From: Tribonema minus
Taxonomy: Eukaryota; Sar; Xanthophyceae; Tribonematales; Tribonemataceae
Assembly: GCA_017506865.1 (NCBI GenBank)
Contig: JAFCMP010000138.1
Location: 118,197-182,196 of the forward strand
DNA: 64,000 nucleotides
Direction: 5' to 3'
Below, in pieces: positions 1 through 64,000 of the stretch. The notes below the pieces were generated by a model. That model was given only the letters and a program-made list of their open reading frames with translations, was not told the DNA's origin and made no database searches. The position numbers were made by a program, and so were the translations under genes. The first letter of the stretch is position 1. Every line of letters starts with the position of its first letter.

Positions 1-489
1 GATCCTGTTGATCCCTGAACCCAGATTTAAACTGCTTTCCGCTTGGACGCTGCTCAAGGATCCTGATCGCACTGGCCGATCACTGCACCACGAAGCTTTT
101 TGCGATTGCACGATTTTTTTCGGCGTGTCACGGTAGGAAACTTCAAAGATTTCTTGAAGTTTGTCTGGGTGATGGAGAAGAGACGAGCTGAAGGCAGCAG
201 TACAAGTCTTCGGCGTCACTGCTGTAGCCATATAGCTGCATTGGAAGCTACCTTCAGAGCAGCACTAAATCCACCGCCTCTTGCTTCAAGCAGCAGCGCC
301 ACCACACCGCGAAGGGCAGCTTTGCCTTGTAAGCTTGCAGCCAGCCAGCAGGAGGTTAACAGGAGCTGGAGTTTTGGGGAGCTCCAGAGCGCTCGACTGA
401 TCGCACCGTTCCACACAGCAGCCCCGTGTCACCGACTGCAACGGTCGACTACTGCCTTTGAGTTGGCGTAGCGGCAGCGCCGGGCAGCC
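1..489. other. 5' flank of the Crooked-neck gene
   Basis: No convincing gene is seen here. The short open frames lack recognisable motifs and overlap on both strands. The stretch ends at the ATG of the Crooked-neck gene, so it should contain that gene's promoter and 5' UTR, but I recognise no TATA box or other core element. Confidence 0.5.
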
Positions 490-3400
490 ATGAGCCGGAA
501 TATTCAAGTGAAGAACCGGGCCCCGGCGCCAATACAGATCAGCGCTGAGCAGATTCTGCGAGAGGCCAGGGACAGACAGATAGATGTCGAAGTGAGTGCT
601 GAGCTCAGCAACATGATGAGTTGAATGTGCTTAGTTGATGGAGTGCGGGTTGCGCCCGAGTTGAACATCTCTTGTTGTATGTACATAGCTCCAAACACTT
701 GTTTTCATCACAGGCTGTCCTGCTTTTTTCATCAACGCCATGCTTCTCCTTAAGCTGCAACTTTACGGCAGTGGAAGTCACTCAGGTCCCCGTTGACGGC
801 ACCAACTCGCGCAGTTGCTGCTCGTACATCAATGCAAAAGTAAATCCTGTTTCCTCACTGCTGTCACACCGTCGACAAACCCATCCACCTCGACTTCCAT
901 TCATAAATCGCTTCTCACATCACATTATTCTCACTGTGCTTTGCGTGCTGGCCCCCCCCCACCCCCCCCAAACGCAGGTCAAGGCGCCGCGCCAGCAGAT
1001 CACCGATGCGGAGGAGCTCACCGTCTTCCGCATGCGCAAGCGCAAGGAGTACGAGGACTCGATCCGCATGCAGCGCCAGCACATCGGCACGTGGATCAAG
1101 TACGCGGCGTGGGAGGAGTCGCAGGCGGAGTTCGCGCGCGCGCGCTCCGTGTACGAGCGCGCCCTCGCCGTTGAGTACACGAACCAGACGCTGTGGCTGC
1201 GCTACGCGGAGATGGAGATGAAGAACAAGTTCGTGAACCACGCGCGGAACGTGTGGGACCGCGCCGTCGCGCTCCTCCCGCGCGTCTCGCAGTTCTGGTT
1301 CAAGTACTCGTACATGGAGGAGATGGTGGGGGATGTTACCAAGGCGCGCGCCGTGTTCGAGCGCTGGATGGACTGGGAGCCGGACGACAATGCGTGGGGC
1401 GCGTACATCAAGTTCGAGACGCGCAACAAGGACACGGCGCGCGCGCGGGAGGTGTTCAAGCGGTGCGTAGGCTACTGCCCTGCGCGCGACGGCGATGATG
1501 TGTGCGTGCTCGGGGCGGCGCGGGAATGCAGGGCACCGTGTGGTCGCTCGCGCAGGGGAGGGGGGTTAACGCTTGAAAGAGGGCTCGCCGCAGTTGCCAC
1601 CGAGTGTACTCTCATATGTGTTCTTTTGTAGTGGGCTTGCAGCCTTTGTTTCTTTTACCAGCAGCAATCGTCAGAGAGTCGGACGCACGTCGCTGCTGTC
1701 ACAAAGCACGCCAACCACTGGTAGCTAGCGCCAAAGACGACGCAGCACAAATCATGCACTCATCGCACGAGGCGCTGCAAGTGCACACGTGCGTCTAGGG
1801 CCATTCACACGCTCACGTATGTGTCACGGGGCGCAGCCGGGAAGGGCGGCTCCATGGATCGACTCTGATGCTGAACTCTTGCTACGCACATGGGTCACCT
1901 TCTGAGTCGGCCACAACCGGCGCATCCCTTTGCCATCTCACACGCACAATATGCATGCCCTGTTGCGCAGGTACGTCGCGTGCCACCCGCACACGCGCGC
2001 GTTCCTCAAGTGGGCGCGCTGGGAGGAGCGGCAGGGGCAGCTGGCGCTGGCGCGCGGCGCGTACGAGCGCGCGCTGAGCGAGCTGGACGAGGAGAGCCGC
2101 ACGGAGAAGCTGTACATCAGCTTTGCTCAGGTATGAAAATGCAGTCAGCAGTGCTCAGTAGATTCGATGTATCAGCTTTGCTCAGGTACAGGCGGTTCAT
2201 CAGTGCTCAGCAGATAGGGGGCAGCCGTACCGAGAAGCTCTACATCAGCTTTGCTCAGGTATGTACAGTACTTTATTTGCCTTCGCTTGAGGGGCGGAAA
2301 CACACCCCACATACTTCACCTTTAAACCTCAAACAGCGAGCAAGTTCGCCATCAGCTCGTCATCTACAAGTACGCCCTCGACCAGATGCCGCGCGACCTC
2401 GTGCACTTTAACCTCCACCAAAACCATATCCTTCAACTCACATTGCAGCTTTCACGCAACTTCACCTTCAGCTGCAAACACCCATGATGCTCCGCGCTCT
2501 GCACCGCTGCTCCATCACTGCTTGCACAGTTTGAGGAGCGCTGCAAGGAGTACGACCGCGCGCGCGTCATCTACAAGTACGCGCTCGACCAGATGCCGCG
2601 CGACCTCGTGCCCGACCTCTACCGCGAGTTCGCCGGCTTTGAGAAGCGCCGCGGCACGCCCTCCGGCATAGAGGACGCCGTCGTCGGGCGGCGGCGCCTG
2701 CAGTACGAGGAGGAGGTTGCGGCGGACCCGCACGCGTACGACACGTGGTTCGACTACGCGCGCCTGGAGGAGAGCACGGGCGACGGCAACCGCGTCCGAG
2801 AGGTGTGTATATAATGCAAGAACGCGTACATCCTGCGCATTGCCCCGCGTGGTTGTAGCGGCACCGTGCCGAAGCAATGCCCCCCCCCCCCCCCGTCGTT
2901 ATATTGAAGGCTTCTGTTGTATGGAAGCATTTTTATGGCAACCTAATCTGCGTGGCTGCAGGAGAGCACGGGCGACGGCGACCGCGTCAGAGAGGTATGC
3001 ATGTATGTACTGTGCTCGTATGTGGCGCAGAGACCAACGGCAGTTGTTGGGGCGACCCCTCCCGCCAGTAAAGCGACACGTCACGGGATTTGCAAGTACT
3101 TCTGATACCAACCTATTTGCACGCCCAGAGAAGAGCACGGGCGACGGCGACCGCGTCAGAGAGGTGTGCATGTATGTTTGTATGAGTGCGTACGCTGCGT
3201 GCAGGTGCGACGGCGCCGCGCCGACGCACTTCCCCCCCCCCGCCCCTGTGTGTTATTGAAAGCTCCTGCCGTGTCAAAGCACTTTGATGGCAACATGATT
3301 TAAGCGGCTGCAGGAGAGCACGGCAGCACGCTGCATGAGCGCGTATTGTGCAGCCGATTCACACCGTCATTTGCGCATCCGCACAGGTCTACGAGCGCGC

Positions 3401-6400
3401 GGTGGCGTGTTGTATCGCCGGCTTGGTGCCCCTTCGCATCTCTTTGCTCGCTCTGGCATGCCCGCACGGCAGCACACTGCGTGAACACGCATTTGCAGCC
3501 AATCGACACCGACATTGCGCGCCTGCGCAGGTCTACGAGCGTGCAGGGCTTCAAATGGCATCCACTTCGCTCCACATTGCATCTCATTGTTCGTCATTGT
3601 CTGCTCAGTCATTTGAGCACAGCAGCACACTGCGTGAGCGCGCGTATCGCACAGTCAACTGACACTGTCATTGTGCGCCTGCGCAGGTCTACGAGCGCGC
3701 GGTGGCGTGCGCGCCCCCCCCGCGCATGTCACTGTTCGCTCAGGAGCTACAGCACGGCAGTACACCGTGTACTCTGAGCGCGTTTCGCGCAGCCACTCGA
3801 CACCATCACTGCGCAGGTCCCTTTGACACCGCCATTGCCCATCTGCGCAGGTCTACGAGCGTGCGGTGGCGTGCCGTGCCGCCCGCTTGGTACCTCTTTG
3901 CTCGCTCTGGCTTTTGAGCACTGTGTCTGTCGCGCAGCCGATTCACACCGTCATTTGCGCGCCTGCGCAGGTCTACGAGCGCGCGGTGGCGTGCGTGCCG
4001 CCCGTCGCGCAGAAGCGCTTCTGGCGGCGCTACGTGTGGCTATGGATCAACTACGCGCTGTTTGAGGAGCTCGCCGCGGACGACCAGGCGCGCGCCAGGG
4101 CAGTGCTCAAGGCCTGCCTGCAGGTACGTATGTATGACAACGCATCAAAAGATCGTAGGGCTCTAGGTGACAAGGTGTGGTTAGCCGTCAAATTGAATGC
4201 CTCTCACCAATAACCGTGGTACTTCTATGTACATATGCTCATATGTCCGAGTGGTACCCACCAGGCGCGCACCAGGGCAGTGCTCACCAGGGCAGTGCTC
4301 AAGGCGTGCTTGCAGGTATGTATGTATGCTCATGTGTGTCCGTGTGGTACCCACCAGGCGCGCGCCAGGGCGGTGCTCAAGGCGTGTCTGCAGGTATGCA
4401 TGTATGTGCATGCATGTGCGGTGCCAACTGATACTAGCTGCTTCTGAGACAGCGGCATTTGTTTGTGGAAACGGATCGAAAGATCGTAGAGCTGTAGGTG
4501 AGGAGGTGTGGTCAGCCGTCAAATGGTTTGTATGGGTGTTTTTGCGCAGTTTCACTGATTGCTAGTGGCAGCTGCTGTTGAGACAGCGGCAGTGCTCAGG
4601 GCGTGTCTGCACGTGTATGTACGTATGCTCGTATGTCCGAACCAGGCGCGCGCCAGGGCAGTGCTCAAGGCGTGTCTGCAGGTATGTATGTATTCGCATG
4701 TTTGCGTGTTGTGTGCATATACTAACTGCTGTTGAGACAGCGGCAGGGCGTGCCTGCACACATGTTGGTATGCGTGTCGGCGATTGGCAGGACGGATGCG
4801 GCGCAAGCATTTCAGCACCCCAGCGTCAATCGCCCCCTCTCCGCACTTTGAAACAGTACCTTCAGCGCACTACTGCCCATTCCCAACAGTAACTGACACT
4901 GCAACTCCCCCCCCCCCCCCTCTCCCCCCCGCCCCCCCCTGCACCTACAGGTGGTCCCCCACGAGTCCTTCACGTTTGCCAAGATCTGGCTCATGCTGGC
5001 GCACCTGGAGGTGCGCGCTCGGGACCTTCCCGCGGCACGGAAAGTTCTCGGCAACGCCATTGGCCGCTGCCCCAAGGGCAAGCTGTTCAAGGGCTACATT
5101 GCGCTGGAGCTGCAGCTGGGCGAGATTGAGCGCTGCCGCACGCTGTACTCGCGGTGAGTCAACTTCAAGAGTGAACCTGAAGAAAGGTCGCGGCGTGCCC
5201 CGCTGCGTGCGTCGGCGGTGATGGTCCGCGCCAGCGATGTTGAGATCCCTGCTGTGTCTTGAAGAAAACGTAGCGGACACACATATGTATACACACGTAG
5301 CATCGACACGTCAAATCACACCGCCTATGCCCCCCCCGCCCCCCCCCTACACACACACACGCACACACACACACACACACTCATTGCCCGCCGTCATTAC
5401 ACATCCCATCCCACCTCACGCATATCCCCCCTCTCCCACCACCACACAGGTACCTGGCATGGTCCCCCGGCGACTGCACCGAGTGGACGCGCTTCGCTAA
5501 CCCTAACCCTAATCCGCGCAACACACTTACACACACACACACACATCGTCCTCTGTCGTCACACATCACACCCCACCTCACGCATCCCCCCCCCCTCACC
5601 CCCCCCACACACAGATACCTCGCATGGTCCCCCGGCGACTGCGCCGCGTTTTACCCTAACCCTAACCTGCACAACACAGTCACACATGCACACACACTCA
5701 CATGCACACACACAGGCACGCACACACACACATATGACAATGCACGACCTCACACGTATCCCCCCAACAGGTACCTGGCTTGGTCCCCCGGCGACTGCGC
5801 CGCGTGGACGCGCTTCGCGGAGCTCGAGAAGACGCTTGGCGAGGGCGAACGGGCGTGCACACACACACACACACACTCATCGCCCCCCATCGTTACATAT
5901 CCCACGACCCCTCACCCTTCCCCCCCCCCCCCCCCCCCCCCCCATCCCCCAACAGGTACCTTGCGTGGTCCCCCGGCGACTGCGCCGCGTGGACGCGCTT
6001 CGCGGAGCTCGAGAGGACGCTCGGCGAGGACGAGCGCGCGCGCGCCGTCTTCGAGCTCGCCATCGCGCAGCCCGCGCTTGACATGCCCGAGGCGCTGTGG
6101 AAGGCGTACATTGACTTTGAAATTGCGGGCGGCGAGCGCGCGCGCGCGCGCGCGCTGTACGAGCGCCTTCTGGAGCGCACCCAGCACGTCAAGGTGTGGG
6201 CGAGCTACGGCGCGTTCGAGGCGGCGGCGGAGGGCGGCGGCGGCGCGGCGGCGGCGCGCGCTGTGTTTGAGCGCGGCTATGCGGCGCTGCGGCAGATGGA
6301 CTTGCGCGAGGTGAGGGCTCTGCGGGGTGTGTACGGGCGTATGGGTATGGGTATGGGGGGAATCGAGTTGGGGGTTGTGTATCCCTGAACAGGAAGGCCA

Positions 6401-7190
6401 CGCATTGCGCAGTACACACTTCCTGCTCGTCGTGTTTGCCCCAAGTCAGAACTTCAAGTTGATGGTTCACACCTATTGCACAACCCAATCCCCCCCCCCC
6501 CTCTCTCACGAGCACGTGGTCAAGGCTTGGTTGTCCCTGTTGCGTCGCAACATAACTTCAAGTTCATTCCTGCGAGCCACTCACAAGAGGCCTACGTGTC
6601 GTCAAGCATGCACTTCCCAAGCAGGCTCAATCAAGCAAGAACTTCAAGTTGATGTTTACCCCCCCCCTCCCCCCCCGCCTGCCCCCTGCAGGAGCGCGTG
6701 ATCCTCCTTGAGGCGTGGCGCGACATTGCGTTTCGACAGAACTTCAAGTTCACTATCACCTCGAGTTCATCCTGCAACCCTATTACAACAGCCTGCGCCA
6801 AGTATGCACTCCCCAAATGCGTGGCTTTGTGCAAGTAGTAACTTCAAGTTGATGATACGCCCCCCCTCTCTCGCGCAGGAGCGCGTGATCCTCCTGGAGG
6901 CGTGGCGCGACATGGAGAAGGCGCGCAGCGGCGGCGACGCGGCGGCGCTGCGCGCAGTCGAGGCGCGCATGCCGCGGCGCCTCAAGAAGAAGCGCATGCT
7001 GCTGGGCGACCAGGGCGAGGAGGTCGGCTGGGAGGAGTACTATGACTACCGCTTCCCCGACGACGAGCAGGCGCCCGCCAACCTCAAGATCCTCGAGATG
7101 GCGCAGAAGTGGAAGACGGGGCTCAAGCGCAAGGCCGCGGACGCGGGCGTCGACGGCGATGGCGGCGACGACGCTAATGGCGGCGCGTAG
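490..7190 (+). CDS. CRNKL1: Crooked-neck-like pre-mRNA splicing factor (Clf1/Syf3/CRNKL1), 8 exons
   Basis: This is the HAT-repeat scaffold of the Prp19/NineTeen complex, acting in the nucleus in spliceosome activation. Exons by splice sites and homology: 490-591, 978-1462, 1971-2130, 2530-2802, 3971-4123, 4951-5153, 5956-6310, 6879-7190. All phases join and give about 680 aa, close to the usual family length. The N terminus carries the family hallmark ([18 protein letters not shown]), followed by HAT repeats with [31 protein letters not shown] and TRTQHVKVW-type motifs (here ERTQHVKVW). The C terminus has the conserved [13 protein letters not shown] block and a basic tail. The start is the first ATG of the conserved N terminus. 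Introns 3 to 7 are packed with copies of adjacent exon edges (separate entries). Family identity is secure; alternative use of the duplicated splice sites is unknown. Confidence 0.95.
2131..2529 (+). repeat. Exon-edge copies in Crooked-neck intron 3
   Basis: After the true donor (GT at 2131) the exon end ATCAGCTTTGCTCAG plus GT recurs with GT at 2186 and at 2259. The last copy keeps about 39 bases of exon ([13 protein letters not shown] when translated). At about 2341-2404 there is also a decayed copy of the beginning of exon 4 (TCTACAAGTACGCCCTCGAC and following). The intron is therefore built largely from fragments of its two flanking exons. Confidence 0.85.
2773..3345 (+). repeat. Donor-side exon-edge copies in Crooked-neck intron 4
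   Basis: The end of exon 4 (GAGAGCACGGGCGACGGC onward, through GAGAG before GT) is repeated with donors at 2803 (true), 2995 and 3164, and a decayed copy near 3313. The copies at 2962-2994 and 3131-3163 are each exactly 33 bases, are preceded by AG and followed by GT, and would encode the in-frame 11-mers [11 protein letters not shown] and [11 protein letters not shown]. They look like potential cassette mini-exons. Confidence 0.85.
3384..3998 (+). repeat. Five acceptor-side copies before Crooked-neck exon 5
   Basis: The acceptor plus exon start, GCGCAG followed by GTCTACGAGCGCGCGGTGGC, occurs with exon-like starts at 3387, 3531, 3687, 3851 and 3971. Spacings are 144, 156, 164 and 120 bases. 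The last one continues into the conserved exon ([10 protein letters not shown]) and is taken as the functional site. The linking sequence between copies is also partly shared (AGCACGGCAGCACACTGCGTGA and similar), so whole units were duplicated in tandem. Confidence 0.9.
4141..4225 (+). repeat. Dispersed intronic repeat, copy 1
   Basis: This belongs to a family of about 90 bp. Its core is AAAGATCGTAGRGCTCTAGG, then TGACAAGGTGTGGTTAGCCG, ending ACCAATAACCGTGGT. Other copies are at 4471-4520, 20013-20110 and 31380-31475. All four lie in introns, in the same orientation as the host gene. No open frame, terminal inverted repeat or convincing tRNA-type promoter box was seen. Confidence 0.75.
4471..4520 (+). 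repeat. Dispersed intronic repeat, copy 2 (short)
   Basis: Contains GAAAGATCGTAGAGCTGTAGG followed by TGAGGAGGTGTGGTCAGCCG. The similarity stops after about 50 bp, so the 3' half present in the other copies is missing. It lies in the same intron as copy 1. Confidence 0.65.
5340..5382 (+). repeat. (CA)n microsatellite
   Basis: An ACACAC run broken by one G, in intron 6 of the Crooked-neck gene. Similar shorter CA tracts recur in each duplicated unit of this intron (near 5525-5545, 5685-5735 and 5857-5878), which fits duplication of one ancestral unit. Confidence 0.9.
5498..5515. repeat. Interstitial telomere repeat (CCCTAA)2
   Basis: TAACCCTAACCCTAATCC directly abuts the truncated exon-7 copy that starts at 5450. 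Confidence 0.85.
5652..5667. repeat. Interstitial telomere repeat (CCCTAA)2
   Basis: TACCCTAACCCTAACC directly abuts the truncated exon-7 copy that starts at 5615. Both this and the site near 5500 are followed by GCACAACACA-type sequence (CGCGCAACACAC and CTGCACAACACA), so the junction itself may have been duplicated once. Confidence 0.85.
6450..6850 (+). repeat. Periodic AACTTCAAGTT motif in Crooked-neck intron 7
   Basis: The 11-mer AACTTCAAGTT begins at 6450, 6554, 6640, 6740 and 6840, so it has a period of about 100 bases. It has 5-base inverted arms around a central C. Flanking bases (GATG or CAC/CAT after it) are partly shared. Confidence 0.85.
6681..6925 (+). repeat. Two acceptor-side copies before Crooked-neck exon 8
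   Basis: CAG plus GAGCGCGTGATCCTCCT ([11 protein letters not shown]) begins at 6692 and at 6879, 187 bases apart. The first copy diverges after GCGCGACAT; the second continues to the stop codon and is the functional exon. Confidence 0.9.
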
Positions 7191-8868
7191 CAAGCAGCGC
7201 ACGGCGCTGCCGCCGCTGCTGCTGCCGCTGCTGCTGTGCGGGGAGCGATGGTTATGGCGGCGCAAGACGCGCTGCTGCTGCGCAGAGGCGTATGGCGGCG
7301 GCGGCGCGCAGCTGGCGGCGCAGGGCGCTGCCGCCGCTGCTGCCGCGCTGCTGGTGGTGCTGCTGCGGGCGCGGCCGATGTCGCTGCTCCTGCCGCCATA
7401 CCAGCTGCTGCCCTCGTTGTTACTGCCCGTGCGGCTGCTGCGGCCCTGCTCGCTTAAAGTGCACATGCAGTACACCCTCTCAGCAGGCTGTATCGGAGCG
7501 GTCATGTCATGGCATACACATCGTTGCACCCTGACTCGTCAAGTTGCCAGGCTAAGTGCAGAGCCGTGCTGCCGCTGCAGCCGCTTGCGGCAGAGACATA
7601 GGCTTGCCATTGGGCAGCGTGTCGCGCCTTCGCTGCCTGCTGCGGCCGCTCGCTTCATAGTGCTTCATCTGACCTACTAGAGGACCCACTGGGTGTTGAC
7701 ATTGATGATTCGTGCTCCTGTGTCGGCTGTGCGGCTGTGCCACATGTGTGGCGCTTGGTACCTCTGATGCACCGCCATCACATCACGCGCTTTGCTTTTT
7801 CAATGCTGCAGTGATTGCGACTCCCACACACTGTGCATGTGCCAGTTTGCTGCAGATTTTCCTGAGCTCGCTACACGTGTGATGCTCTGAGCTGTTTTCT
7901 TTCAACGTACATGTCCATCATGCTGCACAATGGCGTTCTGCAATCTGCCCGCATGCATGAGCATAGAGGCTACGATGACCTCGCGCAAGCTGTATTCAAA
8001 TGCAACTGCTGGCGAGAGCAGTCGTCTCCTGTGCGGTGGTGCTAGCAGGAAATGATTGAAGAGGTGGCATGATCCAGCCAGGCAGGCATTTCGATTCCCC
8101 CTCAGCACAGTCATTCAAGATACGAGGGTTGTCTAAACCATCAAAGAGAGCATCAGCGGCGGCGTCTGCAGGCGCAGAAAAATTGAATTACGTTCCGTGT
8201 CCATGTTTGGTTTGCAAAACCAGGCTTCATGTGACCTAGGAGGCAGATGAAGGGGGGGCATGATGGGGGTCTTGACTTCATGGCCAGACCCCCCTGTCCA
8301 CATTCTGCTTGATGCATGGAGAAAACCGGACAAAGGGCACGTTGTAGCACTCATATTTAAATGGGATCGACGCAACAAGACTGGCGTACAGCAGCGGAAA
8401 TAGCAAGGTCTAATTGCATCGACAATGGTAACGTTTCAATGCCATATGCTTTCAAAGCGCAACGGTACCAACAACAGCAAATGCAAACAGCACCAAAAAG
8501 CCGATTGTGCCCACATTGCTGCACGCGTATGCTCAACCCCCAACACAGCAACACTTGCAATCATACGCACGCTTTCATCAATTACAAAGCAAGCCGCATG
8601 GATAAGAGCATGCTCATGATGCTGTAAAATAACTCGTAAATTGATGGTCATAGCATTGGCACGATTCAGGCAAATGAGTCAGCCAGCCAAAGTGCACGCT
8701 GTTACCGCAGCGGTGCCGTGCTGTTTGAAACGTTTTTGTGCTGCCCTATGATGGGTGTGCCACTCGTGTGAGGCACCTCAAAGGTGGACTTCTGCAGTCT
8801 CTGACGCAAAAAGGACCCATAACATGACTTGCGCAAACGACTCTACTCGTCACGACTCACGCCACGAG
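7191..8868. other. Intergenic region between convergent genes
   Basis: This is the 3' flank of the Crooked-neck gene (plus) and of the arsenate-reductase-like gene (minus). The first 300 bases are GCTGCTGCC-type triplet-rich sequence that opens long but meaningless frames on both strands. From about 7700 to 8868 the composition is ordinary and I recognise no coding exon, RNA gene or repeat. Confidence 0.5.
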
Positions 8869-9001
8869 TCACCGCTCCGACCTGACGCGGTCAATGAGCT
8901 TGTCCACTTGATCCCTGATCTCCAAACTGACGCGCTCAAATACGGCATCAGACTTGCCGTCTGCAGCGCCAGCAGCAGCAGCAGCAGTAGCAGCAGCAGC
9001 A

Positions 9002-9040
<39 letters not shown>

Positions 9041-11815
9041 GTAGCAGCAGCAGCAGTGCACAAGCAACAGTCAGAAGCACACTCGTCGCAACAATCGCAA
9101 AGTGGATGAACACTTGGAGTCCGCAACGACGTAGCTTTGTCGCCGTATGACGCATCCGCTTGCGGCCGCCAGCGGCCGCTGGTGCTGCTTCAGCATGCGT
9201 CTCTCAGACGCAGAGCTGCCTGCACGCGCACACTTCGACAATACGTGCTGCGCGCATGACTCGGTAGCCTGCACCGGCTTGAAGATTTCAGACACCGACC
9301 AATGCCATTCAATGCTTCTGCAGCAGCGCACGCGAAGAGAAGACATAGCTACAGTAGGTGCAACATGGTAGGAGCGAATGCATGAATTCACTCATGAATC
9401 GCACCTGGGTCCTCAACGTCCCAGTCTATGAACTTCGGGCGCGCCGCCTAGTGCGGCGAATGCAACAGGCAGTAATGAATGCATGGATATGAATTCATTC
9501 ATGAATTCACCTGGATCCTCCACGTCCCAGTCCATGAACACGGGGCGCCCCGCCCACTGCGGCGACAGGATGTGCCCGCAGCCGCACATACTCACCACCG
9601 CATAGAAGTCATCCGGCTCTGCATTGGCGCAGCACAAGACGTGTGGCATGCAATCAGTGCGTCAACAACAACACAGGCGATGTGAGCACCAGCGAATGGA
9701 GCACGTCGGACGCGTCAGCTGCCCCCGCCGCAGCGGCAGATGTGGCCGCGAGCAGTTGTGGATGCCGCATGACAGTCGGAAGAATCAAACAATCTGGGCC
9801 TGTGGCCCTGCTGCGCTAGCAGAATGGGTAGGTATCCCTGCACGAGCGCTGCCTGGCACAGCGACAAGCTCCAGGGGCTGAGTACAATGAGTCGCGAAAA
9901 CGACACAGCGGGGACCGAACGCGACCGCACGCCAACAAACGGCCGCACAGAAGCGATTCAAAGTGGCAGTCACGCAGCGCAGACGATGACCGGGGGATGC
10001 ATATATACCCGTGGCGCAGGCTGCTGCGCTGCGCAGGGCAGCACGCACCACCGCCAGGCCATTGCGTGATCAACTCTGCAGCGGGCTGCGCGAGGTGGCA
10101 GCGGCGGCTGCGCGCCTCCAAGCCACGTGCGTCCCAGCCACGCGCGTTGCGCCGGTCAGGCACGTATGAATACAGGTTTCGTAGCAAGCTCCATCAGAGC
10201 AGGCCACGGCACTGTACCTGAAGCATATGCAAAGCGAAGCCCTGACCCAACCTTCACCCTCACCCTTTAACCCTAACCCTACCGACCGGATCACATGATC
10301 AGTGAGCTGGCGCGTGGGTGAGTGACTGTGCCGCCGGACGCGCTGCGCGCTGAGCAATGACACTCTGAGCAATGACACCCTCTGTGCTTGCCACAGCGTA
10401 CAGGGCGCAGTGCTTCGGCGACAACACAGGTATTTGAGTGCCTCGACGATGCCGCTGACAGCGGCATCGGCGCTGCATTTGACACGGGGAGGCGACGCAC
10501 TACCGCTTAGCACTGCTCTCTGCTGTTTCGCCGGTGACATGGAAAATGGCGGTGGCAGTGACACAAACAAAACGACGTTGCAAGGAGAGTCACGTGTGCC
10601 CGCGCAGCACTGTCTTAGCGTCTCAGCGACGCCGGGGGGAGGACTGCGGCGCTGCATAGGACACAAGATTGGCGCTTAGCACTGCTCTCTACTGTGTCTG
10701 ATCGCCTCGGCAGCGCCATGCACAAACCTAGTTGTATTAAAACCAGTGGTGAAAGGAGCGTCACACGCGCCCGACCGCGCAGCACGGCTCACCGAACGAG
10801 TCTAGAAAATCGCTCGTGTGTGTCCTGCGGACAGCGATGACGGAGCAACGGCGCATGCGGGCAGCGCGTCAGCGGGCGCACACAGGTGCATGCGCGGCCG
10901 TGCGCAGTGACGTTATTTACACACCTACATTGCACCTGCGGATTGGCTTCTTGCAATCAAACAATTCAGACAGCCAGCCAGCCACCTGCGACGCGGCCTC
11001 CGGTCCGCCCTGCACGCAATGGGCCGCCCCCCCCCGTAAACGTGCCCTTGCGGACTCCACTGTGACTTAGGTCACCCCAGCTTCATGTGCACTTCAAAGA
11101 ACGCACCTCATGTCACAGGCAGTGGCCAGCCATACAAATTTGACTCCACCTAAATTGAATCAAGAGAACCTACCGCACAAATGAGTCGGTTTCGCCGACA
11201 AACGGGGAATCCCTTCACAGCTACTGCTCACGGTGACGTCCCCAACGGCGCCCTGAACGGCAGAGGAACTGTGAGTTCAAGTTTTGTGGCTGCGCCATGC
11301 AGCATGCCCTACGTTTTTTGATGGGTGACGACATGTGATGAAGGCAGCCGTGAGCGGACAAATCAAGGAGACACTTAGCTCCTGCGTGATGACATTGCTA
11401 CTGAGGGCTTTCAAACTAAACTAGACATAGTATGCAGTTAAGATGACAAAAGCGTTAGGGTCCTTGGCGGGCGCTACCGACCTGAGCGTCTTGGTGTGTC
11501 TTGTGGAGTGGAAGTGTCGCGATGCGCAAGCACGGTCACTTCTCCAACAACATCGCCGAGTGGCATCTCCCCCCCCACTACATCCTCGTCAATCTGTCAG
11601 CCTATTTTGGACTCAGCCATACACTTCTCATTTCACAGGTTCAGGCGGATATGGGCGTGCGCTGCTTATGTACCTGAGCTCTATGCCATGCGCTGCCATG
11701 GTGGAGATGGCCTTTGGGTGAACGTGCGAGCCCTCCAGCCCGCTGCTCTTGATTATGATGTCGCTGAACTGCTTGTCGCGCACAATGGCCTTGGCCCAGC
11801 CCTCCGCCATCTGCA
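8869..11815 (-). CDS. Arsenate reductase-like (low-Mr phosphatase fold) gene, 5' part missing
   Basis: The protein resembles ArsC of the low-molecular-weight tyrosine phosphatase fold, a cytosolic reducer of arsenate or related phosphatase. Three exons are clear on the minus strand: 11815-11674 (QMAEGWAKAI ... GLEGSHVHPKA), 9618/9616-9511 (DDFYAVVSMCGCGHIL ... FMDWDVEDP) and 8960-8869 (GKSDAVFERVSLEIRDQVD, then stop TGA). Phases of the last two join as DP-D-GKSD. A 22-base exon at 11499-11478 (HTKTLRS) would link the first two in phase if the 9616 acceptor is used; this is tentative. The N-terminal CX5R P-loop exon was not found upstream. A (GCT/GCC)n tract sits directly before the last acceptor, and a decayed copy of the exon end DWDVEDP plus donor lies at about 9395-9450. 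Family call fairly sure, full structure not. Confidence 0.72.
8968..9058. repeat. AGC/GGC trinucleotide repeat at a 3' splice site
   Basis: About 90 bases of AGC then GGC then AGC triplets. On the minus strand it reads (CTG/CCG)n and ends a few bases before the CTGCAG acceptor of the last arsenate-reductase exon, where a polypyrimidine tract is expected. It opens long Ser/Gly, Ala and Leu frames that I regard as non-coding. Confidence 0.85.
9395..9450 (-). repeat. Donor-side exon-edge copy, arsenate-reductase intron
   Basis: On the minus strand this reads FIDWDVEDP-like sequence ending in CCAG plus GTGCGATTCATGAGTG. The true exon end at 9511 reads GATCCAG plus GTGAATTCATGAATG. It is therefore one decayed duplicate of the exon end together with its donor, placed downstream in the intron as in the Crooked-neck gene. 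Confidence 0.75.
10267..10282. repeat. Interstitial telomere repeat (CCCTAA)2
   Basis: TTAACCCTAACCCTAC, preceded by CCAACCTTCACCCTCACCC, which may be a decayed extension. It lies in an intron of the arsenate-reductase-like gene. Confidence 0.8.
10480..10800. repeat. Two decayed tandem copies, about 171 bp
   Basis: CGCTTAGCACTGCTCTCTGCTGT near 10504 and CGCTTAGCACTGCTCTCTACTGT near 10674 head two units. Both go on through GGCGGTGGCAGTG/CAGTGGTGAAAGGAGCGTCAC-like sequence to CGCGCAGCAC. Not recognised as coding. Confidence 0.6.
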
Positions 11816-13269
11816 CTGTCGCACCGTTCGCCCACAGGCAACCAGGGTTTCATTAATCAAAGCTGTTGTACTGATTCGCAATGCCCTTGCTGAACAGCAC
11901 GCGTGGTGTAAGCGGCACACTAGAGCCACCATCTTTCAACGGCTACGGGTCGGTCAGAGAGCATAGATCTGCAATAAATTGTGTCGTTGATATCTGGGGA
12001 CCTGGTTGACATTTGAACTTGCAACTTGCGTCAAGCAAGATCACTGATTGCGAGTGCTTGTCATTGGCACCGCAACGCAGGCGGCCCTGCACCACTGCCT
12101 GTGCTTCTTGTGATGTGTCCTGCTCTATGTAGCTCATTTTGTGTGAGAGCATGGCCGCTGGAGCACAGCAACAAGCAAAAGCACAGCAAAACGCACAGCC
12201 TGTTTGCGCTGCTAGCGCACTGCTGAACGATGTGCATGACTGCGCACGACTGTGCGCGCGTGCGGTCGTTTGGTGCTGCTGCCTTGCTTTGCGTCGGAGC
12301 AGAGAGTCAATGTGCTCGCAACACATGTTGCAGCCACCATAACGCAACGAGTGCAACGAGTATGACGCCAACTTGCAAATAATTTGGGAGCCGAAAAAAT
12401 ATCGGGCATTATATCAAGCTCAAGTGTGATGGCGGTGGAGATGCGTGCCATGCACTGAATACTGAGTGTTGTTGACAGGCGCCGGATCCTGACTGAGTTT
12501 GGTGCTGCACACTACACGGCGCTACAGAGTGCATGTATTATCAGCAAGCAAAGCCATCAATGCTTATTGCTTGTTGTGATGCAGGGATTTGCAGACTTCT
12601 GGTCAGTTTGACCTTGCAGCTATTGGCGCCAAAAGCACCAGGGCGCCATAATCGTGTTCGAAAGAACTGGCATCGCACATCACATGAGGCCCTGGTTTCA
12701 ACATGCATGATGCGAGCAATAGCCTGCACTTGCCTGGCTTCTGCAACTGTTGCGGCGGCAAACAAACATAATGCTCCGCGCATCGTTTCGTCCAGAGGCG
12801 AAATTTCTCCACTGCTGCCGTTGCAGTTGCTGCGCCACCGCTAGTCCAACAGGAAGCCTCGCCACTGCACAAGCACCAAAGCGGTAATAATTAATAATTA
12901 ATAATGTTCAACAAATTATTTTCCATGGACCGCGTGCGGGGTCTGCCGCAGCTCACCTGAACGTGGTAGCTGCGATAGCAACATCGCAGGACTGTACGCG
13001 AGAGCCTGATCTGTACAGCCTGATGATCAGCACGTGCGTGCAGGAAAGCTTTCCACCTGGAACTTCAACGTGACACTTGAACTTTAAATTTACAGTGTAG
13101 TGACGCTGTGAGCAGGGAGGCCGGCGGTGACGGCCAAGGTGTGCGGCATGTGCCAGTGGTGGGTAATGCGACATCGGCACCCTGATACCTAGCGTTCGCC
13201 GCTTTCGTGGCCACAAAGACGACGAAAGACGAAAGAGGTTGCAGCAACTGCTTGGTGGGGCTGGAGCTT
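11816..13269. other. Region with no recognised gene (upstream of arsenate-reductase exons)
   Basis: The missing first exon or exons of the minus-strand arsenate-reductase-like gene should lie here or be beyond the retroelement insertion. I found no convincing P-loop exon. At 12885-12910 there is an AT-rich TAATAATTAATAATTAATAATG run, unusual in this GC-rich window. Confidence 0.4.
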
Positions 13270-15840
13270 AATTAATCAAGTCACACGCGCTGCCTGGCAG
13301 GGGGCATGTGGTGACAGACCACGAGCGGAAACTGCAGCAATTGGGCGCTCAGCTACATGGTGGGGGACACGGATGAAAATCAGAACCGCAGAGCTGTGTT
13401 GCTGGGAATGCCGGTGGGCCACAGCAGCTCTGTGTGGAGGCATGGCTGCGCAGGGAAGCGGATGCAGGCGGGGCAGGGGCTCGATTTGCAGAGCGATGCG
13501 CGCGCGTGACATCCCCGAGGGCCATGTGCAGGTTACTGCACTGCTGCGTGGTGCCTCGCATGACATGACGTACTGCCTGCGCACCATTCCCACTACACAG
13601 ACAGCGCCGGCCGCTAAGGAGTGGGGTCGCGTCATGCAGTGGGCCCACTTTCATTTGGCAGCGAACGGCCCAGCTTACAGCAAGCGCGACTTCCAACATG
13701 CTGCAGCACCCCCGCCCATACAGGGAGTGCTGGTCGCAGCGCTTGCAGCGTGGCCGCCACATACGCAGCATGAGAGATGTCGCAGGCGCTGGTAACGCCA
13801 AGGCCGCCATGCCTTGTTGGAAGTTGCGCTTGTTGTAAGGCTGGGCCGTTCGCTGCCAGATGGAAGTGGGCACCGCTTTGCTCAAACTGGCGCCAGGTCT
13901 GGCCTGGTGGCTGCAGGCCCATTGAGTGTTCGAGCACCCCCAGCGTGACCCGATCCCACTCCTTGGTGGCTGGCGCTGTCTGTGTAGTGGGAATGGTGCG
14001 CAGGCAGTACGTCATGCGAAGCACAGGCAGCCGCTTCAGTGCCGACCGCTGATGGCGCAGCCATTCTGGCGACACACGGCGAAGCTGCCGCTGGACCAGT
14101 GGCCGCGGCGGCAGCACAGGTGGCACCAGCGGCAGCAGCAGCGGCAGCGCACAGCGTAACTACTCCGGCGGCAGCGGCAGCGGCGGCAGCAGCAGCTGCT
14201 CCAGCATCAGAGGCAGCAGCAGCGGCAGCACATGTTGCGCCTCAGGCTGCCTCAGCAGCAGCAGCATCAACAGCAGCTGCATCGGGCATAGGCAACACAG
14301 CTGCTACCGGCCCTACGGCTGCTGCAACACCTGCAACAGGCGCAGCGGCAGCAGGCGGCGCCGCAGCCGCGCCGGTGGCGACAGCGGCAATAGCGGTGGC
14401 AGCGGCGAATGCGGCAGGTGCTGCACCAGCACCTGCGGCAGCAGCAACACCAGCAGCAGCAACGGCAGGCGGCACAGCTGCTCCAGCGAACGCAGCAGCG
14501 GCAGCCGTTAATGCAGGCGCTGTGCGTTCCACACCAGCAATGCTACAAGGCGCAGCAGCAGCAGAGGTGGCACGCCTGCCCCTCATGTGGACGATCGCCA
14601 CAGCTGCCGCATCCCTACGTGCAACAACAGGTGACAAGCTAGAACATCTACTGCCATCAGCGCTAATGCCACTGCAGCAGCAGCCACCTATGCAGCAGCC
14701 GCCGCCGCAGCAGGTGGTGGCACCGGTGCTGCGGATGCTGCTTACGGTGTACTTGACGTCAGTGCTCTGCAAATGCAGTGTACTTCTGAAGTATAGCCTG
14801 GGGCGCCTCAGTCAGAGTGCGCTTGCAGATGCCGTCGCTACCGAGCTTGCAGATGAAGTGGAGGCGGACCTGCAACAGTTGCCGCAGGGCACACAGCATA
14901 TGCAAGCACTTGCTCGATTCCGGTTGCAGCGCCACATGCACTCGATCGGCGTGGCATGTCTCAATGAGCCGATGTACTACACAACGGCGACAGGCTGCAA
15001 GCTGTGCGGGAAGTCACCGGGCGGGGCGGCACTCCGCATGCACGGCTGTGTCAAGCGCCACACGTCAAGGCGCACGACACCATTGTCCATAATAACATCA
15101 AGAGGGCCACACAGCGCATCCGGAGTCCTGCGGCAATACCTCAAAACGGGACTGGTGGACGAGGACTACACGCCGTTTCTGGGATCCGCCGGGCCGCCGG
15201 GGAGTCCCAAAATGGGCATCGTGCCGCCTGCCGACGCCTTCCCGGTGACCAGCTACGATGACCCGACACGTCAACGACCACTCATGGTGGACGTCACCTG
15301 CTTTGAGGCACAGGTGGCAGCGCGGGCGGAGAAGACTGCAGCAGACCCCGAGCGTTGCTGCTGCGACCAAGAGGCCGCCAAAAGCACTCACTATTATGGT
15401 GATTGTGATCAGAATTGCTACATACAAACTTGCCACTTTGGCAATCGGGTCATTTGGCAGCATCGGGGAGCAGGGGCAGAAGCTGCTGGAGGCTGTGGCG
15501 ACGGAGTATGCCAGCAGGATGTCAGTGCCCAGAGGAGCGCGCTCTAAAGCTCTCAAGGGCACCGCCCTGGCGCACTTGCGTTCGGCACTGTCTGCAGCGC
15601 TCCAAATGGCGTGCTCTGGCCGTGTCAAGACACACATGCAGAATCCAGGGGGGGGGGGGCACATGGACGAGGACGTAGGGGGGGATCTTGAGATGCCATT
15701 TGGCGGCAGCGGCGTTTAAGTGGTCGTCGTTGAGACACTTTCAGACTGTCACACGACATGTAGATTCCGCGCAGCAAGCTTAGGTACCATTCATCTTCGC
15801 TTTGTCGCGCCCTGAGCGATAATCAATACACACATAAACG
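13270..15840 (+). mobile_element. Rearranged, inactive non-LTR retroelement copy (RLE type)
   Basis: It is homologous to the element at 25645-31160. From 13281 it carries the RT-thumb part (VVTDHE..., then [16 protein letters not shown] near 13566). About 13690-14016 is inverted, so the same [11 protein letters not shown] segment is read again on the minus strand. From about 14045 the plus strand resumes with the Ala-rich linker, the CKLCGK zinc-knuckle region and the endonuclease-like C terminus. A frameshift near 15415 moves the end ([15 protein letters not shown]) into another frame, and it finishes at the stop at 15717-15719. The 3' UTR and end (GCGCCCTGAGCGATAATCAATA, near 15810-15832) match the other copy. 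It lacks the N-terminal zinc fingers and RT catalytic core and has MGIV where the other copy has MDIV, so it is dead. Confidence 0.85.
14039..15719 (+). pseudogene. C-terminal part of the retroelement polyprotein, frameshifted
   Basis: The frame from 14039 begins with about 160 residues that are mostly Ala, then regains complexity ([60 protein letters not shown]). Near 15410 the coding frame shifts and continues in the frame that ends at 15719. Compared with the other copy, the CCHC part is also shifted locally (RMHGCVKRH instead of HARLCQAP). It is a decayed copy with no expected activity. Confidence 0.8.
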
Positions 15841-16938
15841 TCCAGTGAACCTGCGTGCCAGTGACACCGCTCACAGTGCAAAACGCCTCTGTCGTTGGCA
15901 CGGACCAGCTTTGCCGTTGATATGAGTTCTAAAATGACGATGTGATACTGGCCTAATACACATTGGACTTCCAGGACACTCAGTACCTCTTGTGCATCGG
16001 TTGCATGCAGCGCAGCAGCAACAGAAGGGCAGGTAGGTGGGTTGACCGCTGTGAAAGTGCAAACCTTGGAAGCGTGGGACACCATGCGCACTTCAAATGC
16101 GCTGGTCTACATGTGGTACGCCCGCATATTGCACACAATTGGCACACAAGCTGGGGCAAATCAGCAGGTAGCAGTAGCAGCTGCTCACATTATAGTCTCA
16201 TGACTCATGAGCACATCAATCGGAAGAAAGCATTCTATATATGCGTGAATCGCTGGGGGACCTTGAGGGATTCCAGCGGCATCCAACCCTCAACCCAGAG
16301 CTGGCATTGCACATTGGAGCTGGCTAAGAGAGCTGGCTGCTGAAGAAGTCAATTGCACCAGGACAAGTCGAGTCGCCCTTCAGACAGTGGTTTAGACAGA
16401 GGGAGTATCAGATCGTTGTTTGCAACAGGATTAATTGCGTTCTCTTCTCGTCCTGCACTTTGCAAATGGTCAAGCCTCGGTGCCGCGTCTCCCTACTCAG
16501 CAGCGGTTACGTCTACAACCGTTGAAGGGGCAGCTGTGTTGAAGTCAATGTTCTAATGTTCCGCGCGAACTCTTTTTCAATATGTGCGCACAGCGCACGC
16601 GCGCAGCGCTGCCAAGACAGAGCGTGCACTCGCTTGCGTAGCACTCTCGAACTACGTACTCAGTTTGGCCCTAGTGATGCTTGTAGTGATGCTTGTCGCT
16701 CAGGTAGACTTTCGAAACGACGTATATGTCGCAGCCCGCTACCGGCGTTGCCTCTCCGATGCCGCCCTGTGCGGCGCGCCGCTGTGGGAAATGACAGTCA
16801 AGCCTCGGGTCACGTCGGCCTCCGATGCCTCCGAAGCCAAGGTAACCGCCTGGCGGGGTTTCGTCGGCTGAGTCACACACATGCGTACTTGCGGATGGAA
16901 GCAAGGCATCTGTCGCGTACAGAACTACGAGAGAGCAC
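15841..16938. other. Region without a recognised gene, upstream of the MYB gene
   Basis: The short frames at 15963-16343 and 16556-16984 have no recognisable motif. One (near 16584) has a hydrophobic stretch LSLALVMLVVMLVAQV but no other support. The last part should contain the promoter and 5' UTR of the MYB gene. Confidence 0.4.
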
Positions 16939-18753
16939 ATGCTGTGTTCGGCAATGTTCTGTAGATTATCACAGAGGCAGGTAGCGACCTCTCACACACT
17001 CTCACACAGCGCCACGCGAGCCCAGAGTTTCTGGACGCAGCCTTTCCATCGACGCAAGATATACGCCAGCGTGCAATCTCCCTCGCGGATGCGCAGCATG
17101 CCGGAGCCGGAGGCCGCACCGGTCCTATTCACCGACCTGCGCCATTTCCAGGTGGTGCACCCGGCAGCACACCACCGGCATGGGCATGAGCAGGGGCATG
17201 AGAGCTTGCAGCAGCAACCTGCGCAGCAGCTCTCATCGCATCCGCAGCCGCAGTACTCACAGCAGCAGCAATATGAGCAACACGAGCAGCCTCCGCAGCA
17301 GCAATATCTGCTGCTCGCACAGGCCCTGCCTCCGCAGCAGTCACCGCCCCCCTCTGCCACTACTGCTCAGCGTCCCGGGCAGTTCTACGATTCACAGCTA
17401 AGTGAAGCAGTCGACCGCTACCAGCACTTCATTTCGTCAGCCAACCAGCAAGGCCTGAGCCTGGGTCTCCCCCCAGCGTACATGTGCTTGCCAGTCGGCT
17501 ATGCGCCGCAGTACGTGTACACCGGTGGCCCATCGCACATGTATGCAGCAGCGCCAACCGCAAGCGCCGAGCCAGTGCCCCAGCAGCAGCAGCAGCAGCC
17601 GCAGCGCCACAGTCGAGATCCTGCGCGCTCCGAAGTGACGAGTCATGGCGCATTCCCGGCATGGGTCGCCGATGCTAGAGCACTGGCCCCAAGCATGGCA
17701 GTGCAGCAGTACTTTCAGCCTGACCCCAACCGCCGCGACAGCCCTGCCCACGTCGAGCACCACCAAGTGGAGTACGTTGCCCCCTCGTACTGCTATGCCG
17801 CACCCGGCCTGGCCCCGTACGAGCTGCTTGCGGCAGCGCCTGGCTCTGCCCCGCTGCAGGCCTACGTGCTGCCGGTGCGGCAGCGCTCAGAAGAAGACGG
17901 CCACACGTCATCCGGCGGCTCTGACTACACGCAGTCGAAGCGCGCCGAGCGCTGGTCGTCCGACGAGCACAGGGTCTTCCTCAAGGCCATGACGCAGCAC
18001 GGGCGGGACTGGAAGAAGATCAAGGCGCAGCTGCCGACGCGCACGCTCACGCAGGTGCGCACGCACGCGTACTGGTACCTCGCCAAGGTCGAGCGCCACG
18101 CGTTCAAGCAGCAGCAGCTGGAGCAGCAGCAGGCGGCGGCGCGGCAGGCGCAGCCGCCGCAGCGGCAGCAGCAGACGGCGCTGCCGCCGCCGCTGCAGGC
18201 CGTCGCTGCCGCCGCCGCGAACTGCAGCGCAGTCGCCACATCCACCACCACGGTAACGGAGTCCGAAGGCTCAACCACTGTTTCCCTGGACGGCTCCGTG
18301 GACGGTGACGCTCCTGCCATTTCGCCAACCGTCAAGCCAGCAGCAGCGCTGCCGCCGCCGCAGCAGCGGTGGTCCGACGACGCCGCCAAGCGCAAGCGCG
18401 CCGCCGCCGCGGAACAGAGGCCCAGCAGCGGCAGCGCCGACGCCGTCATCGACATTGCCGTGCTCATGAGCACGCTGCGCTCGAAGCGCATGTGCTCGGC
18501 GGGTGCGGAGGGCGATGACGCGGCTGGGCGGCACGTCCTCTACCACGGCGACTACAGCGGCGGCGGCGGCGGCTACTTTGTCGACACCGCGGCGGCGGCC
18601 GCAGAGCAGGAGTTCGATGGCAGCGCGCCGCCGCAGATCCGGAGCTTCCCCCTGAAGAAGAGGCGCGTGCCGGAGTCAACTCCGATGCTGCTGCACGCGG
18701 ATCCCTCGCAGCCCGCCATGCGCGCGGCGCAGTCTAGCTACTATGCCGTCTAA
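16939..18753 (+). CDS. MYB-like SHAQKYF-type DNA-binding protein
   Basis: A single-repeat MYB protein of the SHAQKYF class (as in REVEILLE/CCA1-like factors), expected in the nucleus. The MYB repeat spans about residues 338-391 of the long frame: RWSSDEHRVFLKAM, HGRDWKKIKAQLPTRT and the signature TQVRTHAYWYLAK, a variant of SHAQKYF. The flanks are Gln-, Pro- and Ala-rich, typical of activation regions. A basic PLKKRRVPES near the C terminus looks like a nuclear localisation signal. The frame is open from 16939, but ATGs at 17089 or 17098 (MRSMPEPE) are equally plausible starts and the first 50 residues look like 5' leader. No intron is needed. The target genes are unknown. Confidence 0.85.
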   Translation: MLCSAMFCRLSQRQVATSHTLSHSATRAQSFWTQPFHRRKIYASVQSPSRMRSMPEPEAAPVLFTDLRHFQVVHPAAHHRHGHEQGHESLQQQPAQQLSSHPQPQYSQQQQYEQHEQPPQQQYLLLAQALPPQQSPPPSATTAQRPGQFYDSQLSEAVDRYQHFISSANQQGLSLGLPPAYMCLPVGYAPQYVYTGGPSHMYAAAPTASAEPVPQQQQQQPQRHSRDPARSEVTSHGAFPAWVADARALAPSMAVQQYFQPDPNRRDSPAHVEHHQVEYVAPSYCYAAPGLAPYELLAAAPGSAPLQAYVLPVRQRSEEDGHTSSGGSDYTQSKRAERWSSDEHRVFLKAMTQHGRDWKKIKAQLPTRTLTQVRTHAYWYLAKVERHAFKQQQLEQQQAAARQAQPPQRQQQTALPPPLQAVAAAAANCSAVATSTTTVTESEGSTTVSLDGSVDGDAPAISPTVKPAAALPPPQQRWSDDAAKRKRAAAAEQRPSSGSADAVIDIAVLMSTLRSKRMCSAGAEGDDAAGRHVLYHGDYSGGGGGYFVDTAAAAAEQEFDGSAPPQIRSFPLKKRRVPESTPMLLHADPSQPAMRAAQSSYYAV

Positions 18754-19331
18754 GGGCCGGCAGTGCATATCGCATCGGTTTTAGTCGTGTTGTGGTGATT
18801 TTATACGGGCAGCTACTCTGCTGGTAGGGGTGTTACGTGCACTCTTGTCTTTGAAGTTTGTCTACGAAGTTAGTGCGGCCATAGGTTCATGGTGCAGGCG
18901 CAGAGCGCGCCCCCCCTTTTTTCCTGTCCTTTCGTGGCATTGCATGTATACTGTACATTCATGGACGCCCCCTGTACAAAGAGTTTATACATGCAACCCA
19001 CGAGTTGTTTGGCACTGGCTTGCCCATGACGTGCCTCTTCTCCTGCTCCGCTTCAGTTGGCGTGCATGCCTCCGCTCTGTGCACGCTCATCTTTGCTGTG
19101 CATAGGCCATGCTCTGTCCCTGCTGTAGTATTGCTTGCCATGTTGATTGGCATGCACGGATCTGGTGGCCACTGTTTTGCACGTGCATGTAAGGTCTGTG
19201 CTAGGCCATGCATGCGATTTGTTCATCGCCATATCTTCATTCATTTTCATGCTTTTTGAACTTCTTCCGCATGAAGTTCATCTTGAAGTTGAAGTTGGAG
19301 TTGATGTTCATCGCACACGGTTCCAGAGATC
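18754..19331. other. Intergenic, MYB 3' flank and CobW promoter region
   Basis: No gene recognised. Just before the CobW start, at 19258-19305, lies a run of degenerate repeats (GAAGTTCATCTTGAAGTTGA, AGTTGGAGTTGATGTTCATC) containing the TTGAAGTT motif that recurs through the window. Confidence 0.45.
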
Positions 19332-22300
19332 ATGAACGAGGTCAATCTGTACGCTGCATATGAGCGTCGTCAACATGAAGCCGCAGCGAGGAGGCCTGTC
19401 CTGCCCGTTACCATAGTGACTGGTTTTCTAGGCGCAGGGAAGACCACGTTGTTACAGAGGGTACTGTCAACACGGCGCAATCTGAAAGTGGCTGCTATCG
19501 TCAATGACTTTGGCGAGGTGAGAGGCTAAGTAGTGCTGCTCACAGATATCTCGAGCTTACGCATAGTGTAGACCAACCCGCCTACTGAATTAGATGCTTG
19601 CAAGTGAACTCCGACATCTACGACAAGTGTAGTTGCTCCATCAGACCATCCGGATTTCTTCTCGTGGGTCCGTGTTGACAAAGCTCTGAGCTCTGCTAGC
19701 ACACAGCGCCGCCTCAGCGGTAGATGCTCTGTCTGTTTGCGGAGACGTTATACGCCGCGTCTCCCTGACCTGCTGCTCTAGCACGCGGCATGACTGCAAT
19801 GTACTCAAGGCACCTTCATCGAACGGCACCCGCATTTGCCATTGCACAGGTGGACCATGATGGGAAGGTGCTGGAAGCGGCTCAGGGGGCCATCAAGGGG
19901 GGGGTGCAGAAGCTGTCGGGGGGGTGCTTCTGCTGCGACACCTCCCTCAACACCGCTTTCAAGGGCCAGGTGCGGCAGTTCCGTGGCCACAGTGCACCAC
20001 TGTCAATGGAAACAAACCACAAGATCGTAGAGCTCTAGGTGACAAGGTGTGATTAGCCGCAAGTGCCTTCCACAAATGACCGCGGTCGCCGCTGCTGCAG
20101 TCATTGGCCAATGCACGCTCTGCATTGTCGCACTTGTGTGGGGGGGGCATGTGCTGCTGCCGGCTGCTTATGCGCAGCTCTGCGACTCCAGTGCACCAGA
20201 TCGATGCTCACGTGCCTTGTCTAATGCGTAGCGTGTCGGACCATCGCCTGCTGCTCACGAGAACGCCGCGCCTCGCTGTAGCACACAGCCTACGGAGCAC
20301 GCTGCGGGCATGCGCGAATGTGCAGGCTCAGGGCTAAAGTTGTGCGTGGCGTCTGCCCTCGCCTCACCCAGCCACCCAGAAGCGGCAGTGCTCAACTTCA
20401 ACAGGCGGTGCCTCATCTTCAACAGTCACCCTGGCTCTGCCGGCGATGCCACACGCATCTGAACACACAACCTCTCCCGCTGCTGATCCTTGCCAGGATG
20501 GTTTGCAAGGGTGGAGCGATCATGCTACGCTCCCTTCGCAATCCGTGATTGCACTGTCATTGCTTTTCATGACTTCCGTAGCTGTGGTGACTGGCCTTAC
20601 ACATTCTGGCTGCGCAGCGTGTGTGTCACCTGAGGCAGTGCTCAGAACCCCCCTCACCCCCCCCGCCTCCGCACCGCACATTGCAGGTCTGGAGCATGCT
20701 GGACTTAGCGGATTACGCGGACAACAAGCCAGACTATCTGCTTGTTGAGGTATGTACAGCTACCCTCACCTCATTTATTTGCAAATTTGCTTCGCCTTTT
20801 GTCGGGGTGCGGTCTAATTCACTTCAAATAGAGGTGCTTTGCTGCAAGTCCACGCTGCTATATGTCAAACAGCCGCGGCCCCTTTGCGCTGCTACATTTT
20901 GTTGAAGTGCGCAATGCAGTCTTGGACTCCGACGCTCTGCACCGCGCTGCCTCGCCCCCGCATCATCATTGCGCTGTGCTGTCATGCTATATGAATATAC
21001 TTGTGAGTACATATGCTTGATCCAAGAGTAACAACAAGGCCAACAATCATACAGCAGGGCATTTCTAAGCCCCAAAGTGGGACTTAAAAAAAACTTAATG
21101 TGTGCGCCTACTTCTATACATGTACATACTTGGGAAGTAAATATAGATGTATCCATGGCGTGAGCGGCACTACTGGTGCTCGCGGTGCCGCCACTGCGTC
21201 CTGACGCGCGCACCCAGACCGCTCCAAGCGAAGCAGCGGCCATCAGCACGCTGCATCGCCACAACCTGGCTCACTCACATGCGTGCGCCCGCATGTAACA
21301 GCCCGCGTGTAATTGCGTGTAACCGCAGACGAGCGGGGAACCTGACCCATCAACCATCATCGCAGCAGCGGTACAGCGCTCCTTCAGCACGCTGCATTGC
21401 CACAACTCACAGGCGCGCTGCCCGCGTGCGTAACTGCGCCCTCGTGTAACCGCAGACGAGCGGGGTGTCCAAACCGGCGACCATCATCGCTGCAGCGGAA
21501 CAGCACTTTGTAAGCACGCCGCATCGCCACAGTCTGGCTCACTCACAGGCACGCTGCCCGCCGCGTGCGAACTGCCCCCGCGTGTAACCAACCGCGAATG
21601 AGCGGGGTGTTGGACCCGGCGACTATCGTCGGGACGGCGGAACACCGCTTCGTAAGCAGCACGCCGCATCGCGCAACTCACAGGCACGCTGCTCCCGTGC
21701 GTGTCCGCCCCCGCGTGGTGTAACCGCAGACGAGCGGGGTATCGGACCCGGCGACCATCGTCGCGGCGCTGGAGCAGCGCTTCGGCAAGCTGGCGCGCGC
21801 ACGCCTCGACTCCGTCGTCGCCGTCGTCGACGCGGACGTCCTCGGCCAGGCGCTGAGCGCTGCTGCAGGTGAGCAGCGCTCAACAGGCGATGGGTGCGCG
21901 CTGCACGTGGCGCTGCCTTTGCTTGTGGAGGTGTTGCGTCTCTTGTACGCTGCGGGGGCGGGCGTCGGCGGCGGTGGCGGCGGCGGCGGCGGCGTTGGCA
22001 GCGGCGGCGGCAGCAGCAGCAGCGGCGGTGGCGGCGGTGGCAGCGGCGGTGGCGGTGGCGGCAACGGCAGCGGTGGTGTAGCGGTGGCAGCGGCGGTGCG
22101 CGGGCCCCGATGTCACATTGTGATGCATGACGTGCTGCGCACATGCTGCGTGAAAATAGGGCCAGCGGGTGCGTGCAGGGCATCAGTGCATCCGGACGTA
22201 CGCCGCACGCGACAGCGCTTCTCTGAGGGCCCACACAGCTTCCTCTCGTATGGCGGTGCAGATTGTGCTGTAGTGCTGCTGGTCTGAGTACAGCTGCACG

Positions 22301-23383
22301 AGGCGTGGCAGCAGCGGCGACGCAGCGCGCAGTGACGCTGCCACGGCCGCCACACGCGCTGACTTTGCGGTGCAGGGGAGCCACGCCCATGCTCAGTTGT
22401 GCTGCGGCAGGTCGGCGCGCTGCTGCCGCGGTGTGCACCGGGTATGGCAACGCTCCTGCTGCGCGCGGTCATTTGGCCTGATATCTGTGAAGCCATGGCG
22501 CAGCACCATATTTTACGCTGCTGCCGCCCGCGCCTGGACCCATCGCTGACGCGCCGCGCGCCGCGGCGGTAGCTGTTTCCGCCCCCCGCGCGCGCTGTAC
22601 CGCTGTGGTATTCATGGCACGCACTTCCTGGCGTTGTGCGCCGTCGCTCGACAGGGGCTGTAACCCTAACCCTAGCCTTGAATCTAATCCTAACCCTGCC
22701 CCTGGTTCCGCGCTGGCGGCAGCGGCCTAGACTGCTGCACCTGCATTCAATTCCGCCAACAACGCGCGGTCCGCCGCTGCAGCAAACATGCCCATGTGCC
22801 TCTAGTCTCTTGCCTCGCCCCCCCCCCATATCCTCAGAGTTTTTCTTTCTGTCGTGCCGTCATTCGCGCCGTCGCTCGACAGGGGCTGGCGCAGCGCTGA
22901 CCATGGGGACCGCGATGCGGCGGCAGCTGTGCCAGGCCGACGTCATTCTCATCAACAAGGTGGATTTGATATCCGAAGAGCAGCGGCAAAAGCTAGCTGC
23001 CGCGGTGTCCGAGCTGGTCCCCAGTGCAGGTGAGCGTGCGTGGAAGGTTAGGTTTAGGGTTAGGGTTAGGGCTAAACTCACGGTCAGGGTTAGGGTTATC
23101 AGGGGCGTATGGCAGGACTGCAACTTGCATGCTGGAATATCGTTGAGGGCTGTAAATTGGACACCATTCATGTGTGTATGTTCAGTAATGTATTGTTCCA
23201 CCTGCTTTGTAAAGCACTTTTGGTATGTACTGGCGAGAGAGATGGTGCTGGTTAGCAAGTAATACGATACGTACGTACATGTTCGTTCGTACAACACCTG
23301 CCTATTGTACAATTAAACGTTCACAGGAGAAAGAAAACGCATTCGCGCCACAGGTCGCCTCTCATCGACCTCCTGCCGCCACC

Positions 23384-23428
<45 letters not shown>

Positions 23429-26400
23429 GCCGCCGCTGCCGCCACTGCTGCCGCTGCTGCTGCTGCTGCTGCTGCCGCCGCCGCTGCTGCTGCTGCTGAT
23501 GTCATGCCCTCAGCCGTCCACTGCTGCACCTACGGCAAGGTGCCGATACACTACGTGCTGGACGTCGTTCAACCGGTAAGATCACCCCCTGCGCTGTTGC
23601 CACACGGCTTGTGCTCAGTGCTCAGCATTAGCGATTCATGTGGTATGTGAGGCATTTCATTGGTCGTCGCTACGGCCATCGTTGGGGCTAGGCACCATGT
23701 CCAGGATAAGTGTCAGGGCTAGGGTATGATCTCTGTGGCGTGCTTATCGCTGCTCGCGCAGGATATACGCAAGGTGTTGAAGCTCAGCGCACTCGTGACA
23801 TGCGCCCCGGAGCACATGCGCTCTTTCTCTCACCATCATTCCGCGCTGCATGCGGTGCCTTGCTGTGTGCGCAGATACGTGCACACGTGCAGGCGGCGGC
23901 AGCAGCGCCCGAGTGCCTACGCCGCTGTCGCATCCGCTGCGCCGCCGCCGCGCCGCCACCATCATGTAACTCCTGCGTAGCCACCGCCGCCGCAGCGCAG
24001 TCGCCGCCGCCGACCATGCCCTTGTTTGTAACTGTCATGTAACTGTCATGAAACTGCCATATAACCGCTGCTGCAGGGCGCAGACGTCGAGGGCGGTCTC
24101 GCACGAGGCCGTGACGACGCGCTGGTCTGCAACCGCCGCGTAACCGTCACGTAACTGTCTCGTTACTGCTGCAGGGCGCGGACGTCGAGGGCGTCTCGCA
24201 CGAGGCCGTGACGACGCATTTGTACGCCTCGCCTGCCGGCGGCAACCTGCGGAAACCTGCGGCGGCAGCGCCGCTCAGCGGTGGCGCCGGGAGCGTCGCC
24301 ATCGGCAGCAGCGGCGGCGGCGGCGGCGGCGGCGGCGGCAGCGCGCACCTCCAGGAGGACGCGCTGATGCAGGTCAGCGTCACCCTTGAAGTTGGCACTT
24401 CATGTGTGTGTGCGTGTCTCTGGGTGAGGTGGCGGAGGTGAAGTGCGCCGCTGGTTTCTTGCGGACGCTGTTGTGGTTACGGTATTAACGTCATCGTTTC
24501 CGCACTTGAGGGTCACCTGATGCGGGCGATGGTGCCGCCGCCGCTCAGAGAGTGCGGTCAAGCGCGCATGAAAGCTGCTGAGCACCACCAACTTCAAGTT
24601 CAACCACGCATCTCCCGCTGCTAGTTGCGTGTGCGTCCTGGTATCACTGGGACGCGGGTTAGGTGCGCCGTCACAGGCAGCGCGCAGCGTGGCAAGGCTG
24701 ATTGCATTCCATTTGCTCCGCTGCCTGCTCTGCTCTCCGCACAGCTAGTGCTGGGGCTGAGGCTGCCCCTTAGGTGTGCGTGCGTACTGTTGACTGGCAC
24801 GATCCATGCCACCAGAGCGTCACCGCTTGCGGTTGTGTGCACAACTGCAGCTGATTGGGGTTTCCCACTGCAGCGCCATCCCTGCACGTGACAGTGCCGC
24901 GTGCCCCTGTACGTTGATGGTTTACGTTGTGTGCAGGTACTTGTTACTCATTTGCATGCTTGTATGTATTTGAAACATGTGTGTGTATAAAACACATCTA
25001 TACTTAGAAGTACATGTATATACAAATTCCTTCAGTCTACATCGATGCGCACTCTGCACTCCGTCACCGTCACCGTAGCGCCACCCCTTGCGTTTGTGTG
25101 CACAACTGCTGCTCATCGGGACCACAGCTGCAGCGTCACCGCAGCACTGCTCAAATGCTGACTCTTCGCCCTCATCCCAACTTCACCATCTTACTTCCAA
25201 TATGTATGTATGTATGTACAGGTCACCTACACGTCAACACGGCCCCTGCGGCTGGCGCTCTTCCAGGACTGGATCATCGCGGGCCTGCCAGCAGGTGAGC
25301 GAGGGGCTGAGCGTTGCTGCACCATAACATGGAACACTCTGGTACTTCTTATTGATTCTCGCTCAGGGCGCGAAAAAGCCCAGATGAATGGCATCTAACT
25401 TGAAGCTTGCTGTACGGAATCTACATGTCGTGTGACAGTCTGAAAGCGTCTCAACGACAACCACTCAAACGCCGTCGCCGCCACTCTTGTACTTTTGTTT
25501 GTCTCGCTTTGCAAGGGGCGCAAAAGCCCCTCTGTTTTGGATGTGCACTAAATCAACACTCATGTTCCAAAGAGAGACTCAAACGCAGAAACAGGCGTCC
25601 CCTTCTTCACACTACCACCAAACCCCCTTTTGTACTTTTTATTAATTCTCGCTCAGGGCGCGAAAAAGCCCAGATGATTGGCATCTAGCTGTAAGGAATC
25701 TACATGTCGTGTGACAGTCTGAAAGTGTCGCAACGACAACCACTCAAACGCCGCCGCCGCCAAATGGCATCTCGGGGTCCTCCCCTACGTCCTCCTCCAT
25801 GTGCCCCCCCCCCCTGGATTCTGCCATGTGTGTCATGACACGGCCAGAGTACGCCATGTGGAGCGCTGCCGACAGTGCCGAGCGTAAGCGCGCCAGGGCG
25901 ATGCCCTTGAGAGCTTTAGGGCGCGCTCCTCCGGGCACTGACATCCTGCTGGCATACTCCGTCGCCACAGCCTCCAGCAGCTTCCGCCCCTGCTCCCCGA
26001 TGCTGCCAAATGACCCTATTGCCAATGTGGCAAGTTTGTAGCAATTCTGATCATAATGACCAGAATAGTGGGTAGTCTTGGCGGCCTCTTGGTCGCGGCA
26101 GCATCGCTCGGGGTCTGCTGCAGTCTTCGCCGCCCGCGACGCCACCTGTGCCTCGAAGCAGGTAACGTCCACCATGAGCGGTAGGTGGCGTGTCGGGTCG
26201 TCGTAGCCGGTCACCGGGAAGGCGTCGGCAGGCAGCACGATGTCCATCCTGCGACTCCCCGGCGGCCCGGCGGACCCCAGAAACGGCGTGTAGTCCTCGT
26301 CCACCAGTCCCGTTTTGAGGTATTGCCGCAGGAGGCGCTGCGTGGCCCTCTTGACGCTATTGTGGACAATGGTGTCGTGCGCCTTGACGCGTGGCGCTTG

Positions 26401-29400
26401 ACACAGCCGTGCATGCAGGGTGCCGCCCGGCGACTTCCCGCACAGCTTGCAGCCTGCCGTCTGCTCCTCTACTCCGATGGCGCGTTTGACGGCCAGCTGC
26501 CAGGATAGGCCATCGAACGAAGCCGTTGTGGAGTACATGGGCTCGTTGAGGAATGCCATGCCGATCGAGTGCATGTGGCGCTGCGACCGGAATCGAGCAA
26601 GTGCTTGCGTGCGTTGCGTGCCCTGCGGCAGCTGTTGCAGGTCCGCCTCCACCTTATCTGCAAGCTCGGTAGCGACGGCATCTGCAAGCGCACTCTGATT
26701 GGGGCGCTTCAGGCTACACTGCAACTGCAGAGCACTGGCGTCAAGTACGCAAGCAGCATCCGCACCAGTGCCACCACCTGCTGTCGGCCGCAGCGGCGGC
26801 TGCTGCGTAGGTGGTTGCTGCTGCAGTGGCGTTAGCGCTGGTGGCAGTATATGTTCCAGCTTGTCACCTGTTGCTGCACGTAGAGATGTGGCAGCTGTGG
26901 CGATCGTCCGCATGAGGGGCAGGCGCGCCACCTCTGCTGCTGCTGCGCCTTGTAGCATTGCTGGTGTGGAACGCGCAGCGCCTGCATTGACGGCTGCCGC
27001 TGCTGCGTGCGCTGGTGCTGCAGCTGTGCCGCCTGCCGTTGCTGCTGCTGCCAGTGGTGTTGCTGCTGCCGCAGGTGTTGGTGCAGCACCTGCCGCATTG
27101 GCCGCTGCCATCGCCATTGCCGCTGTCGCAGCCGGCACGGTTGCGGCGCCGCCTGCCGACGCTGCTCCTGTTGCAGGTGCTGCAGCAGCCCTTAGGCTAG
27201 TAGGGCCTGTAGCAGCTGTATTGCCTATGCCCGCAGCCGCTGCTGTTGATGCTGCAGTTAGTGATGCCGCCGAGGCCACTTGAGGTGCAACATGTGCTGC
27301 CGCTGCTGCAGCAGCCTCTGATGCTGGAGCAGCTGCTGCTGCCGCCGCTGCTGCTGCCGCCGGAGTAGTTGCGCCGTGCGCCGCCGCTGCTGCTGCTGCC
27401 GCTGGTGCCGCCTGTGCTGCCGCCGCGGCCCCTGATCCAGCGGCAGCTGCGTCGTGTGTTGCCGGAATGGCTGCGCCATAAGCGCGGCCAGCCGCTGATG
27501 CAGTTGCCGCTGCCGGAGCGGTCGCGCCTCCACTGGCAACCGCCGCTGCCGCTGTAACAGTTGCCGCTGCTGATGCTGCTGGTGCTGGTGCTGCTGCCGC
27601 TGCTGCCGGTGTCGCTTGTGTTGCCGCATCCTCAGCAGCGTTGTCTGCAGCCGCTTGAGGAGCCGCCTGCTGCAGCACCCCCGCCCATCCAGAGAGTGCT
27701 GGTTGCAGCGCTTGCAACGTGCCCGCCACATACGCAGCATCAGCGATGTCGCAGGCGCTGGTAATGCCAAGGCCGCCATGCCGTGTTGGGAGTCGCGCTT
27801 GCTGTAAGGCTGGGCCGTGCGCTGCCAGATGGAAGTGGGCCCCACTTTGCTCAAACTGGCGCCAGGTCTGGCCTGGTGGCTGCAGGCCCATTGAGTGCTC
27901 AAGCACCCACTGCGTGACCCGATCCCACTCCTTGGCGGCTGGCGCTGTCTGCGTAGTGGGAATGGTGCGCAGGCAGTACGTCATGCGAGGCACCACGCAG
28001 TAGCGCAGTAACCTGAACATCGCCCTCGGAGATGTCAGGCGCGCGCATCGCTCTGCAAATCGAGCCCCTGCCCCGCCTGCACCCGCTTCCCTGCGCAGCC
28101 ATGCGTCCACAAAGCTGCTGTGGCCCACCGGCACCCCCAGCAACACAGCTCCACGGTTCTGATTTTCATCCGTATCCCCCACTAGCTGAACGCCCAGCTG
28201 CTGCAGCAGTTGCCGCTCGTGGTCTGTCACCACATGCCCCCTGCCAGGCAGCGCGCGTGACTTGGTGAGGTTTAGCTCCAGCCCCACCTCCGCAAAGTGT
28301 TGTTTGAGCTGCGCCACCGCCTGTATGTCATCCTGAGTCAGCGTGCAAGCGCCTGTTCGGACGTTGGCATCGTCCATGTAGGCGCCCATCCGCCTCCGCG
28401 CGCGCTGCGCAGCCGCCGCCTCATTGAACCGTTTCAAGCACTGAGCAATGGCGCCGCAGAAGAGCATCGGTGCCGCGGGGTCCCCCTGCTTAAACCCGCG
28501 CTGAGACATGATGATGCGCGTGGAGCCGTCAACGTGCTGGAACAGCAGGCGTGGCCGAGTGCGAACGTATGTGCCGATGAAGTAGTCGAGGAAGTCCGGC
28601 AGCTGTGCTGCTACCCATTCCGCTGCCGCCAGGACGAACACCATGTTGAAGGCATTCTTGAGGTCCAGCATGAACTGCCAGTGACCGAGCTCATACGCGA
28701 GTTTGCCGGCCATGGCCGCTTTCTCCGCTCCTGCTGAGACGGCTACCCCATACTGCCCGTCTGGCTCAAGGAGCTCCGCCAGGAAGTCTTTGCGGTCTGC
28801 CACGTACACCGAAGTGCATAGTCGCTGCAGCACCTCGCCGCAAACGATGGGCCGCTGCTTAGCTGTACCATCTTCCTGTTGTTCTGCAAGTGGCGTCAGG
28901 CGCCCCGCGCCATGCAACTGCCAGAAGGCATCCGGCAGCCGCGCAGCCTCCCGCATAACGGTCTGAAGCCACCGTGTGAGGACAGCAGCAAACTCATGCC
29001 GTCCCCAGCTTGTGCGTAGCGCATCCTGCAGGTGGCTGTAGCGCAGCCCCGATGGGCCTGCTCCACTGTAAGGGCTTGCTCGCTGGATGAGCTTGGCAAC
29101 CGTCTCTGGCTCAATTCCCTCCCCCTGTAACAGGCTGAGTTCTGCTGGCATGTCGGCTGCTTTCGCCACAAGCTGATCAACCATGCCGGATAGCTCATGG
29201 AGTTGTTCCCCTGGCGCAGCGGGGGGGTGTTTGGACTGCATGGCGGCAAAGCAGTCATCATCAGGTATCGCCACCGTTTTGGGCTGAAGGAAACGCGCTG
29301 CCTGCTGTAGCCCCCCCGTGTGCCCATGCACTGTAGGACGTAGGCGTTGATCGCTGCCTCCGTTTGCTGGCGCGCGCGCCAGCGCCGGTGCGCACGCGCG

Positions 29401-32400
29401 TGTGCGAGGAGCGCTGGCACCAACCGGTCAAGCTCACCGCGTGCCAACATTCTGATTCTGTCGGAGCGAGTGATGCCAGGTGCGCCATCGGTGGAGGTGA
29501 TGAGTGATGGCATGAGGTGGTGTAGAATCGTGGATCTTTGCAGTCGCTGCACCCGCCCTGCGGAATCTGGCTCCCGCGCCGCATTGACGAACATCGTCAT
29601 TGTGTGTGCCAACAGATGTGTTGCTGCGTTCTCCAGTGCAGCTCCCACATAGCGACGATTGCGTGGTCTAGCAAGGCTTCTAGTTGTCGCGAACTGCAGC
29701 TTGCACAGCTCATCGAGGCTGATGCTGTCAAGCACTGCTGCGACTGCGGGGGTTGAGATGGTCCACGTGAAAAGCCCACCTGCCCCACCTGCTGCGCCTG
29801 CAGGGCCTGGCGCTGCCGCTGCTGTCGCCGCACCTGCCGCTCTGGGGCCCCCTCCGCCGCCGCCGCGGCCGCCACGACCACAGCCTCGTCCGCCGCTGTC
29901 GCTGCTGCGACCGCTGCCACGGCCACCGCGGCCGTTTTGAGTTCGCGCGCCACTGCCGCTGTTGCTAGCACCGCCGCTGCGGCTGCTGGCATCACTGCTG
30001 CGGCCGTTGCCAGCGCCGCTGTCCTTAGTACCGGCTGCACTGCCGCCGCCGGCACCGCTGCTGCTGCCGCCTCCGGTTCTGCTGCCGCTAGTCGCTCTGC
30101 TACTGCTGACGTCTGCATCATTGCTGCCGCTGCGAACGCGTCCTCCATTGCCACGTCCGCGCCCTCCACTGCGACCCCGACCCCCTCGTGTAGCACTGCT
30201 GCCCCCGCGTTCCGGCCTCTTTGAGCTGCCGGAGGAGCTGCTGCCACCAGCCTGAGCAGCAGGTGCCTGCTGCGCGTGCGCTGGTCCCTTTGCGTAGGGG
30301 TTGCCGATGGGTGTGCACGCCGGTTGCTGCTGTGGCAGCGACGTGGTAGCTGTTGCCGTCGATGCATCAGGTGCTAGCGGTGCTGCTGATGCTGTTGTTG
30401 ACAATGTTGCCGCCACTGCAGCGGGTGAAGTGATAGGCCTGCATTTGCGGCAGTGCTTGCCCGCGCTGGCATCGCTGCTGTCCACTCTGAATGTCTTGTT
30501 GGCATGAAACAGGTTTTTGCACAAGGCACACTCGGTGTAGATGGTTTGCAAGTGCGACGTGCTGAGGTCGGAGCGCTCCAGGAACGTTGTTGCTGTCCCA
30601 CTGTGGTGTTTGCGCTGGTGCTTCGCCGCGATGTGGGCGTTTAACCTCTGCTGTAACGAGAGCAGCGACATGCCCTTCTTCACCACGAGGTCGCATAAGT
30701 TGCACTTGTACTCCGGGTCCGCACTGCCTCCACCTCCAGCTTCGTCGTCTAGCATCAGACGTTGCTGTTCCAGACTGTTATGACCTGTTCTAGAGCGCTT
30801 GACTGCACTTTGCCCGCCCGTGTGCTCCCCTTCGCCTGTTTGATCGGAAATTGACCAACCGTCATTCTGTACCCTCTTGCGTTTGTGCGCTGCGCGTCCG
30901 TCTCCAGTTGCTCTGCTGCTGCCACTCGTGCCATCGTCCTGTTGACAAGCGCCATTGCCATCTGCAGCACTGGTGCTAATATCCTGCGCTTGTGCGCACG
31001 CTAGATCGGATTCCTTGCATTTCTGCGCTGATTCAGAGTTGGCAATACGGGCCTCCCGCCGCCGCCATGATATTCTTTTCATGATCTCTGCTACGCCATG
31101 GTGCTACATGCTACAGCTACATGCCTATCCGCATCTCGTGCAGGCCTAACCCTAAGCTACTGTACTTTTTATTATCCCCTTTTGTACTTTTGTTTGCCTC
31201 CTTTTGAAGTTTGTGGCTGGCGAAAAGTTGGCGTGCGCGGTGAAGAACCACCTACCAACTGCTGTATTCAAACAGCACTGCAGTACCGTTGTCATCTGCT
31301 ACAAAAGTGGAGAGAACGAACCATGCCTCCACTCTCACCCATACTAACTGAGACGATGCAAAACCCTTTAATGGAAATAATTCAAAGATCGTAGAGCTCT
31401 AGGTGACAAGGTGCGGTTAGCCGTCAGTGCCTTCCACCAATAACCGTGGTCGCCGCTGCTGCGGCGATTGGCCTCGAGTCAAACAGTGCCACCGTATCCA
31501 CACTAGTCAAAGGTCTTGTGTGTTTAAGCTTTCTAGCGTTCGAGGCATGGGTATTAACAAATACTGGCGCGCGAGGCTGGCGGCAGCGCTGCGCGCAATG
31601 CGCGCAGCAGCGCAGCGGGCAATGCTGGCGGCAGCGCATCATGCAATGGCACGCTGAGCTGACAAGGCGTTGCCACGGCGCGCCGCTGTCAACCTTAGCC
31701 GGCCGCCGCGCTTCACGCTGCAGACGGCATTGCTACAAACTCAAAATTGAATTTGCCTTGAAATATGTTTTTGTTGTTTGTGCACATTTCTGTGATTGTG
31801 TATGCCCAGGCCTCGTGCGCGCCAAGGGCATGCTGAGCTTTGCAACGGCGCCGCCGCGCCGCGCAGTCTTCAACCTCAACCGGCCGCCGCGCTTCACGCT
31901 GCAAACCAATGCAACCTCAAGTTTGAACTTGCCTTGAAATGTATATTTCTTTTGTTCTGTATGCATGTCTCTGCTGTTGCGTACGCGCAGGCCTCGTGCG
32001 CGCCAAAGGCATGCTGAGCTTCGACACGGCGCCGCCGCGCCGCGCCGTCTTCAACCTCAGCGGCCGCCGCCGCTGCAGCGTCGAGCCCGGCGGCGCCTGG
32101 GCCAGCGCGCCGCAGCCGTACCTGGTGATGATCGGCGAGGGGCTCGATGCGGCAGCGCTCATCACGGCGCTGACGCGCATGGAGTCGCTTGTTGCCGCTG
32201 GTGGCAGCCACCTCCAGCAGCAGCAGCAGCAGCAGCAGCGGCGGCGCTGCTGCCGCGGCGCGAACGGGGTGGCAGAGCTCAGCGACTGCCATCATCACCG
32301 CCACCACAGCCACGACCATTCACATCATTGGGAGCCGAGCAGCGATGCTCAGAAAAGCGCGGCAGCGGCACTGCCGCCGCCGCCAGCGGACGGCAGTGCG

Positions 32401-33366
32401 TGTGGGGCCCAGTGTCAGTGCTCGGATGCCGCAGCAGTACCGTCACCGCCGCTGCCGCCGCCGTTGGCGGACGACGCCGATGCTCAGCAGCAGCGCTCTA
32501 ATGCAGCAGCAGCGGAACGCCCGGCGGCGGCGGCAGCGACGGCGACGGCGGCGGCGACGAAGCTGCAGCAGCGGGCGCGGGCGGTGGTGGAGGGGCCGGA
32601 ATCGCGCGGCATGTACCAGTGGTTGGCGGGCAGCGATGGCGGCAGCGGCGCGGCGGTAGCTGCGGCGGCGGCGCTGTTTAGGTTCACCGGCCAGGGGCTG
32701 TACGGCCTGCGGTCGGCGCAGCTGCGGGCGCGGCACGGCGTGGATTTGGACGCCGTGAACGCGGCAATAGCGCAGGTGCGGGGTGACGCTCTGTCGCTAA
32801 CATGTTAACCTGGAGCCTTCTACTAGTAGTGTGCAAGCAGGGCCCAGAGTTGCTGAGATCTGTTATGCGAGCGAGCTGCCCCCCCCCCGGGGGTGAACAA
32901 CGCGGGGGGTTCTGTTTGCCAGCATGGCATTGGCATTGGCCAATTGTGCAACTTCAATCAAACATTCCTCCATAACATGTGCACAAGCAGGTGCTGCTTT
33001 CGTGCAGTGTCCAAACGAAGAAAACCTTTGTGGATGAATGAAGTGAAACGGCTGAAAGGCACACATGTCCGGACTCCAGATTCATTCACCCCCCCCCGCA
33101 CCCCCGCCCGCCCCCCTATGCAGGCAATCAACACCGCAGGTGGCGGGTTCATAACGACCGAGGAGGTGCCAATGGCATCAAGCTATGGCAAAGAAGCGGA
33201 GCACAGTGCGCAAGCAGAAGAGGCTGGGGAGAATGTTGTTGCGCTGCAGTGGGCTCTTGGGGGGGAGACAACACTAGAGATGGCATGGCCAGGCATTGTG
33301 GAGCACACGTTGCGCATTGTCAAGCGCGACCTTAGCTACATCACAGGGTGCAACTGCCGCGTCTAG
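19332..33366 (+). CDS. CobW/COG0523 (ZNG1-type) metallochaperone GTPase, 10 exons
   Basis: This G3E-family GTPase is expected to hand zinc or another metal to a client enzyme. Exons, all in phase: 19332-19517, 19850-19969, 20687-20749, 21730-21868, 22883-23029, 23514-23575, 24175-24372, 25222-25294, 31991-32775 and 33124-33366. Motifs: Walker [10 protein letters not shown] (residues about 31-39), the metal-binding CXCC motif GGCFCC, guanine-specificity NKVD, and a CobW C-terminal domain ([11 protein letters not shown] ... AVFNLSGRR). A His-rich stretch ([15 protein letters not shown]) after that domain could bind metal. The gene reaches about 670 aa, longer than most relatives, due to a Gly/Ala-rich insert and a C-terminal extension. 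The last exon ([15 protein letters not shown]...) joins in phase but is inferred. Without it the frame stops at 32808. Intron 8 holds a 5.5-kb antisense retroelement. Confidence 0.88.
20013..20110 (+). repeat. Dispersed intronic repeat, copy 3
   Basis: AATGGAAACAAACCACAAGATCG, then TAGAGCTCTAGGTGACAAGG and CGCCGCTGCTGCAGTCATTGG. It is nearly full length relative to the copy at 31380 and lies in CobW intron 2. Confidence 0.75.
21230..21775 (+). repeat. Acceptor-side tandem array before CobW exon 4
   Basis: Units headed by GTGTAACCGCAGACGAGCGG begin at 21317, 21444, 21582 and 21718 (spacing 127, 138, 136), with a partial unit before them. Only the last continues into the conserved exon ([18 protein letters not shown]). 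Translated, the earlier units read [32 protein letters not shown] and [16 protein letters not shown], so they are decayed copies of the exon start with acceptor. Units 2 and 3 read TTTGTAAGC/TTCGTAAGC, a donor-like string, where the true exon has TTCGGCAAGC. Confidence 0.9.
21958..22105. repeat. GGC/AGC trinucleotide-rich tract in CobW intron 4
   Basis: About 150 bases of imperfect GGCGGTGGC and AGCAGC triplets. It opens Gly-, Ala- and Arg-rich frames that I judge non-coding. Confidence 0.8.
22640..22700 (+). repeat. Acceptor-side exon copy truncated into telomere repeats (CobW intron 4)
   Basis: GCGCCGTCGCTCGACAGGGGCTG at 22638-22660 matches the true acceptor and first exon bases at 22867-22889. 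In this copy the exon sequence stops after GGGGCTG and continues as TAACCCTAACCCTAGCC (22661-22677), then AATCCTAACCCTGCC (22686-22700). Confidence 0.85.
23047..23098. repeat. Interstitial telomere repeat (TTAGGG) cluster
   Basis: GGTTAGGTTTAGGGTTAGGG and continuation at 23046-23072, then GGTCAGGGTTAGGGTTATC at 23082-23100. It starts 17 bases after the donor of CobW exon 5. The orientation is opposite to the CCCTAA copies near 22661. Confidence 0.85.
23378..23500. repeat. (CTG/CCG)n tract before CobW exon 6
   Basis: About 120 bases of CTG and CCG triplets that end 11 bases before the CCCTCAG acceptor of exon 6 ([20 protein letters not shown]). It occupies the place of the polypyrimidine tract, as in the last arsenate-reductase intron. 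Confidence 0.85.
24060..24220 (+). repeat. Acceptor-side exon-edge pair before CobW exon 7
   Basis: CTGCTGCAG plus GGCGCAGACGTCGAGGGCGG begins at 24077 and the true exon (GGCGCGGACGTCGAGGGCGT) begins at 24175, 98 bases apart. The first copy keeps GTCTCGCACGAGGCCGTGAC with a one-base shift and then diverges. Confidence 0.9.
25336..25490 (-). mobile_element. 5'-truncated 3' end of the retroelement
   Basis: On the minus strand this reads the last codons and 3' UTR of the element (GGCGTTTGAGTGGTTGTCGT ... GCGCCCTGAGCGAGAATCAATAA). The same sequence recurs at 25636-25760 as the end of the long copy, so a severely truncated older insertion lies immediately downstream of the long one in tandem. Confidence 0.8.
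25744..29331 (-). CDS. Retroelement reverse transcriptase / endonuclease (pol part)
   Basis: RT motifs by residue: LDLKNAFN (catalytic D about 223), [12 protein letters not shown] (about 278-289) and YMDD (about 318-321), so the catalytic triad appears intact. A thumb-like region follows ([16 protein letters not shown] ... LPTRHGGLG). Then come about 300 residues rich in Ala, unusual as a linker. The C terminus has [17 protein letters not shown] (CCHC) and RRMDIVLP...[11 protein letters not shown] with later K residues, fitting a restriction-like endonuclease as in R2-type elements. It starts inside the end of the upstream frame. The two frames appear to be one ancestral polyprotein separated at the seven-G run at 29311-29317. 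Confidence 0.85.
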   Translation of the reverse strand: MHGHTGGLQQAARFLQPKTVAIPDDDCFAAMQSKHPPAAPGEQLHELSGMVDQLVAKAADMPAELSLLQGEGIEPETVAKLIQRASPYSGAGPSGLRYSHLQDALRTSWGRHEFAAVLTRWLQTVMREAARLPDAFWQLHGAGRLTPLAEQQEDGTAKQRPIVCGEVLQRLCTSVYVADRKDFLAELLEPDGQYGVAVSAGAEKAAMAGKLAYELGHWQFMLDLKNAFNMVFVLAAAEWVAAQLPDFLDYFIGTYVRTRPRLLFQHVDGSTRIIMSQRGFKQGDPAAPMLFCGAIAQCLKRFNEAAAAQRARRRMGAYMDDANVRTGACTLTQDDIQAVAQLKQHFAEVGLELNLTKSRALPGRGHVVTDHERQLLQQLGVQLVGDTDENQNRGAVLLGVPVGHSSFVDAWLRREAGAGGAGARFAERCARLTSPRAMFRLLRYCVVPRMTYCLRTIPTTQTAPAAKEWDRVTQWVLEHSMGLQPPGQTWRQFEQSGAHFHLAAHGPALQQARLPTRHGGLGITSACDIADAAYVAGTLQALQPALSGWAGVLQQAAPQAAADNAAEDAATQATPAAAAAAPAPAASAAATVTAAAAVASGGATAPAAATASAAGRAYGAAIPATHDAAAAGSGAAAAAQAAPAAAAAAAAHGATTPAAAAAAAAAAAPASEAAAAAAAHVAPQVASAASLTAASTAAAAGIGNTAATGPTSLRAAAAPATGAASAGGAATVPAATAAMAMAAANAAGAAPTPAAAATPLAAAATAGGTAAAPAHAAAAAVNAGAARSTPAMLQGAAAAEVARLPLMRTIATAATSLRAATGDKLEHILPPALTPLQQQPPTQQPPLRPTAGGGTGADAACVLDASALQLQCSLKRPNQSALADAVATELADKVEADLQQLPQGTQRTQALARFRSQRHMHSIGMAFLNEPMYSTTASFDGLSWQLAVKRAIGVEEQTAGCKLCGKSPGGTLHARLCQAPRVKAHDTIVHNSVKRATQRLLRQYLKTGLVDEDYTPFLGSAGPPGSRRMDIVLPADAFPVTGYDDPTRHLPLMVDVTCFEAQVASRAAKTAADPERCCRDQEAAKTTHYSGHYDQNCYKLATLAIGSFGSIGEQGRKLLEAVATEYASRMSVPGGARPKALKGIALARLRSALSAALHMAYSGRVMTHMAESRGGGHMEEDVGEDPEMPFGGGGV
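28896..31082 (-). CDS. Retroelement N-terminal zinc-finger protein part
   Basis: The first 155 residues hold a basic segment (AHKRKR) and a C2H2 finger with C127, C130, H150 and H155. A second Cys pair set follows at C185/C188 and C211/C214. After that comes a long Gly-, Ser-, Arg-rich region (residues about 270-440), likely disordered and nucleic-acid binding. A helical region follows ([37 protein letters not shown] is in this part). Meaningful sequence ends near 29318, at the seven-G run where the frame passes to the RT part. The rest of this frame to 28896 is out of register. It probably binds nucleic acid for target-primed integration. Confidence 0.75.
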   Translation of the reverse strand: MKRISWRRREARIANSESAQKCKESDLACAQAQDISTSAADGNGACQQDDGTSGSSRATGDGRAAHKRKRVQNDGWSISDQTGEGEHTGGQSAVKRSRTGHNSLEQQRLMLDDEAGGGGSADPEYKCNLCDLVVKKGMSLLSLQQRLNAHIAAKHQRKHHSGTATTFLERSDLSTSHLQTIYTECALCKNLFHANKTFRVDSSDASAGKHCRKCRPITSPAAVAATLSTTASAAPLAPDASTATATTSLPQQQPACTPIGNPYAKGPAHAQQAPAAQAGGSSSSGSSKRPERGGSSATRGGRGRSGGRGRGNGGRVRSGSNDADVSSSRATSGSRTGGGSSSGAGGGSAAGTKDSGAGNGRSSDASSRSGGASNSGSGARTQNGRGGRGSGRSSDSGGRGCGRGGRGGGGGGPRAAGAATAAAAPGPAGAAGGAGGLFTWTISTPAVAAVLDSISLDELCKLQFATTRSLARPRNRRYVGAALENAATHLLAHTMTMFVNAAREPDSAGRVQRLQRSTILHHLMPSLITSTDGAPGITRSDRIRMLARGELDRLVPALLAHARAHRRWRARQQTEAAINAYVLQCMGTRGGYSRQRVSFSPKRWRYLMMTALPPCSPNTPPLRQGNNSMSYPAWLISLWRKQPTCQQNSACYRGRELSQRRLPSSSSEQALTVEQAHRGCATATCRMRYAQAGDGMSLLLSSHGGFRPLCGRLRGCRMPSGSCMARGA
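31145..31155. repeat. Short interstitial telomere repeat
   Basis: CCTAACCCTAAG lies 6 bases outside the coding start side of the long retroelement, next to the candidate target-site repeat at 31161. Confidence 0.5.
31380..31475 (+). repeat. Dispersed intronic repeat, copy 4
   Basis: AATGGAAATAATTCAAAGATCG, then TAGAGCTCTAGGTGACAAGG, GTTAGCCGTCAGTGCCTTCC and CGCCGCTGCTGCGGCGATTG. It is the fullest copy and lies in CobW intron 8, downstream of the retroelement. Confidence 0.75.
31640..32075 (+). repeat. Three acceptor-side copies before CobW exon 9
   Basis: CAG plus GCCTCGTGCGCGCCAARGGC begins at 31810 and at 31991 (true). An older copy of the inner part (CCACGGCGCGCCGCTGTCAACC) lies at about 31645-31720. 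Unit length is about 181 bases. Each unit carries the same intron-like linker (TTGAATTTGCCTTGAAAT / TTGAACTTGCCTTGAAAT) and the CGCCGCGCTTCACGCTGCA tail. Confidence 0.9.
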
Positions 33367-34599
33367 CGGCGACGCTGCCTGATTCTGCAGTGACTGTGCA
33401 CACGCACATGTCAATACACCGCTGGTTTTTGTGACTTGCCAGGACCAGCATGATGTTTTCTCATGTGATCCAGTGATCCAGGCTATGTCCAGTGCTATGC
33501 TTCGCTGTTTTGCGTTGTGTCACATGGTCCAGTAATCTAGGCTATGTTCAAGTATTGTGCTATGTGTGATCCAGGATCTAAGCAGGCTATATACAAGTTG
33601 TATGCTACGCCGGTATGTTGTGGGTTGCCATGTACAGCATGATACGTTCTCTGTAATGCGGGTCCAGGCTATGTACAAGCATGCAGACCACGATGCTGCT
33701 CAATGGCACAAGAATGCCTCAACAAAAGTGATGGCAGTACATAATGCAAATTTCGACACGTTGAAGTGTCACATTGCTTGATGGTCTTGAGGCATGGTAA
33801 GCACATGTATTCAAATGCGCTGCAAGTCTTCGCCAATGTGCAGCGGTGCGCCAGAGTTCAGGCAATGCGGGCAAGGGACAGCGCAAAACCTCATTGCCTA
33901 CCATGGTATGCAGCAGTGCACCGGCAATCAGGCAACGCAAGCAAGGTTGCCTGCTACATTCAGCCCGTGTACAACAGAGGCATCAAGCAGGAAGCAGAAG
34001 ATTCTGTAGTCCCACTTTATGGCAGTAATCTTGTTGGTGTAAATGGAAGGCACAGTGCCGCCCTGGCCCGGAACGCAAGAACTCCGCTCTTGTGTAAGCA
34101 ACGCACACGCAGAAACACCAAGCAGCACAACGCACGCGGTGCTGCATGCAAACATACAAGTCCCATGGTCGAGGAGCTACCACCACATTGAGCCCCCCCC
34201 CCCCTCCCCCCCCTTCTTCAACCCCCGGGCATTAGTAGAAAGCGCGGGGGGTGATTGCGCACACCAGTCATGTGCATGCTGCAAATGCCTGTCGCCCTGG
34301 GCACTGCACGCAGAAGCGCCCAGCACCACCTCCCTTGGCATGTGGTTGTGCCCAACTGCCGATGCCTGAGCCTTGTTGCAGTAGTGGGTGTGCGTGTGTG
34401 GGGGAGGGGGGGTGAGCGCCGCCAGCGGTCAAATGGAGCGCCAGCACAGTCGCCCACTTTTCTGCCCGTTGCGATAGATGCAGTGGTGACGGCGGGCTGC
34501 TGCAGAGAGCTGCTGGCTCATGCGCTACAGCTGGCTCCGGCGTGCGACATTCTCCCCTCACACGCGGTGGCGGTTCGGCAGCACACCCCCTGCTACTGT
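33367..34599. other. Intergenic, convergent 3' flanks
   Basis: This lies between the CobW end and the bromodomain gene end. At 33470-33680 about four decayed units share CCAGGCTATGTNCAAG (near 33478, 33535, 33578 and 33664). From 33690 to 34600 I recognise no gene. Confidence 0.5.
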
Positions 34600-34995
34600 G
34601 GCGCCTTGTGGCTTGCTGCTGCATGCCGTGCATGCACGTGGCGGCAGCAGCAGCAGCACAGCCACTCCACCCACCGCCGCTGCTGCCGCAGCTGCCAGCG
34701 CGCGCTCACGCCGCTGCCGCCGCCGCCGCTGCCGCCGCCGCCGCCACAGCCGCTGCCAGCGCCGCCACAGCTGCTGCTGCCACTGCCAGCACCGCCACCG
34801 TCGCTGCCGCCTGCGGTTGACACCGCCGCTGCCGCCGCCACAGCCGCTGCCAGCACCGCCGCCACAGCCGCCGCCGCCGCCGCCACAGCTGCTGCCGCCG
34901 CAGCCGCCGCCAGCACCGCCGCCGCCGCCACAGCCGCTGCCAGCACTTGCGCCGTTGCCGCCGCTGCCGTTGCCGCCGCCGCCGCCACAGCTCTC
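34600..34995. repeat. Long GCC/GCT/ACA triplet-rich tract
   Basis: About 390 bases of imperfect CCGCCGCCACAGCCGCTGCC-type repeats directly after the stop codon of the bromodomain gene (minus strand). It opens long Ala, Gly and Pro frames on both strands that I consider artefacts. It may form part of the 3' UTR. Confidence 0.8.
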
Positions 34996-35000
34996 GCGTG

Positions 35001-38000
35001 TCACGACGCCTGCTGCATCATGCGCATGAGCTCCTCGTTGCTGCGCACCTCGTCGAGGTCGACCTCCGCGGACGCCTGCTCGCGCTTGCGGCGCTCCTCC
35101 TGGCGCTTGGCCTCGGCGAGCGCCTCCTCCTCCGCCTTTTTGCGCTCCGCCGCGTCCTTGCGCGCCGCCTCCGCCTCCGCGGCGCGGCGCGCCTGCTCGG
35201 CGACCTCCTCGCGCAGCTGCGCCTCGCGCGCCGCGGCGGCAGCCTGCGTTGCGCACACGACCGGCGAGCGCAGGTGTGCGGCGAGGGATGAGGGTTTCGT
35301 CAGCGACGTCGCGTCGCGGCGCCGTGTAGACGAAGCAGCGGCGAGAGAGCTGGCGCCAAACATGTGGTCTCAAGCAGCGGTGATTTTGAAGTGTCTGGCG
35401 ACTTGAATCGCAGCGATCTCATATCTGCTCCGCCGCGTCCGCCGCCTTGCGCATCGTGCTACGCTCTCACTGTGGCACCACTGCCCCTTCATAAGCAGTT
35501 CACAGACGGTCTGTGGTGAGCGCCAGCAGAGGCTGGCCGCACCCTCACTAACCCTAACCTTAACCCTAAGGCTGCCACGGCTGCACCCTCTCTCGTCGAC
35601 CCTGACGTACTCTGCGCGCACGACGTTGATGTCGTCAGCGCCCTCGCCGACCAGCCTACTCTGCAAGTACCGACCAACGTACTCTGCATGTACGTCAGCG
35701 CATGCTCTGTCAGCGCCTGCTCTCTCACCTCTGCCTCGCGGCGCATGAGCGCTTCCGCCGCCTTGCGCTCCTTGGCGCGCCGCTCGCGCTCCGCCTTCTC
35801 CTGCCGCGCGACGCTCCAGCTGTCCGCGCCCCCCTCCCCCCCCTCCTCCCCGCCCCCGTCCTCGTCCCCCAAGTTGAAGTCGTCATCATCCAGCACCTCC
35901 TCGTCATCGGACTCGCCGATCTGCAAGTCCAGAGGCGCCTCCGCTCCCGCCGCCGCCGCGGCGTGAATCACCGGCATTATCACCAGCGGCACATGCGCCT
36001 CCTCTGCCGCCGCTGCTTCCGCCGCCGCCTCTGCTGCCGCCGGCGCCGCCGCCGCAGCAGGCGACGGCGACCGCTCGCGGGCGACCTTGGGTGGACGCGT
36101 GGCGGCAGCAGCGCTCGTCTCTTCGCCGCTGTCGCGGTCTGAGGCGCTGCCGGCGGCGGCGTCCGCGTCGTCGGAGCGCCGCCGCTTGCGGCTCGCCGCC
36201 TCCGGCTGCTGCTGCTGCTGCAGCGGCGGCGGCGGCGATGGCGGCCGCGCGGGCTCCGGTGCTGGCGGTGCCGCGGGTTGAGGCGCGCTGGAGTTGATGA
36301 GGGGGGGGGGGGGGGGGGGGGGCATGAGGGGGTTGATCGATGATGCTGGATGTTGATTCGGAGACGATGCAGTCAGCACAGAATGTTTAATGGTAAACAA
36401 ACGTTTAATGGTAAAAAAATATAACAAGCGTCTCTTGCGTTGACAGTGGTGCTCTGTGTTGCAGTTTTGGTTGAGCGCTGTCGCAGCACTGCAAGTCGTT
36501 GAGCGCTGCATTCCAGACTCCGCTGACGTGCAGCAAGAACTCGCCGCGCTGTTCAGCTGCAGCGCACAACCCAGCGTACCGGCAGAGGCAGCAGCCGCAT
36601 GGAGCAAATGCACAAGGCCGGTGAGGTCAGCCTTTGACAGACGGGGCACACGCGCGCCAGCGCACGCAGCGCAAGCGTCACCGCAAAACGCTCAGGACCA
36701 ATCACGCGGATGCACCGCAGAGCGCAGAGCGCTGCTGCAGCATCACAAACACCCCACCCCCATCCCTCCACACGTGCTCACCTCGCGCCCGCCGGCGCCG
36801 GCGCCGCCGCCGCCACCGCCGCTGCCGCAGCAGCCGGCACGTGGCCCTGACTCCAGCGCGACATGAGCTCCGCCAGCTGGCGCAGGTGCGCGGGCGCGAC
36901 GGCGTCGAGGGGGACGCGGTGCACGCTGCCGTCCTCGCGCCAGCGCCGCGCGGGGACGACCTCGCGCAGCGCCTTCCAGACGGCCCACGCGAACGCGGCG
37001 TCGCGCGGCGCGTGCTGCGACTGCGCGGGCGGCGGCGGCAGCGGCGGTGGCGCGTCAGCGGCAGGCTGCGGCGCATGTGGTGACTGACGTGAATGAGCTA
37101 CTCTGTGGCCATCAAGAAGCGTGGGTGATGTTGGCATTATGAGAGGCCCGGCAGATGCGTTCCAGACGGCCCACGCGAACGCGGCGTCGCGCGGCGCGTG
37201 CTGCGACTGCGCGGGCGCGGCGGCGGCGGCGGCGGAGGCGCGTCAGGGGGAGGCTGCGGCGCATGTCATTGTGACTGACACAAGGTTGCGGCGATCAGAA
37301 GCGCGGATTTGCGGGTGAAATTATGCAAAACTCCGCAGATGCGTTCCACATGGCCTACGCGAACGCGGCGTCGCGCAACGCGTGCTGCGACTGCGCAGGC
37401 GCGGCGACGGCCGCGGCGGGGTCAGTGGGAAGGTGGTGAGCGAGATGACTGAATTAGTATGGCCAGCGGGAAGCGTGGTGGTGTTGGCGTTGCGCGAGGC
37501 CTTGCAGGTGCCATAGACGGCCCACTTGAACGCGGCGTCGCGCGGCGCGTGCTGCGACTGCGGGGGCGGACGCGGCGGCGGCGGCGCGTCAGGGGGAGGC
37601 TTCAGCACGTGTCATCGTAACTGAGACAAGGTGCGGCAACCAGAAGCGCGGGTTTGCGGGTGCTATGCAGAACTCCGCAGATGCGTTCCAGACGGCCGAC
37701 GCAAACGCGGCGTCGCGGCGGCGGAGCGGTAGTGCGGGGACGGCGTGCGAACGCATGCTGCTTGCAGCAGCGCGCTCTGTTGCATCGCGCGACGGCGGCA
37801 CACGAGGCGCGGCGCATGCTTTCACATCCCACTCTGCCGCATGAGGCGCGTGGCACCCGTGTCCTCCGCACACAGCGCACAGCCCCAGTGTATAAAACTG
37901 CTGCACTGCTAAGTGCCGCACAAAGGCCGGCGGCGCCGCACGCGCCGCACGTCGTGGCGGCACCACTGCACGCGCGCGACAGTGCGTGAGAATCACGAAT

Positions 38001-41000
38001 GCGCTGTCCCATGGCGACACAGCACTATGCGCGACGAATCGAAAGACTGCCAAACCTCGAGAGGCCGCGCCCGCTACCCCCCAATCACTACGTCGTGATG
38101 GAGCGCGCCGACGTGCTGTCCGTCAAGGTCCTCGCACGTTTCAAGAAGGCGGCAGCGACGCTCCCACTTGAAGTTAACGCTTGCGCCGAGCACTGCACGA
38201 CCGCATGAGCGCGCCGCTGCGCAACAATCACGAATGCGCTGTCCCGCGAAGATGCAGCACTACGTGCAATGACTCGAATGCCCCTCAAACCTCGACAAGC
38301 CATGCATGCATCGCTTACGCTGCCGCTGACGCGTGCTTTCGTCTGCGGCCGACTCACAGCAGCAGTGCTCAGCACATTGAAGAGCCGCGCCGCGTCCTTC
38401 ACCAGTTTGCTCCAACTTGAAGTTAACGATTGCGCCGAGCACCGCGTGCATCGCTCGCAGTGCCGAACTAACGCACGCAGCGCACCGAGGCAGCGCATTC
38501 ATCTGACTCACAGCAGCAGCGCTCAGCACCTTGAAAAGCCGCGCCGTGTCCTTCACCAGCTGCTTCATCTCCGCGTCGCTCGGCCGCGGCACGCCGTCCG
38601 CCGCCGCCGCCGCCGCTGCGCTGCCGCCGCTGCGCCGCCGCCGCTGCTGCCGCCGCCGGGCGCGTGGTACGACTGCAGCGCCTGGTGGTGCCGCGCGAGG
38701 GCGTCGTCGATGCGGCTCGACAGTTTCACCGAGTCCCTGTTGATCTCCGTGTTGGGGTCCGGCGTGAACTTGATGGCGTTGGCCACCACGAGCCGGCAGT
38801 CCGCGATGAAGTCGTCCTGAGCGCGCGCGATGTTGTTGAGGGGGGGGGGTGGGGGGGGGGGGTGGGGGGTCAGATTGCGGCTGTACGGTGCGCCAGCCGC
38901 CACGTGCCGTGTTCGCGTGCCGCTCCCATTTATGCCCCCCCCCATCTTGAAGGTTCTGGCAACAAACGGCACCTGCAGTTGAAGCGCCGCACTGAAACGG
39001 GCGTCTTTCGTGCCTTCGAGCATTGGCTGCATTTCGAGGGGTGGTTGCCGGCTTCAGCATCACATGCAGCAGCAATGCTCTGACGACGACATATCCCCTT
39101 CGCGCGCACTCATGGGACTGTGGCGGCATGTAACCAGGTGTCTTGCTTGCCTTCTCACATTGTTGACGTTGAGAAGCGGTTATTGACTTTGAGGTCACAT
39201 GCAGCAGCAAACATCGAGGCAGCAGCGTTACCCCCCCCCGCGTGCACTCACGGGACTGTGGTACGCCCTTTTGACGCTGTTGACGTTAACAAGAGGTTAC
39301 CAGCTTCAAGGTCGCATGCAGCAGCGAACATCGAGGCAGCGGCGTTTCCCCCCCGCGCGCTCTCACGGGACTGTGGCGTCATCTAACCAGGTGTCCTGCT
39401 TGCCTGTTCTCGTTGTTGGCGTTGAAAAGAGGTAGTAACCAATTTCACATGCAGCAGCAAACATCGAGGCAGCAGCGTTTCCCCCCGCGTGCACTCACGG
39501 GACTGTGGTACGCCCCCTTGTCCAGGCGCTTCCGGATCGTCCCAAAGTCCATGGGGCTCTTGATGACGCTGGGGTAGTTGGGAATGCCGTCGCGCGCGGG
39601 GTCAACTGGAATCCGGAACCACCTGTTAACCTCCGGCGACTCCCAGAGGCTGCGGAGCATAGAGTGGCACGCCTGCGCAGCGCGCGGTGGGGGGGCAGGC
39701 GGCAGATGCATTAGAGTTGAAGTTCATAAATGGTGTTGCACTTGAAGTTTGTCCGCGCTGTACTGGGATCGATGTGCAAGGAAACCGCCTGAATACCTCC
39801 GGCGACTCCCAGAGGCTGCGGAGCATAGAGTGGCATGCCTGTCGCAGCGCGCGGTCGGGGGGGGAGGGGCATGGCGGGCGGCGGTTAAAGTTGAAGTTCA
39901 TGCGGTGTTGCACTTGAAGTTTGTGCGCGATGTACTGGAATCGATGTCAAGGGTCACGGCGGGCGGCGCGTTCAAGTTGAAGCTCATGAAGTGTTACACT
40001 TGAAGTTTTTGCGCGATGTGCTGGGATTGGTGTTTGAAGCCAGCTGTTGCGCCGGTTGCTGCAGCGCGAAGGTAGGAATGTATACCCCAACACTGTGTGC
40101 ACCCCACCTCAAACACTGCGTATTGTAAATGGGACCCCCAGCATCTGTGTGAGAGAAGAAAAAGAAGAGCGGAGCGTCTCAACCTCGGCCAATCTTTGTT
40201 ACCACAATTGTGCCCGTCAGCCACACCAATTGGTGCCAAACGCGGCGCCGTCATTGAAGTTTTCTAAGCAGTGCTCAGTCGTGGGTGAGCGTTTGCGCCG
40301 CATAGCTGCTACCTGATGGGCCTTCGACCTACTGCTCTGATGGTGCTGTATCACTTGCAGCGTCAGCGCTGAGTGAGCGTCACGCGCTGCTGCGTCCACG
40401 TGCGACGGACGATTGACGCAGTGCGTGCCGCACACGCCGCACGTGGTGCTGCAGACAGCGCAGCTCTGACACTGCACACTAGTGGCTAGCGTTGAAGGTC
40501 TAAATGCACAAACTTACAGCAGGTGCGCGATGTCGAAGAAGCATGGTCTGCCGCGGCCGGCCGGTGACTCGCACAACTTCCGCCTGCACACAGACTACCT
40601 GGCCAAGGCTGCCTAACCCTGACCCTAACCCTAACCCCATTGTTTCCCTGCCATGGAAAGCTAGCAACTGAGACTGTATGAAGACTACAGTATGCCACAA
40701 CAATTCCTCCTCATGGGTATGCATACCTTCAGCCACGGCGGCTTCTGCGCTGAACTGGGCGCACCCCCTTTCTTTTTCTGGGATGCCACCGCGCCATTGC
40801 CGCCGCCGCCGCCGCCGCCCAACCCGCCACCGCCACGCTCCGCTGCTGCCGCCGCCGCGCCTGCTGCTGCGCGGGTGCGCCGTGTGAGCAGTGTGCTTGC
40901 GGAGCTACTGCGTTATGGCGCATGATGACTGCGCAGCGCAACCGCAAGAGCACACACGCGCCGCAGCCCAAGCACAGCATGCAGTGTCCGCTGCTGCTGC

Positions 41001-43617
41001 TGCTGCTGCTGCTGGCGCTAGTGCGCTGGCGACACTGCCGCCATTGCAGTGGCGCACTGCGGCTGCAGTCGCGCTACTGCCGCGGCGGCGCCGCCGCTGC
41101 TGCTGCCGCGCCGCTGCTGCTGCCACGCTGCTGCTGCTGCTGTGCTAGGGCCACCATAGCGGCAGCTGGGCAGCGCACCCTGAATGAAAAACGGTTCACG
41201 CCAGCTTGTAAAGCTGCAGCGCTTGCATGCCGCCCCCTGCTACTGCAGAAACCGGCCAAACATTGTGAATTTGCCGCAGCACATACAGAAGCACAGGGAG
41301 CAGTGAAGTTGAAGTCTGCTCCCGGCATCAACTTCAAACGGGGCATGTCACCTGTGGGCATAGCCGCAGCGCCGTCTGGCGACGCCGACAGGCGCTTCCG
41401 TGACTGCTGCTGACCAGACCCTGCTGCTGCCGCCGGGGAGGCGCTGGGCTGCTTGACTGCGCAGTGGTCAGTAAGGACAAGTTGAAGTAGCAATGAGACA
41501 GGGGGAAGGGGACTGGGATGAAAACATACTGCTTGACTCCGCAGCGCTCAGGAAGGGGCAGTGACAGGAGCAATGAGAAGAGGGAAGCGGGGGACTGGGA
41601 TGGAAGTACGGGACCAGCACCAGCTGTCACTGTAGGCGCAGCATGACTTAATGCAGGCGCCGGTGCTGGCCGCTGTAGTGCGTCGGGAAGCGCGAGAAAA
41701 GTCTGCGGGGCGTTGCCGCAGCCGCGCTCGCGGAAACATCACCGCAGTGTGTTCACATGTCCAGGTGGAATAATGTTGAAGTTTACGCATGAACTGCTCA
41801 TCTCTGGCATCGACAACACCGACGGCTCGCTGCACAAACAGCGAGGGGACAACTGCGCGTTCCAGGACGCTGTTCTGGTGGGGTCTACGTCTTCAGTATA
41901 AATAAACATACACGGGCATGACCGCGCTTGGTATGCAAGGCGGATGAAACGACACATATAAAAATGCATGGTGTGCAGCAGTCACAGTTGCCGAGCACTC
42001 AAGCAGGTGGGAAGGAGCACTCATCATCTTGCCCTTGTCTGTAGTTCTGACTGGCAGCGCCCTAAGAGGGGCAGTTGAAGTTGGCTGTTGTGTGAAGTGA
42101 TCCACAATCACGTTAGGGGTCGACAATTCATCATGTGGTGCAAAGCTGGGGGCGCCTTTGAACAAGCTTAACTTATCTCGCCAGCCTGTCCTCTGTCAGG
42201 TCTGCTATACTCGATGAAGGCCATCCCAAGACGCGCGACCTGTGGACTGTAGGGCCCAAACCCTTGCCATGGGCCACAAACCCACTGCTAACTGAGGGCG
42301 CAGTGCCGCGCGCCGCATTTCATAGGCAGTACACCTCTCCGCTCGTTTGTGCGTTGAGCTGCTGCGGTCTTCTTCGCCGGCACTGCACCACAGCGACAAC
42401 AGCAAATGTGTCTACACGAATGCCTACACACACGCTGCGTACGCCGCACACCGCACCTGCGTGCGCGGCTGCCGCGGGCGCCCTCCCGGCGTCCACCGCC
42501 GCCACCGCCGCGCCCGCCGCAATGCCCTGCTGCTTCGCCTCCTCCGGCGTCAGCGACACGCGCCAGACCGTGACCGACGGCAGCGACCCGTACGCGTCCA
42601 CCCCCCCCGGGGGCGCCACCACCCCCCTCATCAGGTACCCCCCGAACGCGCTGCCCCCCTTGCCCTCCACGTTCCACCCACCCGCGCTGTTGCGCGTCCA
42701 CCGCAGGTCGCAGCGGTCCGCGATGCGGTCGCGCGCGTGCGTGTTGGGGTTGTTGAACATGTAGTACCCTATGTACGTGCCCGCGGGGGGCTCGCCGCCG
42801 CGCGCCGCGCCGTCCCACGCCTCCGGCGCCAGCTCGAAGTCCTCGTTCTTGCTCCTGATTTTGAAGTCCGCTTTCGACAGCGCCCATTTACCCTGGCGGG
42901 GGTGCGTACGAGATAGAGTTGCGAGCGGGGGCCGATGTGAATAGCAGTACCAGTCTGTGCTGTGCCGATGCAAAGGGTGACGTCATGGTGACAGCGCCGG
43001 AAGAGTTTGTTGAAGAACAAATGGCAGGCCAAATTGCACCAATTGGGCAAGCAGCAGTCAGTAAGACAAACTGATGTGAATTGTATCATCGATGCTGTTG
43101 GTGATCAATTCAGCCAAGTTGGCGCTATTATCAGGCTTCAACTGCCACCAGTGAGGCGGCTGCGTATACAAAGAGGCTGGTGCAAACAACAACCTCGCAA
43201 GTAGCCCAAGGACACAGCTGAAGGACATGGAAAAATATACGAAGTGATGGCTCGCAATTGAATGAATCCCATGCCACCGGGCAAGTGTCTGTGAGCTTTG
43301 ACAGTGCCCATGTTGCAACAATCTGCAGCCATGCTGCTCAAGGCGCATCGTGCCACACACATAACAGCTGTGCAGGCAAAAAGAGCGTGATTCACTCATT
43401 TTGACACCCAACGCAAATAACCGAGAGCCTTGATCACCGGGCAAGCTGTCTCCGAGCAGCAATCACTCACTTTTAAGGTCATGCTCTCCGGGTCCAGTTT
43501 GCCGAGCATTATCACCGCCGGACCGGCTTTTGGCCCCCGAGGCTTGGGCGCCGTCAGCGGCGCAGGAGCAATAAGCCCTGCTCCATCGCCATACCGCCCG
43601 CCAGTAGCAAAGCTCAT
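35001..43617 (-). CDS. Bromodomain protein with conserved N-terminal domain and acidic/coiled-coil tail, 9 exons
   Basis: Probably a nuclear acetyl-lysine reader. Exons in order: 43617-43471, 42892-42457, 41456-41352, 40866-40727, 39672-39499, 38816-38512, 37020-36782, 36287-35729, 35243-35001. Phases agree at every junction, which is the main evidence that this is one gene. The N terminus (GKWALSKADF ... GTYIGYYMFNNP ... GKGGSAFGGYLMRG) looks conserved but I cannot name it. The bromodomain runs from ACHSMLRSLW, with IPNYPSVIKSPMDFGTIRKRL, to DDFIADCRLVVANAIKFTPD. A NET-like helical part (VHRVPLDAVAPAHLRQLAELM) is tentative. A basic SRKRRR segment, the acidic GESDDEEVLDDDDF and a Glu/Lys/Ala coiled coil follow. 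Oddity: exon 6 (305 bases) needs a frame change in its GC-rich repeat. A 41-base intron (38650-38610 region) would restore it. Confidence 0.78.
35548..35570. repeat. Interstitial telomere repeat
   Basis: CTAACCCTAACCTTAACCCTAAG in the last intron of the bromodomain gene, next to partly repeated CTGCACCCTCTC and TACTCTGCG strings. Confidence 0.8.
36301..36322. repeat. G22 homopolymer (C22 on the gene strand)
   Basis: On the minus strand it is a C22 run lying 11 bases before the CTCCAG acceptor of bromodomain-gene exon 8, evidently serving as the polypyrimidine tract. The length may be uncertain in the assembly. Confidence 0.85.
36960..37720 (-). repeat. Acceptor-side tandem array before bromodomain-gene exon 7
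   Basis: The exon start (QHAPRDAAFAWAVW on the minus strand) with its CGCAG acceptor occurs with AG near 37021 (true), 37207, 37391 and 37559, spaced about 186, 184 and 167. A fifth copy near 37680-37715 lacks the acceptor. Intron linkers between copies also match (GAAGCG, GTGACTGA and similar). Confidence 0.9.
37985..38560 (-). repeat. Donor-side copies after bromodomain-gene exon 6
   Basis: The exon end (LVKDTARLFKVLSAAA plus GTGAGTC on the minus strand, at 38512) is copied at about 38345-38405 as LVKDAARLFNVLSTAA plus GTGAGTC. Two further units headed by ATCACGAATGCGCTGTCCC at about 37990 and 38228 show the same tandem growth in the linker. Confidence 0.85.
38838..38870. repeat. G-rich homopolymer cluster
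   Basis: G10-T-G12-T-G6. On the gene strand it is a C tract upstream of the CGCTCAG acceptor of bromodomain-gene exon 6 (exon start 38816). Confidence 0.85.
39105..39515 (-). repeat. Donor-side tandem array after bromodomain-gene exon 5
   Basis: The exon end, GCGTACCACAGTCCC plus GTGAGTGC on the minus strand (true donor at 39498), is repeated at about 39360, 39245 and 39110. The units share the linker GTTGACGTTGAGAAG ... CATGCAGCAGCAAACATCGAGG on the plus strand. Spacing is about 115-135 bases. Confidence 0.9.
39640..39860 (-). repeat. Acceptor-side pair before bromodomain-gene exon 5
   Basis: The exon start (CACTCTATGCTCCGCAGCCT, encoding HSMLRSLWESPEV) with a GCGCGCTGCGCAG/GCGCGCTGCGACAG acceptor is present at the true exon (39672) and again at about 39843-39795. 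Linkers contain paired TTGAAGTT motifs (39717, 39751, 39891, 39914). Confidence 0.85.
40613..40637. repeat. Interstitial telomere repeat
   Basis: CTAACCCTGACCCTAACCCTAACCC in bromodomain-gene intron 4. It follows GGCCAAGGCTGC, which has no copy that I recognise nearby. Confidence 0.85.
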
Positions 43618-44060
43618 GGTGTGTATATTGGCTGATCTGAGGACTTTTCCTGAGCGCTGCCGCTTTTCTCACAAACCCCCTAATAGGGCCCCTATTAGCT
43701 GGGCACACTGGGGGGGGCAGCAGAAACGATGGACCGCATCTCTGCTCTGTGCACATGCTGGCTGAAGTCATTCCTGTGCTCGGGCAGCTGCCCCGACATT
43801 ACGCGCTGAATGGGCTGGAGACGCAGGACAGTGCTTACTTAAAGCGACATCGGAGAAAAGCCGCGACCGAAGTTAAATGCGCGCTGTCAGGTGCATGAGA
43901 TAGGGGAAGCCTCTGTTCCATCGTCCAAGGGAATGCGAGATCGGCACAACCCATGGCATCGCATCAGCATATTCCCCACATCAAGAGTGCAAAAAGGATT
44001 CCGCATCACTTATATTCCAGTGAGTTATGGTAGCACTGGACTACATGGTGCCGGTCTCGC
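43618..44060. other. 5' flank of the bromodomain gene
   Basis: No other gene recognised. It should contain the promoter of the minus-strand gene that starts at 43617. Confidence 0.45.
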
Positions 44061-44075
44061 CAGATCAATCACAAA

Positions 44076-44262
44076 GCTGCAGCCGCAGTCAGCGATCGCT
44101 GCTGACAGCAAGGAAACTTGACGCGCTCGCACTCCTACCACACAGGACCAAGTAATGTCTGCAGCAAGGTCCACACTAACCCCCAGCTATTTGCGGAGAG
44201 AAGCGCTATGCCAGCTTGCAACGGCCCTGGGGAATGATCTCTGCGTGGTGGATGTAAGTTAT
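44076..44262. repeat. Diverged repeat pair, first copy
   Basis: Shares AAAGCTGC..., GCTGACAGCAAGG, AATGTCTGCAGCAAGGT, GCCAGCTTG and CGGCCCTGGG-type blocks, in the same order, with 45096-45300. On the minus strand the second copy reads SIMAQGRYKLA, so both may be remnants of a coding sequence. The source gene is not identified. Confidence 0.6.
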
Positions 44263-44334
44263 ACTGGCCGGCGCAGATGGTATCTCATACACGAAATCAG
44301 TGATGAAATCACACAATGCCTTAAGTGGTCGGCG

Positions 44335-44930
44335 ACCTGCTCACGCTGTGCCACCACGTGCTGGTGGTACTGCAGGCACCATCACACAGGCAACCTGTTC
44401 TGATGCCACTCAGGCGATGGAGCAGCATCTGCACGGCGGCCTCAGAGTCCAAGGTTGGGACCTGATGAGAGGTGGCATTACCGTCGTCAATGAGTGTGGC
44501 TTCAGCAGGGAGGACCTGGCGGCAAGGCAGCAGCCAGCGGGGGTGTGTGATGACCAGAATCAGGGGATACGATGAGTGCCATTCAGCAAGTGTCACTGAA
44601 TGTCACACGCTGAGGGCCCCTGAGTGCCACTCACTCACTGGCACTCACCAGAGTCATCGACCCCTCATGTAGTGCCACTGAGTGCCTCTGGTTCTTGTCA
44701 GCAGCGCTCTTAGACCCCCTTTGCTGGCTACTGATGCCGCGAGGTCCTCCTCGCTGACGCCACGTTCGTCGACGACGGTGATGCCACATCTCAGAGGTCC
44801 CAGCCCTGCACTCTAGCATCGCCGTGCAGATGCTGCGCCAGCGCCTTTGCGGCACGAGCAGAAGTCGCCTGTGATTTGGGTGCGTGCAGTACCACCAGCA
44901 CTGTTGTGGCGTGCACAGAGTGAGCAGCGT
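44335..44930. repeat. Large imperfect inverted repeat (foldback)
   Basis: The left arm (about 44335-44545) and the reverse complement of the right arm (about 44695-44930) share CAGCATCTGCACGGCG, GTGCTGGTGGTACTGCA, GGCATYACCGTCGTC and GAGGACCT blocks, with a spacer of about 150 bases. Both arms can be read as related peptides (HLHGGLRVQGWDL and HLHGDARVQGWDL), suggesting two decayed coding fragments head to head. No transposase or terminal motif is seen. Confidence 0.7.
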
Positions 44931-46672
44931 CACCATTCACTTGGAGCATCACATGCTTTCATGTATGGAGTACAAATCTGCATTGACGTTGACCACCAGA
45001 ACGCACGCATGATTCTCCTTCGTCTGTACATGAGCAAGTTGAATGCATACTGGATGAATTAGAAAACACCAGATTCCGTAGACATTTGTCAAGCTCAAAG
45101 CTGCGGAAGCATCACAGTCACCAATGACTGCTGACAGCAAGGATATGTAACGTGCGCTTGCCCTGCCGTGAAGGGCCAGGCAATGTCTGCAGCAAGGTAG
45201 CCATAATGCAAGCTCCCATGGCCCAGGGCTACTTGATCGCGGAGACATTCGTTCGGAGCCATTGGTGCCAGCTTGTACCGGCCCTGGGCCATGATGCTCT
45301 GCGAGGCAGATATTGGCGCTATAAGGGCCACTGTCTCACGCTGCGCTCGTCAAGAACGCGCTTGTCAAAATCTGCACCCGAATCCAGCTCTCTTGCAACT
45401 CTGGCGGAGTGTACTAAGTACTTGTGGAGTGCATGAGGCGCTTCATTGTTGCCTGGTCACCACAAGACTCGGCAGGTATCTTCACGGCGTTATTGCCAAG
45501 AAACAGTGGAGGATTGCAAAGGCGCTAGGGCCACTTTCAACAGGGGCTAGCTTTGGGACCAGGCCTCAGCAATTGCAACCAGAACAGGCATTTTCTGTCA
45601 TTTGCCAACAATGCAATGGACCTCCTGACTCTGACCCCTGTCATTTACCATTTCCCCATTTCGTGCTTTTCACCAACAAGAGTACGGCACACACAATTTT
45701 GACCCCACTCACCTAGCTGGACATTGACGAGCGCTGCTCAGGACACTTGTGTCGACACAACGCATCTCAGCACCTGCGCGAGTGCATTGTTGACGCTTGG
45801 GCACACACTAGCAGCAAGCATGGCACTCTGTGTGAACAGGCGACTTGTGCAAAGATGTGCAGTGCCAGACAATGACTGCAACCGTCAAATGAGCAATGAA
45901 TGACATGCTCGCCGCATCCAGAACTACAGGCCTCACACAATGCGAAGCAACTTCTTCGCAGCACGCTTGCAACACTTGAGCGCTACAGGTGACGCATGCC
46001 AAACCCAGTACATAAACACAGCATTGCAAAGAGGGTCATCAGCACCGCGCGAACCACACATCCTGAGCCTCAAGGCGTCTGTGTTTGTCAGAGGTTTCAT
46101 TATACAGCTGTTGCCCTTGCAATATCTATCCTAACCAGCACTAAGAGGGAGCCAGTTCGCCGTCACGAGCTTGCTGGCTGCGCCTTCTGCTAGGAACAGC
46201 ACCAGCACGGCACACAAAAACAGCCAGAAGTAGACATTAGGTGCAAGTGGTGATGCTCATCATGGTGTATACTGCAATGTATCACGCGAAGCATGAGAAA
46301 GGACAACAGCAGCGCAGCAAGTAGGTGCGCTACAAACAGGTGCTACAGGAGACGGGCATGCTCATACATACGAGGCCCCCCTGTTGTCGTCCCCGTTTTG
46401 GTGGTTTCCACCTGCATGTAAGCGTGTCGCGACTGCTATTAATGATTGTAGGGGGCCGCAAACGGCGGCCTCAAACACGGGCAATGCGGCTACACCCCGT
46501 GCAATGCTACTGGTGACAAGACTCAGCGGAATAGCACAGGCTAGTAGAGAGTCTCTTCAGGCGCTGGTATCAGTGTTGCTACACGCGGCACAAGACTCAC
46601 AAGTCAGGAACTTGAGGTGGCATGGCTCAGCGGAGTAGCTGCGCGCCAGCTCTGCCCTGCTGCTGAAGCTGG
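44931..46672. other. Region without a recognised gene
   Basis: It contains the second copy of the diverged repeat (45096-45300). Otherwise only short unsupported frames are present, and I see no RNA gene or mobile element. Confidence 0.45.
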
Positions 46673-47330
46673 CTACTGACGCAGCAGTAGTTTGTGAAAG
46701 CGAGGGTGCCAAGTCAAAGCAGCGCTCACCTGTGCATCGATACCATCCCAGCACGCCTCAAACTTCCGTTGCAGTTCCCGGCACGGCAGGAAATGGTTCT
46801 TGTACGTGTGCTTCAAGCAGTCTTTCCACTCGTTGAAGCTTTCGCTGCAGTGCGTCTCCACCTTGTTCAGCCTGTGCAGACCAAAAGCGACATTTTTTTG
46901 TCACATACACAAGTCAATTGCCTCCTGTCGTAAAAACGCAATGCTTATGGCATTTGCAGCGGTTTGCATGATTTCTGTGTGCTCAAGTCTGCCACCTGAT
47001 TTGACCTCAACTTTGCAGAACAAGTGTGCCAAAACATCTGAATGCACGCCACCATGCAGACAATAGATCATTGAACAATCCGTGATCATCTCAGTCGAGT
47101 GCACAATCCTTTTGTAGCAGGCACTACAACACTGCAAAGGCGACCCGAGCGGTGAACCTTACTCACGTGGCGTTGACGCAGGCAGTGACATAGTATCCCT
47201 GTGCAAGGCACTTCTCTGGGTTCAAGTCCACATCTTTGCACTCGAAGAAAGCCACGTTCTCACGAGCGCACTCCTTTCCGATCAGCTTGGAGGCAGCCCA
47301 CAGTACATCCCCAGTTGGGCCTGCACTCAT
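46673..47330 (-). CDS. NDUFA8: NDUFA8-type complex I subunit (double CHCH, four CX9C motifs)
   Basis: An accessory subunit of mitochondrial NADH dehydrogenase, expected on the intermembrane-space side and imported by the Mia40 relay. Exon 1 (47330-47167) starts MSAGPTGDVLWAASKL and holds CX9C pairs C21/C31 and C41/C51. Exon 2 (46871-46730) holds two more CX9C pairs (CSESFNEWKDC and CRELQRKFEAC) and the phase joins as T-LNKVE. Four CX9C motifs in this spacing identify the NDUFA8 family rather than simpler CHCH proteins. The end is uncertain. Either exon 2 reads on for 17 residues to TAG at 46675-46673, or an intron from 46729 ends right at that TAG. About 102-120 aa, shorter than the animal protein, so a further exon is possible. 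Confidence 0.85.
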
Positions 47331-48010
47331 GATGCCTGGTGCTCTCTGCCTCCGCTCCTGTGTTGCAGCGCGCCTGCGCCAGACCTGGAGATCTTAGCAC
47401 GCCAGTTTGCCGTTGACTATGTTATTGCACTCACACACACCTATGCAACAAAAAGCTTGATTTTTTTTTCAGCCCACTTCCTGAGCGCTGCCATGTGTTG
47501 AAGAAAAGACTTCTTTCCACGTTGACTTGACTTTTTGTGTTTGGTTTTCTTTACAGCATACTACGCACCAACACACTCACAAACATGCGTGCCACTCACG
47601 CACACACACAATCCAGGAGTTGCGTAAAAGTATGTGACCGTGAGTGGGACACGATCCCAAAATGTCCATGCTGCACCACCCTTGAAAACCTCGAACATGC
47701 AGGTGATGCCAGGCGATCATATGCACATGCCAAAAAGCCCATGCCATTGACTCAAGATTGTCGTGTGGGGTGTATGCATGTCTATTTGTTTTGATCAAGC
47801 TTTTGATCCCATCCCTGTCCCTCATGAAATTGTGTTGGATGTGCTTTCCCCCGTGAGTTTGGACATCCATCAGTCCGAAACCCTGTAAGCCGGTCCTGCC
47901 GCAAAGTTCTCTATCCAGTGCGTCACCAGCACCAGCCAGTGACCATGAACAGCTATACACGCCGCGAGCTACACAGCATCATGCTGTGTTGAAGTAAATC
48001 AATGTGGTTT
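47331..48010. other. Intergenic region
   Basis: Upstream of the NDUFA8-type gene and downstream of the methyltransferase gene, both on the minus strand. A T-run lies at 47462-47470. No gene recognised. Confidence 0.5.
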
Positions 48011-49922
48011 TCAAGCTGCGCGACCTGGTGTGCACTCCACTGCCCTGAACAAGCCCGCCGCACACTTGTAGCTGTGCACTACCGTCAGCCCCGCGCTACG
48101 AGCCAGAGCCTCCACATCTTGGTTCCAGACGCAGCCCTTGCTGATGCGTGACAGTGCTCCGGCGGTGAGGTCCTGATGATACAGCAGGTAAAAGTGACAG
48201 CAAGGCAAGTGCACAAGCGAGTTGGGTTGCTGGTCTACTTGGCCTTGCAGTCTGTGCATGCGGCAGACAGGGAGTGCCCCGCATTGGAGGGGCATATGAT
48301 ATGTAGCAGGCAAGTCGGCAGCGATTGCGCTTTCCCCTGCAAAGACAGTGAGCTGAAAGCATTGCACATAGCGGTGCACCACAAGTACAACTAGTCTTGT
48401 ACTAAGGACTGGCACAGAATAATCATCCAGATTTGTCGCTAATTCACAATGACTTTGGGACATTAAGGCGCTCATGGCCTCTATTGCCTTGCATGCTTTG
48501 AGCTTGTACCAGTGACTAAGCCCCAGAGCAACAGAATGTGCATGCAGACACTTGCCGACTGAACGCCCGCGTGCAATGGCAGATGATGTGCATGTTCCGA
48601 GACACAGTTCAACAATGCGGGAGTAAGTGGTGTTGCGAGGTCACCTCGACTATTCCATGTCGAAAGCATCAGACAGCACAAGCAACGCCGGTGGGGCTAC
48701 GCACGAGAAAGACAATAGGCAAGTTGTGGTAGTGGCGCTGGTCGATGCTACATGAAAGCATCAGGTCCATGGACAACAGAGGCCACCATCTATTGCATAT
48801 TGTCTCTCAAGCTCAAAGGCGTTGCGCCATCTGTTCCCACTTGCCTGGTAGGCACCTAACAAAGGCACTTCACTCTTGCTGTTCTCCAGCAGCAACACCC
48901 GTCCATTGGTTGCGCAGACCCTCCCCATCTCGCGCAGTGCTGTCGTAGTGCGAGCACAAGGAAGTCATGATGCGCAGCAGACTGTCAGGCAACAGACGGC
49001 AAGATGAGGGACGTGCCATTTGACACTAGTCAATACGGTCTACGTAGATGTGCTTGCAAGAGTGACCTCAACAGCAAGTCCGCGTTGAGTGGCCACTAGT
49101 TTTCATCGTTTGAACTCATGTCAGCAGTGTCATGGACAGCGTAAAGACTATCTGCCACTATCAGACCCACCTGCCACTGGGTCGCCGAAGACACACAGCC
49201 CGAATGTGTCGACCACCGTGTCAAATGTCCCATCCCTAAACTTCAACTGCTCCACATCCATCTCATGATAGGCGGCAATGTCCTGCAACCCTGCCTCCAC
49301 GCCTCGTTGTTCCGCCTGGCAAGCGGCGGCCAAGAGACAGCAGCGTTCGTCATCTGTACTCGCGAAATCATGTACTCATGGGAGTATTACATTTGAGCGA
49401 TCATCACGTGCTGCTGCAGGTGGCACGAACCTGCGCCAGCATGGATGGGCTCAGATCTACCGCATCTATCTGGGAAACCCTATCACGGCGGTAGTAGGGC
49501 AGATTGAGGCCGGTTCCCACAGCCACTTCCAGCACCCGGCCTCGCGCCGTTGATGTCATGATCTGTCTCAGCTGGTCTATGCCAAGGCCCTGGGCCATGA
49601 TGCTGCCATCTAGCCCGTCGTAGCTCGAGGCGAAGGTATCATATGACTGCTTGGCGAAGGCTTTGTCGCTATAATCATCTGACGCCAGGCATGGCGCTGC
49701 TGTTAAAACTTCTGCTGCAGCAAGCCCTATAGCTACATGCTGCAAGGCGGAGCGCCTAGATAGCTGTCGCTGGTGTTGCTGCACTGGGTTGGTCGAAGCA
49801 GTCATAGCAAACCCGCCACATCTCCAGAATGCTGCGTGACCAAGCCATGACTCGCTGCATTGTAAGCTCGAGAGGCACAAGGCACAACACAATGTTGTCC
49901 GAACCATCTTCAGTGGACTCAC
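48011..49922 (-). CDS. SAM-dependent methyltransferase with plastid/lumen-like leader, 4 exons
   Basis: Class I (Methyltransf_11-like) enzyme. Exons: 49922-49431, 49315-49171, 48939-48845 and 48172-48011, all in phase, 297 aa. Motifs: YDTFASSYDGLDG, SAM-binding LEVAVGTGLNLPYY, IDAVDLSPSML, then DVEQLKFRDGTFDTVVDTF, RVLLLENSKS and the C-terminal YQDLTAGALSRISKGC. The third intron uses a GC donor (CAG then GCAAGT), supported by the YQ-D junction. The N terminus has a hydrophobic start and GHAAFW (possible signal peptide and plastid cleavage motif), then SRRSALQHVAIGLAAAEV...CLASDD, like a Tat thylakoid leader. An internal Met at 49805 is an alternative start (258 aa). The substrate is unknown; relatives act on small molecules such as quinones or lipids. 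Confidence 0.83.
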
Positions 49923-50057
49923 TGTACGGCAAAACAGGTGACTTGCCTATTGCGAAGTTAGGACTCGTTTCACGAGTCTGTCTCATGTCCTGGGTACGAG
50001 GCAAGGGCCAGCACCTATGGCGACAGAAGTATGCATGTGCGGTGTCCAATGTCTCTC

Positions 50058-50115
50058 TCCTAGGAAAAAGATGCCAAAGATTCCCTTGTAAATGATAAAA
50101 GTAATGTTGCAAGTG
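50058..50115. repeat. Dispersed copy of the right-end repeat
   Basis: AAAAAGATGCCAAAGATTCC, then CTTGTAAATGATAAAAGTAA and TGTTGCAAGTGAGC. It matches the units at 62985-63040 and 63590-63640, so that repeat is not confined to the Helitron flank. It lies about 140 bases upstream of the methyltransferase start. Confidence 0.7.
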
Positions 50116-50499
50116 AGCCTCAATGGCGAAGTCTACATACATGATCACATCACCTTGCGCCGGCACCATGCCCAGTTCGGCAGAGAGCACCATATGCACA
50201 CTATTGGCAATGCCATCAATACATGCTCAAATGCAGCTTCAAAGATGTTACATGCAAGGCGAAGTAGAGCATTTGCACTCGTCTCATCTCACAGTGCACA
50301 TGCAGTCAGCGAGAATGAAGTGGAGCGCCTTCAACGACCACAATGCTAGCCAATAACATGTAATTTCCACAAAAGGGCAAGTACAAGTTACATCTCAGCG
50401 CACATGTGTAAGCAACGAGTGCGTCAAATGAAGACCCCAGCACGACAAGACAAAGAGAGACAGGTGAGAAGTTGCCACAGTATCAGCCGACTTTGAATG

Positions 50500-50850
50500 C
50501 GAATGTACATTATGAACACATGCACACGGCATTGTGTAGGCGGGCGCGTGCACAGTAGAAGTAGCCAATGACTTGCCAAATGACTTGCCAGACACACAGA
50601 GAAGCTGCATGAGTGCATCACAGCACTGTGCAGCGTACCTGCTTTAACATAGCTGCATCGGTGCACCGCAGGCACAAGGCACTGTGCAGGCGGGCGCGTG
50701 CACACTACAATTAGGCAATTACTCGACGAACACAAGCTGCAGTAGCGCACCGCTGGCATAAAAGCACTGTGCAGGCACGAGTGACACTGTGCGACTGCAG
50801 GCACAGAAGCACTGTGCAGGCCGATGCGTGCACATTACAAACATGAAATG
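50500..50850. repeat. Decayed tandem repeat with CACTGTGCAGGCGGGCGCGT
   Basis: Units near 50525, 50684, 50765 and 50810 share CACTGTGCAGGC followed by GCGTGCACANTA and GCAATGACT-type sequence. It lies downstream of the unrecognised Cys-rich gene, and no coding potential is seen. Confidence 0.7.
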
Positions 50851-50967
50851 ACTTCGCAATGCACAGCACCGTCGTGAGTGCACCGTCGGCGCAAGAAGCG
50901 ATAGGGGCGCGACTGACAATTTGCTACAGCGCAACTGTCGCCATGCATGCGCCACACGCCCACGAAG

Positions 50968-52915
50968 CTACTCGTCGTCGTCGCCTTCCAGGCCGCCGAA
51001 CTTTCGCTTGGTGCCTCCACCCCCACCCCCATCCTCGTCCTGCTCGTCGTCCTCAGCGGACGGTGGGTCCGCCCACTGCTTCAGTTCGGCGACCAGGAAG
51101 GCTCGACGCTGGCGGGCGCACGCCAGATGAATGGCATAGCCGCCGTGCAGGAACCGCGTCGTGGGCTTATCCTCCATGGACTTGTCCTTGTGCGCCTTAG
51201 TGGACTCGCAGAGCGCCACCAGCGCTGGAGCCACCTGCAACTCGCTGGCATTGGGGTGGGCGGACGAGTGCATGCAGGGCAGGTTCTTCTTGAAGTCGTC
51301 CTCACTCATGATGCCGAGCTGGCAGCCTCCCCAATCAGCATGCATGGCTCGCTTGTCTCCGTTCTTGCCCTGCGAGTGGTAAAAAGATGTGCGCCATCAG
51401 GACACGGCCAGTGTAACAGCAGGCGGGGCTGCAGTGCATGTGTTGTGGGGAGCGAATGACAGGCAGTGAGGGTTGTGACACATGGAGCACGCTGCAGGCG
51501 GAGAAGCGCACAAAGAGAAGTTGATGCATAGTACCTGTGCAAGAGTGGGCAGGGCCAATGCTGGCACCATGAAAGCACGAGAAAGGATGATGGATGCACT
51601 GGTGATGAGTGCTGCTGCTAAACACAACCGGAAATGAGGTACACATGCAGTGCGTGTGTTGTCTCAGCAGGCTTCGGGTGCAGAAGAGCATGAGGAGAAT
51701 TGTTGCAAATACTATGTTGAGCACGAGGAGAATTGTTGCATATATGTTGTAACAGTAAGCCGAATGTGCGGCGAGTGGATGGTGCCATAGATGTTGTGGC
51801 TGCGTCAGCAGAAGGCGCGCGCGTTGAGCAGTGTCAGCAATATGGCAAGAAGGCAAATGAGGGAAACGGGCAGTGCGCGTGTCGTCGGAGCAGACTGCGG
51901 GTGCAGAAGAGCATGAGGAGAATTGTTTACACATGTGGAGCACGAGGAGAATTGTTGCATATATGTTGTAACGGTAAGCCTAATGCGCGGCTACCGGATG
52001 GCGCCATCGATGCTGTGGCTGCGTCAGCAAACGGTGCGTTGAGCACTGTCAGCAATATGGCACCGTGAGCACTGCAAGAAGGCAAGATGAGCGGCCTGCA
52101 GAGCTGTGGCAAGATGGTAGTACATTAGAGCCGAAAATGAGGAATTGGCGCGGCGAGCAGATGGTGCTATCAGCGCTTGCACTAGTCTCTCATGCCCATC
52201 CTGGTCATGCATGACACGCCATATTTAGTGATCAGCAACTGGCGCGGTGAGCAGATGGCGCCATGGACGTTGACGGCGCGAAAGGCGCTGCGAGCACAGA
52301 CAGTAATATGTGCAACCAATGCAACTAGGACCATGGGTTTTGCAGCAAAGCTTAATGGCACTGCGAGCAGAGTCTCACTCAGCCATATGTAAAACAAACG
52401 CAACTAGCACCATGGGGATTGCAGCAAAGCTTAAGTGTGGCCAACATGGCTGGCATATCGGCGGCAAGACGATAAAGTGAGCATGGCAAGAACTGCAAGG
52501 TTGAATTTACCTCCGGCAGCGTGATGGACATGTTGTGCACCGTTCCTCCCTGCTTGCCAGCGGAGAAGGGGTGAAGGCAAGACAGGCAGATCCGCTTTGA
52601 CTTCTTCCCGTTGTCGTTGCTGTAAAGGTCCTTCTTGTGTTCACCGCAGAACTTGCTCGTCCAGCTCCTGCCGTCCTTCTCAAAGTTGCGCTCTTCCATG
52701 AACGGCAGTTGCGACCGCACCGTGCTGGTGCCTGCATCGTAGATCGGATGGAGCACGGTTCGCACGGAGGCTGTACAAATAAGGCATAAATTGTTTCGTG
52801 ACTGCGTGAACGCACCTTCCAAGTGCTCGCTCCCCGCGGGGACGCAAGCCGGGCATCTGATCTTGGCCAGCACACCGTCAGAGTTGCTGGTGGCTTTGGC
52901 AGGATAAGACATCAT
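50968..52915 (-). CDS. Unrecognised Cys-rich, acidic-tailed protein, 3 exons
   Basis: I do not recognise the family. Exons 52915-52816, 52770-52511 and 51369-50968 join in phase to give about 253 aa. The first intron is only 45 bases (52815-52771). Visible features: CPAC near residue 21, FCGEHKKDLY, ICLSCLHPF (three Cys/His clusters that could bind zinc), a HADWGGCQLGIM block, a helical middle (ELQVAPALVALCESTKAHKDK) and an acidic C terminus EDDEQDEDGGGGGG followed by basic TKRKF and GDDDE. The basic-acidic tail suggests a nuclear protein. Intron 2 holds tandem repeats. Because all three exons keep regular splice sites and coherent composition, I consider the gene real. Confidence 0.65.
51655..52110. 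repeat. Two tandem units of about 225 bp in an intron
   Basis: GGTGCAGAAGAGCATGAGGA, then GCACGAGGAGAATTGTTGCA and TATATGTTGTAACNGTAAGC recur near 51670-51770 and 51898-51990, followed by matching GGATGG(T/C)GCCAT and GCTGCGTCAGCA blocks. A more decayed third unit is at about 52140-52350. These do not copy the adjacent exon edges, unlike the arrays in other genes. Confidence 0.8.
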
Positions 52916-53702
52916 GTTTGCCTTGCCGAGATGTGCTGAGAGTGAACATTGGTCGTCCTTACCTTTGTGCTGCTCCGGCTACGGCTGGCAGACCCTTCCA
53001 CCGCGTTCTCGCCCTCCTGCTGTTCGAATTCTGCTTCCCATTCTCCTCCTTAAGGCTGTCGCTGTTCCTGTGAGCTCGTGCAGGCCGCTCTCTCGTAGCT
53101 GCTGCTGCGTCCTGGTGTTAGTGCCAGCATTTTTTGCTGTATTTCCATGCTCGCTGCCGTTCGCTCAGAAGGCTGACATCATGTGACCTGTAACCACCTA
53201 CGCGCGCGATGTTACAAGACAACCCATGACGCCAACGAACGATACAGACGATAGCAACGTCAAAACGATACAAACAACTAACGATGGGGACGTACATTTG
53301 CCCGGGGTGCTTCGGTAGGGGGTAGCTACATAGGGTCTTAAGGCCCCTGTAGATGCTGCGCATGGCATGCTCTACCTGCACATGTAGATCATAGACGTAT
53401 CAGCTGCAAATGAACAGACAATCAGGATACTAGAGCTCAAGGCAAGCAAGGATGCTCAGCCGCTGCACCTGCAATCTCTTTTAAAGCAACAAGTACAGTA
53501 TGTACATGGTATACCAAATGATGCAGCCAGAAAAAGTTGCGCAGATGTGCACGTGCCACTGAGCACACTGTCATGCTGGTGTTCAATGCCATAACGATGC
53601 CGAGTCAACTTCAAGTGTTGTGGCTAGAATTCTTAAGTGCTTACACATGATTACCCACTGGCATACATATATGCGTGGCACTGCGCACCTTTACACTGCG
53701 AG
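52916..53702. other. Intergenic, downstream flank of the Helitron
   Basis: Contains the 5' flank of the minus-strand Cys-rich gene and the 3' side of the Helitron. I could not place a Helitron 3' end: no clear hairpin followed by CTRR was seen on the minus strand. Confidence 0.45.
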
Positions 53703-56700
53703 CTAGTTCAAGCTGATGCGGCTCGCCGCCGCTCCGAGTCGCCGCTGCTGTTGAGCGCGGTGACGCGCGTTATCTGCCACCAGCTCCTCGCGCCTCTCCT
53801 CTGCCATCTCCAGCAGTACGTTCTGCGGCGGGCTTGCCGCCGCTGTCGTCTGCGCCGCCTCCGACAGCTCTAAGCCCTGCGGCTCGCCTCGCAAGAAGGT
53901 GGCTATGGTCCGCTCCTGCAGTGCCAGCAGCCGCTGTTCGTCTGCCACCTCGTCGCGATCCCTCGGCACGTTCAGCATCTGCTGCGTCACCGGCTGCACG
54001 AGGGCCAGGTACCGCAGCCCTCTGACCCTCGTCAGCGCGACGTAAGCGGCGTTCTTGTCCAAGAGACCGTCCAGCGGCTTCATGATGTTGGCGATCATGT
54101 ACTCGCACGTCGCCCCTTGCATCTTGTTCACGCTGCTGGGCTGGTCTGGGATCAAGCCCAGCGAGGTCCTCGCGATCTTCAGCACGCGCCTTCTGAGCTT
54201 CACCTCGAACTTCTTTTCAGTGGGCCCCATGATGAACTCCCCGGGCTGCAGCCCGGGCAGCTGCAAGCCCTTCCGCTCCGCCTCGGCGCTGTGCAAGACC
54301 ACGTATGGCGGCATGCGCTTGCACACGTACTTGCTGAAGCCCGCGTCAGCGCGTGGCACGTCCGCGGCTTCCAGTACGTTGAAGTAGACGGCCCTCAGCG
54401 TGACGGTGCCGTTGTTGCAGATGCCCAGGCTGACGTAGTGCTCGCCGACGATGCGCAGTGTGTACGTCCAGCCGACCACCAGGTAGTTTACTAGCGGCCT
54501 GTCTCCGGTCTTCCCATCTGGCAGCACGTCCACACCGTCGCGGATGAACTTGGGCCACCTCGGCCTGAGCCGCCCTGCGTAGTTCATGTCCCTCGAGTTG
54601 TCGGCGTAGATCTTGTCCATCGCGGTCGCCGTTATGAGCACGTTGTTGTTCCTCACTGCGAAGCTGCGAGCGAGGCCCGGTATCAGCTTGCAGCGCTCTT
54701 CGTTTCGGAACAGGATGAACGTGGCGTCTTGAAAATCCGCAAGCGCCGGCGGAGGCGGCAGTGCGCCACTGTTCACCATATCGCGGAGGTGCGCAGGCAA
54801 TGACGACAGCGTCGTGCCGATGACTCTGCTGTTCAGCAAGTCGATGTCTGTCTGCGACAGCGTGCGAAGGCGGCATCGTCCCATGATGCCCGCGTACAGC
54901 GAGTCGTCCCCGTAGCGGTTGTTCTTGCCGTCGAGGTATATGGCAGCGTTCATGCCGTGCGCCCACAGCTGCTCCCCCAGCTTCATTTTGATCTGCGAGT
55001 TGGTCGGCTTGTACTTGGTTGCGCTCGCTTCGGCGCTCCTATCTCCGGCAGCCGCAGCTGCGCGGTCGGCGGCGCCGTTGTACAAGCACATGCTCGGCCC
55101 TCCCACCGGCTTCATCTGGTTGAAGTCGCCGACGGCGATGAAAGTGACGCCGCCGTAGAACGTAGAGGTGTCCCGCCCCTCCCGCTCCAGTTGAGCCTTG
55201 TGGTTTTCGCTCATGACTTCGTGCCCCCGGGCTAGCATCTTGCCGTCGAACATGCTCACTTCCTCTGCGACGAGCACGTCGATCTCCCTTACCATCTCCG
55301 CTCGCCGCGCAGCCATGTCTCTCGCGCTTCGCCCCCCTCCTTTGATGGTCATGCCCATCAGCGAATGCCAAGTCTGACCGCCCACTGCCGAAGCCTGCTT
55401 CCCCATGAAAGCCCCCACCTGCATCAGCGCAGGCCTGACACCCGGCGCCAACAGATACGCCTTGACAGCCATGATCACCCAAGTTTTGCCTGCCCCAGCC
55501 TCGCCGCCCACAAACAGTCTGAGGGCTGGCACGTCGGGGTTGGGCGACCCGTCGGGCTTGCGCTGCGCTCGGTGCTGCACGTCGAACAGGTACAGGACCA
55601 GCCGCTGCTTGCGGTTAAGACCGAAAGCGTCGGCGATTTTGCACGCCGCGGCCGACACCGCGCCATCCTGCCGCATCTGCCCTACATCAGAGGCGTTCGC
55701 CTCAGCGTTCGCTTCACGGCGACGCTGCTCTGCTTCTTGAGTGCCCAGCGCCGTCAGGCGCGCCGTGCTGCTTTCTATCAGGGACCGGATGTATGGCGGC
55801 AAATCGCGGGCCGCTGCTGCGCGGTAGGCGCTCCCTGTAGCACCGCCTGCGGCAGCATCGGTGGCCGCCGGTCCATGAAGTTCTGCCTGATACACGGCGT
55901 TCGTCTCATCGTTTATCCTCGATCGCCTGGCGCGCGCTTCCTCCCATTTTCGCTTCTCTGTAGCTGCATGCATCTGTTGCAGCACCTGCTTCATTTGCTG
56001 ACACCTGCGCCCGCCGTCTGCGTCCAGCACGTTGCCGAATCCGCCCCGCAACTGGAGCGAGTGCGCAGGCGCCGGCGCTGCGGCAGCAGGCTCAGCAGCT
56101 GCTGCTGCAGCCGCCGCAGCGACTGCGGCTGGCGCAGCGGCTGCAGTACCGTCGCCACTGCCGTCGCCCGCCCCGATGATCCCGAACCCTCTGCACAAGC
56201 GCAGCAGTTGCTCGTGCACGGCGTTCAGCCTGGACCTGTAATTGGCTGCTCTGACGGCATGCCTGTCATCGTCGTCCACCTCCTCCTCGTCTGAGAAGTC
56301 GGACAAACCGTCGTCATCGCTGTGATCCAGTGCAGCGCAGAGTATGCCGTCCACGTCGCGCACTGGCTGCGTGCCAGCGGCGAGATCCTCGTCCGCACTA
56401 CCGTGACCAGGCCGCGGTCCACCTGGTCCAGCCTGAGCGCGTCGACCGCGATCGCGGCGCCTTCTCTCCTGTTCGGAGCGCTGGGCGGCCCTGCCCGCTT
56501 GCATGGTGCGAATGTTGTACAGGAAGTACTGCACGTCCGACGGAAAGCCGTTCGGCGCGCCCACCGCTGCGGCTTCGCGGGCTTCGAGCGCCTGCGACCA
56601 CGTCTGCCCGGCGGGCCTCAGATCGCTGACTGAGTCAGCCGTGTGCGGCACGAAGCACGTCAGGACCAGCTCAGCGTACTTGTCTGGCTGGGCCGTGCGC

Positions 56701-59700
56701 AGCGGTATCTCCTGCATCATGTTCGGCACTGCAGGCGCCGCGCGAAGCTTTTGAAGCTGCATTGCGTATCGGGGATGCTGCTTGCTGAACTCGTATCTGT
56801 CCTGTTGCTGCCTGCCCCGGCGAGGGGCGCTGGCAGGTGCAGACTCCGAGCTTGCGCCCGAGCCAGACTCGCTCGAACTTGAAGACTCCGAGTCTGACTC
56901 CCAGACACGCCGGTTCCCGGAGTTCGCTGCCAGCGCGTCATCTGAATCTGATTCAGCCGCCGCGCTGCCGGCTTCAGCGCCGGCAGCCTGAGGTGACGCA
57001 GCCTCAGCTGGGCCGTCTGCACCGGCTGCTCCTTCAGCTGCCAGCGCGTCGGACACCGCCTTCCTGTCTGCAGGCGTCCGGTCAACGTAGTTGATGTGCA
57101 TGACGTACAGAAACAGGCACATCCCAGCCAGCTGCTCTCCTCGCAGGGCGTAATCCTCGTACTGACACGTCGAAGTGAGGGCTCGGCCGTCTGCGCCGAT
57201 GCGGATGATATGAGCGCACTCATCGGCTGCCCTCGCAGCGGCAGCTTGAGCCACGGCGTTCTCGTCTGAGTCTGACTCGCCGGCAGACCCTGAGTCACTT
57301 GCCGGCGCGCGGGCTCCTTCGTGCCCTTCATCGCCTACCAGCGCGGCTTGGCGCAGCGCGGCGGCCTCAGGCTCTGGCAGAGACCTGCCAGTGCCAGCCT
57401 CAGCCTGAGGGACGGCGCCCGCGGCGGCAGCGGCCCGGGCTGCTGCTGCAGCGTCGCGGTCGCGCCGTTTCAGTACCCGGTTCACCCACGCGAGATGCGT
57501 GCGCATGTTGACGTTGGCTGTCTGGTGAGAGCACTTGAAGTCGTCCCAGCCGTGCACGAGGCTCAGCAAGACCGGCCCTCCCATCTCCTGGTTAGTGCAT
57601 GCCTTGCACAGGCTCTTGAAGACGAGGCCGCTGCCGATGGCGCTGGCGCTCATGGGCTCGCCCTCGCTGTCGCGACGCTCAGCCGTTAGTCTCATTTGCC
57701 GAGCCGCCGCCACCAACAGAGAGTACAGATTCTTGGCGCTCAGCTCGCACTTCGATGCGTAGTCTGTCACGTAAAATGCCAGCCCGCGCACGTCACCCCC
57801 GCTGCTCGCCAGCAGCTGCGTGACGTCCATATTGGACTTGATCAGTTCCATGAGCGCGATGTTGTAGGCGTTCATCCACCCGTCTCTTCTGGCCACCTGA
57901 CACACGAAGGCGTACTCGTGCGGGTGACCGTCAACGGCTTGCCGCAGCACTGCCTCCGCTGCAGCTTCCGCTGCCGCCAGGCCGGCAGCGGACCGTGGTG
58001 ACCCATCGTAACGGTTGTTGATGGCTGCTGCGACTGCTGCCAGATCCGGTCCGCAGATGCCCACGCACGTGTTCTGCACTAGGGGCCTCCCTTCCGGATT
58101 GACATAGCCGAACCGGCAAACCTTTTTGCTGGGGTCCTTTTTGAAGCACGTGAAGGTGTGCTGCTTGCTGTGACGGTTCACCTTCTCTGCGACTCGGCCC
58201 AGGGTGGCCGCTACCATCTCAGCGTAAAAGGCCATGCCGGGGTCTAACGGAGGCGCCATCTCCATCGTTGCGGGCGTGAGTCTGGACGGATGAGGAGTCG
58301 GCACGCCACTGCCAGTGGCAGGGGCGCCGTCTGGCTTGGAGGCGCCTTCAGCCTGCGACTGCGAGTCAGGCGGGCGCTGATCGCGACTGTTGCCGTTCGT
58401 ACTGTTGACTCCACTGTCACTGCCAGTGTCAGTGGCATCAGCGTCATCCACCACCTCCATGCTGTCCACTTGTTGTGGCCGTGGCGGCCGCAGCGGCTCG
58501 CGCACGGCGTCGTGTCGTTCCACATCGTCTGCTTCACAGTCAGATTCACTGGCAGGACCGGCGTCAACCGCAGGCGGACCGTCCCGTGCCAGTGCAGCCG
58601 CCGCGGCAGCAGGGCCTGCAGCAGAAGCGGCACCCGCTGCCAGCCCCGGCGCAGCCGTTGAAGCGAGTGGCTGCGCATGCATGGCGGCGCGCACATCGTC
58701 GACGGTCGGCGCAGACTGGATGATGACGGCGTCTATGAAGCGCGCCAGGTCTTGCAGGAAGCCTTTCCTCTCCGCCGGCGTGGCCATGCGATGCAGCACC
58801 TTGTACAGACGCGCAGATTCCCAGAACCCCATGATCCAGAGAACCATGTGGAAGTGCAGCGTCCACCGATTCTGCTCTTCAGCGTTGCCTGCGAACGCCT
58901 TCAAGTGGCCGAAGATACCGCCATCGGGCTGCCCTTGACCCAGCACTGTGGTGGTGATCGTGTCGATGGCTGTGTGGAAGTACCGCGCCGCGGAGTCAGG
59001 GTCTGCAGCGACCATGCGTGCGCGCTCGCGGAAGTCAGGCAGCAGTTCCGACAGCTCGGCCCCTTCGATGTCGATTTTCGTGCCATGGAAGTACATGAGG
59101 AGCCCAGAAGTGAGGTCGCTGGGATTGATGGTGATCCAGAACAGCGGCTGCCCGAAGACCTTCATGTAGGAGTCCATGATCAGCCTGGACCGGCGGCGCG
59201 CGAACGGCGTCCACATCACGTGGTTTCCGGTTATGTGGATGTTGTTCGCCAGCGCTCGCACGCCCGCGGAGACCTGAGGGTTGTACACGCCGGAGGCAGC
59301 CTCCGCCGCAGCGATCTCCAGCTCTTCCACCGACACTGTCGATATCAGCTCCAGCTGCGGCGACGGCCTAGGTGCCGGCCGCCCAGGACGAGGGTAGCCG
59401 CCCTTCAGCTTGAAGGTGACCTGCGTCATCAGCTGGCGGCGCATGATCAGAGAGGCCAGCACGAACGCGAACTGGTTGTGCAGCCTGAACCGCGGGTCGG
59501 TGCTGTCCAGCAAGATGCGGGCCCATGACTGCAGGCTCAGCTTGCGGGGCCGAGCGGCGTCCAGCACCCCGAAACCCAGCGAGAACAGCATCGGGAATGT
59601 GTGTTTCCATATTTCGGGGTGGTTGTAGTCTCGCAGTAATGTGTGCACCGTAGGCACCACCAGCATTTTCGCCCCACCCTTGCGCTGCGAGACCAGCTGC

Positions 59701-60488
59701 GCGAGACCGTCACGCTGTCGCGCGGCCGGGTCACTCGACTGAGCTGTGATGTCCATGACGCCGGTATAGTCCTCAACCCATTCAAACGGGCCGCTGCGAT
59801 CCGATTCGGACTGCAGCTGCCGCACCTCCTCTTGCACGGTGCGCGCTATCGACCCACTGGCATGCTCAAATTCGGACCGCATCTGTCGCCACTCCTCTAG
59901 CGCAGCGCTGGACGGCCGCCCGAGATCGTTCTGGACCCCGCCCAAACCACTTGCACTGGCAACATGCGCGCGGCGGGCGGCCCGAGCGCAGGCAGTGGGA
60001 GCCGGTGACCATCGGGACATCCAGACTCTGCTCGCCTCGCTGTCGTGCAGTCTGACGATCTCGAAAGTGCGCGCGGAAAACGACGCTCTAACTTGAAGGC
60101 GTTCCACTGGCACTGACAGCACCTGCCCTGTTGGACTCGCAGCTAGCTCGCAAGACAACAGCTCGTAGTGATCCCCCCTGACAGCGTGCTGCAGATAGTG
60201 GGCGGCATCCCCTCTCACCAGCTCATCAGGAGTCAGCTGCGCATCAGGACTGCCAGCGTTTGAGAAGAGGACGTCCAGATGCCTCACCGCATTCGGCGGT
60301 GCCGCTTCGGATACGGAGTCGGCCGGCGTGAATACCGTCGGCAAGCCGAAGCACCGCATGATTTCGTGCGACCCGCGCCATCCGGGACCCATACGGTCAC
60401 CGAAACACGGAACACTCTCGCCACCACAGCCCAGCTCTGCACGGGCTGAAACTCCCCCCAACTGGACAGCCGACGCACATCGCCCCAC
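53703..60488 (-). CDS. Helitron Rep-helicase (RepHel)
   Basis: 2261-residue frame. The Helitron_like_N region includes HITGNHVMWTPFARRR and LFWITINPSDL. The HUH nuclease motif is LHFHMVLWI at about residue 542. The catalytic tyrosine pair lies in AFYVTDYASK near residue 903. Then come Asp/Ser-rich low-complexity stretches and a PIF1-type SF1 helicase with Walker A GGEAGAGKTW (about 1659), Walker B LVAEEVSMF, GDFNQMKPVGG and the C-terminal VALTRVRG motif. All catalytic motifs appear intact. The first about 100 residues belong to the end of the OTU-like region, so the original protein started in the upstream frame. It nicks and strand-transfers element DNA and unwinds it in the nucleus. Confidence 0.9.
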   Translation of the reverse strand: MGRCASAVQLGGVSARAELGCGGESVPCFGDRMGPGWRGSHEIMRCFGLPTVFTPADSVSEAAPPNAVRHLDVLFSNAGSPDAQLTPDELVRGDAAHYLQHAVRGDHYELLSCELAASPTGQVLSVPVERLQVRASFSARTFEIVRLHDSEASRVWMSRWSPAPTACARAARRAHVASASGLGGVQNDLGRPSSAALEEWRQMRSEFEHASGSIARTVQEEVRQLQSESDRSGPFEWVEDYTGVMDITAQSSDPAARQRDGLAQLVSQRKGGAKMLVVPTVHTLLRDYNHPEIWKHTFPMLFSLGFGVLDAARPRKLSLQSWARILLDSTDPRFRLHNQFAFVLASLIMRRQLMTQVTFKLKGGYPRPGRPAPRPSPQLELISTVSVEELEIAAAEAASGVYNPQVSAGVRALANNIHITGNHVMWTPFARRRSRLIMDSYMKVFGQPLFWITINPSDLTSGLLMYFHGTKIDIEGAELSELLPDFRERARMVAADPDSAARYFHTAIDTITTTVLGQGQPDGGIFGHLKAFAGNAEEQNRWTLHFHMVLWIMGFWESARLYKVLHRMATPAERKGFLQDLARFIDAVIIQSAPTVDDVRAAMHAQPLASTAAPGLAAGAASAAGPAAAAAALARDGPPAVDAGPASESDCEADDVERHDAVREPLRPPRPQQVDSMEVVDDADATDTGSDSGVNSTNGNSRDQRPPDSQSQAEGASKPDGAPATGSGVPTPHPSRLTPATMEMAPPLDPGMAFYAEMVAATLGRVAEKVNRHSKQHTFTCFKKDPSKKVCRFGYVNPEGRPLVQNTCVGICGPDLAAVAAAINNRYDGSPRSAAGLAAAEAAAEAVLRQAVDGHPHEYAFVCQVARRDGWMNAYNIALMELIKSNMDVTQLLASSGGDVRGLAFYVTDYASKCELSAKNLYSLLVAAARQMRLTAERRDSEGEPMSASAIGSGLVFKSLCKACTNQEMGGPVLLSLVHGWDDFKCSHQTANVNMRTHLAWVNRVLKRRDRDAAAAARAAAAAGAVPQAEAGTGRSLPEPEAAALRQAALVGDEGHEGARAPASDSGSAGESDSDENAVAQAAAARAADECAHIIRIGADGRALTSTCQYEDYALRGEQLAGMCLFLYVMHINYVDRTPADRKAVSDALAAEGAAGADGPAEAASPQAAGAEAGSAAAESDSDDALAANSGNRRVWESDSESSSSSESGSGASSESAPASAPRRGRQQQDRYEFSKQHPRYAMQLQKLRAAPAVPNMMQEIPLRTAQPDKYAELVLTCFVPHTADSVSDLRPAGQTWSQALEAREAAAVGAPNGFPSDVQYFLYNIRTMQAGRAAQRSEQERRRRDRGRRAQAGPGGPRPGHGSADEDLAAGTQPVRDVDGILCAALDHSDDDGLSDFSDEEEVDDDDRHAVRAANYRSRLNAVHEQLLRLCRGFGIIGAGDGSGDGTAAAAPAAVAAAAAAAAAEPAAAAPAPAHSLQLRGGFGNVLDADGGRRCQQMKQVLQQMHAATEKRKWEEARARRSRINDETNAVYQAELHGPAATDAAAGGATGSAYRAAAARDLPPYIRSLIESSTARLTALGTQEAEQRRREANAEANASDVGQMRQDGAVSAAACKIADAFGLNRKQRLVLYLFDVQHRAQRKPDGSPNPDVPALRLFVGGEAGAGKTWVIMAVKAYLLAPGVRPALMQVGAFMGKQASAVGGQTWHSLMGMTIKGGGRSARDMAARRAEMVREIDVLVAEEVSMFDGKMLARGHEVMSENHKAQLEREGRDTSTFYGGVTFIAVGDFNQMKPVGGPSMCLYNGAADRAAAAAGDRSAEASATKYKPTNSQIKMKLGEQLWAHGMNAAIYLDGKNNRYGDDSLYAGIMGRCRLRTLSQTDIDLLNSRVIGTTLSSLPAHLRDMVNSGALPPPPALADFQDATFILFRNEERCKLIPGLARSFAVRNNNVLITATAMDKIYADNSRDMNYAGRLRPRWPKFIRDGVDVLPDGKTGDRPLVNYLVVGWTYTLRIVGEHYVSLGICNNGTVTLRAVYFNVLEAADVPRADAGFSKYVCKRMPPYVVLHSAEAERKGLQLPGLQPGEFIMGPTEKKFEVKLRRRVLKIARTSLGLIPDQPSSVNKMQGATCEYMIANIMKPLDGLLDKNAAYVALTRVRGLRYLALVQPVTQQMLNVPRDRDEVADEQRLLALQERTIATFLRGEPQGLELSEAAQTTAAASPPQNVLLEMAEERREELVADNARHRAQQQRRLGAAASRISLN

Positions 60489-62574
60489 AACGCTTCAAGC
60501 AGCGGCAATGCACCGGCATCCGTGTCGGCGGCGGCTTGGGCGCTGGCCATGTCCAGCGCACCAGCGGCAGCTCTGAAGTGGTCAGCGTGACCGAGTCGCA
60601 GGAGCTGAAAACCCTGGTCTGTCGCGCCGCCCGTGCCAATCGAGCCGCCTCCAGAACGTCCTGCAGAGTCCCACACCTGCCGCTGGTGACGAAGTTCACC
60701 ATGCCATCTGCCAACAGGGCCTTGACGTCCCACACGTCGCGGGTCCTCGGCTTGAGCCTCGTTGTGGCGGTCCATCCGAGGCCGTGCAGCAGGGCGTGCA
60801 CGAAGCAGTTGCCGTTGGGCTTGTTACTGTGACGCTGTGCGAACGGCGTGCTGCTGCGCCATATTGGCCAGTCTGAATCGCCATCACGAAGGAGCTGCGG
60901 CGTTGCGTCGACAGTGCCGCCGCTGGCATCATGTCTCCCTTCCCTCAGCGCGTGCACCCCCGCCAACCACTCCGGGATCAGCGCCATCATGTCTGCATAC
61001 TCCGTCGGCAAGGGCGGGAAACTGCTGACAATCATTGCAGCTGCCAAGGTGGCAGCTTCATGCTGTGCTTCAATAATCTCTCGCGGAATCGACCGTGGCG
61101 CCGCCAGGTGCAAGTCCCGGGGTTGCCGGTCGCCTTGATCGAGAGAGTGACTGTCGCTGCTGCTGTCGGACAACGAAATCGTGTCGACCACCATGTCACG
61201 CGCAGTGTTGCCATCCAAGGCCTGATCACTATCGCTGCCATAGCTCCGCCCCACAACCCTGCCAGTGCGGTGCCCGCTAAGCGCGCCCCCCCCGAGGGGA
61301 AGGGGGGCTGCAGTCTCTGAGTCAGCCGTGTCGACCACCATGTCACTGGCAGAATCTGATGCGGTCTCATTCACAGCCCCGTCATCCAAGGCGATATCAC
61401 TGTCGCTGCCATAGCTCAGCCCCACAACCCTGCGGAGGCCGCTGAGCGCGCCCCCCCCGAGGGGAGGGGGTCCTGAAGTCTCTGAGTCACCTGCACCGCG
61501 GCGGCCTCTGCGCGATGAACCCAGCGCCAGCTCATCAAGCATGTCGTCCATGGACATTGCAGGAGCTTGAGCCCCATGGTGAGCTACTGGCCTGATGCCG
61601 CTGTTCCCTGCGAGTCCTGCGGCAGAATCTGATGCCGTTTCCAAGTCGGTGCGCGTGTACCCGGATTGTTCCTGCCCCTGCACGTTTGCTCTGTCGTCCG
61701 TCACCACGACGGCCTCTGCTAGTTGTCGTGGAACATCATTTTCGGGCAAATCGTCCAATCGATGCAGCGCTAGGTTTGCACGGTCCACAAGAGTCATTTC
61801 TTCATTGTCAACCAGCCACTGTATCAGACGACGTACCATATCCCTGCGGACCAGCAGGTACTTCGCCAGCTTCGCCGGTGTCGGCGCTGTGCGCCCCGTA
61901 AAGACGATTGTTGCCATTTGCCGCAGCTCGTCAAGCGTTGCAGGCAGCTTGCTGACAATGCTGGGCAGGTCCTGCATGGTAAATGTCACGGTGCCGCGCA
62001 TGCTGCGCTGTGCGGAGCCAGGAATGTTGTTAATCTCCTTCTCGCGCATGGCGATGACGTACACAGACACCTTCACCGGCAGCACAAGCATGACCTCCGC
62101 CCATGTCGCCTCACCCCACAAGGGCTCAACAGCACCAAAGTACAGCCCGTTCGCCACAGCGGCCTCCGGTATGATCGGGCTGTACTCGATGACATGGTCA
62201 TCGTCGGAGCTATCGTCGCTAGCGTCCGACTCTATATCTGAGTCACTGCTATCAGGCGTGCTAGTGGTGGGTTTCGAACTAGCAGGCGTCGACCTTCTCT
62301 TACGAGTGAGGTCTCTGTGACACTTGTCGCATATCGTGAGTGCGGTATCATCAGTGTCTGTTGCAGCTGCGAACACACAAGCTCTATTCAGCACCAGACC
62401 TGTCAGCACACCACTGCGGTCTCCTTCATACACCATGCCGACAGCCTCTGCAGGCACAACACCGTCGACGCCGCGCAACACTTCAAGGCATTTTGAGGAA
62501 ATGCAGCGCTCACCGTTATCTGCATCGGCTCCGCCGACAGTATAGTCGTGAAGAGACTTGACTGGCCTTCGCAA
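60397..62574 (-). CDS. Helitron N-terminal part: DUF6570-like plus OTU-like cysteine protease start
   Basis: 725-residue frame from ATG at 62574. A CDKCHRDL cysteine pair is followed by a DUF6570-type region (NGLYFGAVEPLWGEATW, RGTVTFTMQDL, LLVRRDMVRRLIQWL, DLPENDVP), common at the N terminus of Helitron proteins. A Ser/Asp-rich segment follows, with the paired repeat PLGGGALSGLRR / PLGGGALSGHRT. An OTU-type active-site region starts with NGNCFVHALLHGLGW at about residue 585. After about residue 650 this frame loses sense, and the continuing OTU sequence is in the frame ending at 60284 (SWGEFQPVQSWAVVARVFRVSVTVW), then in the Rep-helicase frame. Two frame changes therefore separate this part from the rest, unless an intron is present. 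Confidence 0.8.
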   Translation of the reverse strand: MRRPVKSLHDYTVGGADADNGERCISSKCLEVLRGVDGVVPAEAVGMVYEGDRSGVLTGLVLNRACVFAAATDTDDTALTICDKCHRDLTRKRRSTPASSKPTTSTPDSSDSDIESDASDDSSDDDHVIEYSPIIPEAAVANGLYFGAVEPLWGEATWAEVMLVLPVKVSVYVIAMREKEINNIPGSAQRSMRGTVTFTMQDLPSIVSKLPATLDELRQMATIVFTGRTAPTPAKLAKYLLVRRDMVRRLIQWLVDNEEMTLVDRANLALHRLDDLPENDVPRQLAEAVVVTDDRANVQGQEQSGYTRTDLETASDSAAGLAGNSGIRPVAHHGAQAPAMSMDDMLDELALGSSRRGRRGAGDSETSGPPPLGGGALSGLRRVVGLSYGSDSDIALDDGAVNETASDSASDMVVDTADSETAAPLPLGGGALSGHRTGRVVGRSYGSDSDQALDGNTARDMVVDTISLSDSSSDSHSLDQGDRQPRDLHLAAPRSIPREIIEAQHEAATLAAAMIVSSFPPLPTEYADMMALIPEWLAGVHALREGRHDASGGTVDATPQLLRDGDSDWPIWRSSTPFAQRHSNKPNGNCFVHALLHGLGWTATTRLKPRTRDVWDVKALLADGMVNFVTSGRCGTLQDVLEAARLARAARQTRVFSSCDSVTLTTSELPLVRWTWPAPKPPPTRMPVHCRCLKRCGAMCVGCPVGGSFSPCRAGLWWRECSVFR

Positions 62575-62757
62575 GATGCATACGCCGCACTCGCCACTGC
62601 AGCATAAAGTTTAACACGCAGCACGAATTGGAAGTCATTGGCGGTGTGGTCAACAACATCCTCCATGAGCAGCTGTAAACGTTACAGTACACGGGTAAAC
62701 TTCTTCCAGGAACTGGTGCGACATGCAGCAAGTTGCCAGTACGTATACCATAGATTC
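62575..62757. other. 5' flank of the Helitron coding region
   Basis: Upstream of the minus-strand start at 62574. It should contain the element promoter, but no motif is recognised. Confidence 0.4.
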
Positions 62758-64000
62758 AATTCGAGGTTCTCCCGTAAATGATGAAGGTTGCGCAAGGGAG
62801 CAAATACGTCATCGCATCACTAATCTTAGTAAGAGATCAGTGCCATCATAGCATATTCCTTGTTCAAGTATAGTAGCACAAGCAATAAGGTCACTTGTTA
62901 CAAGGGCACAGAAACGTCACCAATTGTATGGCAGCAGCAGCTTGACGTATACGTATGTAGCACACTTAGCCGACTCTTCTAAGAAAAAATGCCATAGATT
63001 CCCTATAAACGAGGAAAATTGCAAGTGAGCAAATGCATCGTCAACGGTTAAGTCCAAATGAAGGTTGCAGGTGAGCACATACGTCGTCACATCACTCATC
63101 TTACCGATTGTATGGCGGCAGCAGTAGCCTGACGTATACGTATGTAGCATTTAGCTGACTCTTCTTAAAAACGTGCCATAGGAAAATTGCAAGTGAGCAA
63201 ATGCAGCGTCAGCGGTTAAGTCCAAATGAAAGTCGCAGTCAGCACATACATCATCACATCACTCATCTTGTTAAAAGAGCAGTGCCAACATAGCGTATAC
63301 TTCTGGAAGTATGTACATTAGTTCTAGCATTAAATTCACTTGGTACAAGTATGCACGGAAACGTCACCGATTAGATAGATTCCCTGTAAATGGGGAAAAT
63401 TGCAAGTGACCAAATTAATTGTCAACGGTCAACTCCAGACATACACAGGCACATCACTCATTGTATAATAACAGTACCATCACAGCGTATATGTAGTACA
63501 AGCAGGGGATTCCCTTATTAGAAGTTTTTTTCCCTTGTTAGAAGACAGCAGTAGCCTGGCATTCAGTCGACTCTCCTAAAAAAAAAACGCCATAGATTCC
63601 CCTGTAAATAATGGATATTGCAAGTGAGCAAATGCATCATCAACGGTTAAGTCCAAGTACGCGAGCACATCACTCATTGTAGTGTAAAAAACAGTGCCAT
63701 CATCAACAGTAAATCACTTATGATCAACGTTACTACTACTACAAGAAGAATACGCGACAATAAGGTAGCATGCATAAACTTTTGAACCTATTCCTTGAGC
63801 GCAACAAGCATTAAATTCGCTTGTTACAACCATGCACGGAAACGCCACCGATTGTATGGCAGCTGAAGCCCTGACTGACGTATGTAGCCTAGTAGTAGTA
63901 GCGTTCAGCCATCTCCTTAATTTAAAAAAAAAAACTGCCATAGATTCCCCTGTAAATGAGGAAAATTGCAAGTGAGCAAATGACTTGTCATTAGAAGACA
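62758..64000. repeat. Decayed modular tandem repeat array
   Basis: At least six units share CCATAGATTCCCNTGTAAAT, then GAGGAAAATTGCAAGTGAGC and AAATGCATCGTCAACGGTTA (near 62770, 62985, 63175, 63380, 63590 and 63940). Between them alternate other modules (ACATCACTCATCTT, CAGTGCCATCATAGCGTATA, CGTCACCGATTGTATGGCAGC, TGACGTATACGTATGTAGC). The array runs off the right edge of the window. It is AT-richer than the rest and may be Helitron 5' flank, subtelomeric-type or another satellite. Confidence 0.8.

Follow-up and report, generated by a model that had tools for sequence, protein, structure and literature searches.

Results

Gene Models at the Tribonema minus Locus

We analyzed a 64-kb stretch of DNA (the window) from Tribonema minus, a yellow-green alga of the stramenopiles. 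It carries a Crooked-neck (Crn) gene, a putative CobW-family gene, a bromodomain gene and an arsenate-reductase-like gene. The Crn model encodes 680 aa, with a sequence identical to that of P0001, the annotated T. minus protein. The CobW gene, which like the arsenate-reductase-like gene owes its name to an earlier reading of the sequence, has 10 exons and a clean reading frame. Exons of the bromodomain gene are predicted; its acceptor near 37032 was placed by hand and two predicted exons were merged as 38512-38816. The true exon of the arsenate-reductase-like gene ends at about 9511. Segment 10000-13600 is doubtful and may be an intron of this gene.

490..7190, + strand: Crn gene, matching P0001; exons 490-591, 978-1462, 1971-2130, 2530-2802, 3971-4123, 4951-5153, 5956-6310, 6879-7190
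19332..33366, + strand: putative CobW-family gene; exons 19332-19517, 19850-19969, 20687-20749, 21730-21868, 22883-23029, 23514-23575, 24175-24372, 25222-25294, 31991-32775, 33124-33366

Copies were scored in 10 gene models, namely Crn and CobW from the window and eight chaperonin genes on other T. minus stretches. Ten PF00118 stretches were fetched, and L023 and L027, for which the gene predictor gave no gene, were dropped. In five of the 10 models (L024, L025, L028, L029, L032) the borders come from a home-made predictor, with one acceptor of L025 placed by hand. This predictor called some copies as exons; predicted exons judged to be copies were taken out of the models.

Exon Edges Are Recopied in Adjoining Introns

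With exon borders fixed and the 99% null score (19.5) as cut-off, 40 of 112 splice borders had exon-edge copies in the intron beside them, for a total of 91. The serial copies described in the initial annotation are thus confirmed and reach far beyond the genes of the window. Its range of two to five copies per border was too narrow, as the largest series, at the L024 exon 2 donor, holds up to seven. Copies above the cut-off lie at 7 of 14 internal borders in Crn and at 3 of 18 in CobW, while two of the 10 genes scored, L030 and L028, showed no edge copy above it. The window contains the following copies and arrays:

2095..2263, + strand: donor array, Crn exon 3; exon end 2095-2130 recopied at 2223-2258 with GT, shorter remnant near 2170-2184 by eye
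2360..2419, + strand: copy of Crn exon 4 sequence in the intron before exon 4; match from +37 on, without acceptor
2764..3177, + strand: donor array, Crn exon 4; copies 2950-2994, 3119-3163
3316..4004, + strand: acceptor array, Crn exon 5; AG plus exon start at 3387, 3687 and 3851, true start 3971, shorter one near 3531 by eye
4083..4745, + strand: donor array, Crn exon 5; copies 4260-4281, 4282-4315, 4353-4393, 4641-4681
5361..6040, + strand: acceptor array, Crn exon 7; copies 5450-5497, 5616-5649, 5771-5869, true exon 5956
6692..6726, + strand: acceptor copy, Crn exon 8
9405..9459, - strand: donor copy, arsenate-reductase-like gene
21245..21784, + strand: acceptor array, CobW exon 4; copies 21329-21394, 21456-21528, 21600-21679
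22638..22674, + strand: short acceptor copy, CobW exon 5; score 17, below cut-off, copy about 22638-22660 visible by eye
24077..24120, + strand: acceptor copy, CobW exon 7
31644..32077, + strand: acceptor array, CobW exon 9; copies 31644-31715, 31810-31896
36971..37743, - strand: acceptor array, bromodomain gene (hand-placed acceptor near 37032); copies 37151-37217, 37331-37401, 37487-37569, 37670-37743
38358..38417, - strand: donor copy, bromodomain-gene exon ending at 38512
39043..39520, - strand: donor-side repeat units, exon 39499-39672; exon part about 16 nt by eye, below cut-off
39783..39838, - strand: acceptor copy, exon 39499-39672

The single donor copy announced for the arsenate-reductase-like gene was recovered. 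For the bromodomain gene the series of four acceptor copies, one donor copy and one further acceptor copy stood, but the donor copies claimed around 39100-39380 stayed below the cut-off; in the window self-comparison, 39043-39273 and 39295-39520 are 80% identical. Matches of this gene in coding-like or low-complexity stretches (e.g., 35013-36203, 36781-37005, 37488-37586) were left uncounted.

Besides the exon edge, the duplicated unit usually takes in the splice site and mostly also flanking intron, and it is often serial. Spacing has a median of 155 bp (IQR 129-185, range 78-710; n = 80, 10 genes), with 63 of 80 values within 90-200, in agreement with the usual unit of 100-190 bp noted earlier. 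Exon parts of copies measure 21-135 nt (median exon part of units, 59 nt), and 69 of 80 copies retain the splice dinucleotide. Copies also account for much of the intron length, as had been proposed: introns with copies have a median length of 885 nt (n = 30) compared to 473 nt in those without (n = 26; MWU p = 1e-5), and 16,707 of 43,372 intron nt (39%) in the 10 genes fall within array spans.

Self-comparison (E <= 1e-3, shift < 2.5 kb) gave 59 local direct-repeat pairs in the window, low-complexity and coding repeats among them. The 10 genes hold 55 direct-repeat (head-to-tail) arrays. Of these, 41 are edge arrays; one is an exon-exon pair within HAT repeats, so that the strict count is 40/54. 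A genome DNA search with one border, the Crn exon-3 edge, matched its own site and the neighboring copy only. Further cases were seen by eye in protein-level genome tables, for PF00118 and, in small number, for kinesin and tRNA synthetase families; these tables gave no rate, because most copies are too short for them. One transcript-derived protein, P0121, skips the L031 copies, which are therefore intronic.

Arrays Prefer Exon-Intron Borders

The 55 arrays lie in 44.7 kb of intron (1.23/kb), compared to two arrays in 14.1 kb of window intergenic DNA (0.14/kb; Poisson 5e-6). With exons masked, 34 arrays remained in 40.2 kb of intron (0.85/kb), a density still above that of window intergenic DNA (Poisson 6e-4, or 7e-3 when the doubtful segment 10000-13600 is excluded). 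Of these 34 intron arrays, 30 were at a border where 9.7 were expected, and 0 of 20,000 simulations were as high; this test covered introns up to 2.6 kb, apart from the CobW intron with the LINE. Copies in the sample are hence not merely as common at borders as elsewhere, and the repeated local duplication near splice sites that had been suggested finds support. A random set of 20 stretches of 10 kb behaved alike. Sixteen of them had a predicted multi-exon gene and held 54 of the 60 arrays, 19 of which contain a predicted border versus 9.3 by rotation (P = 2/2000); some of these predicted exons may themselves be copies.

Start and stop codon edges had copies in 0 of 12 cases, against 40 in 112 for splice borders (Fisher p = 0.009). 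Seven of these 12 flanks are shorter than 650 nt, and the L026 stop scores exactly the cut-off, away from the edge. Initially there were 13 such edges; one in L025 is no stop codon and was dropped. The intronless myb ORF and the LINE held no array, and a Helitron-like frame held one in 8.9 kb. Arrays at intron ends without an exon copy above the cut-off occur in L024 intron 4, L028 intron 2 and L030 intron 5. Intron windows, covering 52 of 56 introns, were self-similar at every distance from the border, with a flat profile, and in introns without edge copies 12% of windows were still self-similar. Together, the array counts suggest that a local duplication process favors exon-intron borders.

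Copies Decay Like Intron DNA

Across 20 borders, copies resemble each other to a similar degree in the exon part (0.809) and the intron part (0.796), whereas the match to the true sequence is closer for exon parts (identity 0.865) than for intron parts (0.807). On average, copies decay like neutral intron DNA beside a constrained exon, and their polarity therefore requires no special mechanism. In the initial annotation only the copy nearest the rest of the exon was intact; this decay beside a constrained edge stands, but selection on the exon accounts for it, and it gives no evidence of mechanism. In 52 of 80 copies, the 50 nt of intron beside the copied edge resemble the flank of the true border. 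In the other 28 they do not, high-identity copies included (L024 exon 2, one at L025 exon 2), and the median flank match is no better for copies with exon identity >=0.93 (0.66) than for the rest (0.65).

In verified genes, 40 of 48 differences between the youngest copies (identity >=0.93) and the exon fall at third codon positions. The youngest copies look as if they had been copied from a diverged allele. Third-position differences of young copies are far above what simple duplication predicts. In less identical copies this bias is mostly gone, which, together with the similar copy-copy identity of exon and intron parts, weakened the idea of functional constraint on the copies. An AG-copy-GT "mini-exon" had also been considered from the window; copies begin at varied exon points.

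Telomeric Tracts in Introns

We counted 63 interstitial telomeric tracts in 341.8 kb, versus 0-8 for nine hexamers of the same composition. Modeled introns hold 36 of the 63, and 43.7 kb of exon hold none. Window intergenic DNA has none in 10.5 kb without segment 10000-13600 and one (10268-10281) in 14.1 kb with it. By eye, three acceptor copies end in a telomeric tract. In the Crn exon 7 array the first two copies run into tracts at 5497-5512 and 5653-5667, and the CobW exon 5 copy runs into TAACCCTAACCCT at 22661-22674. Within 200 nt of an exon, 15 of 18 tracts point away from it. CTAAC and GGG motifs have roles in splicing. We left this orientation aside as proof of healing for that reason, since splicing motifs could be an alternative source of it.

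Discussion

Candidate Origins of the Arrays

We see about an even chance that the arrays arose by recurrent tandem duplication of units of about 100-190 bp that straddle the exon-intron border, a reading in which we infer the lesion and repair steps. Break repair is probably the origin of these ~150-bp duplications, by way of breaks that we infer. Breaks with complementary 3' overhangs yield small tandem duplications (PMC8355091), and telomeric inserts have been described as marks of break repair (PMC7215372). At human splice sites break density depends on expression, although replication origins mattered more in the same study (PMC9645720). The process might start with a staggered double-strand break or a pair of opposite-strand nicks near the border, possibly in connection with transcription or splicing. 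Local sequence would then be recopied by fill-in or synthesis-dependent repair, perhaps partly from another allele, and telomeric filler would sometimes be left behind. Arrays could later expand and contract by unequal exchange, while duplications within exons would be lost as they disrupt the protein. Weighing against this reading are the third-position excess of young copies, the 28 copies with a dissimilar intron flank, the flat self-similarity of introns and the two genes that showed no edge copy above the cut-off.

The flat self-similarity of introns had prompted the idea of uniform duplication seen through a frozen exon. Here tandem duplication would act evenly throughout the genome, the constrained exon would keep border cases recognizable for longer and selection would clear exon-internal ones. 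Polarity and the average exon/intron divergence fit such neutrality, and internal and intergenic arrays do occur. The idea was set back by the exon-masked array test with its excess at borders. Intergenic arrays are about nine times rarer, or six times with exons masked, and we reason that a constrained exon lends a detection advantage of at most about twofold; we regard uniform duplication as unlikely. Coding DNA itself, GC-rich and transcribed, may be the hotspot, with exon-internal duplications purged and those at intron edges surviving. This possibility, to which we give limited credence, accounts for the few arrays in intergenic DNA and intron interiors and for the 59-nt median exon part. 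It sits poorly with the copy-free start and stop edges (short flanks and the one cut-off score notwithstanding), with the near lack of arrays in the myb, LINE and Helitron-like frames, and with the three intron-end arrays lacking an exon copy above the cut-off.

Slippage of replication or Okazaki fragments at hairpin-prone intron edges, with a nucleosome-like unit length, would dispense with double-strand breaks. The median spacing and palindromic stretches seen by eye in some units (e.g., L031 exon 4, L032 exon 1) agree with it, but telomeric filler at three copy ends would be unexpected, and we think slippage quite unlikely. It is very improbable that coding constraint maintains the copies as functional alternative or decoy exon edges. 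Young copies do change mostly at third codon positions and most keep their splice dinucleotide, but that retention is, by our reasoning, about what divergence predicts, the bias is mostly absent from less identical copies, P0121 lacks the L031 copies and the paralogue L030 has none. An assembly artifact, with unresolved haplotypes or repeats written in tandem, would match the allele-like differences of young copies; it is hardly credible, as many copies carry indels and 10-40% divergence, keep to exon borders and are spread over many contigs.

In a bolder form of the break-repair reading, which we hold to be rather doubtful, borders would be breakage hotspots at which repair draws again and again on the other, diverged allele as template for the border. 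If true, each copy would preserve the state of a coding allele at an earlier time and then decay neutrally, and differences at birth would amount to about 10% at third positions and about 1% at first and second positions. Allele-copying repair would both lengthen introns and turn them into an archive.

Relation to Known Systems

Repair-mediated duplication by capture of proximal DNA (Pace et al., 2009, PMC2671141) likewise yields short local duplications tied to break repair, which can bring exons or splice sites into nearby introns. The exon parts and median spacing in T. minus fall within its size range of up to 619 bp. However, Pace et al. dropped pairs within 50 bp as tandem, whereas T. 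minus copies are mostly contiguous, often serial and border-centered. In place of a gap of more than 50 bp between insert and template, 52 of 80 copies share the intron flank and 28 do not. Their table for 824 donors lists four partial exon/intron donors. Intron gain by tandem genomic duplication, with cases in Drosophila (PMC2891723), also duplicates exon sequence with a splice site; there an intron is created between duplicated AGGT sites, whereas in T. minus existing introns lengthen. The first five splice positions of L031 are common to its copy-free paralogue L030, hence no new intron was made there. Duplications at breaks with complementary 3' overhangs are head-to-tail too, like the 55 arrays, but the introduction of that paper (PMC8355091) speaks of short insertions under 100 bp, while in T. 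minus the spacing is about 155 bp and the duplications lie at splice borders, often in series. Introners (PMC9860276) likewise alter introns genome-wide; in contrast, a T. minus copy matches its own exon edge, and no common element family was seen with the one border searched genome-wide. Short TTAGGG tracts inside chromosomes are known as interstitial telomeric sequences, scars of break repair (PMC7215372), whereas those of T. minus recur in introns and adjoin three exon-edge copies.

Exon-edge copies can be miscalled as exons by gene predictors, which is a warning for annotation. Intron growth is usually attributed to transposons and small indels. In T. minus, a large share of intron length lies within mostly border-centered arrays and can be read as a series of events at known positions. 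This lets one ask whether splice sites are mutational hotspots and whether breaks there depend on expression, and it raises the question of how cells pick the right splice site among several near-identical ones.

Gene models and frequency of edge copies

Splice borders were fixed for 10 genes, two of them in the window:

490..7190, plus strand, Crooked-neck gene (Crn)
19332..33366, plus strand, CobW-family gene (CobW), 10 exons

The other eight (L024-L026 and L028-L032) come from the ten PF00118 chaperonin stretches that we fetched from elsewhere in the assembly (158 Mb, 554 contigs). Models of Crn, L026, L030 and L031 are based on annotated or transcript-derived proteins, that of CobW on a clean reading frame alone, and the remaining five on a home-made gene predictor. 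The product of the Crn exon model is identical to the annotated Tribonema minus protein across 680 aa, which identifies the DNA as that of this xanthophyte alga, and hence the Crn splice borders match the public annotation. Intron 1 of the CCT7 gene (L026) is an apparent GC-AG intron with the donor GCAAGT.

Each exon edge was scored against its adjoining intron, using introns of other genes as null and the 99% null score as cut-off. The null sample contained L030 edges set against homologous L031 introns, which makes the cut-off stricter, not looser. Edge copies above this score were found at 40 of 112 borders (91 copies), and donors and acceptors were alike in this respect (21/56 and 19/56). 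Self-comparison of the window revealed 59 local direct-repeat pairs.

Borders with edge copies in the 10 genes
Gene, borders with copies/borders
L031, 9/12
L025, 8/10
Crn, 7/14
L032, 4/6
L024, 5/10
L029, 3/10
CobW, 3/18
L026, 1/14
L030, 0/10
L028, 0/8

The transcript-derived protein P0121 (EukProt record) differs from the L031 product at 4 of 544 residues and runs from true exon to true exon without the L031 copies. On this one transcript-derived protein, the copies are intronic. L030, matched by the protein P0122 (86% in exon 1, 91-100% in the other exons), is a close Cpn60 paralogue of L031 and has the first five splice positions in common with it. The introns of L030 are shorter, and none of its 10 borders has an edge copy above the cut-off, compared to 9 of 12 in L031.

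Anatomy of the duplicated unit

Eighty copies extend to the splice site. The median length of their exon parts is 59 nt, and 69 of the 80 retain the splice dinucleotide. Spacing of successive copies has a median of 155 bp (IQR 129-185, n = 80). We compared the 50 nt of intron beside each copy with the true flank, counting scores above the null 95% score as similar. The flank was similar in 52 of the 80 copies and without similarity in 28; most copies therefore look like contiguous tandem units, not bare exon fragments. Flanks of the most identical copies matched no better than those of the others (median 0.66 and 0.65). Within some arrays the copies have a common exon part (118 nt at L031 exon 4, 79 nt at L032 exon 1), suggesting amplification of a single founding unit; exon ends vary in other arrays. 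A AACTTCAA/TTGAAGTT motif, palindromic within some array units, seems to be frequent in the non-coding DNA of the window, in introns throughout (e.g., 6450-6860).

Copies are focused on splice borders in the sample

The initial annotation had placed polar, decaying copies at exon borders. In our sample copies are indeed commoner there than elsewhere. Introns have 55 local arrays in 44.7 kb, and intergenic DNA of the window has 2 in 14.1 kb (Poisson 5e-6). Of the intron arrays, 41 are in contact with an exon edge or an edge copy (one being an exon-exon HAT pair). Since a constrained exon keeps its copies recognizable, exons were masked in a further repeat search. Comparing intron with intron, this search yielded 34 arrays in 40.2 kb (Poisson 6e-4 against the intergenic count; 7e-3 when the doubtful segment 10000-13600 is omitted). 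Thirty of these contain an edge copy or lie no more than 15 nt from an intron end, whereas uniform placement would give 9.7 by our own formula; none of 20,000 simulations of such placement reached 30. From a random sample of 20 stretches of 10 kb, 16 had a predicted multi-exon gene; here 19 of 54 arrays contain a predicted splice border vs. 9.3 after rotation (P = 2/2000), with a gene prediction that is incomplete and may label some copies as exons. Start and stop codon edges had copies at 0 of 12 (Fisher p = 0.009 vs. splice borders; 7 of the 12 flanks are under 650 nt long).

Two counts speak against a picture of borders alone. Of 1473 intron windows of 50 nt, 36% (null 1%) are self-similar, at all distances from the border; we read this as arrays filling the introns. 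In the 24 introns that lack edge copies, 12% of windows are self-similar, which we read as older or internal arrays.

Other repeats and elements of the window are:

13700-15720, noted together with the element at 25750-31100
25750-31100, minus strand, presumably LINE-like element in CobW intron 8, with a 93% similar fragment at 13699-14030
51632-52062, direct duplication of 219 bp with 85% matches, which may lie in an intron of a minus-strand gene at about 50960-52900
53700-62550, ORF that we take to be Helitron-like, with one internal duplication (shift 171 bp)
62780-63990, tandem array after this ORF

Interstitial telomeric tracts

Perfect CCCTAA/TTAGGG tracts with a length of 11 nt or more are strongly over-represented: they occur 63 times in 341.8 kb, compared to 0-8 times for nine hexamers of equal composition. 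Modelled introns hold 36 of the 63, and 43.7 kb of exons hold none. Intergenic DNA of the window has none in 10.5 kb, or one when the doubtful segment 10000-13600 is added. Tracts in the window are:

5497-5512
5653-5667
10268-10281
22661-22674
23054-23098
35548-35559
40622-40637

By eye, a tract ends three copies (two of Crn exon 7, one of CobW exon 5), and in the exon-2 donor units of L029 and L031 a tract stands ahead of the next copy. Of the 18 tracts no more than 200 nt from a border, 15 are oriented away from the exon (p = 0.004; tracts within an intron are non-independent). Excerpts of PMC7215372 describe interstitial telomeric tracts as break-repair scars in mammals.

Selection and age of the copies

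Polarity would follow from selection, which constrains the functional edge but not the copies, so that only intron-side insertions survive. Averaged over 20 borders, copies were 0.81 identical to one another in the exon part and 0.80 in the intron part, counting aligned columns only; their identity to the true sequence was 0.87 and 0.81, respectively. These averages are as neutrality predicts, with neutral copies and a constrained exon edge. Differences between copy and exon split 165/140/295 over codon positions 1/2/3 across all copies, close to our expectation for a neutral copy and a synonymously evolving exon.

In copies with 93% identity or more, differences split 12/15/68, and in those of the verified genes (L031, Crn, CobW, and L026) 5/3/40, with 40 third-position differences vs. 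8 at the other two positions. These counts are non-independent, since the copies of a border are related by descent. The surplus of third-position differences over those at positions 1 and 2 amounts to about 7% for the three classes of higher identity and 14% for the class of lowest identity (10, 7, 10, and 15% by class in the verified genes). A surplus that does not rise from zero does not fit the neutral picture. Standing allelic divergence at the birth of the copies would explain it; alternatively, young copies may be under constraint. At both differing sites covered, L031 copies carry the P0121 residue (4/4 and 2/2 copies).

Mechanism and relation to known duplications

The copies form tandem units, focus on borders in the sample and decay neutrally on average, and introns with copies are longer. 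We favor border-focused tandem duplication via staggered-break repair, with about even chances for the whole chain. Staggered breaks would form near exon-intron borders, perhaps tied to transcription or splicing, and a repair route at these breaks would yield tandem duplication of the border; the other allele may have been used as template. Published work lends this chain plausibility. Excerpts of PMC8355091 report that breaks with 3' overhangs give small tandem duplications. Break density at human splice sites is expression-dependent, with replication origins as the stronger factor, according to excerpts of PMC9645720, and breaks at splice sites are reported upon release of paused polymerase (Dellino et al., as excerpted from the review PMC7463922).

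Our searches of the open PMC literature gave no description of serial splice-border duplication, subscription journals being outside the search. Judged from excerpts, the pattern is nearest to duplication mediated by repair (PMC2671141) and to introns gained through tandem duplication (PMC3443670, PMC2891723). Small tandem duplications are known; unexpected here are their focus on borders and their occurrence in series.
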